A DNA stretch of 33,253 bases, taken from NCBI GenBank assembly GCA_017540825.1, contig JAFYAH010000053.1, positions 1-33,253 on the forward strand. Direction: 5' to 3'. The notes under the pieces are model-generated. The model saw nothing but the letters and a program-made list of their open reading frames with translations, was not told the DNA's origin and ran no database searches. The DNA comes from Candidatus Methanomethylophilaceae archaeon (lineage in GTDB: Archaea > Thermoplasmatota > Thermoplasmata > Methanomassiliicoccales > Methanomethylophilaceae). A program made the translations under genes and the position numbers. Shown here one piece after another: positions 1 to 33,253 of this stretch; within the stretch, counting starts at the first letter, position 1, and every line of letters begins with the position of its first letter.

Positions 1-555
1 AACATGGACGAGGTCATGAAACTCGGAGACGACATCAACTCCTACGCTCTCGAGATGTATGAGAGGTACCCCGCCGTCATGGAGACCCACTTCGGAGGAT
101 CCCAGAGGGCTACCGTCGCAGCCGCTTCCACCGGAATCGCTGGTGCGATGGCCACCGGAGTCGCCGATGTCGGACTGAACTGCTGGTACCTCTCCATGCT
201 CCAGCACAAAGAGAGGACCGGAAGGCTCGGATTCTACGGATTCGACCTCCAGGACCAGTGCGGTTCCGCCAACTCCTTCGCATACAGGTCCGACGAGGGT
301 CTCCCCATGGAGGTCCGCGGACCCAACTACCCCAACTACGCCATGAACGTCGGTCACCTCTCCGGATACACCGGTATCCCGAAAGCCGCCCACGTCGCGC
401 GCGGAGACGCTTTCACCGCCAACCCCTTCGTGAGAGTTGCGTTCGCCGACCCCTCGCTGGTCTTCGACTTCGCCAACGTCACCAAGGAGATCGGACGCGG
501 AGCCCTCAGGGAGTTCCAGCCCGCCGGTGAGAGAAGCGCTGTCATCAAAGGATGA
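1..555 (+). CDS. mcrA: Methyl-coenzyme M reductase alpha subunit, C-terminal part (5' end outside window)
   Basis: McrA is the catalytic subunit of MCR, which forms methane from methyl-coenzyme M and coenzyme B at the nickel cofactor F430. About 184 C-terminal residues are present. Numbering from the ATG at position 4, the block [10 protein letters not shown] (residues 77-86) is the active-site stretch. Its Gly79 matches the thioglycine, Asp84 the didehydroaspartate and Cys86 the S-methylcysteine described for Methanothermobacter McrA. Gln34 in GGSQRAT matches the methylglutamine site. [14 protein letters not shown] and the end [10 protein letters not shown] are family signatures. It ends in TGA and overlaps the next gene by ATGA (552-555). 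The YcaO that makes the thioglycine is encoded at 25569-26789. No in-frame CGA. Confidence 0.98.
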
Positions 556-836
556 TAACCTTGAAGATCGGAGACTTTCAGAAGTACGTGCCGACGGCGA
601 CCGTCGGGAAGGTCACGGACATTCGCGAGAGGGACGGCAAGGTCTGGGTCAGGCTGGACTTCACCGACCTCTACTACGAGTCGTCCAACCTCGTCCCTGC
701 GGACCCGTCCGAGTACATCGAGGTCTCCTTCAAGGAGCGTTCTTCGTACGAGGGAGGCATGAAGTCCGTCGAGGACATCAGGAGGGAGACCGAAGAGGTC
801 GACATAACCGAGTTCATGCCTTCCGGAGGGGGATAA
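552..836 (+). CDS. DUF2098 family protein
   Basis: This 94-residue cytoplasmic protein has the start of the archaeal DUF2098 family: a short beta-rich domain with [10 protein letters not shown] (residues 17-26), VWVRLDF and LYYES. The family has no assigned function that I know of. Its ATG overlaps the mcrA stop (ATGA), so it is very likely translationally coupled to the mcr operon. The C-terminal 30 residues are acidic and variable. It ends in TAA, one of only two TAA stops in the window. Confidence 0.85.
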
Positions 837-871
837 TCCCCCTCTCAAACCCCTTACCTAAACCTCTTGCC

Positions 872-908
872 TTTTTTCTCTCCGACCCTGTCGGTTACTG
901 TTATCTAC
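872..908 (+). promoter_or_regulatory. T-tract terminator after the mcr operon, then promoter of the first FrhB-pyruvyl transferase gene
   Basis: A six-T tract at 872-877, 35 nt after the DUF2098 stop, fits an archaeal oligo-T terminator. A TATA-like element (gttatct, 900-906) is centred 26 nt before the ATG at 929, which predicts a leaderless mRNA. A ggttac box sits just upstream of the TATA element, and similar boxes occur near the promoters of the three paralogs. Confidence 0.5.
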
Positions 909-928
909 TCCGCATCCGATGGCCTTTC

Positions 929-3064
929 ATGTCCGATGTGTCCATAGAGCTTCGCAGCAAGGGGAAGGAGTGCTGCGGCTGCTATTCCTGCATCAACGCC
1001 TGCCCGCATGACGCCATCAAGATGGTCACCGACTTCGAGCTCAACAGCAGGGCCGTGGTGGACCTGGTATCCTGCGTCGACTGCGGCCTCTGCGTCAAAG
1101 CCTGCCCACAGCTCAACATCAGGCACGACAACAGCCCCAGGCCAAGATGCTACGCGTTCAAGGCCGACGAGGACGAGGTCCTGAGGAGCTCTTCGGGAGG
1201 GGCGTTCATGCCGATGGCCGAGGCGATCCTGTCCCGGGGAGGGCTCGTGTGCGGAGTCGTGTTCGACGAGGGCCTCAACGCCGTGTACAGGATGACGCAG
1301 GACATCGAGGAAGTCCGCAGGATGCAGAAGTCGAAGTACGTGTTCAGCGAGATGGGGGCCATATACAAGGACATCCAGGAGGCGCTGAAGTCAGGGAAGG
1401 AGGTCCTCTTCGTAGGCTGCCCCTGCCAGGTCGCGGCGGTGAAGGGATCCATGAAGGACGCCGAGGGCCTCTACACGGCGGACCTGATCTGCGCCGGCCT
1501 CCCTTCCAAGGAGGTCTACAGGAGGTATCTGGACGAGCTCTCGGCGAAGGGCAAGGTCGTCGGGCTGGGATTCCGCGACAGCAGGCTCCCGTACGGAACC
1601 TTGACGGTGAAGCGCGAGGACGGCAGCGAGGAGACGAGGTTCAAGGACCTCTACTTCGCAGGTTTCCTGAGGCACATGTTCAAGAGCGGGGCCTGCGCGG
1701 ACTGCGAGTTCGCGACGATCCCGAGGCAGGGCGACGTGACCATAGGCGACCTGTGGAACTACGACAAGATCCTCTACGACGTGGACGGGTCCACAGGCAT
1801 CAGCTGCGTCCTTGTGAACAACGACAAGGGGAAGCTTCTGTTCGACGAGATCTCCAAGAAGGCTACATACCTCCGCGAGATCCCCATGTCCTTCGTCATG
1901 CGCTTCAACAGGTTCAACGCCAAGCGTCCTGCAGGCCCCGCCTCGGACAGGCTCCTGTATCTCGTCGAGCGCGGGTACAGCATCACGAAGGCGCTGGACT
2001 ACTCCATCAACTCCAAGTACGACGTGGCCATCACGGGCTTCTGGAGAGCCCCCAACTACGGCGGCGACCTCACGTACTACGCGCTGTACAATGTAATCCT
2101 GGACATGGGGCTGGAGCCGATCTTCGTGGAGGCCTGCAATCCCAAGCCTGTGGGCGCCCGCCCCGCCAGCCCGAAGTACCTCAAGCATGCGTATCCGGAC
2201 TTCAGCATCGCGCCCTGGTATCCGAACAAGGAGAGGCAGGCGGAGATCAACCTGCGCGTCAAGAACGTCGTGGTCGGGTCGGACCAGGTGTGGAACCCCA
2301 GGCTGCTGTCGCCTGAAAGCCTCAAATCGTACTCCTTGGACTTCGTGTCGTCCTGGCGCAACTCGGTGGCCTACGCCTCGTCGTTCGGGGTCACGACCTA
2401 CGACACGGACACCCCGCAGAAGGCCGAGCACATCCGCATGCTCAAGCGCATCAAGCATGTCTCGGTGAGGGAGCTTTCCGGCGTGGACATATGCAGCAAG
2501 TTCGGCATCGAGGCCAAGCACGTCCTGGACCCCGTAATGCTCTGCGACATGGAGCATTACATGGAGCTCATAGACGAGGCGGACATGTCGTATCCGCCCA
2601 CTTACATGCTGGCGTTCATCCGCCATATCAACGTCCATATGGACCCCATGGCGATGTCGTCCCATCTAGGCCTCATGCCGATGAACGTGGGCGGACCGGA
2701 CTACGACTACAACAATCCTGCTCCGTATCCGATCACGAACGTCCGCACGGTGGAGAACTGGCTGAAGGCCGTATACAAATCCAGCTTCGTCCTGACGGAC
2801 TCGTTCCATGCGACCGTCCTCGCGATACTCTTCAAGAAGCCCTTCATATCGGTCTACGGCCGCATGGACGAGGCTTCAGGAAAGGGAAGGATGACCTCCC
2901 TCTTGAGCGTGCTAGGGCTCGAGGACCGCATCTACAGGACCACCGCGGACGCTATCGCCGCAGGGGCCCCGGACCGCCCCATAGACTACGAGGCGGTGTT
3001 CGAGAGGCTGGAGCCCTTCAGGAAGGAGTGCCTCCAGTGGCTCAGCGATGCTCTGGAACGTCGA
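929..3064 (+). CDS. Ferredoxin/FrhB-like - polysaccharide pyruvyl transferase fusion protein, paralog 1
   Basis: This is a 711-residue fusion when ended at CGA 3062-3064; the next standard stop is TGA 3086-3088, eight codons on. Two [4Fe-4S] motifs come first (C15/16-C18-C21-C25 and C49-C52-C55-C59). An FrhB/FdhB-like F420-reductase beta domain follows (about 75-350; GCPCQVAAVKG, DVTIGDLW). A polysaccharide pyruvyl transferase (PF04230-type) domain forms the C-terminal half (about 380-700; NYGGDLTYYALY, VVGSDQVWNP, LTDSFHAT). Such proteins occur in surface-polysaccharide loci, where the flavin/Fe-S part is thought to supply reducing power; that role is inference here. I chose the ATG at 929 because it lies just before the first cluster and 26 nt after a TATA box. 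The body holds no CGA codon. The end WLSDALE matches the paralogs, and the next codons are CGT CGA GGT CGA. Confidence 0.85.
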
Positions 3065-5213
3065 GGTCGATCTCCAGGGCGTCCTTGAGCCATGCCAGCG
3101 ACTCCGCGCGGAGCTCGTCGAGCCTCTTGTGGACCTTGTCGAAGTCTATCTTCTTAGCGTACGCATGGTCGGTGATGGCGTCCCATGTGGTCGGATACAT
3201 GCGGTCTTCGAGCTGGAATAGGCCCAGCAGCGACCTGAAGCGGTCCAGCCCGGAATCCTCGCTCATGGCGCCGTACACGACGATGAACTGCTTGCCGAAC
3301 ACTATGGACAAGGCCGCTCCGTGGAACGAGTCCGTGAGGACGTACTCGGAATGGTAGATCGTCTTGATCCAGTTCTCCACCGTCTCCACGTTGGTCAGAG
3401 GGTAGTCCGTCTCCGCGGTGTTGAGGTCGATCCCAGGGCCGGCGACGTTCATGAACGGAAGGTCGACGTAGTTGCTCAGCCTGTTGGGGTCCAGATGGGG
3501 CCCGGCGTGCCTCACGAAGCAGAGGCCGTAGCCGTCCGGAACCGGGACGGTGGCCTTGGCGAGGAGCGCATGGTAGTGCTTCATGTTGCACAGCATCATC
3601 GGGTCCAGGACGTGCTTGGCCTCGACGCCTAGGCTCCTGCATATCTCCACTCCCGACTTCTCGCGGACCGACACGTGCCTTATGTTCTTTATCGCCTCGG
3701 CCTCTGCTTTCTCGGTCGCGTCCGAGGGGACGAAGCTGGACCTTCCGAAAGAAGAAGCGTACGCCACGGTGTTGCGCCAGCTGGCGGCGAAGTCCAGAGC
3801 ATAGGAGAGCACGGTCTCCGGGTGATCGGGGAAGAGCTTGCTGTTCCACACCTGGTCGGACCCCACGAGCAGGGTGTAGACGCGGTGGTTGATCTCCATC
3901 TGCTCGTCCTTGTTGTGGGCCCACGGTATGATGCTGTACATGTGGTACCTGTTCATCAGGCGCTTGGGGCTCATCGGCACCTTGCCGCCGCTCTTGCTGC
4001 GGGCCTCTATCATGGCAGGCTCCAGCCCGAGGTCCTCGATCACGTGGTAGAGGGCGTAGTACGTGAGGTTTCCTCCGTAGTTGGGAGCGCGCCAGAGCCC
4101 TATTATGCCTACGTCGTACTTCCATTTGAGGCAGTATTTGACGGACTTCTTTACGCTGTGTCCTTTCTCGAGCATATGGAAGAACCTCTCCTGGGCGAGA
4201 TGCCTCTCGCGGGTGGGGTTCAGCCTGTTGAAGCGCTTGACGAAGTCGAACGGGACCTCCCTCATGAACGCCGCATGCTTCGAAAGGACGCTGAGCAGCT
4301 TCCTCCCGTTGGCGTTGTTAACGAGGGCGCAGCTGACCCCTTTCTTGCTGTCGAAGTCGTGGAACATCTTCTCGGACTCCCACAGGTCGCCGATGGTCAG
4401 GTCGGCCTGGCGCGGGGCGGCGGCGAAGTCGCATTTGATGCAGCTGTCGTTCTTGTAGAGGCTCCTGTTGAAGCCGGCGACGAACTCGTCGTTGTAGTTT
4501 ACCTTGCTGGTCCCGTCGTCGAACCTGATGACCAGGGTTCCGTACGGAAGGCCTTTTCTGCGGAACAGGACGTCCTTTATCTTCTTCCCTTCGGACTCCT
4601 CTCTAAGATACTGCTTGAATACGGTCTTGGATGGAACCCCGGAGCAGATGAGGTCGACGGTGTACAGGTTTTCGTCGTTTCCTATGTATCTCTTGAGGGC
4701 GTTGACGTGGCAAGGCAGCCCGAAGAACAGCACCATCCTTCCGCCTTTGAGGCAGGCTTTGATATCTTTGTAGACGGTCCCCATCTCGCTGACCACGTAC
4801 TTCGACCCATGCATCCTGGAGACGACGTCCTTGTCGTCGGTCAGCTTGTACACTACGTTGAAGTCGTCGTCGTAGACGGTCCCGCATACGCAGCCACCTC
4901 TGCGGAGCGCCCAGTCGGCCAATACGTAGAATATGCCTCCGGAGGAGCTCTTGGCGAGGATGCGGTCCTCGGCAACGAAAGCGTAGCTTCTGGGTTGCTT
5001 CATGTTCCCGACCGCCTCGGCGTCGTTTAGCGCGGGGCAGCCTCTGGTGCATTTGCCGCAGTCGATGCAGAGCACGGGATCCACCGAAGGCCTCAGGAAC
5101 CCCCTCTCGCTTGTTACGATGCTTATAGCTTTCTTAGGGCAGGTGCTCATGCATGCGGAGCAGCAGACGCACTCCTTCTCGGAGTCCTTCAGAGCGTCGA
5201 CGACGTTGGCCAC
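3042..5213 (-). CDS. Ferredoxin/FrhB-like - polysaccharide pyruvyl transferase fusion protein, paralog 2
   Basis: This 723-residue paralog has the same domain order: [4Fe-4S] motifs at C15/C18-C21-C25 and C49-C52-C55-C59, then an FrhB-like domain (FFGLPCHVNALK, ADLTIGDLW), then a pyruvyl transferase domain (NYGGNLTYYALYH, LLVGSDQVWNS, LTDSFHGA). The start is GTG at 5213; an in-frame TAG lies three codons upstream, so no longer start is possible. A TATA element (5233-5240) lies about 24 nt before it, so the mRNA is probably leaderless. It ends in TGA after WLKDALE plus nine residues and overlaps the convergent paralog 1 by 23 nt. It is divergent from paralog 3, with 92 nt between them. No in-frame CGA anywhere. 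Confidence 0.87.
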   Translation of the reverse strand: MANVVDALKDSEKECVCCSACMSTCPKKAISIVTSERGFLRPSVDPVLCIDCGKCTRGCPALNDAEAVGNMKQPRSYAFVAEDRILAKSSSGGIFYVLADWALRRGGCVCGTVYDDDFNVVYKLTDDKDVVSRMHGSKYVVSEMGTVYKDIKACLKGGRMVLFFGLPCHVNALKRYIGNDENLYTVDLICSGVPSKTVFKQYLREESEGKKIKDVLFRRKGLPYGTLVIRFDDGTSKVNYNDEFVAGFNRSLYKNDSCIKCDFAAAPRQADLTIGDLWESEKMFHDFDSKKGVSCALVNNANGRKLLSVLSKHAAFMREVPFDFVKRFNRLNPTRERHLAQERFFHMLEKGHSVKKSVKYCLKWKYDVGIIGLWRAPNYGGNLTYYALYHVIEDLGLEPAMIEARSKSGGKVPMSPKRLMNRYHMYSIIPWAHNKDEQMEINHRVYTLLVGSDQVWNSKLFPDHPETVLSYALDFAASWRNTVAYASSFGRSSFVPSDATEKAEAEAIKNIRHVSVREKSGVEICRSLGVEAKHVLDPMMLCNMKHYHALLAKATVPVPDGYGLCFVRHAGPHLDPNRLSNYVDLPFMNVAGPGIDLNTAETDYPLTNVETVENWIKTIYHSEYVLTDSFHGAALSIVFGKQFIVVYGAMSEDSGLDRFRSLLGLFQLEDRMYPTTWDAITDHAYAKKIDFDKVHKRLDELRAESLAWLKDALEIDLDVPEHR

Positions 5214-5305
5214 GCGCGTCTATGGACTGCCAGATAAAAATGTTCTTTGGTTACAACCTGATGGTTCTTGTTCAGTTTTTATATCTTGAACCGCTACTCC
5301 TGTGC
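5214..5305. promoter_or_regulatory. Divergent promoter region of paralogs 2 and 3
   Basis: This 92-nt AT-rich gap carries two outward promoters. For the minus gene, gataaaaa (5233-5240) is centred about 24 nt before the GTG at 5213. For the plus gene, tttttatatc (5276-5285) is centred 26 nt before the ATG at 5306. Between them is the palindrome ggttacaacc, followed by another ggtt, a candidate site for a shared regulator. Confidence 0.6.
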
Positions 5306-7420
5306 ATGGCTGATAACGTCGAGACCAAGCTCGAAGAATCCAAAAGGATATGCGTAGGCTGTTCCGCATGTCGGAGCGTATGCAAGTTCGACGCGATACG
5401 CATGAGCTTGGACTCGGAAGGGTTCGAGAAGGCTGTCGTGAGCGAGTCCGCATGCAAGGAGTGCGGGGCGTGCGTCAGGGTATGCCCGCAGATCACCGGT
5501 CCTTCGGAAGGCAACCCGTCTCCGTCCAGCTATGCCGTCAAGGCAGATGCGGAGACCTTGGCCGCGAGCTCGTCGGGCGGAGCGTTCAGCCTCCTTGCGG
5601 AATGGGTCCTCTCCAAGGACGGCTACGTCTGCGGGACGGTCTTCGACAAGGACCTCAACGTGGTCTATATCATGACCAAGGACAGGAGCGTCGTCTCCAG
5701 GATGCGCGGCTCGAAGTACGTGTTCAGCGAGATGTCCGGGATCTACGACGAGATCAAGAAGGCCCTCGTGGACTCGTACGTCCTGTTCGTCGGCCTCCCG
5801 TGCCAGGTTCAGGCCCTTAAGAACTATCTCGGCGAGGACGACCGCCTGTACACCGTCGACCTCCTCTGCGGGGGGCAGCCGTCGAAAGGGATCTACCGCC
5901 GCTACCTTTCGGAGATCTCCGCCGAGAAGCCCGTGTCCAGCCTGAGGTTCAGGTCCAAGGACCACACCTACGGCACGCTGCTCATAGAGTACGCCGACGG
6001 GACAGAGAAGGTCTCGCTGGCCGACAAGTACTATGCCGCGTTCAACAGGCATCTGATCAAGAGCAACGCATGCAACGGCTGCCTGTTCTCCGACACCCCC
6101 AAGCCGGGCGACCTCACCATAGGCGACCTGTGGGGGGCGGAGAGGTATCTCCGCGACGTCGATCCAGAGGAAGGCGTCAGCGTGGTCCTGGTGAACTCGG
6201 AGAAGGGCGAAGAGGTCTTCCGCGAGATCGAGAAGGCCGTCCCTTACGTCCGCAGCGTCCCTCTGGGCTTCGTCAAGCGCTTCAACAGGTTCGGGTCCGA
6301 GCTCCCGGTCCATCCCGCCAGGAGGAGGCTGTACAGCATGCTGGAGCGCGGATGCTCCGTCAGGAAGGCCATCGACTACTGCCTGGCAGGACGGTTCGAC
6401 GTAGGGATAGCGGGACTGTGGCGCGTGGACGACTACGGCGGGGAGGCGTCGTACTATGCGCTCTTCACGTTCCTCAGGGACAAGGGCATGGAGCCCCTGC
6501 TTATAGAGTCTAGGAGCGCCATCCAGGGCCTTCCGGATGAGCCTACCCTTCTGAAGACCCGCTATGCGGTCAACAGCCGCGCCAGATGGTACAAGAGCCC
6601 GACTGACCAGGGGGAGCTCGGGGCGAGGGTCTTCAACTTCATCGCCGGGCCCGGCCCTGTCTGGGACAGGAGGATAATTGGGAATGACGTCATCGGATGC
6701 TATGCCCTGGACTTCGTCTCCCCATGGAGGAACAAGATCTCCGTAGCGTCGGTCATAGGAACGGACTCCTACGGAGGCAGCGAGGAGGAGCTCCAGGACT
6801 TCAACGCCTTGGTCGGAAGGCTGGACAAGGTGTCGGTCGGCGACGAGTCCACAAGAGAGGTCTTCGAGAAGCTAGGGATCGAGGCCAAGGTGATCCTGGA
6901 CCCGGTGTTCCTCTGCGACCCGTCCTGCTACGCCAGCCTCATAGAGAGCTCCAAGGCCGTGTTCCCGGACGGATTCGTCATGACGTACATGATGCATCGC
7001 AGCATCGACGGGTTCGAAGGCATACTGGACCACATAGGCATGGGGACGATGAACGTCGGGAGCTCCATGAAGGACTTCAACGTCAAGGGAGGACTCCCCC
7101 AGACGGACGTGTACTATGTGGAGAACTGGCTCAAGTGCATCAAGAGCGCCTCCTTCGTCCTCACGGACTCGTTCTACGCCGTGGCCTTCTCCATAATCTT
7201 CAGGAAGCTCTTCATCGCCGTGGTCAAGGACTCGGCGAGCAAGGGCAGGATGCAGACCCTCCTGTCCTCGCTGGGGCTGGAGAGGCGCATGTTCGGAAGC
7301 TACGAAGAGGCCTTGAGCTCCGGCGCATTGGATGAGAACATCGACTACGATGAGGTTCACAGGAAGCTCTCGGCCCTCCGCGAGGAGTCCGAGTCCTGGC
7401 TGCTGGGATCGTTGGTCTGA
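5306..7420 (+). CDS. Ferredoxin/FrhB-like - pyruvyl transferase fusion protein, paralog 3 (degenerate transferase domain)
   Basis: This 704-residue paralog keeps both [4Fe-4S] motifs (C16-C19-C22-C26; C50-C53-C56-C60) and the FrhB-like domain (VGLPCQVQALK, GDLTIGDLW). Its pyruvyl transferase half differs at motifs the other three share: GSDQVWN has become GPGPVWD, DSFH has become DSFY, and NYGG has become DYGG. The family's conserved histidine is thus lost, so this domain may not be catalytic; that is inference. The ATG at 5306 is 26 nt after a TATA box (leaderless). It ends in TGA at 7418-7420, only 3 nt from the CGA end of the convergent paralog 4. No in-frame CGA. Confidence 0.85.
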   Translation: MADNVETKLEESKRICVGCSACRSVCKFDAIRMSLDSEGFEKAVVSESACKECGACVRVCPQITGPSEGNPSPSSYAVKADAETLAASSSGGAFSLLAEWVLSKDGYVCGTVFDKDLNVVYIMTKDRSVVSRMRGSKYVFSEMSGIYDEIKKALVDSYVLFVGLPCQVQALKNYLGEDDRLYTVDLLCGGQPSKGIYRRYLSEISAEKPVSSLRFRSKDHTYGTLLIEYADGTEKVSLADKYYAAFNRHLIKSNACNGCLFSDTPKPGDLTIGDLWGAERYLRDVDPEEGVSVVLVNSEKGEEVFREIEKAVPYVRSVPLGFVKRFNRFGSELPVHPARRRLYSMLERGCSVRKAIDYCLAGRFDVGIAGLWRVDDYGGEASYYALFTFLRDKGMEPLLIESRSAIQGLPDEPTLLKTRYAVNSRARWYKSPTDQGELGARVFNFIAGPGPVWDRRIIGNDVIGCYALDFVSPWRNKISVASVIGTDSYGGSEEELQDFNALVGRLDKVSVGDESTREVFEKLGIEAKVILDPVFLCDPSCYASLIESSKAVFPDGFVMTYMMHRSIDGFEGILDHIGMGTMNVGSSMKDFNVKGGLPQTDVYYVENWLKCIKSASFVLTDSFYAVAFSIIFRKLFIAVVKDSASKGRMQTLLSSLGLERRMFGSYEEALSSGALDENIDYDEVHRKLSALREESESWLLGSLV

Positions 7421-7423
7421 GGC

Positions 7424-9523
7424 TCGTTCCAGAAGGGCCTTCCTCAGCCATCTGATGGAGGCCTCGCGGTTCCTTTCCAGCCTGGTGTAGACGCTGTCGT
7501 AGTCTATGGCCGCTTCCAGGGCGCCGGACTCGACAGCCTCGTCAGGGGTCCTGAAGATGCGGTTCTCGAGGCCAAGGGTCTCCAGTAGCGTGGTTATCCT
7601 TCCGACGCCGGAGTTCTCGCTCCAGCTCCCGATAAGCGTGACGAACTGCTTCTTGAAGAGTATCGAGAAGACCGTCCCGTGGAAGGAGTCGGTGACGACG
7701 AAGGATGCGCCTCTGATGCACTTCATCCAGTTCTCCAGCGTGCCCATGTTGGTGCGAGGGTACTCTATCTTCTCGTTGATGTTGGCGGACGCGTTGCCCG
7801 CGGTCACAGGGCCGTACCCCAGCCTCTTGTATATGGCCTCCATCCCGCCGAAGTTTACGGCGAACATCATGTAGTTGAAGACGTAGCGGTCCGGGTATCT
7901 GGCCGTCGACGCGTCCGAAAGAGCCTCGAAGTGGCGGACGTCGCAGAGCATCACTGGATCCATGATTATGTCGGCCTTCGCCCCCATGTCCCTGCAGAGG
8001 TCCACCGCGGACTTCTCGCGGACGGAGAGATGGTCGAACCTTCTTAGGAGGCGTGCGAACGACTCGCGCTCCTCGTCGGTGCCCTCGAACCTGTTCGTTC
8101 CGAAGGACGCCGCCACCGAGACCTTCTTCCTGTCGTCGTGGACGAAGTCGAGGGCGTAGCATTCCAGGGTGTTCTGGCTCACGAAGTTCCTGTTCCAGAC
8201 CTGGTCGGAGCCTACCACGAACGTGCTCACCCTGGAGTTCAGCTCCTCCTGCTCGCTCTTCTTGGAGTACCAGCGAGCGATGCTGTAGAACGGGTACTTG
8301 GTGCTCAGAAGCGGAGGGCTCTTAGGGGCCCCTTTCGCGTCATTCCTGTACTCTATGAGTATGGGCTCAAGCCCCATGTCCTGGATGATGTGGTAGAGGG
8401 CGTAGTAGGTGAGCTCCCCGCCGTAGTTCATGACGCGCCAGAAGCCTGTTATCCCGACGTCGAACTTCCATCCCAGGCAGTAGCGCACCGACTTCGACAC
8501 GGAATGGCCGCGAGCCACCATGTGGAACATCCTGATCCATCCCAGATGCAGGTTGCGGTCGGGGCTGAAGCCTCTGTTCTCGTCCAGAACGCTCATCTGG
8601 ACGGGGCTGAGGTACTCCGAGAGGTCGGTGATGTCGTTGAGCAGGGCGGCCCCTTTCATGTCGTTGACCATGACGAGGCTGGTCCCGACCTTCTCCGCCG
8701 AATGGTTCCCGAGGGTGATGTTGCCCACGCGCGGAATCTTCGCGAACATGCATCTGGAGCAGGCCTGGTTCACTATCAGGCTCTGGCTGATCGCCCGCAT
8801 GTAGGGATCCTTGTTGGACATCTTGACGCTGCCGTCCTCGTAGGCGATGGAAAGGGTGCCCTGGGGCTCGCCCTTTGGCTCGAATATGATCCTGGACACT
8901 CTGCCTGACGCGGAGATCTCCTCGACGTACTTGTCGAATATGAGGGTGGACGGCTGGCCGTTGCATGCGATGTCCGCGGTGTACAGGTTCTGGTTTCCGC
9001 CGACGTAGTTCTTCACGGCCTGGACCTGGCACGGGAGCCCCACGAAGACGACGACCTTCTCCTCGTCCAGCCTGGACTTTATCTCTTTGTAGATGTCTCC
9101 CATGTCGCTGTACGTGCACTTGATCCCGTGCATCGGCTCGACGGCGCCCATGTCGTCGGCTATGGCGAACCTGGTCCTCAGGTCGTCGCCCATCACCGCC
9201 CCGCAGATGCTCCCGCCACGGTCGAACGCCCATCTGGCCAGAAGGGTGAAGACTCCTCCGGATGAGCTCGACCTGAGGGTGCCTTCGTCCGCCCGCACCG
9301 CGTAAAGGGCCGTCTTGTCGCCGAACGTCTGGTTGAGCTGAGGGCAGACCGCGGAGCATCTGCCGCATCCGACGCACTTTTCTGCGTCGATCCTGGATCT
9401 GTAGAAGCCATGGTCGTCTGCTTGGAGGGATATCGCACCGTGCTCGCATGCGTTTGCGCAAGCGCGACATCCTATGCATAGGAGGCGCGACTCTCTGAGC
9501 CTTTCGACGACGTTGGAGACCAT
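7424..9523 (-). CDS. Ferredoxin/FrhB-like - polysaccharide pyruvyl transferase fusion protein, paralog 4
   Basis: This is a 699-residue paralog when ended at CGA (complement of 7424-7426). Under the standard code it would continue 184 codons antisense through paralog 3 to TAG at 6872, giving 883 residues with a tail unlike any paralog. [4Fe-4S] motifs are C16-C19-C22-C26 and C50-C53-C56-C60. The FrhB-like domain has VGLPCQVQAVK, and the transferase domain has NYGGELTYYALYH, VVGSDQVWNR and VTDSFHGT. The conserved end (WLRKALLE) falls directly before the CGA, as in paralog 1. The ATG at 9523 lies 26 nt after a TATA element inside an inverted repeat. No CGA in the body. Confidence 0.86.
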
Positions 9524-9534
9524 GCAGCCCCTAT

Positions 9535-9567
9535 CTCTTGACCGTATTAATTCCTAACCGTCAAGAG
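9535..9567 (-). promoter_or_regulatory. Promoter of paralog 4 within an 8-bp inverted repeat
   Basis: ctcttgac (9535-9542) and gtcaagag (9560-9567) form a perfect 8-bp inverted repeat around the minus-strand TATA-like element (about 9545-9553), itself 26 nt before the ATG at 9523. The layout fits an operator that blocks TBP/TFB, or the downstream half of a terminator for the upstream gene ending at 9576. Confidence 0.45.
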
Positions 9568-9575
9568 CTCTGGTA

Positions 9576-10133
9576 TTACATTCTGTTGAACGCCACCAGG
9601 ACGGAGGCAAGCTTGGGGTTGTCGACCAGACCGTAATGGTTCTTGATCATCAGGTCGCTGGTCGGAGCCGGGCTGCACGATATGACGTCCTTGCAGCCGT
9701 TGCTCTCGTTGAGCTCGGGGAAGGACACAGGGGGCATGACGAACTGCTCTCCCCCGCTGGCGGACACGGTCGGGAACAGGACGAACCCGTCGGACAGCCA
9801 GACGACGTCGTCTCTGGCCGTGTACTTGTGGGCGGTGAACGGGAAGACCTCCTCGCCTATGACGTTGCCCTCTCCGGAGACGAGGATGACGGTTGGCTCC
9901 GGCGGAGGCCTGAACCTGGGATCCTTGACAATGCATATGACGGAATCGCGCTCCAAAGCCTGTTTGAACCCCTGGTTGTCCACTTCTATGTTGCCCATGG
10001 CGCGGACTTTCGCCTCTTCCTTCTCGAGCTCTCCGAGTATCTCCTTGTCGAGGTAGAACGCATGGATGACTCCTCTTAGCCCGCGGATGATCTCCAGCTG
10101 TTTGTCTCCGGGCGCGTCCGGATCTGGTGTCAT
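9576..10133 (-). CDS. Unrecognised 185-residue protein
   Basis: I do not recognise this protein. The first half is charged, with an alpha-helical pattern (LGELEKEEAKVRAM, about residues 34-47). The second half is beta-rich and proline-rich, with PRFRPPPEPTVILVSGEG, a segment VVWLSDGFVLFP and GGEQFVMPPVSFPEL. It has no signal peptide, membrane segment or cysteine cluster. The start at 10133 is preferred over an upstream in-frame ATG because a TATA element (10154-10165) is centred 26 nt before it. It ends in TAA. It is transcribed in the same direction as the regulator genes but from its own promoter. No in-frame CGA. Confidence 0.7.
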   Translation of the reverse strand: MTPDPDAPGDKQLEIIRGLRGVIHAFYLDKEILGELEKEEAKVRAMGNIEVDNQGFKQALERDSVICIVKDPRFRPPPEPTVILVSGEGNVIGEEVFPFTAHKYTARDDVVWLSDGFVLFPTVSASGGEQFVMPPVSFPELNESNGCKDVISCSPAPTSDLMIKNHYGLVDNPKLASVLVAFNRM

Positions 10134-10231
10134 AGTAGCTGGATATATGTCGACATAAAAATATGTATGCAATCGAGGATTCTGGAGACATGCCGGGCCG
10201 ATCGGCTCTTTCAATGATTATGCAGGAAACC
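10134..10231 (-). promoter_or_regulatory. Intergenic region with leaderless promoter for the gene ending at 9576
   Basis: On the minus strand this region holds a strong TATA element (catatttttatg, 10154-10165), 26 nt before the start at 10133. If the upstream DUF6951 gene ends at CGA 10232, the 98-nt gap is free of coding sequence. Otherwise the gap is 77 nt. Confidence 0.5.
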
Positions 10232-10585
10232 TCGGCTGATCTCCACATCCTCGTCCGGATCGACGAAGCGGATGGAGCAGTCGCGCTTGAGCCCGAGCCC
10301 TCCGGCGACCTCTATCGCCTTTATAATCCCTGCCATGACCGGGCAGGCCGCATGCGGTATGCATTCGTCGGCCAGGCCGTAGATCTCGGACTCGTGTATG
10401 TTCGCTTCCACTTCCGAGTATGCGCTGATCGGCTGAAGGCCCCAGGAAAGCTTCAGCACGTTGGGGCAGTCGCTCTTGATGTCCAGATGGACCATCCCCA
10501 TGTCTTCTTTGGCGGTTATGAGCGTGCGCATCTTACATACCCCCGCGTCGACCAGCACCCTGCATTCTCCCTCGTTCTCGCTCAT
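10232..10585 (-). CDS. DUF6951 family protein
   Basis: This small methanogen-type protein resembles DUF6951: VDAGVC near the N-terminus, SDCPNV, and the C-terminal block HAACPVMAGIIKAIEVAGGL followed by a KxDxSIxF strand. The conserved cysteines (about C18, C39, C80) suggest metal or Fe-S binding; that is inference. The ATG at 10585 has a good ribosome site (taaggag, about 8 nt upstream) and overlaps the end of the upstream regulator gene. An in-frame CGA at 10232-10234 ends it at 117 residues; the next standard stop is TGA seven codons on (10211). This is its only CGA. Confidence 0.7.
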
Positions 10586-11537
10586 TGTCGTCGCTCCTTA
10601 GCCTTATGAGGTTGTCTATCCCGGCCATCGACCTGATGTCGACCACGCCTATGGCGGCTATGATGCGGCTGTCCAGCTCTATGGGGGTGACGATGACCCT
10701 TATCCCTTTGTAGGGGCCGGACACCGCTATCTTGCGTATCGTGGTCCCTGCGTTTATGACCTCTTCCAGGACCTGCCCCGTGTACGCGTTGTCGATGACT
10801 TTTCCGTTCTCGATCCTTATGCCCAGGTTGTCCCTGCTTTTAGCGCATACCGGCAGCCCGCCCACGAGGTCGTGGATGGCGAAGGCCAGCGAGATGAGCT
10901 CGTTCCCGGTGCTGCGGGACGACAGTATGTCCTCCAGCTCGCGGTTGAACTTCAGCCCGCCCATGAGCTTCAGGCCGGCGTTGACCGCGCCCATCTCTGC
11001 GGCCAGGTCGGTCTGACCGGTCCCGATTATGATGACGTCGTCGTTCTTCAGAGGGATCTTCGACCTTATCCTGTCCTGGAGGCTCTTGTCCACAGGGTAC
11101 TCCGACCCGGGGAACATCAGCTTGCCGCCCGAGTAGACGAGCGTGGTGGCGCCGGTGGCTCCCGACTTTATGGCGTTGTCGCGCTCCTCGCACCCGAACC
11201 TCACGGTGCTCGCCATCTTGGGCACGCGGACGGCGACGTCCCTCTCGCCTATCGTGAGGTTGCTTACTCCGATGTCCTTGGCGATGTCCATATGGGTCTT
11301 CTTCCTGAACTCCATCCCTTTGCCCGTCAGGAGGATGCCGCTCTTGCCTATGGTGATGAGCCCTTGCTCCTGGAGCAGGGAGATCACGGTCCTGGCGCTC
11401 CCTTCGCCTATCCCCAGGGCCTCGGCCAGCTTCTTTCTTCCTATGGCCTCCTTGTTGTCTAGGATCTCCAGAGCCTTCCACAGGTGGTAGTCGTTGAATT
11501 TCGGGAGCGGTCCGCCCATCTTGGTAGAACTGGACAT
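10578..11537 (-). CDS. DUF4443-DUF2111 fusion: winged-helix regulator with ligand-sensor-like domain
   Basis: Residues 15-75 form a winged-helix DNA-binding domain (IGRKKLAEALGIGEGSARTV, LLQEQGLI). They are followed by the rest of a DUF4443 domain (about 80-200). A DUF2111 domain follows (about 220-310; GGLPVCAKSRDNLGIRI, YTGQVLEEVI, GIRVIVTPIE, IAAIGVVDI). DUF2111 is largely confined to methanogens. The fusion suggests a transcriptional regulator that senses a small molecule; the ligand is unknown. The first in-frame CGA (10578-10580) ends it at 319 residues after RSDDNE and gives an 8-nt overlap with the DUF6951 start. The standard code would add 15 codons containing three more CGA, to TAA 10533. 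The TATA at 11560-11568 predicts a leaderless mRNA. Confidence 0.8.
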
Positions 11538-11685
11538 TGACGGATGAATGGATGTCAGATTTAAATATTAATTGGGGCGGCTCAGGAATCGCCCAGGCCT
11601 CCGGGCTCTGGGTGTCCCGACGCTTTTAGCCCGGGGAGCGGATTTCATTCACATACTATTTATTGGGAAAGGGTGTTAAAGAAAC
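11538..11685. promoter_or_regulatory. Divergent promoter region between the DUF4443 regulator and atwA
   Basis: The minus-strand TATA (11560-11568) serves the regulator, and the plus-strand element tactatttat (11654-11663) lies 27 nt before the atwA ATG. Between them an imperfect hairpin is possible, ctccgggct (11599-11607) with agcccggggag (11628-11638). The regulator gene divergent from the MCR-activation operon is a natural candidate to control it. Confidence 0.55.
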
Positions 11686-13299
11686 ATGGCCAAAGACTGC
11701 GTCGACCTTCTTGTCATCGAGAACGTCTCCAAGTCCTTCAACGGACGGTGCGTTCTGAAGAACGTAAGCGCCAAACTCACCACTGGTAAGATACTCGGAC
11801 TCGTAGGAAAGAGCGCCGCCGGAAAGAGCGTCCTCATCCATATGCTGAGGGGCAGCGAGGAGTACGCGCCCGACTCTGGACGCGTATTGTACCACGTCAA
11901 CCGCTGCAAGGAATGCGGAGACCTGGACCTCCCTATAGAAGGGGTCCCCTGCGTGAAATGCGGCGGAAAGACCGAGAAGCTCTGCGTGGACTACTGGGCG
12001 CTCAAGGAGGACGACCCATTGAGGGCGGCGGTGAAAGCGCACGTAGCCATCATGCTCCAGAGGACCTTCGCCCTCTTCGGCGACAAGACCGTCATAGAGA
12101 ACGTGATGGAGGCCGTCACGCCGGACTACCAAGGGGACAGGAGGATCAGCCGCGCCATCGAGATGATCGAGGCAGTCAACATGACCCACAGGACCACGCA
12201 CATCGCCAGGGACCTCTCCGGAGGGGAGAAGCAGCGCGTCGTCATGGCCAGGCAGCTCGCCAAGGAGCCCCTGTTCTTCCTCGCGGACGAGCCCACCGGG
12301 ACCCTGGACCCCAACACGGCGGAGATCGTGCACCAGTCCCTCATCGACTACGTCCGCAAGATGAACATATGCATGGTCTTCGCGTCCCACTGGCCCGAGG
12401 CCATCACCAGGATGGCCGACGAGGCGATATTCCTGGACGCCGGGGAGGTCAGGAAGCAGGGCGACCCGGCAGAGGTCACCAGCCTCTTCATGAAGGACTA
12501 CCACTTCGAGAAGCAGGCCGCCGGGGAGCTCGGTGAGCCCATCATAAAGCTGGAGGACGCCAAGAAGCACTACTTCTCCGTCGTGAGAGGGGTGGTCAAG
12601 GCCGTGGACGGAGTGTCCTTCGAGATCAGGGAGAGGGAGGTCTTCGCCCTGATAGGGTATTCCGGGGCCGGGAAGACGACCACCTCCCGCATGATCGCCG
12701 GGATGACCCCCGCGACGTCGGGGAAGGTGTCCATCAAGATAGGGGACGACTGGGTCGACATGTCCGAGAGCGGCTTCGCAGGGAAGGGGAGGGCCACCCC
12801 GTACATAGGGGTCCTCCACCAGGAGTACACGCTGTACCCGTTCGACACCGTCCTCCAGAACCTGACCACCTGCATAGGGATGAAGATGCCCGCGGAGCTG
12901 GCCAAGGTCAAGGCGATACAGGTGCTCCTGAGCGTGGGATTCCCCAAGGAGACCATAGAGAACACGCTGTACGCGTACCCCGACTCGCTCTCCGTGGGCG
13001 AATGCCAGAGGATAGCTTTCGCGCAGGTGCTCATCAAGGAGCCCCGCATCATCATACTGGACGAGCCTACCGGGACCATGGACCCGATAACCAAGACGAT
13101 CGTCGCCAAGTCCGTCATCAGGGCGAGGGAGACGCTGGGGGAGACTTTCATCGTCGTTAGCCACGACATGGACTTCGTGATGAACTGCTGCGACCGCGCC
13201 GCCTTCATGAAGAACGGCGTCGTGGTCTCCATCGGCGAGCCCGAGGAGATCCTCGAGGAGTTCAACATGGAGCCAGTGCCCGAAGGTGAAGAGATTTGA
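11686..13299 (+). CDS. atwA: Methyl-coenzyme M reductase activation component A2 (AtwA)
   Basis: This 537-residue double ABC-type ATPase drives the ATP-dependent reductive activation of MCR. The first nucleotide-binding domain has Walker A GKSAAGKS (41-48), signature LSGGE (177-181) and Walker B FFLADEP (197-203). The second has Walker A GYSGAGKT (324-331), signature LSVGE and Walker B IIILDEP. A four-cysteine zinc-ribbon-like insert (C74, C77, C89, C92) lies in the first domain, and there are no membrane segments. It is the first gene of a nine-gene operon. The TATA box is 27 nt before the ATG, so the mRNA is probably leaderless. The stop TGA overlaps the TTG start of mcrC. No CGA in 537 codons. 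Confidence 0.97.
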
Positions 13300-13916
13300 A
13301 GCAGAAGATGGGGAGGCACCTGAGCTTCGTCGAGTGCAGGGAATCGATGGGGCTGGGCGTCGGAGGAGGGCTCGCCCAGAGGGCCACCATCTCCGAGTCC
13401 GGAAGGGACGTCGTGGCGGTGGCTATGGGCCCCGGAAGAAGGCACATCACGAAGCCGGTGTGCGAGATAACGTACGCGCTGCGCGAGGAGGGCATAGACA
13501 CCAGCGTCCTCGTCGTCAACGCGGGCTCGGGGGTCCCTGCTGACGCCCCCGACATGACCACCGGGTCCTGCTTCGGCCTGGACCCCATAGAGGTGGAGAG
13601 GATACAGCAGTACAAGGTGGCGCTGATCCACCTGGGCAACGTGAGGGCGCACATCATCTACAAGGCGAGGCTCATCCTCAGGAACGTCGACATACCCGCA
13701 ATAGTCGTCGCCCAGTGCCCCATAGACTTCGAGGACTTCGCCGCCATCGGCATCAAGACCTCCCAGGTTATGCCGCCGGACGACAAGATCCAGACCAAGG
13801 GGGAGATCGTCCACATCGTGACCGGCGTCGTCAGAGGGGTGACGTGCACCCAGGACAAGCTGGACGAGATCGTCTCGAAGGTGCAGTCCATGCTGCCGGA
13901 GTGTGGTCTCCGATGA
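13296..13916 (+). CDS. mcrC: MCR operon protein C (McrC), part of the MCR activation complex
   Basis: McrC is a component of the MCR activation complex together with A2, Mmp3, Mmp7 and Mmp17 (known from Methanothermobacter). Family motifs are [51 protein letters not shown] and [10 protein letters not shown]. The start is taken as TTG (13296), which overlaps the atwA stop as TTGA and has the site ggtga 6 nt upstream; an ATG four codons later (13308) is the alternative. It ends with tandem codons CGA (13911) and TGA (13914), and the mmp3 ATG overlaps both. If CGA is a stop the protein has 205 residues. Here mcrC sits beside atwA rather than inside an mcrBDCGA operon. Confidence 0.95.
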
Positions 13917-15430
13917 AGATAATAGTGAACGGCAAGGAGAAGAGCGTCAAGGCCGGCTCCACCTTGAAGTCGGCCATCGCCGGCGAGCCTTACGAGAAGG
14001 GCGCGCTGGTGTCGGTCCACCTCTCGGAGGAGAAGGTCGTCACAGAGACCAGCGACTTTGAGCTGGTCACCGAGGCGGGGACCATGGTCATGCGCCTCAA
14101 CGACTCGCCTCTGGCGGACCTGTGGAGGAGCAAGGCCCTGGAGTCCATGAAGGGGGTCAACACCAGATGGGTTACCCACGACATAGTCGCCTTCGGGTCG
14201 TTCCCCACGGACCTGGAGGTCGACCGCGGCTCCTACCGCTACAGGACGTACGACTGCTTCTTCGCCCTGGGAGGGTTCGACAACCATACCACCTACCTGA
14301 TGGTGGCCAGGGACAGCCACAGCGGATCCTACGGCGCCGGACAGGGCGTCATCGGAAGGATAACCGTCGGAAGGCACATCCTGGACAGCATCCGCGAGGG
14401 GGACAGGATCCTCGGAGTACGCCCGCTCATGTCCGAGACAAGCACCGAGAACGTGGTGGTCACCGACGACCTGTCCTACAAGCTAGAAGAGGGCTACAGG
14501 GTGGAGACCGCGGTCAGCATAGGCCTGGACGAAGGCTCCCCCGAGTCCGCGGAGCATCTGCTGGTGCTGTCCAGCAGAGGGTACATAAAGGCCTCGGAGT
14601 CCACCGGGAGCTTCGTCTCCTGCTCAGACGACCTGGACGTGGAGATCCCCTCCGAGCGCATAGCCATAAGGGACCGCGGGTCCGTGGCCGTCAGGAGCTC
14701 CGGGCTGGGGACCGGGCGCCTCTACCTCTACAAGGAGAGGAGGCAGCTCTCCCCGCAGCATTCCAACGCAGGCACCGTCACGCAGGGCATGGCCATACTG
14801 TCCCATGCGAAGGCGGGCGACAGGTTCACCGTCGTAACCGACCCTCCAAGGGCGCTGTCCGTCGGGATGACCCAGGCGGCGGGGGCGGAGTTCCTCAAGG
14901 CCGCGGGGATAAGGCAGGTCAGGACCGGGGACGTCTCCGACGACGCCATAATCGCGGAGCAGTCCCCCGAGCACACCATGTCCGCCCTTAAGGCGGGAGA
15001 GGTGGAGACCTTCGGGGTGCCGAGGGACAAGGTGTTCAGGATCAAGCTGAGCGAGGACGACCCCGTGAGCGTCAGGTACTTCAGGAAGATCACCGGGCTC
15101 AACCACAAGCCCGTGGGCACTCTGAAGGTCCAGTTCACGTTCGAGGGGCTCCCGATGGTCACCTTCTACGGGGACGAGATGAAGGGGAAGAACCTGTACC
15201 CCCAGGAGCCGTTCAAGAAGGTGAAGCGCGGGGACATAGGTCTGACCAACCAGGCCAGGCCCCACCACGGTCTCATCGGCATCAGGCTGAAGGACAGCAA
15301 GGAGTACGGGCCGACAGGGGAGGAGCCCTACGGGACCAACCTGATAGGGAAGTTCGTCGACGACCTGGACAAGCTGATGGACGGCCTGAGCGACGACGAC
15401 AACGTGTACATTACGGAGGAGAGCCTATGA
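13913..15430 (+). CDS. mmp3: Methanogenesis marker protein 3 (Mmp3)
   Basis: This is a 505-residue match to the Mmp3 family (TIGR03268), a methanogen-specific component of the MCR activation complex. It begins with a small ubiquitin/ThiS-like beta domain ([16 protein letters not shown], residues 2-17). A cyclophilin-like core follows, with [21 protein letters not shown] (about 119-139) and [15 protein letters not shown]-terminal region with [10 protein letters not shown] comes last. It is soluble and cytoplasmic. The ATG overlaps the mcrC stop and its own TGA overlaps mmp6 by ATGA, so the operon is tightly coupled. The ATG at 13913 is the only start that avoids a long overlap with mcrC. No in-frame CGA. 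Confidence 0.92.
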
Positions 15431-15846
15431 GCGAAGCCAGAGAGACCAGACTTTTCATGATATCGCCCAGGTCGATGCTGACCCCGGACCAGCTGGTCCG
15501 CATGGTCCACGCGTTCGGCGAGGGGGCGCTGGTGAAGGAGACCTGCTACGGATGCCTGGTGGAAGGCCCCAGGGACCTCGTCCTGCGGATACGCGACAAG
15601 GTCAGGGAGGACTACCGCAACGAGGTGTTCACGAAGATACGTGCATACCCGTGCAGCGACCCCAGGAGGTGCCGCGCCCAGCACGGGACGAGGCCGGGGT
15701 TCGCGCAGCTCGAGGAGGAGTGGGCCCTGCTGGCCAAGGTGCAGCACGGCCTGGACCAGGTCGACAAGGGAGCCAAGTACGTCGCTCCCGCAGAGAAGAA
15801 ACGCATTTCGGTAAACGACTTCAAGAAGATTTGCGAGGTAGAGTGA
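15427..15846 (+). CDS. mmp6: Methanogenesis marker protein 6 (Mmp6)
   Basis: This 139-residue protein matches the Mmp6 family (TIGR03272): [13 protein letters not shown] (about 38-50), [25 protein letters not shown] (about 78-102) and [12 protein letters not shown] near the start. The CYGC and RC cysteines are candidate metal ligands; no function is established that I know of. Its start overlaps the mmp3 stop (ATGA), and its TGA overlaps the mmp5 start (TGATG), placing it inside the MCR-activation operon. No in-frame CGA. Confidence 0.93.
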
Positions 15847-16280
15847 TGAAGGTCTTCATAGATCCGCCGAACAGCCTGGTCCTCTTCGACCTGGTGGAGA
15901 GGTTCGGGCACGAGCCGCTCAGCACCATGGCGGCCATCCAGGAGCGGGTGGACAACATCGAGGTGGACATGCCGCCCATGAACGTCACCCTCGACGACGT
16001 CGTCAGAGGGCTGAAGTACGCCGGGGTCGAGGTGCCCTCCGGAGTGAGAGGGAGGCTGGCTATGTGGGGCCCCCTTATCGAGGAGGCCGACGCGGCCATC
16101 GTCATGGACGACTGCCCCTACAGCTTCGGCTGCGTGGGGTGCGAGCGCTCCAACCTCATGGTGAAGTATCTTCTCAAGCGCCGCGGGATCCCGGTGCTCC
16201 ATGTGAGCTACCCGGAGGACGACGCGCAGGCCGTGTCGTTCGTGGCGCAGACGAAAGAGTTCCTGGAGGGGTTGAGATGA
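15846..16280 (+). CDS. mmp5: Methanogenesis marker protein 5 (Mmp5)
   Basis: This 144-residue protein matches the Mmp5 family (TIGR03271): [22 protein letters not shown] near the start, [28 protein letters not shown] in the middle, and [11 protein letters not shown] (about 94-104) with a CVGC cysteine pair that could bind metal. The Rossmann-like beta-alpha pattern and lack of membrane segments suggest a soluble protein. It is coupled to both neighbours by overlaps (TGATG with mmp6, ATGA with mmp15). No in-frame CGA. Confidence 0.93.
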
Positions 16281-17500
16281 CCATCAAGATAGCGCAGCTC
16301 TCGTGCGGTACGGAGTACAGCAGCATCCAGTACGAGATAGAGAAGGCGGCCAGGTCGGTCGGGGCGAAGATAGTCTACCCGGACGTGTCCGCCTCGGATA
16401 TAGACGAAGCCGTGAAGAGGTTCGGGTTCACCCCCCGCTCCGCGCAGCTCAAGCTGATGATCGCGAGGGCGGTCAGGCTTGCGGACGGGAAGTACGACGC
16501 GGACGCCGTCTTCATAACCACGTGCTTCCGCTGCGCGGAGGCGGCCCTGGTCAGGAACGAGCTCAGGAGGTTCATCCAGGAGAACACCAGGCTCCCCGTG
16601 GTGACGTACTCGTTCACCGAGAGGCTGAAGGCGTCGCAGCTGCTGACCAGGATGGAGGCGCTGGTCACCATCGTCACCAGGAAGGAGCTGCTGTCGAGGG
16701 AGAGGCAGACCGGCATCACCGTCGGCCTGGACTCGGGCTCCTCGACCACCAAGGCCGTGGTGATGGAGAACAACAAGATAATAGGGAAGGACTGGACCCC
16801 CTCCGGGGACGTCGTGGCATCGGCGACGACCGTCCTGGAGAACGCCCTGAAGATGGCCGGGATAGAGATGAAGCAGGTCGAGGCCATAGGCACCACCGGG
16901 TACGGGCGCTTCACCCTGGGCGAGCACTTCCACGCCAAGCTGGTGCAGGAGGAGCTGACGGTCAACTCCAAAGGCGCCGTCTGGCTCGCCGACAGGCAGA
17001 GGGGCGAGGCCACCATCATAGACATAGGGGGCATGGACAACAAGGCCATCACCGTCAGGGACGGGGTCCCGGACAACTTCACGATGGGAGGCATATGCGC
17101 CGGAGCATCGGGAAGGTTCCTGGAGATGACCTCGAAGAGGCTGAAGATAGACGTCACCCAGCTGGGCGCCCTCGCCGACAAGGGGGACTGGAGGAACGCC
17201 AAGATGAACTCCTACTGCTCGGTGTTCGGGATCCAGGACCTGGTCACCACCCTCGGCGAGGGGAAGAGGTTCGAGGACGTCGCGGCCGCCGCCTGCCACT
17301 CCGTCGCGGAGCAGGTCTACGAGCAGCAGCTCCAGGAGATAGACGTGAGGCACCCGATCATACAGGTCGGCGGCACCTCCCTGATCTCCGGCCTGGTCAC
17401 CGCCATCGGCGAGATACTCGGGGAGGCGCCCATAGTGCCGCCGGACTCCCAGTACATCGGGGCCGTCGGCGGCGCCCTGCTCAGCTCCGGGTTCCTGTGA
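16277..17500 (+). CDS. mmp15: Methanogenesis marker protein 15 (Mmp15), BadF/BcrA-type ATPase
   Basis: This 407-residue protein joins a marker-specific N-terminal domain (1-145, with TTCFRC at 81-86) to an ASKHA-fold ATPase of the BadF/BadG/BcrA family. It shows [11 protein letters not shown] (150-160), TTGYGR (206-211), DIGGMDNKA (249-257) and [11 protein letters not shown] (271-281). C274 and C314 sit where activator ATPases of this family bridge one [4Fe-4S] cluster across a dimer. This matches TIGR03286. By family analogy it would be an ATP-driven low-potential electron donor; a role in MCR or corrinoid activation is inference. It overlaps mmp5 by ATGA and ends in TGA. No in-frame CGA. 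Confidence 0.93.
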
Positions 17501-17509
17501 GGGGTATCG

Positions 17510-18076
17510 ATGGAGACAGAGGTAATAGGCGACGACAGGTTCGGGAACGACGCGTACGCCCACCTGTTCGACGAGATCATGAGCGACCTGAACAAGGCAG
17601 TCCTCATCGAGAGGGCGAAGCTCGTCCTGAGGCCGGAGACCCCGCTGTTCGTGTTCTCGATAGTCCTCAAGGCGGAGCCGACGGTCAAGACGATATCCGA
17701 CGTGTCCAACGTGAGGGCGGAGGCCGAGAACATCCACCTGACCATAGTCCAGGAGCGCTACGCCCCCGCCATCCTGTCCTCGCTGTGGGGAAGGTACGGG
17801 AGGAGGGCGGTGATCCAGCAGACCCGCTTCGACCTCGACGTGCTCGGGGCGAAGGAGGACGACGTGGCCGCCATGGTGGTGTCGTCCGGCGAGGAGGACA
17901 AGCGCGAGATACTGGGAGCTATCTGGAGGTCGATGCCCGAGGGCATAAAGAACCGCGAGGTCCTGATGGACGGCAACGTGATCACCGTCGTCGCTACCGA
18001 GGAGATAATGCGCCCCGAGATGCTCGGCGAGGGCCGGGCCGTCCACGAAGAGATGGGGGGTGCTTCCGCTGTTCGA
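17510..18076 (+). CDS. mmp17: Methanogenesis marker protein 17 (Mmp17)
   Basis: Mmp17 (TIGR03291) is a known member of the purified MCR activation complex. This copy is 188 residues when ended at CGA 18074-18076, close to the usual family length of about 185. Recognisable parts are PLFVFSIVLKAEP, RYGRRAVIQQTRFDLDVLG and NVITVVATEEIMRPEML near the end. Under the standard code the frame would run 109 more codons inside mmp7 out of phase, to 18403, giving an arginine/glycine-rich tail that looks non-coding. The ribosome site gagggg lies about 5 nt before the ATG. With CGA as stop it overlaps mmp7 by 17 nt. A one-base deletion in the G-tract at 18055-18060 is the alternative explanation. Confidence 0.9.
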
Positions 18077-18998
18077 GGTCATGATGTACGACGGAGGGGT
18101 CTACCGCTCCGAGGAGCTCTTCGAGATGATCGAGGACGTCGGAGGGGTGGTGCTCCAGAAGAACAGGAGCTCCCAGATGCTGATGGTCACCATGTCGATA
18201 CCCGGGGAGGACAGGGAGGCCGTCTCCAGGCTGTGCACCGAGATCGGAGGGGTGGTCAAGGACGTCCCCCTGGCCGGGACCGAGATCGCCGTGGTCGGGC
18301 CCACCCTCGGCAGGCACCACATGCCCCATCCCATATGCGACATCGCCGAGGAGCTCAGGCGGTACGGCTCGGTGACGGTCGTCATGGGGCTGGCGAGGGG
18401 TAGGGGCAAGGCCACGTCCCAGATCTCCGCCGTGGAGAAGGGCATAATAGAGGAGTACGACGCCGCGGTCTTCGTGCTCGGGAACTTCAAGTCCTGCGTG
18501 GAGAAGAAGGCCGAGCTGCTCGAGGGCATACGCGTCCCCACCGTCCTGGTGTCCGGGCCGATGCCCGAAGGGGTCGACGACAAGTGCGAGGCCGTGATAT
18601 CCGGAGTCGGGCGCAAGGCCTCAAGGATGAGGACCCCGCCGGAGAGGGCGAAGCTGGAGGAGATAGCGGACACCCTGGAGAGGGTTCTGCGCGACAAGAA
18701 GCGCAGCCTCGAGGAGGACCCCCTGTTCGTGCATCCGGCGGAGGTCAAGCAGATCCTGGAGAGCTACGAGCCGATAGACATGTGCCTGAGGCCCTCCCCG
18801 ATGGTCCTCCATCTGGACGGGCTCAGGGTGAAGATCCCCTACAGCGAGCACAGGGACTACCTCGAGAACGTCGAGGTGTTCGGCCGCAGGCTGGGGGAGG
18901 TCGCCGACATCTTCCCTTCGAAGATCGACGACAGCAGCGTCATCATCCGCATAAAGACCCGCTCCCAGGTCGCGGACGAGGACGCGGCGAGGAGATGA
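18060..18998 (+). CDS. mmp7: Methanogenesis marker protein 7 (Mmp7)
   Basis: This 312-residue protein matches Mmp7 (TIGR03274), a component of the MCR activation complex. The signature block is LAGTEIAVVGPTLGRHHMPHPICDIAEELRRYG (about 74-106). Other family parts are MGLARGRGKATSQIS and VFVLGNFKSC. Homologs start at or near the FEV tripeptide, so the GTG at 18060 (four codons earlier) is the best start; ATGs at 18081 and 18084 are possible but would remove the first strand. It overlaps mmp17 at its start and the DUF123 gene by ATGA at its end. No in-frame CGA. Confidence 0.92.
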   Translation: MLPLFEVMMYDGGVYRSEELFEMIEDVGGVVLQKNRSSQMLMVTMSIPGEDREAVSRLCTEIGGVVKDVPLAGTEIAVVGPTLGRHHMPHPICDIAEELRRYGSVTVVMGLARGRGKATSQISAVEKGIIEEYDAAVFVLGNFKSCVEKKAELLEGIRVPTVLVSGPMPEGVDDKCEAVISGVGRKASRMRTPPERAKLEEIADTLERVLRDKKRSLEEDPLFVHPAEVKQILESYEPIDMCLRPSPMVLHLDGLRVKIPYSEHRDYLENVEVFGRRLGEVADIFPSKIDDSSVIIRIKTRSQVADEDAARR

Positions 18999-19426
18999 CC
19001 GTACGCAGGGGGACCTACGCGATTCTCGTCTCGATGGGCTCCGACTCCGTCCTGGATGTCGGCGCCCTCGGCGAGGTCCCCTTCCCTTCCGGGCGCTACT
19101 GCTACGTCGGCAGCGCCATGGGAGGCCTCGACCAGAGGGTGTCGAGGCACCTGACCAAGGAGAAGAAGGCCAGGTGGCACATAGACAGCCTGACCATGGC
19201 CGCGGATTCCGCGGAGGCGTACGAGTCGTACCCGGACCCCGTCCCCGAATGCGAGCTCGCCAGGATCGCCGAGGAGTCGGGGATGGAGCCTTGGGCGGAG
19301 GGGTTCGGATGCTCCGACTGCCGCTGCAGGACCCATCTTTTCAGGACGGGCGACGCGGCGTTCCGGAGGTTCCTGGCGGCTTCGCAATGCCGTCCTTTCC
19401 GTCCTCCTGGTGAGCCATTCTCGCGA
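18995..19426 (+). CDS. DUF123 GIY-YIG domain protein
   Basis: DUF123 is a small GIY-YIG-like family found in archaea alone or fused to endonuclease III. Visible motifs are GTYAILV (6-12), GRYCYVGSAMGGLDQRVSRHL (about 33-53), WHIDSL (about 61-66) and FGCSDCRCRTHLF near the end. Ended at the first in-frame CGA (19424-19426) it has 143 residues, the usual family size. The next standard stop is TAG at 19508, after a 28-codon tail of intergenic character; TAG is also the pyrrolysine codon here. The ATGA overlap with mmp7 makes it the last gene of the MCR-activation operon. A function in DNA repair is presumed from the family only. Confidence 0.85.
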
Positions 19427-19584
19427 TCCTCGGGATGCCGCAACGGCGTTCATGTCTCGTTATTTATACATAATCCATGTCTTCAGCGTATTCTGGCCGA
19501 ATCTCCCTAGCCAAACTTTTTAATTAACCATGTGGTACCCTGACCAATTGTTATCCATTCAAAAGAATGGAGGTCGAGAGCCAA
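19427..19584 (+). promoter_or_regulatory. Promoter and ribosome site of the duplicated FAD oxidase gene
   Basis: A TATA element (cttttt-aattaa, about 19514-19527) predicts transcription from about 19548. The ribosome site ggaggt (19569-19574) lies 10 nt before the ATG at 19585. This decides for 19585 over the ATG at 19567, which would have the site inside the coding sequence. Unlike most genes in the window, this one has a leader of about 37 nt. Confidence 0.6.
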
Positions 19585-22320
19585 ATGAAATCCATAGGAG
19601 CAGACAACTCTAAGGTGACGCAGGACGTCATCAGCCAGATCGTCTCAGCCATCGGGAAAGCCACCGCCGCCGAGGGCTGCGCGGTCTTCAAGCCCTCCGA
19701 AGAATCGGACCTCTGCAAGGCGATCCCCAAGATACTCGAAGCCGGCGCAGGAGTGACCCCCCTGGCCAGGAAGAAGGCCTGCAGCAAGGGCGAGGTCTTC
19801 GTGGACATGTCCGACATGACGTCAATACTGGACATCGACACCGTGGCCATGACCGTCAAGGTCCAGGTCGGCTGCAGGATCGCAGACCTCGAGGCGGCCG
19901 TGAACGAGAAAGGGTTCACCCTGGGAGCGTACCCCGCCGGAAAGGACGCCACGGTCGAGGATTTCGTCTACGTCGAGGACGCCGTCATCGGGTCGTACAA
20001 GTACGGCACCATCAAGGACTGCATCTACAACGTCTACGCCGTCGACTGCAACGGAGAGCCGTTCGAGACCGGATACGACAACATCGGATACTACATGTCC
20101 GGCTACAACCTGACCCAGTCGATGGTCGCGTCCTACGGAAGGATCGGGATCATAGACGCGGTCACCCTCAAGATAGCGCCGCTCGGCGTCATCAAGGCCG
20201 TAGGGTACAGCTTCCCGGACTTCGCCTCCATGCAGGCCGCCTACATGAAGATCGTCCACGAGGCGTCGGTCAAGCCCCTGCACATCTCGTTCAACGCCAC
20301 GAAGAAGTGCAGCAAGATCGCCTTCCAGGGCAGCGAGGAGTTCGTCAGCGCCGACATCGAGGCCGTCGACGCCATCATGTCGGAGGCCGGTGCCTCCAAG
20401 ATCGGGGACGTGGACTGGCCCAGCATAGTGACCTGCGACTGCGTCAACCCCAAGCTCACCACCTTCTACTTGCCCCTCAAGAACCTGGCCGCCTTCCTCG
20501 AGTCCGCCGTCGCTTCCGGGACCATCGCCGGATCGATCCCGGACCGCAGCACCGCCGCTGTGAAGATCGCCGGAGAGCCTGCGAAGGAGGCCGTAGACGC
20601 CCTCGCCGACAAGGCGGAGGAGCTCGGCGGAAGGTCCTCCTCGAGATGCTTCAGCAGGTACCGCGACGAGTCCACCAACGCCTTCGCCAGGAGGATCGAG
20701 GACGGGTTCATGGGAGCCTCCGTCGAAGACGTCCGCCTCCCGCGCGAGGTCACGCCCGCCATCATCGAGAAGCTCAAGGCCATCGTCGGGGAGAAGAACG
20801 TCTCCACCACCGACATGGACAGGATCCTCTACGGGCACGACATGGCCCCTCTTCCGAAAGAGGCAGGGATGGCGTTCAAGAACATGCCCGACGTCATCGT
20901 CAGGCCCGTCACCGCCGAGCAGATCTCCGAGGTCGTCAAGCTCGCCTACAAGCACGGGATCCCCGTGACGCCCAGAGGGAACGCCTCCTGGGGACTGGGC
21001 GGCTGCATGCCCACCGCGGCCGGTATCATGATCGACATGCCCTCCAAGATGAACAAGGTCCTCGAGATCAACGCCGAGGAGCTCTACGTCAAGGTCCAGG
21101 CAGGATGCACCTGGAAGAACCTGCTCGAGGCATGCATGAAGAAGGGGTTCATCATCGGTTCTTACCCCTCCTCGTTCCCTGCAGGCACCGTGGGAGCATG
21201 GATCGCCACCAACGGTATGGGAGTAGGATCCTACAAGTACGGGTCCGCCAGGGAGAACGTCCTCAACTCGGTGTTCATCGTCGACGACGGATCCATAGTC
21301 ACCACCGGATTCGACAACATGGGATCCTACAGGGCGTCCTACAACCTCAACCAGTTCTTCTCCGGAGCCGAAGGGACCCTGGGCATCATGGCCACCGTCA
21401 CCTTCAGGATCTACCCCATGGGCACCATCAGGCCCCTGGCCTACGAGTTCGACACCCTGAAGGCCATGAACGAGCCTATACAGGACACCGTCAACGACGC
21501 GTCCGTCAGGCCTCTGCACATCGCCTGGTCCGACCATCTCCACTTCGAGGGCCAGAGGAAGGCGGGATGGCACGCCCCCGACGTCACCAACCTCTGGCTG
21601 GTCACCATCCAGGGAGACGAGAAGCACAACGCCTTGGAGGAGGCCTTCCTGGACGCCGTCGCAGACAAGTACGGAGGAAGGAAGGTCGCCTACGAGATCG
21701 CCGAGCACGAGTGGGAGGAGAGGTGCTACGAGTTCAGGGCGAGGCACGTCGGAGTCGGGGAGATCCCCGCCGAGGTCATCGTCCCGACGCACTACTGGGG
21801 AGAGTTCACCGACAGGTGCTACCAGGGATTCGAAGACATGAAGATGGAGGCAGGCGGCATCATCGGAGTCATGGTCGACAGGGCCACGACGCTGTTCATG
21901 CCGTACTACTTCAAGGACGACGAGATGCTGACCGGGATGCTCTCCTTCGGATACAACTTCTATCTCGGCGACATCGCCGCGGAGTACGGCGGAAGGAGCA
22001 CCGGCCTCGGCGTGTTCTTCGCATGGAACCTCGACAACATCCACAGCGCCGCCACCGTCGGCAAGATGAGGGAGCTCAAGACCGTCCTGGACCCCCACGA
22101 CGTCGTCAACCCCGGGCACGTGGTATGCGGATCCACCAGGTTCGGGATCAACCTGACCAAGAACCTGATGGGGCTGGGAAGCACCATGATGCAGGTCATG
22201 AAGAAGATCATGCCCGCCGACAGGGCCTTCGCCTACAACAAGGAGAGGTTCAGATACAACGAGCTCGAAGAGAGGAAGGTCCTCGACAGGGTCCACACCC
22301 TGGGCGACGGTACCCAGTGA
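19585..22320 (+). CDS. FAD-linked oxidase/GlcD-like dehydrogenase with internal duplication
   Basis: This 911-residue protein contains two tandem copies of a FAD-binding PCMH-type oxidase. The second copy (about 390-880) is complete: IVRPVTAEQISEVVKLA, the pyrophosphate loop TPRGNASWGLGG, GTVGAWIATNG, GAEGTLGI and the C-terminal LDPHDVVNPGH. The first copy (about 15-385) keeps the fold but lost the PRG loop. Matching segments are GSYKYGT/GSYKYGS, TGYDNIGYYMSGYNL/TGFDNMGSYRASYNL and EASVKPLHI/DASVRPLHI. GlcD-type enzymes oxidise 2-hydroxy acids such as lactate or glycolate; the substrate here is unknown. No heterodisulfide reductase-like gene adjoins it. A strong hairpin terminator follows. 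No CGA in 911 codons. Confidence 0.88.
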   Translation: MKSIGADNSKVTQDVISQIVSAIGKATAAEGCAVFKPSEESDLCKAIPKILEAGAGVTPLARKKACSKGEVFVDMSDMTSILDIDTVAMTVKVQVGCRIADLEAAVNEKGFTLGAYPAGKDATVEDFVYVEDAVIGSYKYGTIKDCIYNVYAVDCNGEPFETGYDNIGYYMSGYNLTQSMVASYGRIGIIDAVTLKIAPLGVIKAVGYSFPDFASMQAAYMKIVHEASVKPLHISFNATKKCSKIAFQGSEEFVSADIEAVDAIMSEAGASKIGDVDWPSIVTCDCVNPKLTTFYLPLKNLAAFLESAVASGTIAGSIPDRSTAAVKIAGEPAKEAVDALADKAEELGGRSSSRCFSRYRDESTNAFARRIEDGFMGASVEDVRLPREVTPAIIEKLKAIVGEKNVSTTDMDRILYGHDMAPLPKEAGMAFKNMPDVIVRPVTAEQISEVVKLAYKHGIPVTPRGNASWGLGGCMPTAAGIMIDMPSKMNKVLEINAEELYVKVQAGCTWKNLLEACMKKGFIIGSYPSSFPAGTVGAWIATNGMGVGSYKYGSARENVLNSVFIVDDGSIVTTGFDNMGSYRASYNLNQFFSGAEGTLGIMATVTFRIYPMGTIRPLAYEFDTLKAMNEPIQDTVNDASVRPLHIAWSDHLHFEGQRKAGWHAPDVTNLWLVTIQGDEKHNALEEAFLDAVADKYGGRKVAYEIAEHEWEERCYEFRARHVGVGEIPAEVIVPTHYWGEFTDRCYQGFEDMKMEAGGIIGVMVDRATTLFMPYYFKDDEMLTGMLSFGYNFYLGDIAAEYGGRSTGLGVFFAWNLDNIHSAATVGKMRELKTVLDPHDVVNPGHVVCGSTRFGINLTKNLMGLGSTMMQVMKKIMPADRAFAYNKERFRYNELEERKVLDRVHTLGDGTQ

Positions 22321-22331
22321 CCTGAGAAACC

Positions 22332-22358
22332 GTCCGTCCTCCGTCCAGGGGGGCGGAC
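22332..22358 (+). terminator. Hairpin terminator after the FAD oxidase gene
   Basis: gtccgtcctcc (22332-22342) pairs with ggggggcggac (22348-22358) in an 11-bp stem (two G-U pairs) with the loop gtcca. Pyrimidine-rich ccctttcctctt follows. It starts 12 nt after the TGA. Confidence 0.7.
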
Positions 22359-22443
22359 CCTTTCCTCTTATCCGACAGTCTCGCCCCGTCCTGCGCCCCT
22401 TGGGTCGGCTTAGGGATCAGCTGTCAGTTTCTTTATGTTTTAG

Positions 22444-22474
22444 TTTAAATATTACCAATATGATGGGGGCATAG
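22444..22474 (+). promoter_or_regulatory. Promoter of mtmC
   Basis: The TATA element tttaaatatt (22444-22453) is centred 26 nt before the GTG at 22475, so transcript and coding start nearly coincide. This supports the GTG as a leaderless start. Confidence 0.6.
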
Positions 22475-23137
22475 GTGGTATGCATCCCAGCAGCGTCCAA
22501 GGCTCGCATTCTCGGAAATCTCAAGAAGTCCGTCGAGACGTGGGATTTCGCCCTCATGGAGAAGAGCGTGGACCAGGCCATGAAGATGGGCATACCTGCT
22601 GAAGAGATCATCGAGGAGGGGCTCGGGAAGGGGATGGAGTCGATCAGCAAGCTGTTCGACAACGCCAAGATCTACCTTCCCCAGGTCATGGCCGCCTCCA
22701 GGACGGTCGAAGGCGCGATGAAGAAGCTGGAGCCCATCCTCAGCTCCGACGCCGCCGTCTACCGCGGGACCATCATAATGGGCTCGGTGGAGGGGGACAT
22801 CCACGAGATAGGGAAGAACGTGTGCTGCGCCATGCTCCGCGGGGCGGGGTACAAGGTCATCGACCTGGGGTCGGACGTGTCTCCCGACGATTTCCTGAAC
22901 GCTGCCGAGGAGAACTCCGCGGACGTCATCGGGGCTTCGGCGCTCATGACCACCACCCTCCAGATGCAGAAGAGGCTGGTCCAGACAGCTAACGAGAGGC
23001 AGTCCACCGTGATGATGATCTTCGGAGGGGCCCCGTGCAGCAAGGAGTGGGTCGAGAAGATCGGAGGGGACGGCTATTCCGCTTCCGGGACCGAGATAGT
23101 CACACTGGTGAACAGCCTAATGAGCCGCAAGGGCCGA
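22475..23137 (+). CDS. mtmC: Monomethylamine corrinoid protein (MtmC-type)
   Basis: This corrinoid-carrying protein accepts the methyl group from the adjacent MtmB methyltransferase and passes it toward coenzyme M. A helical cap comes first (about 10-90; IPAEEIIEEGLGKGM, YLPQVMAASRTVEGAM). A B12-binding Rossmann domain follows, with the cobalt-ligating motif GDIHEIGKN (108-116; His110), GASALMTTT (153-161) and FGGAP (183-187). Ended at CGA 23135-23137 it has 220 residues, the normal size. The standard code would add 52 unrelated residues (to TAA 23293) that run into a pyrimidine tract, a TATA-like box and hairpins. The start is GTG at 22475, probably leaderless. The gene precedes mtmB, whereas in Methanosarcina mtmB comes first. 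Confidence 0.88.
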
Positions 23138-23514
23138 TTCTGTCTTTCTAAAACCCGATACGATTATATGGCTGTTAACAATACAGCTTTTCGGCGGAAA
23201 GGGATTAACCATCCATCCGTCTGGAACCCTCGCACGGCCGGTTACGTCCGGCAACGCGAGCCGCCCCTGGTCCGGGCGGAAGCCAACGCCTAAAAGGACG
23301 CGGCGCGACGCAGCTTCGTCCGACGCACTCCCGGGACATCCGCCTCGGGAGGATCCGCCCAAACTGCAATTCATTTGTTTTCCTCCTTTGGGCGGATACC
23401 CCTGTCATGCTGTCTTCGGCATGCCGACTGTACGAACCCATCGGTTTCCCTGGACAAAGCCGAATTCATTTGCTCAATGTTATAAACAAGCAGGGCATCA
23501 CCGTCCTTGTTAAG
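23138..23514 (+). other. Structured gap between mtmC and mtmB, with the mtmB promoter
   Basis: No coding sequence is supported in these 377 nt. A pyrimidine tract at the 5' side fits an mtmC terminator, and a TATA-like box (gattatatgg) follows at about 23161-23170. Then come consecutive hairpins: ctcgc/gccgg pairing with ccggc/gcgag (23230-23260), ccgccc with gggcgg (23261-23279) and the 11-bp repeat at 23353-23397. The element gttataaac (23479-23487) lies 32 nt before the mtmB ATG and would give a leader of about 6 nt. The series of hairpins with its own promoter could be a small RNA; I found no tRNA fold in it. Confidence 0.5.
23353..23397 (+). repeat. Perfect 11-bp inverted repeat upstream of mtmB
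   Basis: atccgcccaaa (23353-23363) and tttgggcggat (23387-23397) are exact inverted copies separated by 23 nt. The loop contains ttgttttcctcc. It could end a transcript from the gap or act as an operator or attenuator for mtmB. Confidence 0.6.
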
Positions 23515-24894
23515 ATGGCTGCACGCAGGTATGTCGACGTCTTCGAGGCGTATGACCGCTTCACCCAAGGCTCCAAAGTGGACGAGAAGGACTGGGACTA
23601 CAACATCATACCCGCCGCTGCTGCGCTCATGAAGAACCGCTACGAGCTCGATTTCGGCGACAAAATCGTGCCGGAGGACCCGGAGATCGCCGACAGGCTC
23701 TTTCTGGCCGGGGTGGACATGCTCCTCGAGACCGGGATATACAACATCGACCTCGGCCGTGTGATGCACATCGACGAGGACGAGCTATACGAGGGCATAA
23801 AGATGGCCCCCAGGAAGCTCACCCTCGGCCATGGCAAGGACAAGTGCAAGTGCAAGGCCCGCGTCGGGAACTCCAAGAAGAGGCCGATAATACAGGGCGG
23901 ACCGACGGGCGCCCCCATGTCCGAGGACATATTCATCTCGCTAATCCAGTCGTACGCCGAGGAGCCGATGGTGGACGCAGTCGTGAGCGGGGTCCTGGAG
24001 ACCGTGGACGGCCACCAGGTCCTCACCAACTCCCCCTGGGAGATCAAGGCGACCATGGCCGAGGTCAGGTACGTCCGCGAGGCTGTGGCCAACGCGGGAA
24101 GGCCCGGGATGGCGATCTAGGGGCCTCAGACCCCGCTGTCCCCCAACGGACGTCTGGCCGCTGGGCTGGGACCGAACGGGATGAGGTACTACGACCCCCA
24201 CGAGTGCTCCCAGCTCAACGAGCTCAAGGTCGACATGGGCGTCCTGAACATCATCTCCGGGTGGCACTCCTCCGGCGACGTGATAATAATGGAGCAGATG
24301 CCGATGTTCGGAGGCTACGCCGGAGGGATAGAGGAGACGGCGATATGCGACGTCGCCACCACGCTCGCCTCCTTCGCGGCGTTCAACAGCGACATACACC
24401 TGGACGGCCCGATCCACATAAGGTGGGGGACCACAACGACCCGGGAGACGCTTCAGGTCGCCTCGCACGCCGCCGCCGCGCTGGACTACAACACGGACCT
24501 CCTCCTGGCCAACCAGTACTACACCATGGCCGGGCCCTGCACCGAGATGTGCCTCCTGGAGACCGCCGCCCAGGCCATAGCCGACACGGCGTCGGGAAGG
24601 GAGCTGCTGTCCGGGGTGGCATCGGCCAAGGGGGTGTCAACCGACAGGGCGACCGGCCTGGAGGCCAGGATGCTCGGGGAGGCTTCCGCCGCGACATGCG
24701 GGATGGACATACCCGAAGTGAACGCGATCCTCAACAAGATCGTGTCCAAGTACGAGATGAACTTCTTCAACGCCCCGCTGGGTAAGACCTACCGGGAATG
24801 CTACAACGTCGACGAGTCCACGCCCTCGAACGAGTACCTGAACATTTACGACACGGTGCTGGACACGCTTCTGGACTGCGGCCTCGGCTTCTGA
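23515..24894 (+). CDS. mtmB: Monomethylamine:corrinoid methyltransferase with pyrrolysine (MtmB)
   Basis: MtmB transfers the methyl group of monomethylamine to the corrinoid of MtmC. The frame is interrupted only by TAG at 24118-24120, which is codon 202, the position of pyrrolysine in Methanosarcina MtmB. Before it the protein reads AGRPGMAI, and after it homology continues: HECSQLNELKVDMG, EQMPMFGGYAGGIEET, HLDGPIHIRWGTT, NQYYTMAGPCTEMCLLE and GREILSGVASAKG-like. Total length is 459 residues, as in the family. The ATG at 23515 fits the family start (MAARRYVDVFEAYDR). It ends in TGA and overlaps the convergent HAD gene by 11 nt. No in-frame CGA. Confidence 0.97.
24118..24120 (+). other. Pyrrolysine-encoding TAG codon in mtmB
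   Basis: TAG in frame at codon 202 of mtmB, with MtmB homology on both sides. It is the only in-frame TAG inside a confident gene in the window, and no confident gene ends in TAG. Confidence 0.95.
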
Positions 24895-25564
24895 ACAGCC
24901 TTGCGCAGTCCCCGGCCTTCTCGAGGATTATGATCGAGGGGTCCGTGCTCTCCCACAGCTCCCTCCTTCCGCTTCCGGTGAGCACGCCTGCGAACAGCGC
25001 TCCCGCCCCGTGCGCGGACATGTAGTCGGTCAGGTTGTCGCCTATGTAGAGTATCTCCGACGGCTCCACGCCCAGCAGCTCCGCGAACTCGCGCATGGCG
25101 ACGGGAGATGGCTTGGCGTTGTCGTAGGACGAATGGTCCCTTCCCATGACGACGTCGAACCCTTCTCTGGTGCCTGTATGGCGGAGCGCGGATTCGGCGT
25201 ACTCCAGGCTGCCGCGGGTGAGGAGGCCGGTCTTGAGGCCGAGCGACCTCAGCTCCGCAAGGCATTCTTCGGACCCGGGAAAGGGGACGGCCTCGTCCAC
25301 GAACTCGATCTCGACGCGGGTGAAGGCGGCGTCTATCTCGTCGCTTATCGCCTGGTACTCGTTCTCGCGCCCGTGCGCTTCGAGCCAGCGGAGTATAGGG
25401 TAGCGCGGCCTCTTGATGAAGGCCTCGCTGTAGACCTCGTCGAAGGGGACGCCGTGGGACAATAGTACCTTCTTATCAGCCTCTCCGAGCTTCGAGTAGT
25501 CCACATGTGTCTTCAGGAACGTCCCGTCCAGGTCGAACCCCACGGCTTTGATCCTGTCTATCAT
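24884..25564 (-). CDS. HAD-superfamily phosphatase (phosphoglycolate phosphatase-like)
   Basis: All four HAD motifs are present: DLDGT (11-15; D11 nucleophile, D13), T116 in GLLTRG, K151 in NAKPSP and GDNLTD (175-180). The helical cap domain between motif I and II (about 20-95) is of the phosphoglycolate phosphatase type. Substrate unknown. Ended at CGA (complement of 24884-24886) it has 226 residues; the standard code would add 39 codons antisense through mtmB to TGA 24767, giving a Cys/Arg-rich tail. The ATG at 25564 lies 4 nt after the ycaO stop, so the two genes form an operon. The body has no CGA. Confidence 0.87.
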
Positions 25565-25568
25565 GTAA

Positions 25569-26789
25569 TCATCTGCGGACCGGCGGCCAGAGCCCTCTTA
25601 GCCTTCCGCCCTCCCTCTCGGGGTCCATGGTGCTGACTTCCAGGCCAGGGACGATCATCCTGACCGTGGGGACGCCTATCTCGGGGCGGGTGAGGTCGAC
25701 GGCTGCGACCATGTCGAACCCGCATTCCATGAGCCTGCCGAGCACCACCTCGATGTCGTCCAGGACGTAGGGGGTGGACTTGTCCTCCATGTCCTCCAAG
25801 GCGATCTTCCTGGGCTGGTCGGCGTACCACAGGCGGTTGACCTTCTTGATCTTCTCGTACCCCATCTCCTGCGTGACCTTCTGGAGCTGGGCGTTGATCT
25901 TGGAACCGTGCTTGTGGGTCGCCCTGCTCTGAGCGACCTCGGTTATCGCCCTAACGGCGGCGATCTCGGGGTTCAGATGGGTTCCCACCCCTATGGTCAG
26001 CATCTCCGGGTCCTTGGTGCGGACGTCGTCTGCCGCCGCCCCTATGGTGGGTATGCCGAGGTCGGTGGTGAGGTCTTTGAGGTGTATCTCTATGCCTCTT
26101 TCCGCGAACTTGGCCAGGAGCTTTCCGGGAACGGACTCCTCGTCCTCCACGGTCACGTCCGCGTTGCAGGTCTCGCGGTACTCGGCGATTGACCAGGCGT
26201 CCCTCTCGATGTCCTCGAAGAGCGCATGGAGGATGGCCTCCTCCATGGTGTTCCCCGATGCGATACCGTTGGTGTGCCATCTGAAAAGCTGGTAGTCGCC
26301 GTCCGGGACGTAAGGGTAGTAGACGGCGCAGGCAGGGACCCACACGGGGCAACCCCTGAACATCTCGAACCCCCTGGTCCAGGCTATCTGCTGCCCCTCC
26401 AGATGGTCCAGGACCCTCAGCGGGAGGATTAGGTCCACGGGGTCGATCGTCAGCATGACCTCCGACGCCTGCTCGTAGGTGCCGTAGACGATCTCGTCCG
26501 AGTCGCGCTGCTCGGCGCTGTACCTCTCGATGGACTCCATGACAGCCGAGGCCTCGGCCTGGTCCGGGGTGGCTCCCTTACCGTTGTAGAATTTTGGCTT
26601 CCCGAGGGCGGTCTCCTCGCGCCTGACAGAGTACACCGGTATCCCGACATCGTCCTTCCCGGTGATGTCCTCAGGGGCGTCCAGCCCGGCCTTCTCTAGC
26701 AGCGGCAGGACCTCTCTGAGGGTCTCTTCCGGAGGCTTGATGCGGATTCCGGATTCCGGCGAGTATTTTGGGCAGCGGTTGAGCATCAT
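25569..26789 (-). CDS. ycaO: YcaO-type McrA-glycine thioamidation protein (methanogenesis marker 1)
   Basis: This 406-residue YcaO protein is the ATP-dependent enzyme that installs thioglycine in McrA (marker 1 family; TIGR03266-type). The ATP-binding region shows KGATPDQAEASAVMESIER (71-89, with E85 and E88), then NGIASGNTMEEAILHALFEDIERDAW and ITEVAQSRATHKHG. The substrate glycine is in the McrA encoded at 1-555. The usual partner TfuA is not in the window. Two adjacent ATGs mark the start; the more distal one is used. A TATA-like element at 26819-26831 serves it. It ends in TGA just before the HAD gene. No in-frame CGA. Confidence 0.94.
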   Translation of the reverse strand: MMLNRCPKYSPESGIRIKPPEETLREVLPLLEKAGLDAPEDITGKDDVGIPVYSVRREETALGKPKFYNGKGATPDQAEASAVMESIERYSAEQRDSDEIVYGTYEQASEVMLTIDPVDLILPLRVLDHLEGQQIAWTRGFEMFRGCPVWVPACAVYYPYVPDGDYQLFRWHTNGIASGNTMEEAILHALFEDIERDAWSIAEYRETCNADVTVEDEESVPGKLLAKFAERGIEIHLKDLTTDLGIPTIGAAADDVRTKDPEMLTIGVGTHLNPEIAAVRAITEVAQSRATHKHGSKINAQLQKVTQEMGYEKIKKVNRLWYADQPRKIALEDMEDKSTPYVLDDIEVVLGRLMECGFDMVAAVDLTRPEIGVPTVRMIVPGLEVSTMDPEREGGRLRGLWPPVRR

Positions 26790-26840
26790 ATAGGTTCCTT
26801 AGCGCAATGGCGCACAGGGTACTTATCACTGATTGAAGAA

Positions 26841-27147
26841 GCGTCAGGTGATGGTAGTAGCCCCCCTTCTGTTTCAGACGGCATTCAACTACGCGTTCTA
26901 CCCGCCGGTCGCGGGCCGTTCATCCCGGCTGTATGAACTTGCTCCGATGGGGAGTCGCCGTTTCACCAAATCTCCGGGAACGTCACCGCCTAGCGGATCA
27001 TCCTTCTGCCGGATCTGTGTCGTTTCTGAGCCCTTGCCACAGCTCTCGCCGTACCGGATTGCCCCGGTCCATCTTGCCCTCGGAGGAGGGAACTTCCTCA
27101 GCTGGCGCCTAGACGCCTACCGTCGGCCGTCCTCCATCTCCTGACGA
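26841..27147 (-). ncRNA. rnpB: RNase P RNA (archaeal)
   Basis: About 307 nt on the minus strand. The ends pair as helix P1: cgtcaggagatgg (complement of 27134-27146) with ccatcacctgacg (complement of 26842-26854), with one mismatch. Universally conserved parts appear in order: gaggaagttccctcc near the 5' end (CR-I), gaaacggcgactcccc in the middle and gaatgccgtctgaaacagaag near the 3' end (CR-IV/V region). The RNA matures tRNA 5' ends. A TATA-like box at 27167-27176 is centred about 24 nt upstream. The neighbouring ACT-domain gene would run 50 nt into it under the standard code, but not if CGA 27188 ends that gene. Confidence 0.92.
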
Positions 27148-27166
27148 CCGGCCAATCGTTCCGACT

Positions 27167-27176
27167 GTTAAAAGGG
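27167..27176 (-). promoter_or_regulatory. TATA-like element of rnpB
   Basis: cccttttaaca on the minus strand is centred about 24 nt before the P1 5' strand of RNase P RNA. It lies inside the standard-code tail of the ACT gene but outside the CGA-ended gene. Confidence 0.5.
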
Positions 27177-27187
27177 CTTCGGTGCTC

Positions 27188-27706
27188 TCGGGGCAGCTCC
27201 TTGTCCTTGACCTTGAGCACGATGCTGGAGACGCCGCGGCAGGACCTGAGCTCCGGGATCAGCTCGGGAGGCACCGAGCCGTCTATGACAACCGTGAGCA
27301 CGGAGTTGTCCCTGTCCCCTCTGTCGTCCACGGCGGCCTGCCTTATGGAGAGCCCGTGCCTGTAGAGGACGCCCGTGATGTCGGAGACGATGCCGGACAT
27401 CTTCGCGTCGGTGGGGATTATCTTGATCGCCGAGCATCCGATCTCCGGCGCGAGGTTCTCCATCGAGAGCATGCACTCCAGCTTCGAGAATATGGCGTCC
27501 AGCTGAGGGGTGGCGGATATGCGCTCCAGGGTGGTGCGGACTATCCTCCTGTCGACGTCCGCGGCGCGGCAGATGGCGGAGTCGCTCTGCTCTATGTCGC
27601 CGCAGTACGCCTTTCCACCGGATACCCTGATCCCATGCGAGAAGAGGAGGCTCGCCACCTTCCTCTGTGAAGGGTATTTGCTGAAATGAGTATCCAGTAA
27701 ATCCAT
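27188..27706 (-). CDS. ACT-domain protein, predicted regulator of amino-acid metabolism (COG2150-type)
   Basis: The N-terminal part (1-80) is a helix-turn-helix-like region with SQRKVASLLFSHGI and AICRAADVDRRIVRTTLERI. The C-terminal part (about 90-168) is an ACT domain (AKMSGIVSDITGVLYRHGLSIRQA, LTVVIDG, LIPELRSCRGVSSIVLK). This layout matches COG2150. The effector is probably an amino acid (inference). The first in-frame CGA (27188-27190) ends it at 172 residues after KVKDKELP. The standard code adds 30 codons, two of which frame another CGA region, and runs into RNase P RNA to TGA 27098. The TATA element at 27726-27736 lies 25 nt before the ATG. Confidence 0.82.
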
Positions 27707-27873
27707 GAGGATGGATTATTTTATTCGTTATTTATCATTTATGTACATTATATTGAGCCATCATCATTAATGATGCAGCCGCATCCAAGTTGAGAAAGAA
27801 ACGGGCCCGGCGTCTGGTTCCGCGGTCTGCGAAACCGTTATTATGTCGCATAGCAGTGGGCGACGTGAGTTTT
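27707..27873. promoter_or_regulatory. Divergent promoter region between the ACT regulator and chorismate mutase
   Basis: This AT-rich 167-nt region carries cgttatttatc (27726-27736) for the minus gene and gttattatg (27837-27845) for the plus gene. The latter predicts transcription from about 27867, just before the GTG at 27868 and the ATG at 27874. The divergence of an ACT regulator from an aromatic-pathway gene suggests regulation. Confidence 0.5.
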
Positions 27874-28155
27874 ATGCCTGAAGCGCCCGAGACCGACGAG
27901 CTTAGGAACCAGATCGAGGCCATAGACGAGGAGATCATAGACCTCATCGCCACCCGCATGGAGATCGCCGACGAGCTGGCCAAGGCGAAGAGAAGAACCT
28001 CTCAGGGGTACTGGGACGAGGAGAAGGAGCGCGAGGTCGTCAGGAGGTACCACGAGCTGTGCGAGGAGGTCAGCCTCTCGGAGGACGAGGCGAGGCAGAT
28101 AGCGGAGGTCATCCTGCACATCTCCAAAGAGCGCCAGAAGCATTTCTTCGAGCGA
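27874..28155 (+). CDS. Chorismate mutase, AroQ type
   Basis: Chorismate mutase converts chorismate to prephenate for phenylalanine and tyrosine synthesis. The single all-helical AroQ domain is complete: LRNQIEAIDEEIIDLIATRMEIADELAKAK (about 8-37), with catalytic Arg, Lys and Glu positions of the family (R11, K35, then the E/Q-rich third helix IAEVILHISKERQ). Ended at CGA 28153-28155 it has 93 residues, the usual size. Under the standard code it would continue 188 codons antisense through the transporter to 28719. The start is ATG 27874; GTG 27868 is a possible leaderless start. The body has no CGA. Confidence 0.88.
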
Positions 28156-28170
28156 TCGTCGAGCTCGCTC
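28150..28170. terminator. Palindrome holding the CGA codons of two convergent genes
   Basis: gagcga (28150-28155) and tcgctc (28165-28170) are inverted copies with a 9-nt loop. Read from the left, chorismate mutase ends GAG CGA; read from the right, the transporter also ends GAG CGA. The structure could be a bidirectional terminator. Confidence 0.6.
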
Positions 28171-29073
28171 CACCGGCTTCTTGGTGTATATCGAGAACCA
28201 CAGGGACTCCACCATCATGCACACGAAGCATGGTATCACCGATTCCGGGGTCCCGGACAGGAGGATCATGCACATAGACACCGACAGGCCGGTGTTCTTC
28301 CACACGCACAGGACGTGATACACCGGGGCCGAGCGCTTGTCCGCGCCAGTCTTCTTCAATATCGTCCTGGAGACGAGTATCAGCGCCGCGAGCCTGGCGA
28401 GGACAGCCACGACGACCAGGAGGAACATGTCCGGGTAGGATATGAGGTATCCGCGGTTGGCGTTCACCGAGAGGAACAGCATCACCGCCATCATGAGGTC
28501 TATGACCGGGACCTTGAGCCTGGCGGACAGGCGCAGCCTCCTCAGCGGGACCGTCACGACGGCCGGGACGACGATGAACAGGACGATGTACTTCAGTATC
28601 TCGAGAGGGTCGACCGCGTCCCCGAGGAGGGCGAAGGAGATCAGCGGGGCCAGGGCGATCCCCGCCACGTACGTGGAGGCCACCGCGACCACGGCGACGT
28701 TCACGCTTCCCTTCATTAGGACGGCGGCGGTGACCACGGATATGGCGCAGGGCATGGAGGCAAGCAGGACCCATCCGTGCCACATGGCCGCATGGTCGGG
28801 GATGAACAGCGCCCCGACCGCGAGCGTGACCAGGGTGTTCACGACGTAGCACAGCAGCACCGACAGCAGGATCCCGTGCCTGTGCTCAGAAATATCGTCC
28901 TTGGACAGCCTGAGCCCGTCCATGGACAGGGCCATCTGCACCATCAGGGCTACGACGATGAGCTCCGAGGACGGCAGGTCCACGGTGTCCAGGAGGAGGC
29001 TCAGGGCGAGCGCGCCGGCTATCCAGACGCGCAGGTCCGAGACCACGTCGTACGCTTCCATCATGAGGCGCAT
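28165..29073 (-). CDS. Bile acid:sodium symporter (BASS) family membrane transporter
   Basis: This 302-residue integral membrane protein has about nine hydrophobic segments, including VWIAGALALSLLLDTV, ILLSVLLCYVVNTLVTLAVGAL, MPCAISVVTAAVLMKGSVNVAVVAVASTYVAGIALAPLI and IVLFIVVPAVVTV. The SMPCA...GS pattern is typical of BASS/SBF carriers, which take up organic anions with sodium; the substrate is unknown. Ended at CGA (28165-28167) the last residues are charged (YTKKPVE). The standard code would add 108 codons antisense to chorismate mutase, to TAG 27841. ATGs at 29064 or 29061 fit a leaderless start from the TATA element at 29082-29092 better than 29073. The body has no CGA. Confidence 0.8.
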
Positions 29074-29130
29074 GGGCCGCCGATATTTACGTCTTGACAG
29101 AGAATACGGGGGAGGCTCCAGGCCTTCCCC

Positions 29131-30111
29131 TCAAACATAGGAAGAGACGTCCAGCAGGGGGCTCTGGGGCTCCGAGCTCTCCAGCCTGGCGCCTTCGGCT
29201 CCCGCGGCGACGATGTAGGCGGTCCCGCCGCGGCTCTCGATGACCGAGGCGACCTTCCCCGGCTCGTCGGTGAGGGCGACCATGCAGCCGCCTCCTCCGG
29301 ACCCGGTCAGCTTCGCCCCGTAGGAGTATGGCATGGAGGCGTTGACCAGCTTGTTCAGCTCCTTGCAGGAGACGCCGAGAATCGAGAGGAGCTTGTGGTC
29401 CATGAGCATCATCCGCCCCAGGGTCTCCACGTCGTTCCGCCTGAGGGCCTCGTACCCGCTCAGGGTTATGTTGCCGATCTCCTCGATCATCTCCGTCGCG
29501 AAGTTGCTCCTCTTGGCGAAGCGCCTGACCTTGTCCACCTGCGGGCCGGTGGGCGCCTTGATGCCGGTGTTGCCGATCACGAACGTCATGTCGGGCACGT
29601 CGATGTCCGAGACGCACCAGGACCGGCTCCCGCGGCTGAACTTCCAGAGCTTCTTCTCCTCGCAACCGGGGATGTTCACGCCGATGCCGTTGCCGTGGAC
29701 GCAGGCGGACGCGTCCATGGGGCTCCCGCTGCCCTGCGCCGCGAGCTCGGCGTTGTACGCCTCCTCCACGAGCTCCCTCTCGCCGGGGTCGTCCCCCGCC
29801 ATCGCGCCGAGCGCCAGAGCCACGGCCGCAGACAGCGCGGCGGAGGACCCCAGCCCGGCTCCGGCGGGGATGTCGCTGCGGGTGATGAACTCCACCGCAT
29901 GGCGGAGGTTGCGGGTCAGGTAGCGGAAGTGCGGCTGCTTGCCGAACTCTATCGGCTCGCCGTTCAGGGTGTTGCGCTTCGCGCGCTTGACGCTGCAGGT
30001 TATCCTGCGGTCGGTGGCCAGGACCACGGCCGGCTTCCCGTAGACGACCGAGTGCTCCCCCAGTATGACGAACTTCCCGGGGGCGGATGCGGTGATCCAT
30101 TCCCTGGTCAT
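29131..30111 (-). CDS. mvk: Mevalonate kinase
   Basis: This 326-residue GHMP kinase phosphorylates mevalonate in isoprenoid synthesis for archaeal ether lipids. Motifs are the N-terminal SAPGKFVILGEHSVVYGKPA (about 8-27), the ATP-binding PAGAGLGSSAALSAA (about 84-98), SGSPMDASACVHG (about 129-141) and the C-terminal KLTGSGGGGCMVAL. The ATG at 30111 overlaps the upstream gene's TGA (ATGA) and fits the family start. It ends in TGA at 29131. No in-frame CGA. Confidence 0.93.
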   Translation of the reverse strand: MTREWITASAPGKFVILGEHSVVYGKPAVVLATDRRITCSVKRAKRNTLNGEPIEFGKQPHFRYLTRNLRHAVEFITRSDIPAGAGLGSSAALSAAVALALGAMAGDDPGERELVEEAYNAELAAQGSGSPMDASACVHGNGIGVNIPGCEEKKLWKFSRGSRSWCVSDIDVPDMTFVIGNTGIKAPTGPQVDKVRRFAKRSNFATEMIEEIGNITLSGYEALRRNDVETLGRMMLMDHKLLSILGVSCKELNKLVNASMPYSYGAKLTGSGGGGCMVALTDEPGKVASVIESRGGTAYIVAAGAEGARLESSEPQSPLLDVSSYV

Positions 30112-30632
30112 CGGTCTTCCAGTCCGTATCTCGCCATCTCTTCGCGAATGGCGTCGGAGGGGTTCCTCTTGTTCAGGAGGGGCTGGGGTATGTACCACCA
30201 CTGGTCCGACATCTCGTCCAGCCTCCTGTCGTAGTCCTCCTCGCTCTCCCCTTCGTTCCTCTCGACCTTGGACAGGGCCTCGTAGAGCTCCTTGTAGAGG
30301 TCGATCCCGAACTTCTTGTTCACTATGCCGACGCCGATGTAGCCGTCTATGCACTGGGCGACCTCCTCCGCCGTCTCGGGCGAGAGGCTGTCCATGACCA
30401 TGTCCAGGACGCTGTTGGCGGTCAGCTTGAAGATCATCTGGCGCTTGGCCTCCTCGGGCAGGCTGGGGTCCTCCAGGGCGGATGCTATGAGGTCGTTCCC
30501 GAAGAGGTCCGACATGGCCCTGACCCTGTCGGGGTTCCTGCCGAAGGTCATCTTCTCGTGGGCCTCTTCCGGGGACAGCTCGGGCTCGTCGTCGCCGAAC
30601 AGCCCTGCGTTGGGGTCTTTGTCGTCTGCCAT
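30108..30632 (-). CDS. Unrecognised acidic protein upstream of mevalonate kinase
   Basis: I do not recognise this soluble, acidic protein of 173 residues. The N-terminal 30 residues are acidic and proline-rich (GDDEPELSPEEAHEKM). A helical middle part follows (SLPEEAKRQMIFKLTANSVLDMVMDSL), then FGIDLYKELYEAL and a tail with DQWWYIPQPLLNKRNP. The ATG at 30632 has the ribosome site ggtga 5 nt upstream; the GTG at 30641 overlapping the aminotransferase stop is an alternative. It ends with tandem codons CGA (30111-30113) and TGA (30108-30110), overlapped by the mevalonate kinase ATG, exactly as at the mcrC-mmp3 junction. No other in-frame CGA. Confidence 0.75.
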   Translation of the reverse strand: MADDKDPNAGLFGDDEPELSPEEAHEKMTFGRNPDRVRAMSDLFGNDLIASALEDPSLPEEAKRQMIFKLTANSVLDMVMDSLSPETAEEVAQCIDGYIGVGIVNKKFGIDLYKELYEALSKVERNEGESEEDYDRRLDEMSDQWWYIPQPLLNKRNPSDAIREEMARYGLEDR

Positions 30633-30637
30633 TTCCT

Positions 30638-31762
30638 TCACCTTAGGCGGGCCATCACTTCAGCCAATATATCCATTCCCTTGTCTATCTTCTCCTCCGA
30701 AGCGGCGTAGGAGAACCTCAGGTGCCCTTCTCCGTGCTTCCCGAAGGCGGATCCCGGCGTGCAGATGAGGCCGGACTTCACAAGCTCTCCGGCGAGGTCC
30801 GCGGACGGCATGTCGAGGTCGAAGGAAGGGAAGGCGTAGAAGGCGCCCTTGGGCGGGACCATGTCCATCCCGGGGATCTCCGAGATCCTCCTGGATATCA
30901 GGTCCCTCCTGGCCTTGTAGGTCCTCCTGGCGTCCTCCAGGTACGGGTCGATGCCGGGGAGGGCGTCCAGAAGGCCGTACTGGGCGGGCATGTTGGGGCT
31001 GGCGCAGACGTGGTACTGCATCTTTATCAGGTCCGGCATGACGCTCCTGTCGGCGAACAGGAAGCCCATCCTCCATCCGGTGACGGCCATCATCTTCGAG
31101 AAGCCCCCGGCGACCACGGCCCTGTCCAGCCTGTCGAGGAAGGAGACGTGCTCCCCCTCGTAGACGAATGAGTCGTAGACCTCGTCGGACAGTATGACGA
31201 TGTCCTTGTCCTCGGCTATGTCGAGGAGGGCCTTCTTGGACTCCTTCGTGAGGACGCCGCCGGTGGGGTTGGACGGGGTGTTGACGACGATCATCTTGGT
31301 CTTGGGGGTGACGAGGGACTGGATGTCGTCGACGTCCGGCTGGAAGTCCCCCTCCGTGAGCCTGTACTCGACGCTCTTCCCTCCGCATAGCTGGGCGTGG
31401 GGGCCGTAGATGACGAACCCGGGGCTGGGGACCAGGACTTCGTCTCCCGGGTCCACGAAGGTCTCGGCGATCTCCAGGAGCGCGGAGGACCCGCTGGGCG
31501 TTATCATCACGTTCTCCCCGGACAGGTCGCCGTACCTGGAGTACCTCTTCGCGACGGCGTTCCTGAGCTCCATTATCCCGGCGGTGGGCCCGTACTTGTT
31601 GAGGCCGGCGGAAGCGGCCCTGTTCATCCCTTCTACGGCCTCCTTGGGAGGGTCCAGGTCGGGCTCTCCTAGGCCGAGGTTGATGGAATTGGGGCCTGCG
31701 AGGTCGAACATCTTCCTTATTCCGGACATCGGTATGGACGATATCCTCTGGGAAACCTTCAT
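30638..31762 (-). CDS. PLP-dependent aminotransferase, class I/II (aspartate aminotransferase family)
   Basis: This 374-residue fold-type I aminotransferase shows NLGLGEPDLDPP (about 28-39), YGPTAGIMELRNAVA, NTPSNPTGGVL, the ILSDEVYDSFVY stretch with the cofactor Asp, the Schiff-base lysine in GGFSKMMAVTGWRMGF (about 223-238) and the C-terminal substrate Arg in LRFSYA. Substrate specificity cannot be read from the sequence; aspartate, alanine or aromatic amino acids are all possible. The ATG at 31762 is 25 nt after a TATA element (31781-31790). It ends in TGA and is closely followed by the acidic-protein and mevalonate kinase genes. No in-frame CGA. Confidence 0.9.
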   Translation of the reverse strand: MKVSQRISSIPMSGIRKMFDLAGPNSINLGLGEPDLDPPKEAVEGMNRAASAGLNKYGPTAGIMELRNAVAKRYSRYGDLSGENVMITPSGSSALLEIAETFVDPGDEVLVPSPGFVIYGPHAQLCGGKSVEYRLTEGDFQPDVDDIQSLVTPKTKMIVVNTPSNPTGGVLTKESKKALLDIAEDKDIVILSDEVYDSFVYEGEHVSFLDRLDRAVVAGGFSKMMAVTGWRMGFLFADRSVMPDLIKMQYHVCASPNMPAQYGLLDALPGIDPYLEDARRTYKARRDLISRRISEIPGMDMVPPKGAFYAFPSFDLDMPSADLAGELVKSGLICTPGSAFGKHGEGHLRFSYAASEEKIDKGMDILAEVMARLR

Positions 31763-31780
31763 GCTCGGGGATTGTCGAAC

Positions 31781-31790
31781 CGCTATAAGG
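31781..31790 (-). promoter_or_regulatory. TATA element of the aminotransferase operon
   Basis: ccttatagcg on the minus strand is centred about 25 nt before the ATG at 31762. The TAG inside it is the standard-code stop of the upstream AAA-ATPase gene; a CGA stop at 31810 would free the promoter from coding sequence. Confidence 0.6.
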
Positions 31791-31809
31791 AAGGTTGCGG
31801 AGGCCGCGG

Positions 31810-33075
31810 TCGGGAGCCGTTCTCCGGCGTGTATCCTGAAGACGTTATCACGGCCGCCCTCTTGCCGCTGATGCCAAGGGCGATCCATACGACCTCGCCG
31901 TCCAGCGGCTCCGCGGCGTATCCCATCCTGGCGATCTGGTCCCTTGCCAGGCGGGCGGACTCCAGCGGAGGGTCGGCAGAGGACGTCTTGATCTCCACGG
32001 CTATCGCAGGGGAGCCGTTGCGTCTCGGCACGAATATGTCGCATCTTCCGAAACCCTTGGGAACCTCTTCGGAAGCTTCCATCCCAGAAGCGCGGAACGC
32101 TCCGGATATGATGTCCTTGTATCTGTCGTGGATCATCCTGCTCCGTTCGACGGACCTCCTGTCTTCTTGCCACGTCTTGTCCATGGCGCAGCCCCCGAGT
32201 ATGAACTGGATGTCGTCTCTGATGGCTCCAGCATCGCGAGACAGGATGTGCTTCATCAGGCTGACGCGGGCCTCCTCTTGGCGGTTGACGGCGCGGGAGA
32301 CAAGCGACTTGAATGCTGGCGAGATCTCGCGGTTCACCATCCCGACTTCGTATATCTCGTCCTCGCTGTCGAGGCGGTCTCCGGTAGGGTCTGCCCTCAG
32401 GTATCCTGCCATGGTCAGATAGGAATATACTACAGAAGGGTCTGAGTCTTCGGAGAACAGGTCCGGGTATGAGATGAACTTCTTGAGAGGGGACCTTATC
32501 TTGGATTTCGGGTTCATGTACAGGTTTTTGAGCTCTTGCAGGGCTATCCCGTCTAATTCGGATATGAGGTCTTCGGATATGCCGCCGCCTGTTGAGCCGT
32601 CCCAGTATTTCTTCGCAGGGCTCGAATCCCCGATGGAACGTGATTTGAGGTAACTCATCACGCTGTACGGATTGTACACTTCGGCTTTTCCGAACCTGTA
32701 GCCGTCGTACCATTCTCTAATCTCTTCAAGCACGTCGCGCCGGTCGTTCCCGGTGTCTTCGAGCAGCTTTTTAATCTCTTCCTGGGTGAATCCGAACAGC
32801 TCTTCGCCCTCTATGCTGAAGACGTCACAGACCACGGGGTTGTTGAAGCTGCTCAGCATTTCTGCTTTAGCCAGCGGCATTATCCCAGTGACTACGCCTG
32901 TGCGCATGTGGGGGTTGGTCTTGAAAGTCTTTTCCATAAAGGGCATCATCCGTGATACCAGCCTGTCGTATTCTTCATCCGCAGATATGTTCTGGAGATA
33001 GTGGTCGTATTCGTCGACCAGGATCATCGTCTTGTTCCCGTGCATCCTTTCCAGGATGTCGCAGATTTCTGCCAC
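31810..33075 (-). CDS. AAA-ATPase-like/PD-(D/E)XK nuclease-like protein, 5'-truncated
   Basis: This matches the AAA-ATPase-like (PF09820) plus PDDEXK-like (PF08011-type) family common in gut microbes. Visible are the Walker B-like ILVDEYDHYLQN (about 18-29), TGIMPLAKAEMLS, REWYDGYRFGKAEVYNPYSVMSYL, and a C-terminal nuclease-like end with AIAVEIKTSS and ARDQIARMGY. The N-terminal 100 or more residues with the Walker A (RRFGKS) are missing. The homologous frame is open only up to a TAA at 33133-33135, and the GTG at 33075 is the first usable start. The gene is therefore probably a fragment. First in-frame CGA at 31810-31812 (421 residues); standard stop TAG nine codons on. Confidence 0.75.
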
Positions 33076-33138
33076 AGATCTGTTGAGATCCGCTTCGTCA
33101 AGCTCTCTCTTTATCCTGAGATGAACATAGTTTTAGCA

Positions 33139-33253
33139 TTAGACCGTTGAAAGGTACATCGAGTTCCTGTACTCGGTTATGCTCCGACGAGCGGGCGGCT
33201 TCAGGTCGAACAGCTCATAAGCCTGCCTCGCCTGTTTGTTCACATATTCCACT
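33139..33253 (-). CDS. C-terminal end of an unrecognised gene (runs off the window)
   Basis: About 38 codons are open from the window edge to TAA at 33139-33141, with protein-like sequence: an ARQAYELFDLKPPARRSITEYRNSMYL-type charged end, given here only in outline. It abuts the truncated AAA-ATPase gene. It could be a transposase or another gene whose arrival removed the AAA gene's 5' end. I cannot assign a family. Confidence 0.35.
   Translation of the reverse strand, partial: VEYVNKQARQAYELFDLKPPARRSITEYRNSMYLSTV

What the first reader, a model, noticed from the sequence alone, without database searches (positions are those of the whole stretch)
929..31812. CGA acts as a stop codon: an undescribed genetic code in a pyrrolysine archaeon
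Seen: reading all 30 genes in frame by hand (about 10,400 codons), I found no CGA in any gene body, although AGG, AGA, CGC, CGT and CGG are used. In 14 genes an in-frame CGA lies at the expected family end: positions 3062, 7424, 10232, 10578, 13911, 18074, 19424, 23135, 24884, 27188, 28153, 28165, 30111, 31810. The next standard stop is 1-188 codons further, through rnpB, promoters or antisense to neighbours. The other 16 genes end in TGA or TAA. CGA-ended lengths fit the families: DUF123 143, MtmC 220, Mmp17 188, chorismate mutase 93, and paralogs 711 and 699 against 723 and 704. Inference: CGA is a terminator, or an unassigned codon at which translation ends. I know of no described archaeal code with this property.
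Basis: partly seen in the sequence, partly recalled or inferred. Interest (0 to 1): 0.97.

Follow-up and report, generated by a model that had tools for sequence, protein, structure and literature searches.

The report
CGA as fourth stop codon, archaea
In gut methane-making archaea the triplet CGA, which normally means the amino acid arginine, ends proteins instead, apart from rare sites such as one inside the gene for the stop-reading protein itself; reuse of a sense codon as a stop was known only from mitochondria and plastids.

Summary
In detail: all 14 CGA codons lie at the stated places. In a scan of all 64 codons over 391 kb of this genome (G000), CGA is the most stop-like (7% of 84 stay in coding frame; TGA 11%, TAA 20%, other Arg codons 79-91%); controls with other training agree. 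In coding DNA supported by homology CGA makes 1 of 2651 Arg codons in G000, 2 of 3785 in congener G014, 2 of 2811 in G052 (98.6% identical to Methanomethylophilus sp. 1R26), against 86 of 1193 in outgroups. Those five codons lie in two genes: release factor aRF1 and ribosomal protein L18e. Orthologs swap CGA with TGA and TAA. tRNA-Arg(UCG) is kept, so CGA is not unassigned: it is a stop with rare Arg readings. aRF1 carries exactly one in-frame CGA, at R78, in 19 of 19 complete sequences of this clade, and at R25 in 11 of 12 of the Methanomethylophilus clade: probably autoregulation. The family's aRF1 has mostly lost the Arg beside NIKS (human Arg68), whose removal is predicted by a published simulation to let cytosine pass at codon position 1. 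Ten paper searches showed no earlier report. Biochemistry is untested.

The parts
3062..3064 (+). CGA stop of FrhB/polysaccharide pyruvyl transferase gene 929-3064
   Evidence: 7 codons to next standard stop
7424..7426 (-). CGA stop of FrhB/pyruvyl transferase paralog 7424-9646 (contains one TAG)
   Evidence: 183 codons to next standard stop
10232..10234 (-). CGA stop of DUF6951 gene 10232-10585
   Evidence: in the genus TGA 15, CGA 3 of 18 read, G000 included
10578..10580 (-). CGA stop of DUF2111/DUF4443 gene 10578-11537
   Evidence: in the genus TGA 17, TAA 7, CGA 3 of 27 read, G000 included
13911..13913 (+). CGA at the end of MCR_C-like gene 13296-13913 (directly followed by a standard stop, uninformative alone)
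18074..18076 (+). CGA stop of DUF2113 gene 17510-18076
   Evidence: in the genus TGA 26, CGA 3 of 29 read, G000 included
19424..19426 (+). CGA stop of DUF123 gene 18980-19426
   Evidence: in the genus TAA 11, TGA 8, CGA 4 of 23 read, G000 included
23135..23137 (+). CGA stop of MtmC-type corrinoid protein gene 22475-23137
   Evidence: 51 codons to next standard stop
24884..24886 (-). CGA stop of HAD hydrolase gene 24884-25564
   Evidence: 38 codons to next standard stop
27188..27190 (-). CGA stop of ACT-domain gene 27188-27706; the frame beyond runs into the RNase P RNA gene (26846-27142, minus)
   Evidence: 29 codons to next standard stop
28153..28155 (+). CGA stop of chorismate mutase (CM_2) gene 27790-28155
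   Evidence: 187 codons to next standard stop
28165..28167 (-). CGA stop of SBF-family gene 28165-29073
   Evidence: 107 codons to next standard stop
30111..30113 (-). CGA at the end of gene 30111-30641 without Pfam match (directly followed by a standard stop, uninformative alone)
31810..31812 (-). CGA stop of AAA-ATPase-like gene 31810-33075
   Evidence: 8 codons to next standard stop

Best explanation
In this methanogen, in its genus (the clade of the genome UBA71) and in Methanomethylophilus-type relatives, CGA is a stop codon used beside TGA and TAA, for 5 to 31% of detected gene ends in three genomes. It most likely works because the single archaeal release factor aRF1 accepts C as well as U in front of GA: aRF1 of the family mostly has Met or Leu where human eRF1 has Arg68, the residue that holds the NIKS loop (inferred). 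In the family CGA first became rare as an Arg codon and then was taken over as a stop. tRNA-Arg(UCG) is kept and competes at CGA, so a few CGA codons are still read as Arg. One of these lies early in the aRF1 gene itself: when aRF1 is plentiful its mRNA is cut short there, when it is scarce the tRNA reads through, so aRF1 sets its own level (inferred). Shown by sequence: CGA marks gene ends, swaps with TGA/TAA, is absent from other conserved coding sequence in the samples, and sits at fixed places in aRF1 and L18e. Inferred: aRF1 as reader, tRNA competition, autoregulation.
For: 64-codon scan of G000: CGA 0.07 (n=84), lowest of 64, TGA 0.11 (166), TAA 0.20 (25), other Arg codons 0.79-0.91. Control without cutting training ORFs at CGA: G000 0.07 of 68, G014 0.09 of 22, outgroups 0.85 of 174; table trained on G014 and applied to G052: CGA 0.10 of 20, to G000: 0.15 of 60, lowest of 64 both times. 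G014, 800 kb: CGA 0.14 of 44, and of 6 'continuing' ones aRF1 and L18e are coding, 2 run into an in-frame next ORF, 2 have extensions of 1 and 9 codons; G052, 435 kb: 0.10 of 42. Homology plus best frame: CGA 1/2651, 2/3785, 2/2811 Arg codons, all in aRF1 or L18e; ten outgroup loci 86/1193; five other genera of the family 23/1567. Stop swaps: DUF2111, DUF2113, DUF6951, DUF123; no internal CGA in the matched parts of 154 gene copies. aRF1: 19 of 19 complete rows have one CGA, at R78; Methanomethylophilus clade 12 of 12 have one, 11 at R25. In 27 other family rows aRF1 has CGA for 36/223 Arg in the first 130 codons against 9/386 later; outgroups 14/150 against 18/281. Arg68 site M or L in most genera, R in g23, K in g14 and g20; PMC5681627 (passages) computes that Arg68Ala lowers discrimination against first-position C from about 6 to 1-2 kcal/mol. 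Residues YATIA at 24/56/63/111/119 in 20 of 20 rows of the genus with L159 and 9 of 11 of the Methanomethylophilus clade, in none of the other rows.
Against: tRNA-Arg(UCG) is present, so CGA could in principle be read as Arg everywhere. The Arg68 site is N or Q in five outgroup rows; in L144 and L150 among them CGA is plainly sense (26 of 29 and 18 of 18 continue), and it is M in family genera where CGA is sense, so that change is not sufficient; linking residues to function is correlation along one tree. A relaxed first position should also hit CAA and CAG, which are not stop-like (0.75 and 0.93). L159, the sister lineage with the largest share of CGA stops (11 of 18), has no CGA inside aRF1, so autoregulation is dispensable. 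L18e keeps its CGA in outgroups too, so its conservation has another cause. For the Methanomethylophilus clade CGA stops are seen in G052/L141, L118, L131 and G051; other loci have too few CGA, and L130 gave 6 of 9 continuing, three of them antisense to aRF1. In-body CGA left unexplained: L095 minus 6920 and, weakly, L045:11837. The G052 control with its own uncut training failed (too few windows). No expression data.
Confidence: 0.83

Rival explanations
1. CGA is a hungry codon: it is read too slowly, ribosomes stall there and a rescue system ends translation, without aRF1 recognising CGA.
For: tRNA-Arg(UCG) in the genus has a broken 31:39 pair in 16 of 16 examined, so its decoding may be altered; termination itself is not shown.
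Against: tRNA-Arg(UCG) is kept and must read CGA in aRF1 and in L18e, a ribosomal protein. In G052 its anticodon stem looks intact (my reading of the sequence). CGA ends a methylamine pathway gene, MtmC. Why aRF1 of all genes should carry CGA at fixed sites is unexplained.
Confidence: 0.08
2. The mRNA is edited: C-to-U editing turns terminal CGA into UGA before translation.
For: UGA is the commonest stop and CGA swaps with it in orthologs.
Against: An editor would have to spare aRF1 and L18e and would not explain the rarity of CGA as sense in other genera of the family. I know of no archaeal mRNA C-to-U editing (recalled, not searched). Terminal CGA show no single shared base at -1 or +4.
Confidence: 0.03
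3. CGA is an ordinary, rare Arg codon and the genes simply have extra C-terminal residues.
For: A tRNA-Arg(UCG) exists; some extensions are short.
Against: Extensions, up to 187 codons in the window, are absent from orthologs that stop near the same residue with TGA or TAA; coding signal drops after CGA as after TGA; CGA is absent from conserved sequence except in two genes.
Confidence: 0.01

Closest known systems
Sense-to-stop reassignment in organelles (UCA/UCG in Sphaeropleales mitochondria; UUA/UCA in peDinoflagellate plastids)
   Same: A sense codon vanishes from coding sequence, marks gene ends, and the release factor carries unusual residues (PMC6821328, PMC12574857, passages).
   Different: Here a whole archaeal genome, a CGN arginine codon, an aRF1/eRF1-type factor, and the cognate tRNA is kept. 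PMC12574857 calls its plastid case the first outside mitochondria.
prfB (RF2) autoregulation in bacteria
   Same: An in-frame stop early in a release factor gene (abstract start of PMC12421855 in the listing).
   Different: No frameshift: the aRF1 frame runs straight on. The codon is CGA, bypass would be by tRNA-Arg(UCG), and the factor is of the archaeal/eukaryal type.
Dual-meaning stop codon and 4-bp anticodon stem tRNA of Blastocrithidia
   Same: One codon both sense and stop; a tRNA with the top pair of its anticodon stem broken (PMC12153298, passages).
   Different: There stop became sense; here sense became stop. The short-stem tRNA here is the cognate of the new stop and was found only in genus g1.
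CGA/CGG to Trp in Absconditabacteria
   Same: Reassignment of CGA (PMC8629427, passages).
   Different: Sense to sense in low-GC bacteria; here sense to stop at about 0.6 GC. Codetta cannot detect sense-to-stop changes (PMC9825746, passages).
TAG as pyrrolysine
   Same: Same organism reads TAG inside MtmB.
   Different: Stop to sense, with a dedicated suppressor tRNA (recalled); unrelated to CGA.

Membership tests
sense-to-stop codon reassignment | codon absent from conserved coding positions | tested here: met
   5 of 9247 Arg codons in samples of three genomes, all five in aRF1 or L18e
sense-to-stop codon reassignment | codon lies at conserved protein ends and swaps with standard stops in orthologs | tested here: met
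   swaps in DUF2111, DUF2113, DUF6951 and DUF123; one McrC-like CGA is directly followed by a stop and uninformative; BadF is TGA in 28 of 28
sense-to-stop codon reassignment | cognate tRNA lost | tested here: not met
   tRNA-Arg(UCG) present in G000, G014, G052; so this is a stop with residual sense use. I do not hold this feature to be required.
sense-to-stop codon reassignment | release factor recognises the codon | not testable with these tools
   only residue correlations and a published simulation on human eRF1
sense-to-stop codon reassignment | protein shown to end at the codon | not testable with these tools
   no proteomics available here
release factor autoregulation, prfB type | in-frame stop early in the release factor gene, conserved | tested here: met
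   R78 in 19/19; R25 in 11/12; none in L159
release factor autoregulation, prfB type | programmed frameshift past the stop | tested here: not met
   reading frame and protein alignment continuous across the CGA
release factor autoregulation, prfB type | level of the factor controls bypass | not testable with these tools
   needs an expression experiment
4-bp anticodon stem tRNA | top pair 31:39 of the anticodon stem broken | tested here: met
   16 of 16 genus g1 tRNA-Arg(UCG) broken, 14 of 14 of other genera intact; 15 of 31 g1 genomes not examined; in G052 intact (own reading; the parse of L420 hit a wrong place)
4-bp anticodon stem tRNA | raises reading of a stop codon | not testable with these tools
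   needs a readthrough assay

The most novel reading that the evidence does not exclude
The first sense-to-stop change in a cellular genome: a release factor first came to misread CGA across Methanomethylophilaceae, used CGA in its own mRNA as a sensor of its own level, and this built-in circuit let CGA pass from rare arginine codon to full stop codon in two genera while the arginine tRNA stayed in place. CGA is thus a codon whose meaning is set by competition between aRF1 and one tRNA.
Probability: 0.65. Interest if true: 0.98.

Novelty: new variant of a known kind. Interest (0 to 1): 0.96.

Why it matters
Sense-to-stop changes were known only from organelles with tiny gene sets. A whole archaeal genome with one shows that such a change is survivable at genome scale, and the family offers steps on the way: normal CGA, rare CGA with CGA inside aRF1, and CGA as stop. 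It makes the order of events in code evolution testable, and it gives a natural test of how eRF1-type factors tell U from C. Practically, gene ends in public records of these gut methanogens, relatives of the source of a widely used PylRS tool, are likely to be wrong for many genes (about a third in G000), and the screen Codetta cannot see this type of change.

Tried and rejected
Tried: plain ORF coverage with and without CGA as stop. That scan cut training ORFs at CGA, so I added controls that do not: they agree for G000, G014 and outgroups, failed for G052 with its own table, and agree for G052 with the G014 table; itself stopped with an error after G014. Clustering of ORFs by blastp mixed real and shadow frames and was not used for counts. 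Raw homology counts held shadow-frame CGA (29, 16, 7 and 12 inner CGA) and were replaced by the best-frame filter. Frame guessing for aRF1 was wrong for several loci, redone. Dropped rows: aRF1 rows under 380 residues (L112, L133, L134, L136; L112 and L134 do have the R78 CGA, L133 does not cover it). Rejected: unassigned codon (tRNA present); a -1 or +1 frameshift onto a stop at CGA (by reasoning: neither shift makes a stop from CGA itself); contamination (the tRNA contig C44 shows CGA-ended ORFs too); artefact of one assembly (same pattern in other genomes). Readings that I gave up: that L18e CGA belongs to the new code (it is ancestral), and that the cmk-cbf5 CGA in Methanomethylophilus is a sense codon (it looks like the cmk end with the next gene in frame). 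Not done: no search of viruses, no structure prediction, no check of 16S rRNA, no look at the M. alvus genome itself.
Full report
WHAT WAS CHECKED. The window is the 33,253-base stretch C57:1-33253 of a 2.37 Mb draft archaeal genome (G000, 73 contigs, 95.6% complete). Pfam places the family ends just before them, for example DUF2113, DUF6951, DUF123, chorismate mutase and MtmC. The window holds the end of mcrA and mtmB/mtmC, and MtmB is read through one in-frame TAG, as expected for pyrrolysine. Two of the 14 sites (13911 and 30111) have CGA directly before a standard stop and prove nothing alone.

IS IT MORE THAN CHANCE. [quoted passage not shown] In 391 kb of G000 (about 17% of the genome) CGA stays in frame in 6 of 84 cases (0.07), the lowest of all codons; TGA 0.11 (166), TAA 0.20 (25); CGC, CGG, CGT, AGA and AGG 0.79 to 0.91. 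Of the six, one has strong coding signal after it, the aRF1 gene (L032:882, score 14.2); the others score 1.4 to 5.4. In that scan training ORFs were cut at CGA, upstream windows with CGA were skipped and the score of CGA was zero. Without cutting and skipping, CGA scores 0.07 of 68 in G000 (lowest of 64) and 0.09 of 22 in G014, and 0.85 of 174 in 17 outgroup loci. With the uncut table of G014, CGA is lowest of 64 in G052 (0.10 of 20) and in G000 (0.15 of 60); G052 with its own uncut table gave too few windows to judge. In congener G014 (one contig; 800 kb read) the first form of the scan, with slightly looser settings, gives 0.14 of 44; the six exceptions are aRF1, ribosomal protein L18e, two ORFs followed in frame by what looks like the next gene's Met start, and two with extensions of 1 and 9 codons. 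CGA supplies 31% of detected gene ends in G000, 5% in G014, 12% in G052 and 61% (11 of 18) in the record L159.

HOMOLOGY. I compared ORFs of the G000, G014 and G052 samples with each other and counted codons only where the aligned frame was also the best coding frame on both sides. CGA makes 1 of 2651 Arg codons in G000, 2 of 3785 in G014, 2 of 2811 in G052. The five cases are aRF1 (three) and L18e (two; the G000 sample did not include L18e, which has the CGA as well). In ten loci of outgroup genomes the same procedure gives 86 of 1193, and in samples of five other genera of the family 23 of 1567. So the method finds CGA as a sense codon where it is one.

STOP SWAPS. For six genes of the window I read the ends of copies in the genus, G000 included. 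The DUF2111 protein ends at or within four residues of one position and is followed by TGA in 17, TAA in 7 and CGA in 3 of 27 genomes; without CGA as stop those three would gain 137, 128 and 14 residues that the others lack. DUF2113: TGA 26, CGA 3 of 29. DUF6951: TGA 15, CGA 3 of 18. DUF123, whose end varies by up to 8 residues: TAA 11, TGA 8, CGA 4 of 23. McrC-like: TGA 26, CGA 1 of 29 (directly before a standard stop, uninformative), two running off the locus. BadF: TGA 28 of 28. None of these 154 copies has an internal CGA in the matched part.

WHERE IT OCCURS. A scan of named genomes with the aRF1 protein returned 80 loci. A tree of 77 aRF1 proteins puts G000 among rumen and gut Methanomethylophilaceae that include the genome UBA71. 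CGA is stop-like in this genus (G000, G014; in 21 named loci 21 of 34 CGA are stop-like, and 11 of the 13 continuing ones are aRF1 itself), and in L159 (11 of 12, the twelfth seeming to run into an in-frame next gene). In the Methanomethylophilus clade it is stop-like in G052 (38 of 42; the rest are aRF1, one in-frame gene junction and two short extensions), L118 (7 of 7), L131 and L141 and G051 (2 of 3); other loci of the clade have too few CGA, and L130 gave 6 of 9 continuing, of which three lie antisense to aRF1. G052 is 98.6 to 99.0% identical to Candidatus Methanomethylophilus sp. 1R26 (L141) over up to 14.9 kb. In other genera CGA is a rare but real Arg codon (G112, g24: 6 of 6; G097, g20: 14 of 17 continuing), and in outgroup loci it is ordinary (0.89 of 147). 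The main branches are not resolved in the tree, so one or two origins are both possible.

tRNA. A tRNA-Arg(UCG) is present in G000, G014 and G052. CGA is therefore not unassigned. In the genus its anticodon stem lacks pair 31:39 (A.A or C.A) in 16 of 16 genomes examined, whereas 14 of 14 of other genera keep it; the other 15 genomes of the genus were not among the 30 best loci and were not examined. In G052 the stem looks intact (my reading). A 4-bp stem is reported to favour reading of UGA in other organisms (PMC13092985, abstract start and passages; PMC12153298, passages); that it helps here is inference. In G007, a congener in one contig, 13 of 43 tRNA matches could not be read.

THE RELEASE FACTOR GENE. 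In aRF1, 19 of 19 complete sequences of the genus have exactly one CGA, at R78, among 425 Arg codons; 12 of 12 of the Methanomethylophilus clade have exactly one, 11 at R25 and one at R11; L159 has none. In 27 other family rows aRF1 is rich in CGA early in the gene: 36 of 223 Arg codons in the first 130 codons against 9 of 386 later, and 23 of 1567 in the samples of other genes; outgroups show no such skew (14 of 150 against 18 of 281; sequences are related, so the P values overstate). Because the site moves between lineages (R11, R25, R27, R78, R123), a fixed nucleotide element is unlikely; what is kept is a CGA early in aRF1. This is what a self-limiting release factor would need, as in bacterial prfB, but with plain readthrough instead of a frameshift.

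L18e. Codon R30 of L18e is CGA in 39 of 43 family rows (18 of 22 in the genus, the other four CGT) and in 6 of 6 outgroup rows, inside an almost invariant ATC TGG CGA GAC. It thus predates the code change and is held by some other constraint. It must be read as Arg, which keeps tRNA-Arg(UCG) necessary.

HOW aRF1 MIGHT READ CGA. The NIKS, GTE and YxCxxxF motifs are intact. Human eRF1 Arg68 (NIKS+7) aligns without gaps to Met65 of G000 aRF1. The site is R in g23, K in g14 and g20, M or L in the other genera read (one to five genomes each), and R 12, N 4, Q 1 in 17 outgroup rows. A simulation study of human eRF1 (PMC5681627, passages) finds about 6 kcal/mol against first-position C, CGA included, and 1-2 kcal/mol once Arg68 is replaced by Ala. 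Five further N-domain positions (24, 56, 63, 111, 119), two of them flanking NIKS, read YATIA in 20 of 20 rows of the genus with L159 and in 9 of 11 rows of the Methanomethylophilus clade, and in none of the other rows. Against this: five outgroup rows have N or Q at the Arg68 site, and in L144 and L150 among them CGA is plainly sense; and CAA/CAG are not stop-like. I take relaxed first-position reading, with the outcome set by tRNA supply, as the likeliest mechanism, not as shown.

PRIOR WORK. Ten searches of the open library (listings) showed no report of CGA as stop in archaea or of a sense-to-stop change in a prokaryote; a review of archaeal codes (PMC9499178) has no occurrence of CGA. PMC12574857 (2025) calls its plastid case the first sense-to-stop change outside mitochondria. 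Codetta states that it cannot detect this type (PMC9825746). Subscription papers and bioRxiv were not searchable.

VERDICT. CGA is a stop codon here, shown by sequence at high confidence. The aRF1 mechanism, tRNA competition and autoregulation are inferred.

Noticed in passing
L358 and L433-L459, L18e codon 30: ATC TGG CGA GAC in L18e is nearly invariant at the nucleotide level across the order (CGA in 39 of 43 family rows, 6 of 6 outgroup rows), which suggests an overlapping RNA or DNA element of unknown nature.
   Followed up: partly
G014 stretches L221-L240, L393-L412 versus G000 and G052: TAG behaves as a stop in G014 (0.04 of 24 stay in frame) but mostly as sense in G000 (0.62 of 16) and G052 (0.70 of 10), so pyrrolysine use seems to differ within the genus.
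   Followed up: no
L116, L118, L121, L123, L125, L131:1394, L141:1090, L432:1242: In seven named records of the Methanomethylophilus clade (and G052) cmk ends in CGA and cbf5 starts at once or one codon later in the same frame, so readthrough would fuse the two proteins; L107 and L135 lack this, and I saw it in no other clade of the loci listed.
   Followed up: partly
L159: This record has the highest share of CGA stops seen (11 of 18), its aRF1 gene itself ends in CGA, and it has no CGA inside aRF1.
   Followed up: partly
L095 minus strand 6920: An ORF that looks like an HTH-TPR regulator (own reading) has an in-frame CGA with coding signal on both sides; it may be a broken gene or a further readthrough site.
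   Followed up: no
window 929-9646: Four neighbouring paralogs with Fer4, FrhB and polysaccharide pyruvyl transferase domains; one (7424-9646, minus) has an in-frame TAG.
   Followed up: no
L031:1002-1109: ARAGORN calls an intron-bearing tRNA as Ser(cga); the sequence looks rather like an elongator tRNA-Met (my reading of the sequence).
   Followed up: no

Follow-up and report, generated by a model that had tools for sequence, protein, structure and literature searches.

CGA is an arginine codon almost everywhere else, and it is very probable that in the genus of the isolate ISO4-G1 (Methanomassiliicoccales), which consists of methane-producing archaea of the gut, it has joined TGA, TAA and TAG as a fourth stop codon, together with a mechanism that involves the release factor aRF1. 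Termination at CGA is strongly inferred from gene sequences, with no protein or RNA data, and, so judged, CGA would meet two criteria for a sense-to-stop reassignment, being absent from the interiors of conserved genes (aRF1 excepted) and present at conserved ends where relatives have standard stops. Of the genome under study (G000), 1.95 Mb were covered, and the window, i.e., the whole stretch of DNA that the earlier note describes, has 33,253 nucleotides.

Gene ends in the window

Four related genes are present in the window, with the following features:

926..3064, plus strand: paralog 1, 712 aa; CGA-ended at 3062-3064, with TGA 8 codons later
3042..5213, minus strand: paralog 2, 723 aa; TGA-ended
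5306..7420, plus strand: paralog 3, 704 aa; TGA-ended, SIG7 ortholog CGA-ended
6872..7423, minus strand: open frame past the CGA of paralog 4, judged non-coding; antisense to paralog 3, no Pfam match, not conserved in SIG7
7424..7426, minus strand: CGA as proposed stop of paralog 4; first in-frame CGA after WLRKALLE, SIG7 ortholog with TGA 3 codons later
7424..9523, minus strand: paralog 4, Fe-S / FrhB / PS_pyruv_trans fusion, 699 aa; CGA-ended, Pfam PF04230, PF04432 and Fer4

The TGA of paralog 3 (7418-7420) and the first in-frame CGA of paralog 4 on the opposite strand (7424-7426) are separated by 3 nt (7421-7423), exactly as the earlier note had described. It had also claimed that this CGA directly follows WLRKALLE and that paralog 4 would otherwise read through 184 antisense codons to reach 883 residues, which was confirmed in the sequence: the CGA comes immediately after ...IRWLRKALLE, where the coding signal stops as well, and a reading by translation table 11 adds 184 residues (codons 700-883) that run antisense to paralog 3 as far as a TAG at 6872-6874. 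Five more CGA codons lie within this open frame, and no Pfam family matched the 184-residue tail. The siblings, which the note had proposed as a standard for the C-terminus, have 723, 704 and 712 aa, and a conserved extension in homologs, which would have refuted the stop reading, was sought in Pfam and in the SIG7 ortholog and was not found in either. At the same locus of the relative SIG7 the two stops are swapped, with paralog 4 ending in TGA, three residues beyond the G000 CGA column, and paralog 3 ending in CGA. The best explanation is that paralog 4 ends at the CGA at 7424-7426.

Other CGA-ended genes in the window are listed below:

10578..11537, minus strand: DUF4443/DUF2111 protein; CGA 10578-10580, Pfam domains extending to residue 301 of 319
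13299..13913, plus strand (5' end approximate): McrC-like protein; CGA 13911-13913, SIG7 ortholog (98% identity) has TGA at the same place
17510..18076, plus strand (5' end approximate): DUF2113 protein; CGA 18074-18076, Pfam match (profile positions 2-182 of 183) extending to residue 182 of 188
22520..23137, plus strand (5' end approximate): coding segment; CGA 23135-23137
24884..25564, minus strand: HAD hydrolase (Pfam); CGA 24884-24886
27188..27664, minus strand (5' end approximate): coding segment; CGA 27188-27190
28165..29073, minus strand: SBF-family transporter (Pfam); CGA 28165-28167
30111..30641, minus strand: coding segment; CGA 30111-30113, TGA directly after

CGA across the genome and the genus

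After 1,365 coding segments of G000, the first terminator was TGA in 906, CGA in 338, TAA in 82 and TAG in 39, so that approximately a quarter of the genes are CGA-ended. The background frequency of CGA over six frames is 25.5 per 1000 codons, versus 0.33 per 1000 in coding segments, and the residual CGAs are found at the segment ends (30, 1, 3, 7, 5, 11, 4, 1, 1 and 101 per decile along the segments; 496,358 coding codons). In the same codons, no comparable end peak was observed for CGG, CGT, CGC, TTA or TTG. CGA and TGA lie equally far from the coding end (median +1), the next standard stop after a CGA stop is often far away (median 24, mean 71 codons), and a CGATG stop/start overlap is present at 63 of the 338 CGA stops. 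Interior CGAs in G000 either join two genes in tandem and in frame, as in HypB-CGA-PurD and toprim-CGA-thymidylate kinase, or belong to weak calls; tandem genes account for most of these cases, but this explanation fails for aRF1, which is the sole exception.

Orthologs were compared as well, and in 140 of 141 comparisons covering 26 genes the G000 CGA was no more than 10 codons away from the relative's stop. The codon of homologs at this column, which the earlier note had proposed to inspect, is TGA, TAA, TAG or CGA, and it is mostly one of the three standard stops in relatives from other genera. The reverse situation, with CGA in the relative where G000 has TGA, was found in 11 of 11 cases (8 genes), and G000 genes without a standard stop near the relative's stop had CGA there in 6 of 8 and in 17 of 22 cases; this last test was built on same-frame coding segments, a version starting from all open frames of the relatives having been swamped by antisense frames. 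The reading of CGA as a stop, originally made for one locus, is supported genome-wide by gene ends, orthologs and the SIG7 swap.

For the other genomes the codon model of G000 was applied, self-trained 20-kb models having picked the wrong strand for G008 and G014. In 17 other genomes of the genus and SIG7, only four interior CGAs were found among 84,867 coding codons, all of them the aRF1 codon. The ISO4-G1 subclade has hardly any CGA, be it inside genes or at their ends (20-kb samples); most of the sampled genomes have no CGA-terminated gene in 20 kb, and G007 has 2 of 22, so that gene ends give less direct evidence for CGA as a stop in this subclade. Related genera, too, make little use of CGA for arginine. 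Assembly error or contamination as the cause was rejected, since independent genomes show the same pattern, single-contig ones among them.

The release factor gene and tRNA-Arg(UCG)

The strongest evidence, out of reach for the earlier note, is found beyond the window, in the conserved in-frame CGA of aRF1 and in an altered tRNA-Arg(UCG). The one genuine interior CGA left is at approximately codon 78 of 410 in aRF1, where it encodes a conserved Arg 19 residues past the I of NIKS. Of 26 genomes in the genus, 25 have CGA at this position, within the invariant context [G/T]CT-CGA-CTN; the single exception, G028, has CGC, and no tRNA-Arg(UCG) was seen in that genome. Across 46 genomes from sister genera, the codons used for this residue are AGG (11), CGC (10), CGT (10), CGA (7), AGA (7) and CGG (1). 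Since CT follows only 5 of the 338 CGA stops in G000, the context of the aRF1 CGA is unlike that of real stops. Before and after the CGA, frame 0 of aRF1 is open and conserved, and translation can therefore do without a frameshift. A stimulatory element 3' of this codon was sought through synonymous-site conservation, and none was clear, the downstream sites not being unusually conserved. The motifs NIKS and YxCxxxF are intact. Domain 1 carries genus-specific substitutions, e.g., Q53 (Y, F or L in others) adjoining the conserved Glu before NIKS, which on sequence grounds are only candidates for altered recognition, their effect not having been shown.

Nineteen genomes of the genus, G000 among them, have a tRNA-Arg(UCG) gene, and in all 19 genes the 31-39 pair is missing (A.A or C.A), which leaves an anticodon stem of 4 bp; in the comparison tRNA-Arg(UCG) genes this pair is formed, as U-A in G034 and as C-G in G032, G033 and G039. 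The tRNAs were read from Rfam hits by script and eye, as ARAGORN by itself overlooked about ten of them and produced false Arg calls with long introns; MFE folding yielded no cloverleafs and was set aside. In the ISO4-G1 subclade (G003, G007, G009, G012, G013, G019, G023, G025 and G030) tRNA-Arg(UCG) was not found, and a pattern search for an intron-bearing form gave no consistent candidate there; aRF1 keeps its CGA in this subclade. It is unusual that a cognate tRNA is retained where its codon is a stop. Loss of the cognate tRNA, which has not occurred in G000, accompanies a sense-to-stop change but does not strictly define it, and its retention therefore leaves the classification standing.

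Proposed mechanism and alternatives

To hypothesize, the heavy reliance of these GC-rich genomes on the arginine codons AGG and CGC may have kept CGA almost entirely out of genes, after which a transition from TGA to CGA at a gene end would have been tolerated. If the single archaeal aRF1 accepts C besides U at codon position 1, UGA and CGA would both terminate. When aRF1 is plentiful, its own synthesis would be stopped at the interior CGA, and when it is scarce, a tRNA-Arg would read CGA and yield full-length aRF1; in most of the genus this reader may be the tRNA-Arg(UCG) with the 4-bp anticodon stem, for which the loss of the pair is observed and the role inferred. The survival of an interior CGA only in the release-factor gene is sensible if the release factor acts on CGA. 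Recognition of CGA by aRF1 and autoregulation through it are inferred, without peptide-release or reporter data. That all three parts hold jointly, i.e., a broadened position 1 in aRF1, self-regulation, and a tRNA stem shortened for competition, we consider likely.

A true stop at CGA could also go together with an aRF1 codon that is not regulatory, being either a fixed relic or a site of other control such as frameshifting or pausing. No autoregulation measurement speaks against this, the downstream synonymous sites, not unusually conserved, offer no clear stimulatory element, and the codon persists in the subclade without a detected tRNA-Arg(UCG). However, a neutral relic should drift to other Arg codons, as it did in the sister genera (six codons), while here CGA is fixed with its flanking T and CT in 25 of 26 genomes, the unchanged frame makes a frameshift unnecessary, and the tRNA is altered in the same genus; we find it unlikely, although it should be kept in mind. 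It is quite improbable that CGA is instead an unassigned or "hungry" codon, poorly read, at which ribosomes stall and are rescued without release-factor recognition, so that it is avoided inside genes and tolerated at ends. The subclade where tRNA-Arg(UCG) was not found and CGA is nearly absent both inside genes and at ends would fit such a codon. Against it, in roughly one G000 gene in four the conserved end is marked by CGA as first terminator, often far from other stops, G000 and most of the genus keep a cognate tRNA, and the sole interior CGA is in none other than the release factor.

Editing of mRNA from C to U would turn CGA into UGA at gene ends by a one-base change, and ribosomes would see only a normal stop, which DNA alone cannot exclude; such editing would be needed in hundreds of genes, yet only partial in aRF1, and we know of none in archaea, so we give it hardly any weight. 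That CGA is merely a rare arginine codon, with paralog 4 ending 184 residues later, follows table 11 and the low CGA usage in related genera, and it is practically impossible in view of the genome-wide end localisation, the ortholog ends and the SIG7 swap, which already refute it, as well as of a tail without any domain.

Known systems and meaning

The variant codes known from cells turn a stop into a sense codon or give a sense codon another sense meaning. In our search of the open-access literature, sense-to-stop changes were reported only for organelles, and nothing was found on a stop function of CGA in archaea. In mitochondria, UCA and UCG became stops in Sphaeropleales, and UUR in Pycnococcus (PMC6821328). 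As there, the sense codon has disappeared from interiors, is present at conserved ends, and is accompanied by lineage-specific release-factor changes, which here are only candidates for an altered function; unlike there, a whole archaeal genome with an aRF1/eRF1-type factor is concerned instead of small organelle genomes with a bacterial-type mtRF1a, and the cognate tRNA, lost in the algal mitochondria, persists in most species (PMC6821328). The codon, CGA, also differs from the mitochondrial ones, and all three standard stops are apparently still used. Codetta found sense-to-sense reassignments of CGA, CGG and AGG in bacteria and inferred no archaeal sense codon to code for a different amino acid, by a method that cannot detect new stops; here, too, a rare arginine codon changes its meaning, although the codons of those cases are neither stops nor archaeal (PMC8629427).

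In bacterial prfB (RF2), autoregulation works through a programmed frameshift, for which the gene carries a slippery site and an internal SD (PMC12421855). Given that CGA is a stop, aRF1 shares with it a conserved stop early in the release-factor frame that its own product would recognise, whereas no frameshift is involved, full-length aRF1 needs readthrough, and the factor and the stop codon are unrelated (PMC12421855); with a frame open and conserved across CGA, the logic is prfB-like without aRF1 being a member of that system. A 4-bp anticodon stem is known from the tRNA-Trp(CCA) that reads UGA, and in both cases one anticodon-stem pair is lost in a tRNA that must read a stop, while the tRNA here is an archaeal tRNA-Arg(UCG) that already matches CGA (PMC13092985).

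If true, and judging by the searched literature, no sense-to-stop reassignment had been found outside organelles before this one, and archaea had yielded no earlier case of release-factor autoregulation. The 3' ends given by the standard code would be wrong for many genes of the genus (about a quarter in G000), some by hundreds of codons. As the change spans a genus of 31 genomes that includes the cultured ISO4-G1, proteomics is feasible. The genus would offer a natural system in which to study the reading of a stop codon's first base by an eRF1-type factor, with the components of the proposed switch (codon, context, tRNA and factor) all changed in the same genus.

Gene Ends at the Locus and in Relatives

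Each of the four related genes (paralogs 1–4) encodes a fusion protein with Fe-S, FrhB/FdhB and polysaccharide pyruvyl transferase domains (Pfam). It was claimed in the earlier note that paralogs 3 and 4 converge, with CGA as the stop of the latter, and the sequence bears out both positions, as well as the further 184 antisense codons that paralog 4 would gain under table 11. The features are:

437–9523, alternating orientations: the four paralogs, diverged from each other
3062–3064: CGA, likewise terminating paralog 1
6872–6874, minus strand: TAG reached by paralog 4 under table 11
7418–7420, plus strand: TGA of paralog 3
7424–7426, minus strand: CGA of paralog 4, after ...WLRKALLE
11686–18998: cluster of genes from families related to methanogenesis or specific to archaea (McrC-like, DUF2113); CGA terminates two of these genes

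The 184-residue tail matched no family in a Pfam search. The genome (G000; 2.37 Mb, 73 contigs, the window being the entire contig 57) has Thermoplasmata archaeon SIG7 as the closest named relative found, and it was there that the proposed check on the paralog 4 homolog was run; it ends in TGA, while the paralog 3 ortholog ends in CGA, i.e., the stops are swapped. G000 has two further PF04230 genes, on C31 and C50.

For 26 CGA-ended genes of G000, CGA and the stop of the relative lay no more than 10 codons apart in 140 of 141 comparisons (98/98 inside the genus and 42/43 outside it, where the matched stop is usually TGA, TAA or TAG), and the CGA ends of Pelota and of a 208-residue gene near the archaeal release factor (aRF1) are each backed by dozens of genomes. 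In the reverse direction, a TGA of G000 is matched by CGA in a relative from the genus at 11/11 places (8 genes). When relatives' proteins were the queries, G000 genes without a standard stop near the expected place had CGA there in 6/8 and 17/22 cases.

CGA in Coding Segments

When 1.95 Mb of G000 was segmented by codon usage with CGA scored neutral, its frequency was 0.33 per 1000 codons in coding segments versus 25.5 per 1000 over six frames, and by tenths of the segment the counts were 30, 1, 3, 7, 5, 11, 4, 1, 1 and 101; the peak in the first tenth arises because segments overrun before the true start. No end peak was found for CGG, CGT, CGC, TTA or TTG in the same segments. Past the ends of 1,365 segments, the terminator-like codon met first was TGA in 906, CGA in 338, TAA in 82 and TAG in 39, and since the 338 include some wrong calls, "a quarter" of genes is only approximate. 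CGA and TGA are equally far from the coding end; after a CGA the next standard stop follows at a median of 24 codons (mean 71), and reading on would overlap the neighbouring gene by at least 30 nt in 125 of 337 extensions. At 63 of the 338, CGA overlaps ATG as CGATG, which is how overlapping stops and starts are usually arranged. Interior CGAs in G000 are weak calls or neighbouring genes joined in frame, with aRF1 as the sole exception; joined genes include:

HypB-CGA-PurD
toprim-CGA-thymidylate kinase

Two NifH-like/NifD-like gene pairs, each linked in frame through one CGA, were also seen (C23:93327–95429, C58:15347–17608). TAG is the rarest terminator (39/1,365) and, as tRNA-Pyl is present (C68:15328–15398), some G000 genes may also use it for pyrrolysine.

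Release Factor and tRNA-Arg(UCG)

The 84,867 coding codons taken from SIG7 and another 17 genomes of the genus contained 4 interior CGAs, every one of them the aRF1 codon. It lies at about codon 78 of 410, encodes a conserved Arg 19 residues past the isoleucine of NIKS, and is CGA in 25 of the 26 genomes of the genus with the site visible, in all 25 within [G/T]CT-CGA-CTN-AAR-AC; CT directly follows only 5 of the 338 CGA stops in G000. The only genome with CGC is G028 (C35:56468–56500). Across sister genera (46 genomes), the same site is AGG (11), CGC (10), CGT (10), CGA (7), AGA (7) or CGG (1). NIKS and YxCxxxF are both intact in aRF1 of the genus. Eight genus sequences compared with 23 of the outgroup gave genus-specific residues including T63 and Q53 (outgroup Y, F or L), the latter adjoining the conserved Glu before NIKS; these are candidates, and no more, for altered first-base reading.

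G000 retains tRNA-Arg(UCG) (C44:19985–20057). Its positions 31–39 are A.A or C.A in every copy found within the genus (19 of 19), and elsewhere U-A (G034) or C-G (G032, G033, G039). A tRNA-Trp with a 4-bp anticodon stem aids UGA reading in other organisms (PMC13092985). The genus is taken to be that of ISO4-G1, a methanogenic archaeon from sheep rumen (PMC4824259). In nine genomes of the ISO4-G1 subclade (G003, G007, G009, G012, G013, G019, G023, G025, G030), of which G007 is a single contig of 1,593,503 bases, tRNA-Arg(UCG) was not found, and the pattern results held no tRNA-Arg(CCG); their aRF1 still has TCT-CGA-CTC, which is unexplained. No tRNA-Arg(UCG) was found in G028 either.

Known Systems and Mechanism

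Sense-to-stop changes are on record from mitochondria (PMC6821328); the change inferred for CGA would be of the same type, but those are organelles and the CGA case is in a cell. A large genetic-code screen found no reassigned sense codons in archaea and states that new stop codons are undetectable by it (PMC8629427). Autoregulation of prfB is bacterial and works by frameshift (PMC12421855), and aRF1 goes unmentioned in a review of archaeal recoding. In the open-access literature, we found no precedent for a sense-to-stop change in a cell with CGA, an aRF1-type factor and a feedback site.

As far as sequence can show it, CGA is kept out of gene interiors, found at conserved ends and fixed once in aRF1, and the tRNA stem is broken. 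We infer that aRF1 recognises CGA; a rival explanation of the same gene ends is that ribosomes stall at CGA as an unread codon, and mRNA editing is another. It is likewise inferred that the CGA in its own gene would limit aRF1 output, with tRNA-Arg(UCG) supplying the readthrough, the rival being that this CGA has no regulatory role. Judged from the codon pattern alone, the fixation in the release factor of a codon missing elsewhere matches what one would expect of a feedback switch.

Follow-up and report, generated by a model that had tools for sequence, protein, structure and literature searches.

Sense codons that came to be read as stop codons have been described in organelles. These include UUA and UCA in plastids, UUR in mitochondria, and AGR in vertebrates, and one paper on them calls the plastid UUA/UCA of peDinoflagellates the first sense-to-stop case outside mitochondria (PMC12574857). 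The Codetta screen, according to its authors, cannot detect new stop codons (PMC8629427). Mechanisms that use an internal stop in a release-factor gene are said to be absent from archaeal homologs in the giant-virus paper (PMC3521657), and the part available of a review of archaeal recoding contains no aRF1 case (PMC8211752). A search of the open literature, which takes in no subscription papers and few preprints, found no paper on a CGA stop in archaea or on autoregulation of aRF1.

The DNA analyzed here, called the window, is a stretch of 33,253 nucleotides from Candidatus Methanomethylophilaceae archaeon (contig JAFYAH010000053.1). Its genome is referred to as G000, and the other genomes compared are numbered in the same way. 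The G000 assembly is fragmented, with 73 contigs. The window and 20 further stretches of this genome, 389 kb together, were sampled. Judging from codon and gene-end patterns, it is highly probable that G000 and several relatives use CGA as a functional stop codon, together with TGA, TAA, and a small number of TAG.

The chorismate mutase and BASS junction

Three features of the window meet at this junction.

27874 to 28155, + strand: AroQ-type chorismate mutase (PF01817 match), which ends GAG-CGA, with the CGA at 28153 to 28155
28165 to 29073, - strand: BASS/SBF-family transporter of 302 aa (PF01758 match), which ends GAG-CGA, with the CGA at 28167 to 28165
28150 to 28170, no strand: inverted repeat GAGCGA-9nt-TCGCTC, made by the two facing gene ends

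The sequence-only reading had described two convergent genes that lack a standard stop near the ends of their families. Both frames were confirmed, and Pfam backs both genes. PF01817 matches residues 38-117 of the chorismate mutase + frame (E 2.8e-16, 59.9 bits, cut-off 27), and PF01758 matches the BASS - frame (29.2 bits, cut-off 24.3). From the ATG at 27874, the chorismate mutase runs to TTC TTC GAG CGA, the GAG lying at 28150-28152. The transporter ends with a GAG at 28170-28168 followed by its CGA. The two CGA codons are separated by a 9-nt gap (28156-28164), as had been reported. Past the CGA, the next standard stop is 188 codons away for the chorismate mutase and 108 codons away for BASS. 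The overlap of 846 nt that had been given for the standard code was reproduced, counted from that ATG.

The convergent gene pair is common to G018, G026, G029, G006, G001, and G002. The sequence-only reading had proposed a comparison with such relatives, and it was borne out for the chorismate mutase, in which CGA and TGA occupy one column. This end column is TGA in most of the genus (G018, G029, G006, G014-G017, and others). It is GAG CGA in G000, G001, G002, and G026, CAG CGA in G028, and AAC CGA in G004. The ends of BASS differ in length, by six codons at most in close relatives. Relative to G000, the orthologs end with TGA at +3 (G018), CGA at +5 (G001 and G002), TGA at +6 (G026 and G029), and TAA at +4 (G006).

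The inverted repeat had also been read as a bidirectional terminator-like hairpin, and this reading is rejected. The 43-nt fold is average (z of -0.05 and 0.39), no terminator-like site was found, and the repeat is not kept in relatives that have the same gene pair. The palindrome arises because two GAG-CGA ends face each other. It is a by-product and no terminator.

CGA at gene ends and inside genes

Coding stretches were called by codon usage with CGA masked, and window genes of at least 80 codons were considered. Gene starts were set downstream of the last upstream CGA; the absence of CGA before a start is thus by construction, and its absence inside the segments is not. The 31 window genes end with CGA (14), TGA (14), TAA (2), and TAG (1), and none has an inner CGA. 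In addition to the junction pair, the following genes end with CGA. Offsets are in codons, relative to the G000 end.

929 to 3064, + strand: CGA-ended gene; same column is TGA in G026 and G029 and CGA in G018
7424 to 9523, - strand: CGA-ended gene; next standard stop 184 codons on, orthologs with TGA at +1 to +3
10232 to 10585, - strand: CGA-ended gene; TGA at offset 0 in G018, G026, and G029
10578 to 11537, - strand: CGA-ended gene; at offset 0, TGA (G018), CGA (G026), and TAA (G029)
13296 to 13913, + strand: gene ending CGA-TGA; TGA at offset 0 or +1 in four relatives
17510 to 18076, + strand: CGA-ended gene; next standard stop 109 codons on, TGA at offset 0 in G018, G026, and G029
18995 to 19426, + strand: CGA-ended gene; CGA at -6 in G018
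22475 to 23137, + strand: CGA-ended gene; TGA at +1 in G018 and CGA at +4 in G001
24884 to 25564, - strand: CGA-ended gene; next standard stop 39 codons on, at offset 0 CGA in G018 and TGA in G026 and G029
27188 to 27706, - strand: CGA-ended gene; TGA at offset 0 in G018
30111 to 30641, - strand: CGA-ended gene; at offset 0, TGA in G018, G026, and G029 and CGA in G001, G002, and G006
31810 to 33075, - strand: CGA-ended gene; no ortholog in the sequence compared

The CGA stop at 30111-30113 (-) shares bases with the following gene's ATG in CGATG (30109-30113), like the usual TGATG.

The same pattern was found over the 389 kb of G000. CGA occurs in frame at 5 of 102,698 inner codons, about four of these cases being doubtful and the well-supported one lying in aRF1; the shifted frames hold 1,770 and 6,610. 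A total of 76 of 300 segments end at CGA when a 15-codon distance limit is applied, and 79 of 300 without that limit. The distance from these ends to the next standard stop has a median of 20 codons; it is at least 10 codons in 52/76 and reaches 501 codons in the longest case. The coding signal, as followed by the codon-usage segmenter, halts at CGA. Two other measures were of little use. The sum of longest open reading frames for each added stop codon did not rank CGA high, because it was swamped by false antisense frames. A control that counted other codons before a distant stop was inflated in G000 and G028, because their CGA-ended genes have no standard stop nearby, and was left unused.

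CGA ends are unevenly spread in the genus. The highest shares of segments were found in G028 (88/212), G002 (5/13), G000 (76/300), and G001 (9/39), followed by G004 (5/31), G021 and G009 (3/18 each), G026 (9/63), G029 (5/62), and G006 (2/22). Counts for G018 (7/139), G007 (8/200), G014 (7/204), G012 (1/17), and the outgroup genus G033 (2/109) were also obtained; low non-zero counts are near the noise of the segmenter method. No CGA ends were found in G015 (34 segments), G016 (21), G010 (17), G005 (20), G020 (20), G025 (21), or G027 (21).

Genomes with few CGA ends also have almost no inner CGA, as in G018 (1/50,995), G014 (2/58,899), and G007 (2/58,908). Nine inner CGA codons remain in G028. 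Outside the genus, inner CGA was counted at 41/32,322 in G033 and at 225/54,368 in the outgroup families (sum of 13 loci), which use CGA normally, at ~12% of CGN. One of the rare inner CGA codons outside aRF1 lies in G014 (locus L269, 7763-8119, +), in a gene that we take from its sequence to be L18e-like. Another lies in G007 (locus L158, 7109-8272, -), in the gene adjoining aRF1.

The near-cognate codon CAA was checked for absence as well. It is somewhat depleted and still present, and less frequent than other codons that end in A, at 3-5% of Gln codons vs 9-19% for GAA in G000, G018, G014, and G007, a wider gap than in the outgroups. The rarity of CAA might reflect a mild tolerance of C as the first base for UAA too.

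Orthologous stop positions

In G000, 38 of the 76 CGA ends have an ortholog match; the other 38 are without an ortholog in the sequence compared. Most orthologs have a standard stop no more than 4 codons away for 29 of the matched ends. In eight cases the orthologs end more than 4 codons away, and one is undecided. Of the 88 CGA ends in G028, 31 have a match, with 22 at a standard stop within the same 4 codons, 6 further away, and 3 undecided. Orthologs that end more than 4 codons away, such as BASS, are not proof of read-through. The swaps between CGA and TGA run both ways, since TGA sites of G000 are CGA in G028, G001, G026, G029, G018, or G002. Methanomethylophilus sp. 1R26 and UBA78 each have a single CGA end with ortholog support; that of 1R26 belongs to 8518-9231 of locus L359, and the next standard stop lies 70 codons beyond it. 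Most CGA ends resemble TGA ends in which one T-to-C transition has occurred. The claim that CGA serves as a stop, which the sequence-only reading had drawn from the junction, agrees with the 14 window genes that end at CGA without an inner one, with the near-absence of the codon in frame over 389 kb, and with these ortholog stop columns.

The release-factor gene aRF1

9852 to 11084 of locus L122 in G000, + strand: aRF1 gene, with an in-frame CGA at codon 78

In most genomes, a search with PF03463 matched a single aRF1 and a single pelota; no further copy and no second release-factor gene were found with it. Codon 78 of aRF1, a conserved arginine, is CGA in 22/23 genomes of the genus, and it is the sole CGA of the gene in 19/20. 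In G018, this codon is the only CGA among 50,995 inner codons. The nucleotides around it are fixed as xCT CGA CTN AAR AC in 19/19. GCT is otherwise rare in the aRF1 genes of the genus (39/495 Ala codons), and 15 of the 39 stand beside codon 78. The frame is continuous across the CGA, and there is no programmed +1 frameshift there. The gene holds an in-frame CGA that counts as a stop signal for its own product only if CGA is a stop.

Named genomes of Methanomethylophilaceae/Methanomassiliicoccales and similar, from gut, termite, and sediment samples, were scanned with the aRF1 alignment, which gave 72 loci. Outside the genus, 47/52 aRF1 genes contain CGA, with 80 such codons vs 19.6 expected from neighboring genes. 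At 12 loci with CGA-free flanks (36,069 codons), aRF1 holds a CGA in 12/12. At 23 low-CGA loci outside the genus it does so in 23/23, at varying arginines. The positions outside the genus include 25, 27, 50, 78, 99, 105, 123, and others, and in the sister genera other arginine codons of aRF1 are CGA. Position 25 is that of Methanomethylophilus sp. 1R26. Compared with the synonymous usage of neighbors, the enrichment of CGA in aRF1 is 34-fold for the genus and 20-fold for the 23 low-CGA loci outside it; every codon other than CGA reaches at most 1.72-fold. These counts and enrichments take shared ancestry as it stands, with no phylogenetic correction. The changes of position on the tree argue against simple inheritance. 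At the low-CGA loci, 30/33 of the aRF1 CGAs fall within the first 130 codons, which hold 38% of the arginine codons. The outgroup-family aRF1 genes have a slight CGA excess (31 vs about 22, sum).

The motifs of aRF1 for reading stop codons, NIKS, YxCxxxF, and GTE, are unchanged and standard in the family. Five residues after the NIKS lysine, Met is found throughout the family, and R, N, or Q in the outgroups. As a possible basis of relaxed stop reading, this Met is a lead only.

tRNA-Arg(UCG) and the species with the most CGA ends

14985 to 15058 of locus L129 in G000, - strand: tRNA-Arg(UCG), with the 31-39 pair of the anticodon stem broken

A DNA search found this tRNA in 17 genomes of the genus and a covariance model in 7 more, or 24/31 together, and the anticodon arm is altered in 24/24 copies. 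The closing pair 31-39 is broken in 18 genomes, as A-A or C-A. The other 6 have C33 in place of U33 in the loop, plus a 27-43 mismatch. All 5 outgroup copies have a normal 31-39 pair and U33. Within G000, tRNA-Arg(UCG) alone among 39 intronless tRNAs has a 31-39 mismatch. Absence of the cognate tRNA, which is usual in organelle sense-to-stop cases, was not found in G000; since the tRNA is still there, the change in G000 may be partial, or CGA may have two meanings in this genome. tRNA-Arg(GCG), which relatives have, was not among the 41 tRNA matches of G000, possibly due to assembly gaps.

The model search, which set aside G023, G030, G017, and G008, did not find tRNA-Arg(UCG) in G028, G016, or G013. 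In G013, aRF1 has its CGA, and the gene that usually neighbors the tRNA is also missing, so an assembly gap is likely. G016 is a contrary case: codon 78 of its aRF1 is CGA, yet no tRNA-Arg(UCG) was found among 35 tRNAs in a genome that is 88% complete.

G028 (SIG8) has the most CGA ends, about 40% of gene ends. Its conserved neighboring gene is present without the tRNA. The 13 best covariance-model matches are other tRNAs, and the genome yielded a total of 43 tRNA genes. At codon 78, its aRF1 reads GCC CGC CTC AAG, with no CGA, and the aRF1 gene itself terminates at CGA. C follows a CGA stop in 3/88 cases vs 17/95 after TGA (Fisher p 0.0017). In G000, the values are 12/76 and 39/178, and the difference is not significant. 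The C that follows the aRF1 CGA in the genus would fit a leaky site. With no aRF1 CGA, no tRNA-Arg(UCG) seen, and CGA at so many ends, G028 seems to have completed the code change.

Proposed explanation and alternatives

We infer that aRF1 reads CGA, that tRNA-Arg(UCG) is weak, and that the two are joined in a feedback loop. The single class-I release factor, aRF1, would take C as well as U as the first base before GA, and the weakened tRNA would rarely beat it at CGA. If CGA is read as a stop in this way, genes would avoid it inside, and their ends could change back and forth between TGA and CGA. Abundant aRF1 would terminate its own translation at the early CGA of its mRNA. When aRF1 is scarce, tRNA-Arg(UCG) would insert arginine and full-length aRF1 would be made. 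This race between aRF1 and the tRNA could set the level of aRF1. That all of this holds together, the CGA stop, its reading by aRF1 against a weakened tRNA, and the feedback site, appears probable. A fuller account also appears somewhat favored, with a narrower lead. According to it, a free-living cell has CGA as a fourth stop through one release factor, the weakened tRNA is kept essentially for aRF1, and the CGA in that gene is a titration sensor. The family would pay for this sensor with its sparing use of CGA. Some lineages would then have taken CGA as an ordinary stop, and one would have discarded both sensor and tRNA, which completed the change.

It is possible, although unlikely, that CGA is a stop and the aRF1 codon has no part in feedback. 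The codon could be a relic, a weak codon that is tolerated, or a site where translation pauses for folding. Ribosomes can pause at a rare codon, and high-CGA loci also have some early CGA excess in aRF1. Against this, the aRF1 CGA is kept while its position shifts between genera, including all 12 loci with CGA-free flanks. It is lost in G028, the heaviest user of CGA stops, where the tRNA is gone as far as could be seen.

CGA could instead be unassigned or poorly read, with stalled ribosomes freed of their chains by rescue machinery and not by aRF1. This appears more doubtful still. The damage to all 24 copies of tRNA-Arg(UCG), its apparent loss from G028, and the presence of pelota beside aRF1 would suit it. 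However, CGA ends make up a quarter to 40% of the total, are found in conserved genes, and swap with TGA; a stall at each of them would be costly. Reading by aRF1 would agree with a CGA reserved in the gene of the release factor itself.

The interchange of CGA and TGA through the first base could also be produced by C-to-U editing of mRNA, with terminal CGA converted to UGA. This is very improbable. It needs either very many unrelated sites or general editing of CGA, and by itself it leaves the tRNA damage and the aRF1 CGA unaccounted for. To our knowledge, no such archaeal mRNA editing has been described.

There is hardly any likelihood that CGA stays arginine and the genes truly read on through each other. 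The frames are open and G000 has tRNA-Arg(UCG), but the coding signal halts at CGA, orthologs stop there, CGA is absent inside genes, and the in-frame extensions would reach 501 codons. A local deletion, frameshift, or assembly error that took both stops at the junction can be dismissed in spite of the fragmented assembly, as the same CGA column is found in five other genomes and the genome-wide CGA pattern refutes it.

If the proposed explanation is true, a sense-to-stop change in a cellular genome has been caught at several stages in one family: the codon rare, the codon as a sensor, a part-time stop, and a stop with the tRNA gone. Codon-capture theory would then be directly testable. It would also mean that an archaeal release factor is autoregulated. 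In some species of these livestock and gut methanogens, gene calling under the standard code would misplace about a quarter to 40% of gene ends and give spurious long overlaps like that of chorismate mutase and BASS.

Comparison with known systems

The described systems each resemble a part of this case. Bacterial prfB (RF2) has a stop codon for its own product inside the release-factor gene, and shortage raises synthesis, as proposed here (PMC13245932). Unlike prfB, aRF1 has no frameshift: one frame continues through the codon, which would be bypassed by ordinary decoding with tRNA-Arg(UCG). The aRF1 CGA would work like prfB-type autoregulation and is not a member of that class. The giant-virus class-I release factor is likewise an eRF1/aRF1-type gene with internal stop signals and proposed autoregulation; unlike the archaeal case, it involves standard stops and readthrough plus frameshift (PMC3521657).

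The arginine-codon reassignments found with Codetta are similar in that rare CGN codons change meaning. Those cases are in bacteria and lead from arginine to another amino acid (PMC8629427). tRNAs with 4-bp anticodon stems are also similar, with a stem one pair short that is tied to altered decoding. These tRNAs gain stop-codon readthrough, and in the cited example the top pair 27-43 is unpaired (PMC13092985). In tRNA-Arg(UCG), it is mostly the closing pair 31-39 that is broken, or C33 is present, and the tRNA is proposed to be weak.

The organelle reassignments share with this case a sense codon that stands at gene 3' ends, on ortholog stop columns, and is missing inside genes (PMC12574857). 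Unlike them, the present case concerns an entire cellular genome, a CGN codon for arginine, and one a/eRF1-type factor, and the cognate tRNA is still present in most species. CGA is very probably a fourth stop codon in these archaea, a sense-to-stop change outside organelles.
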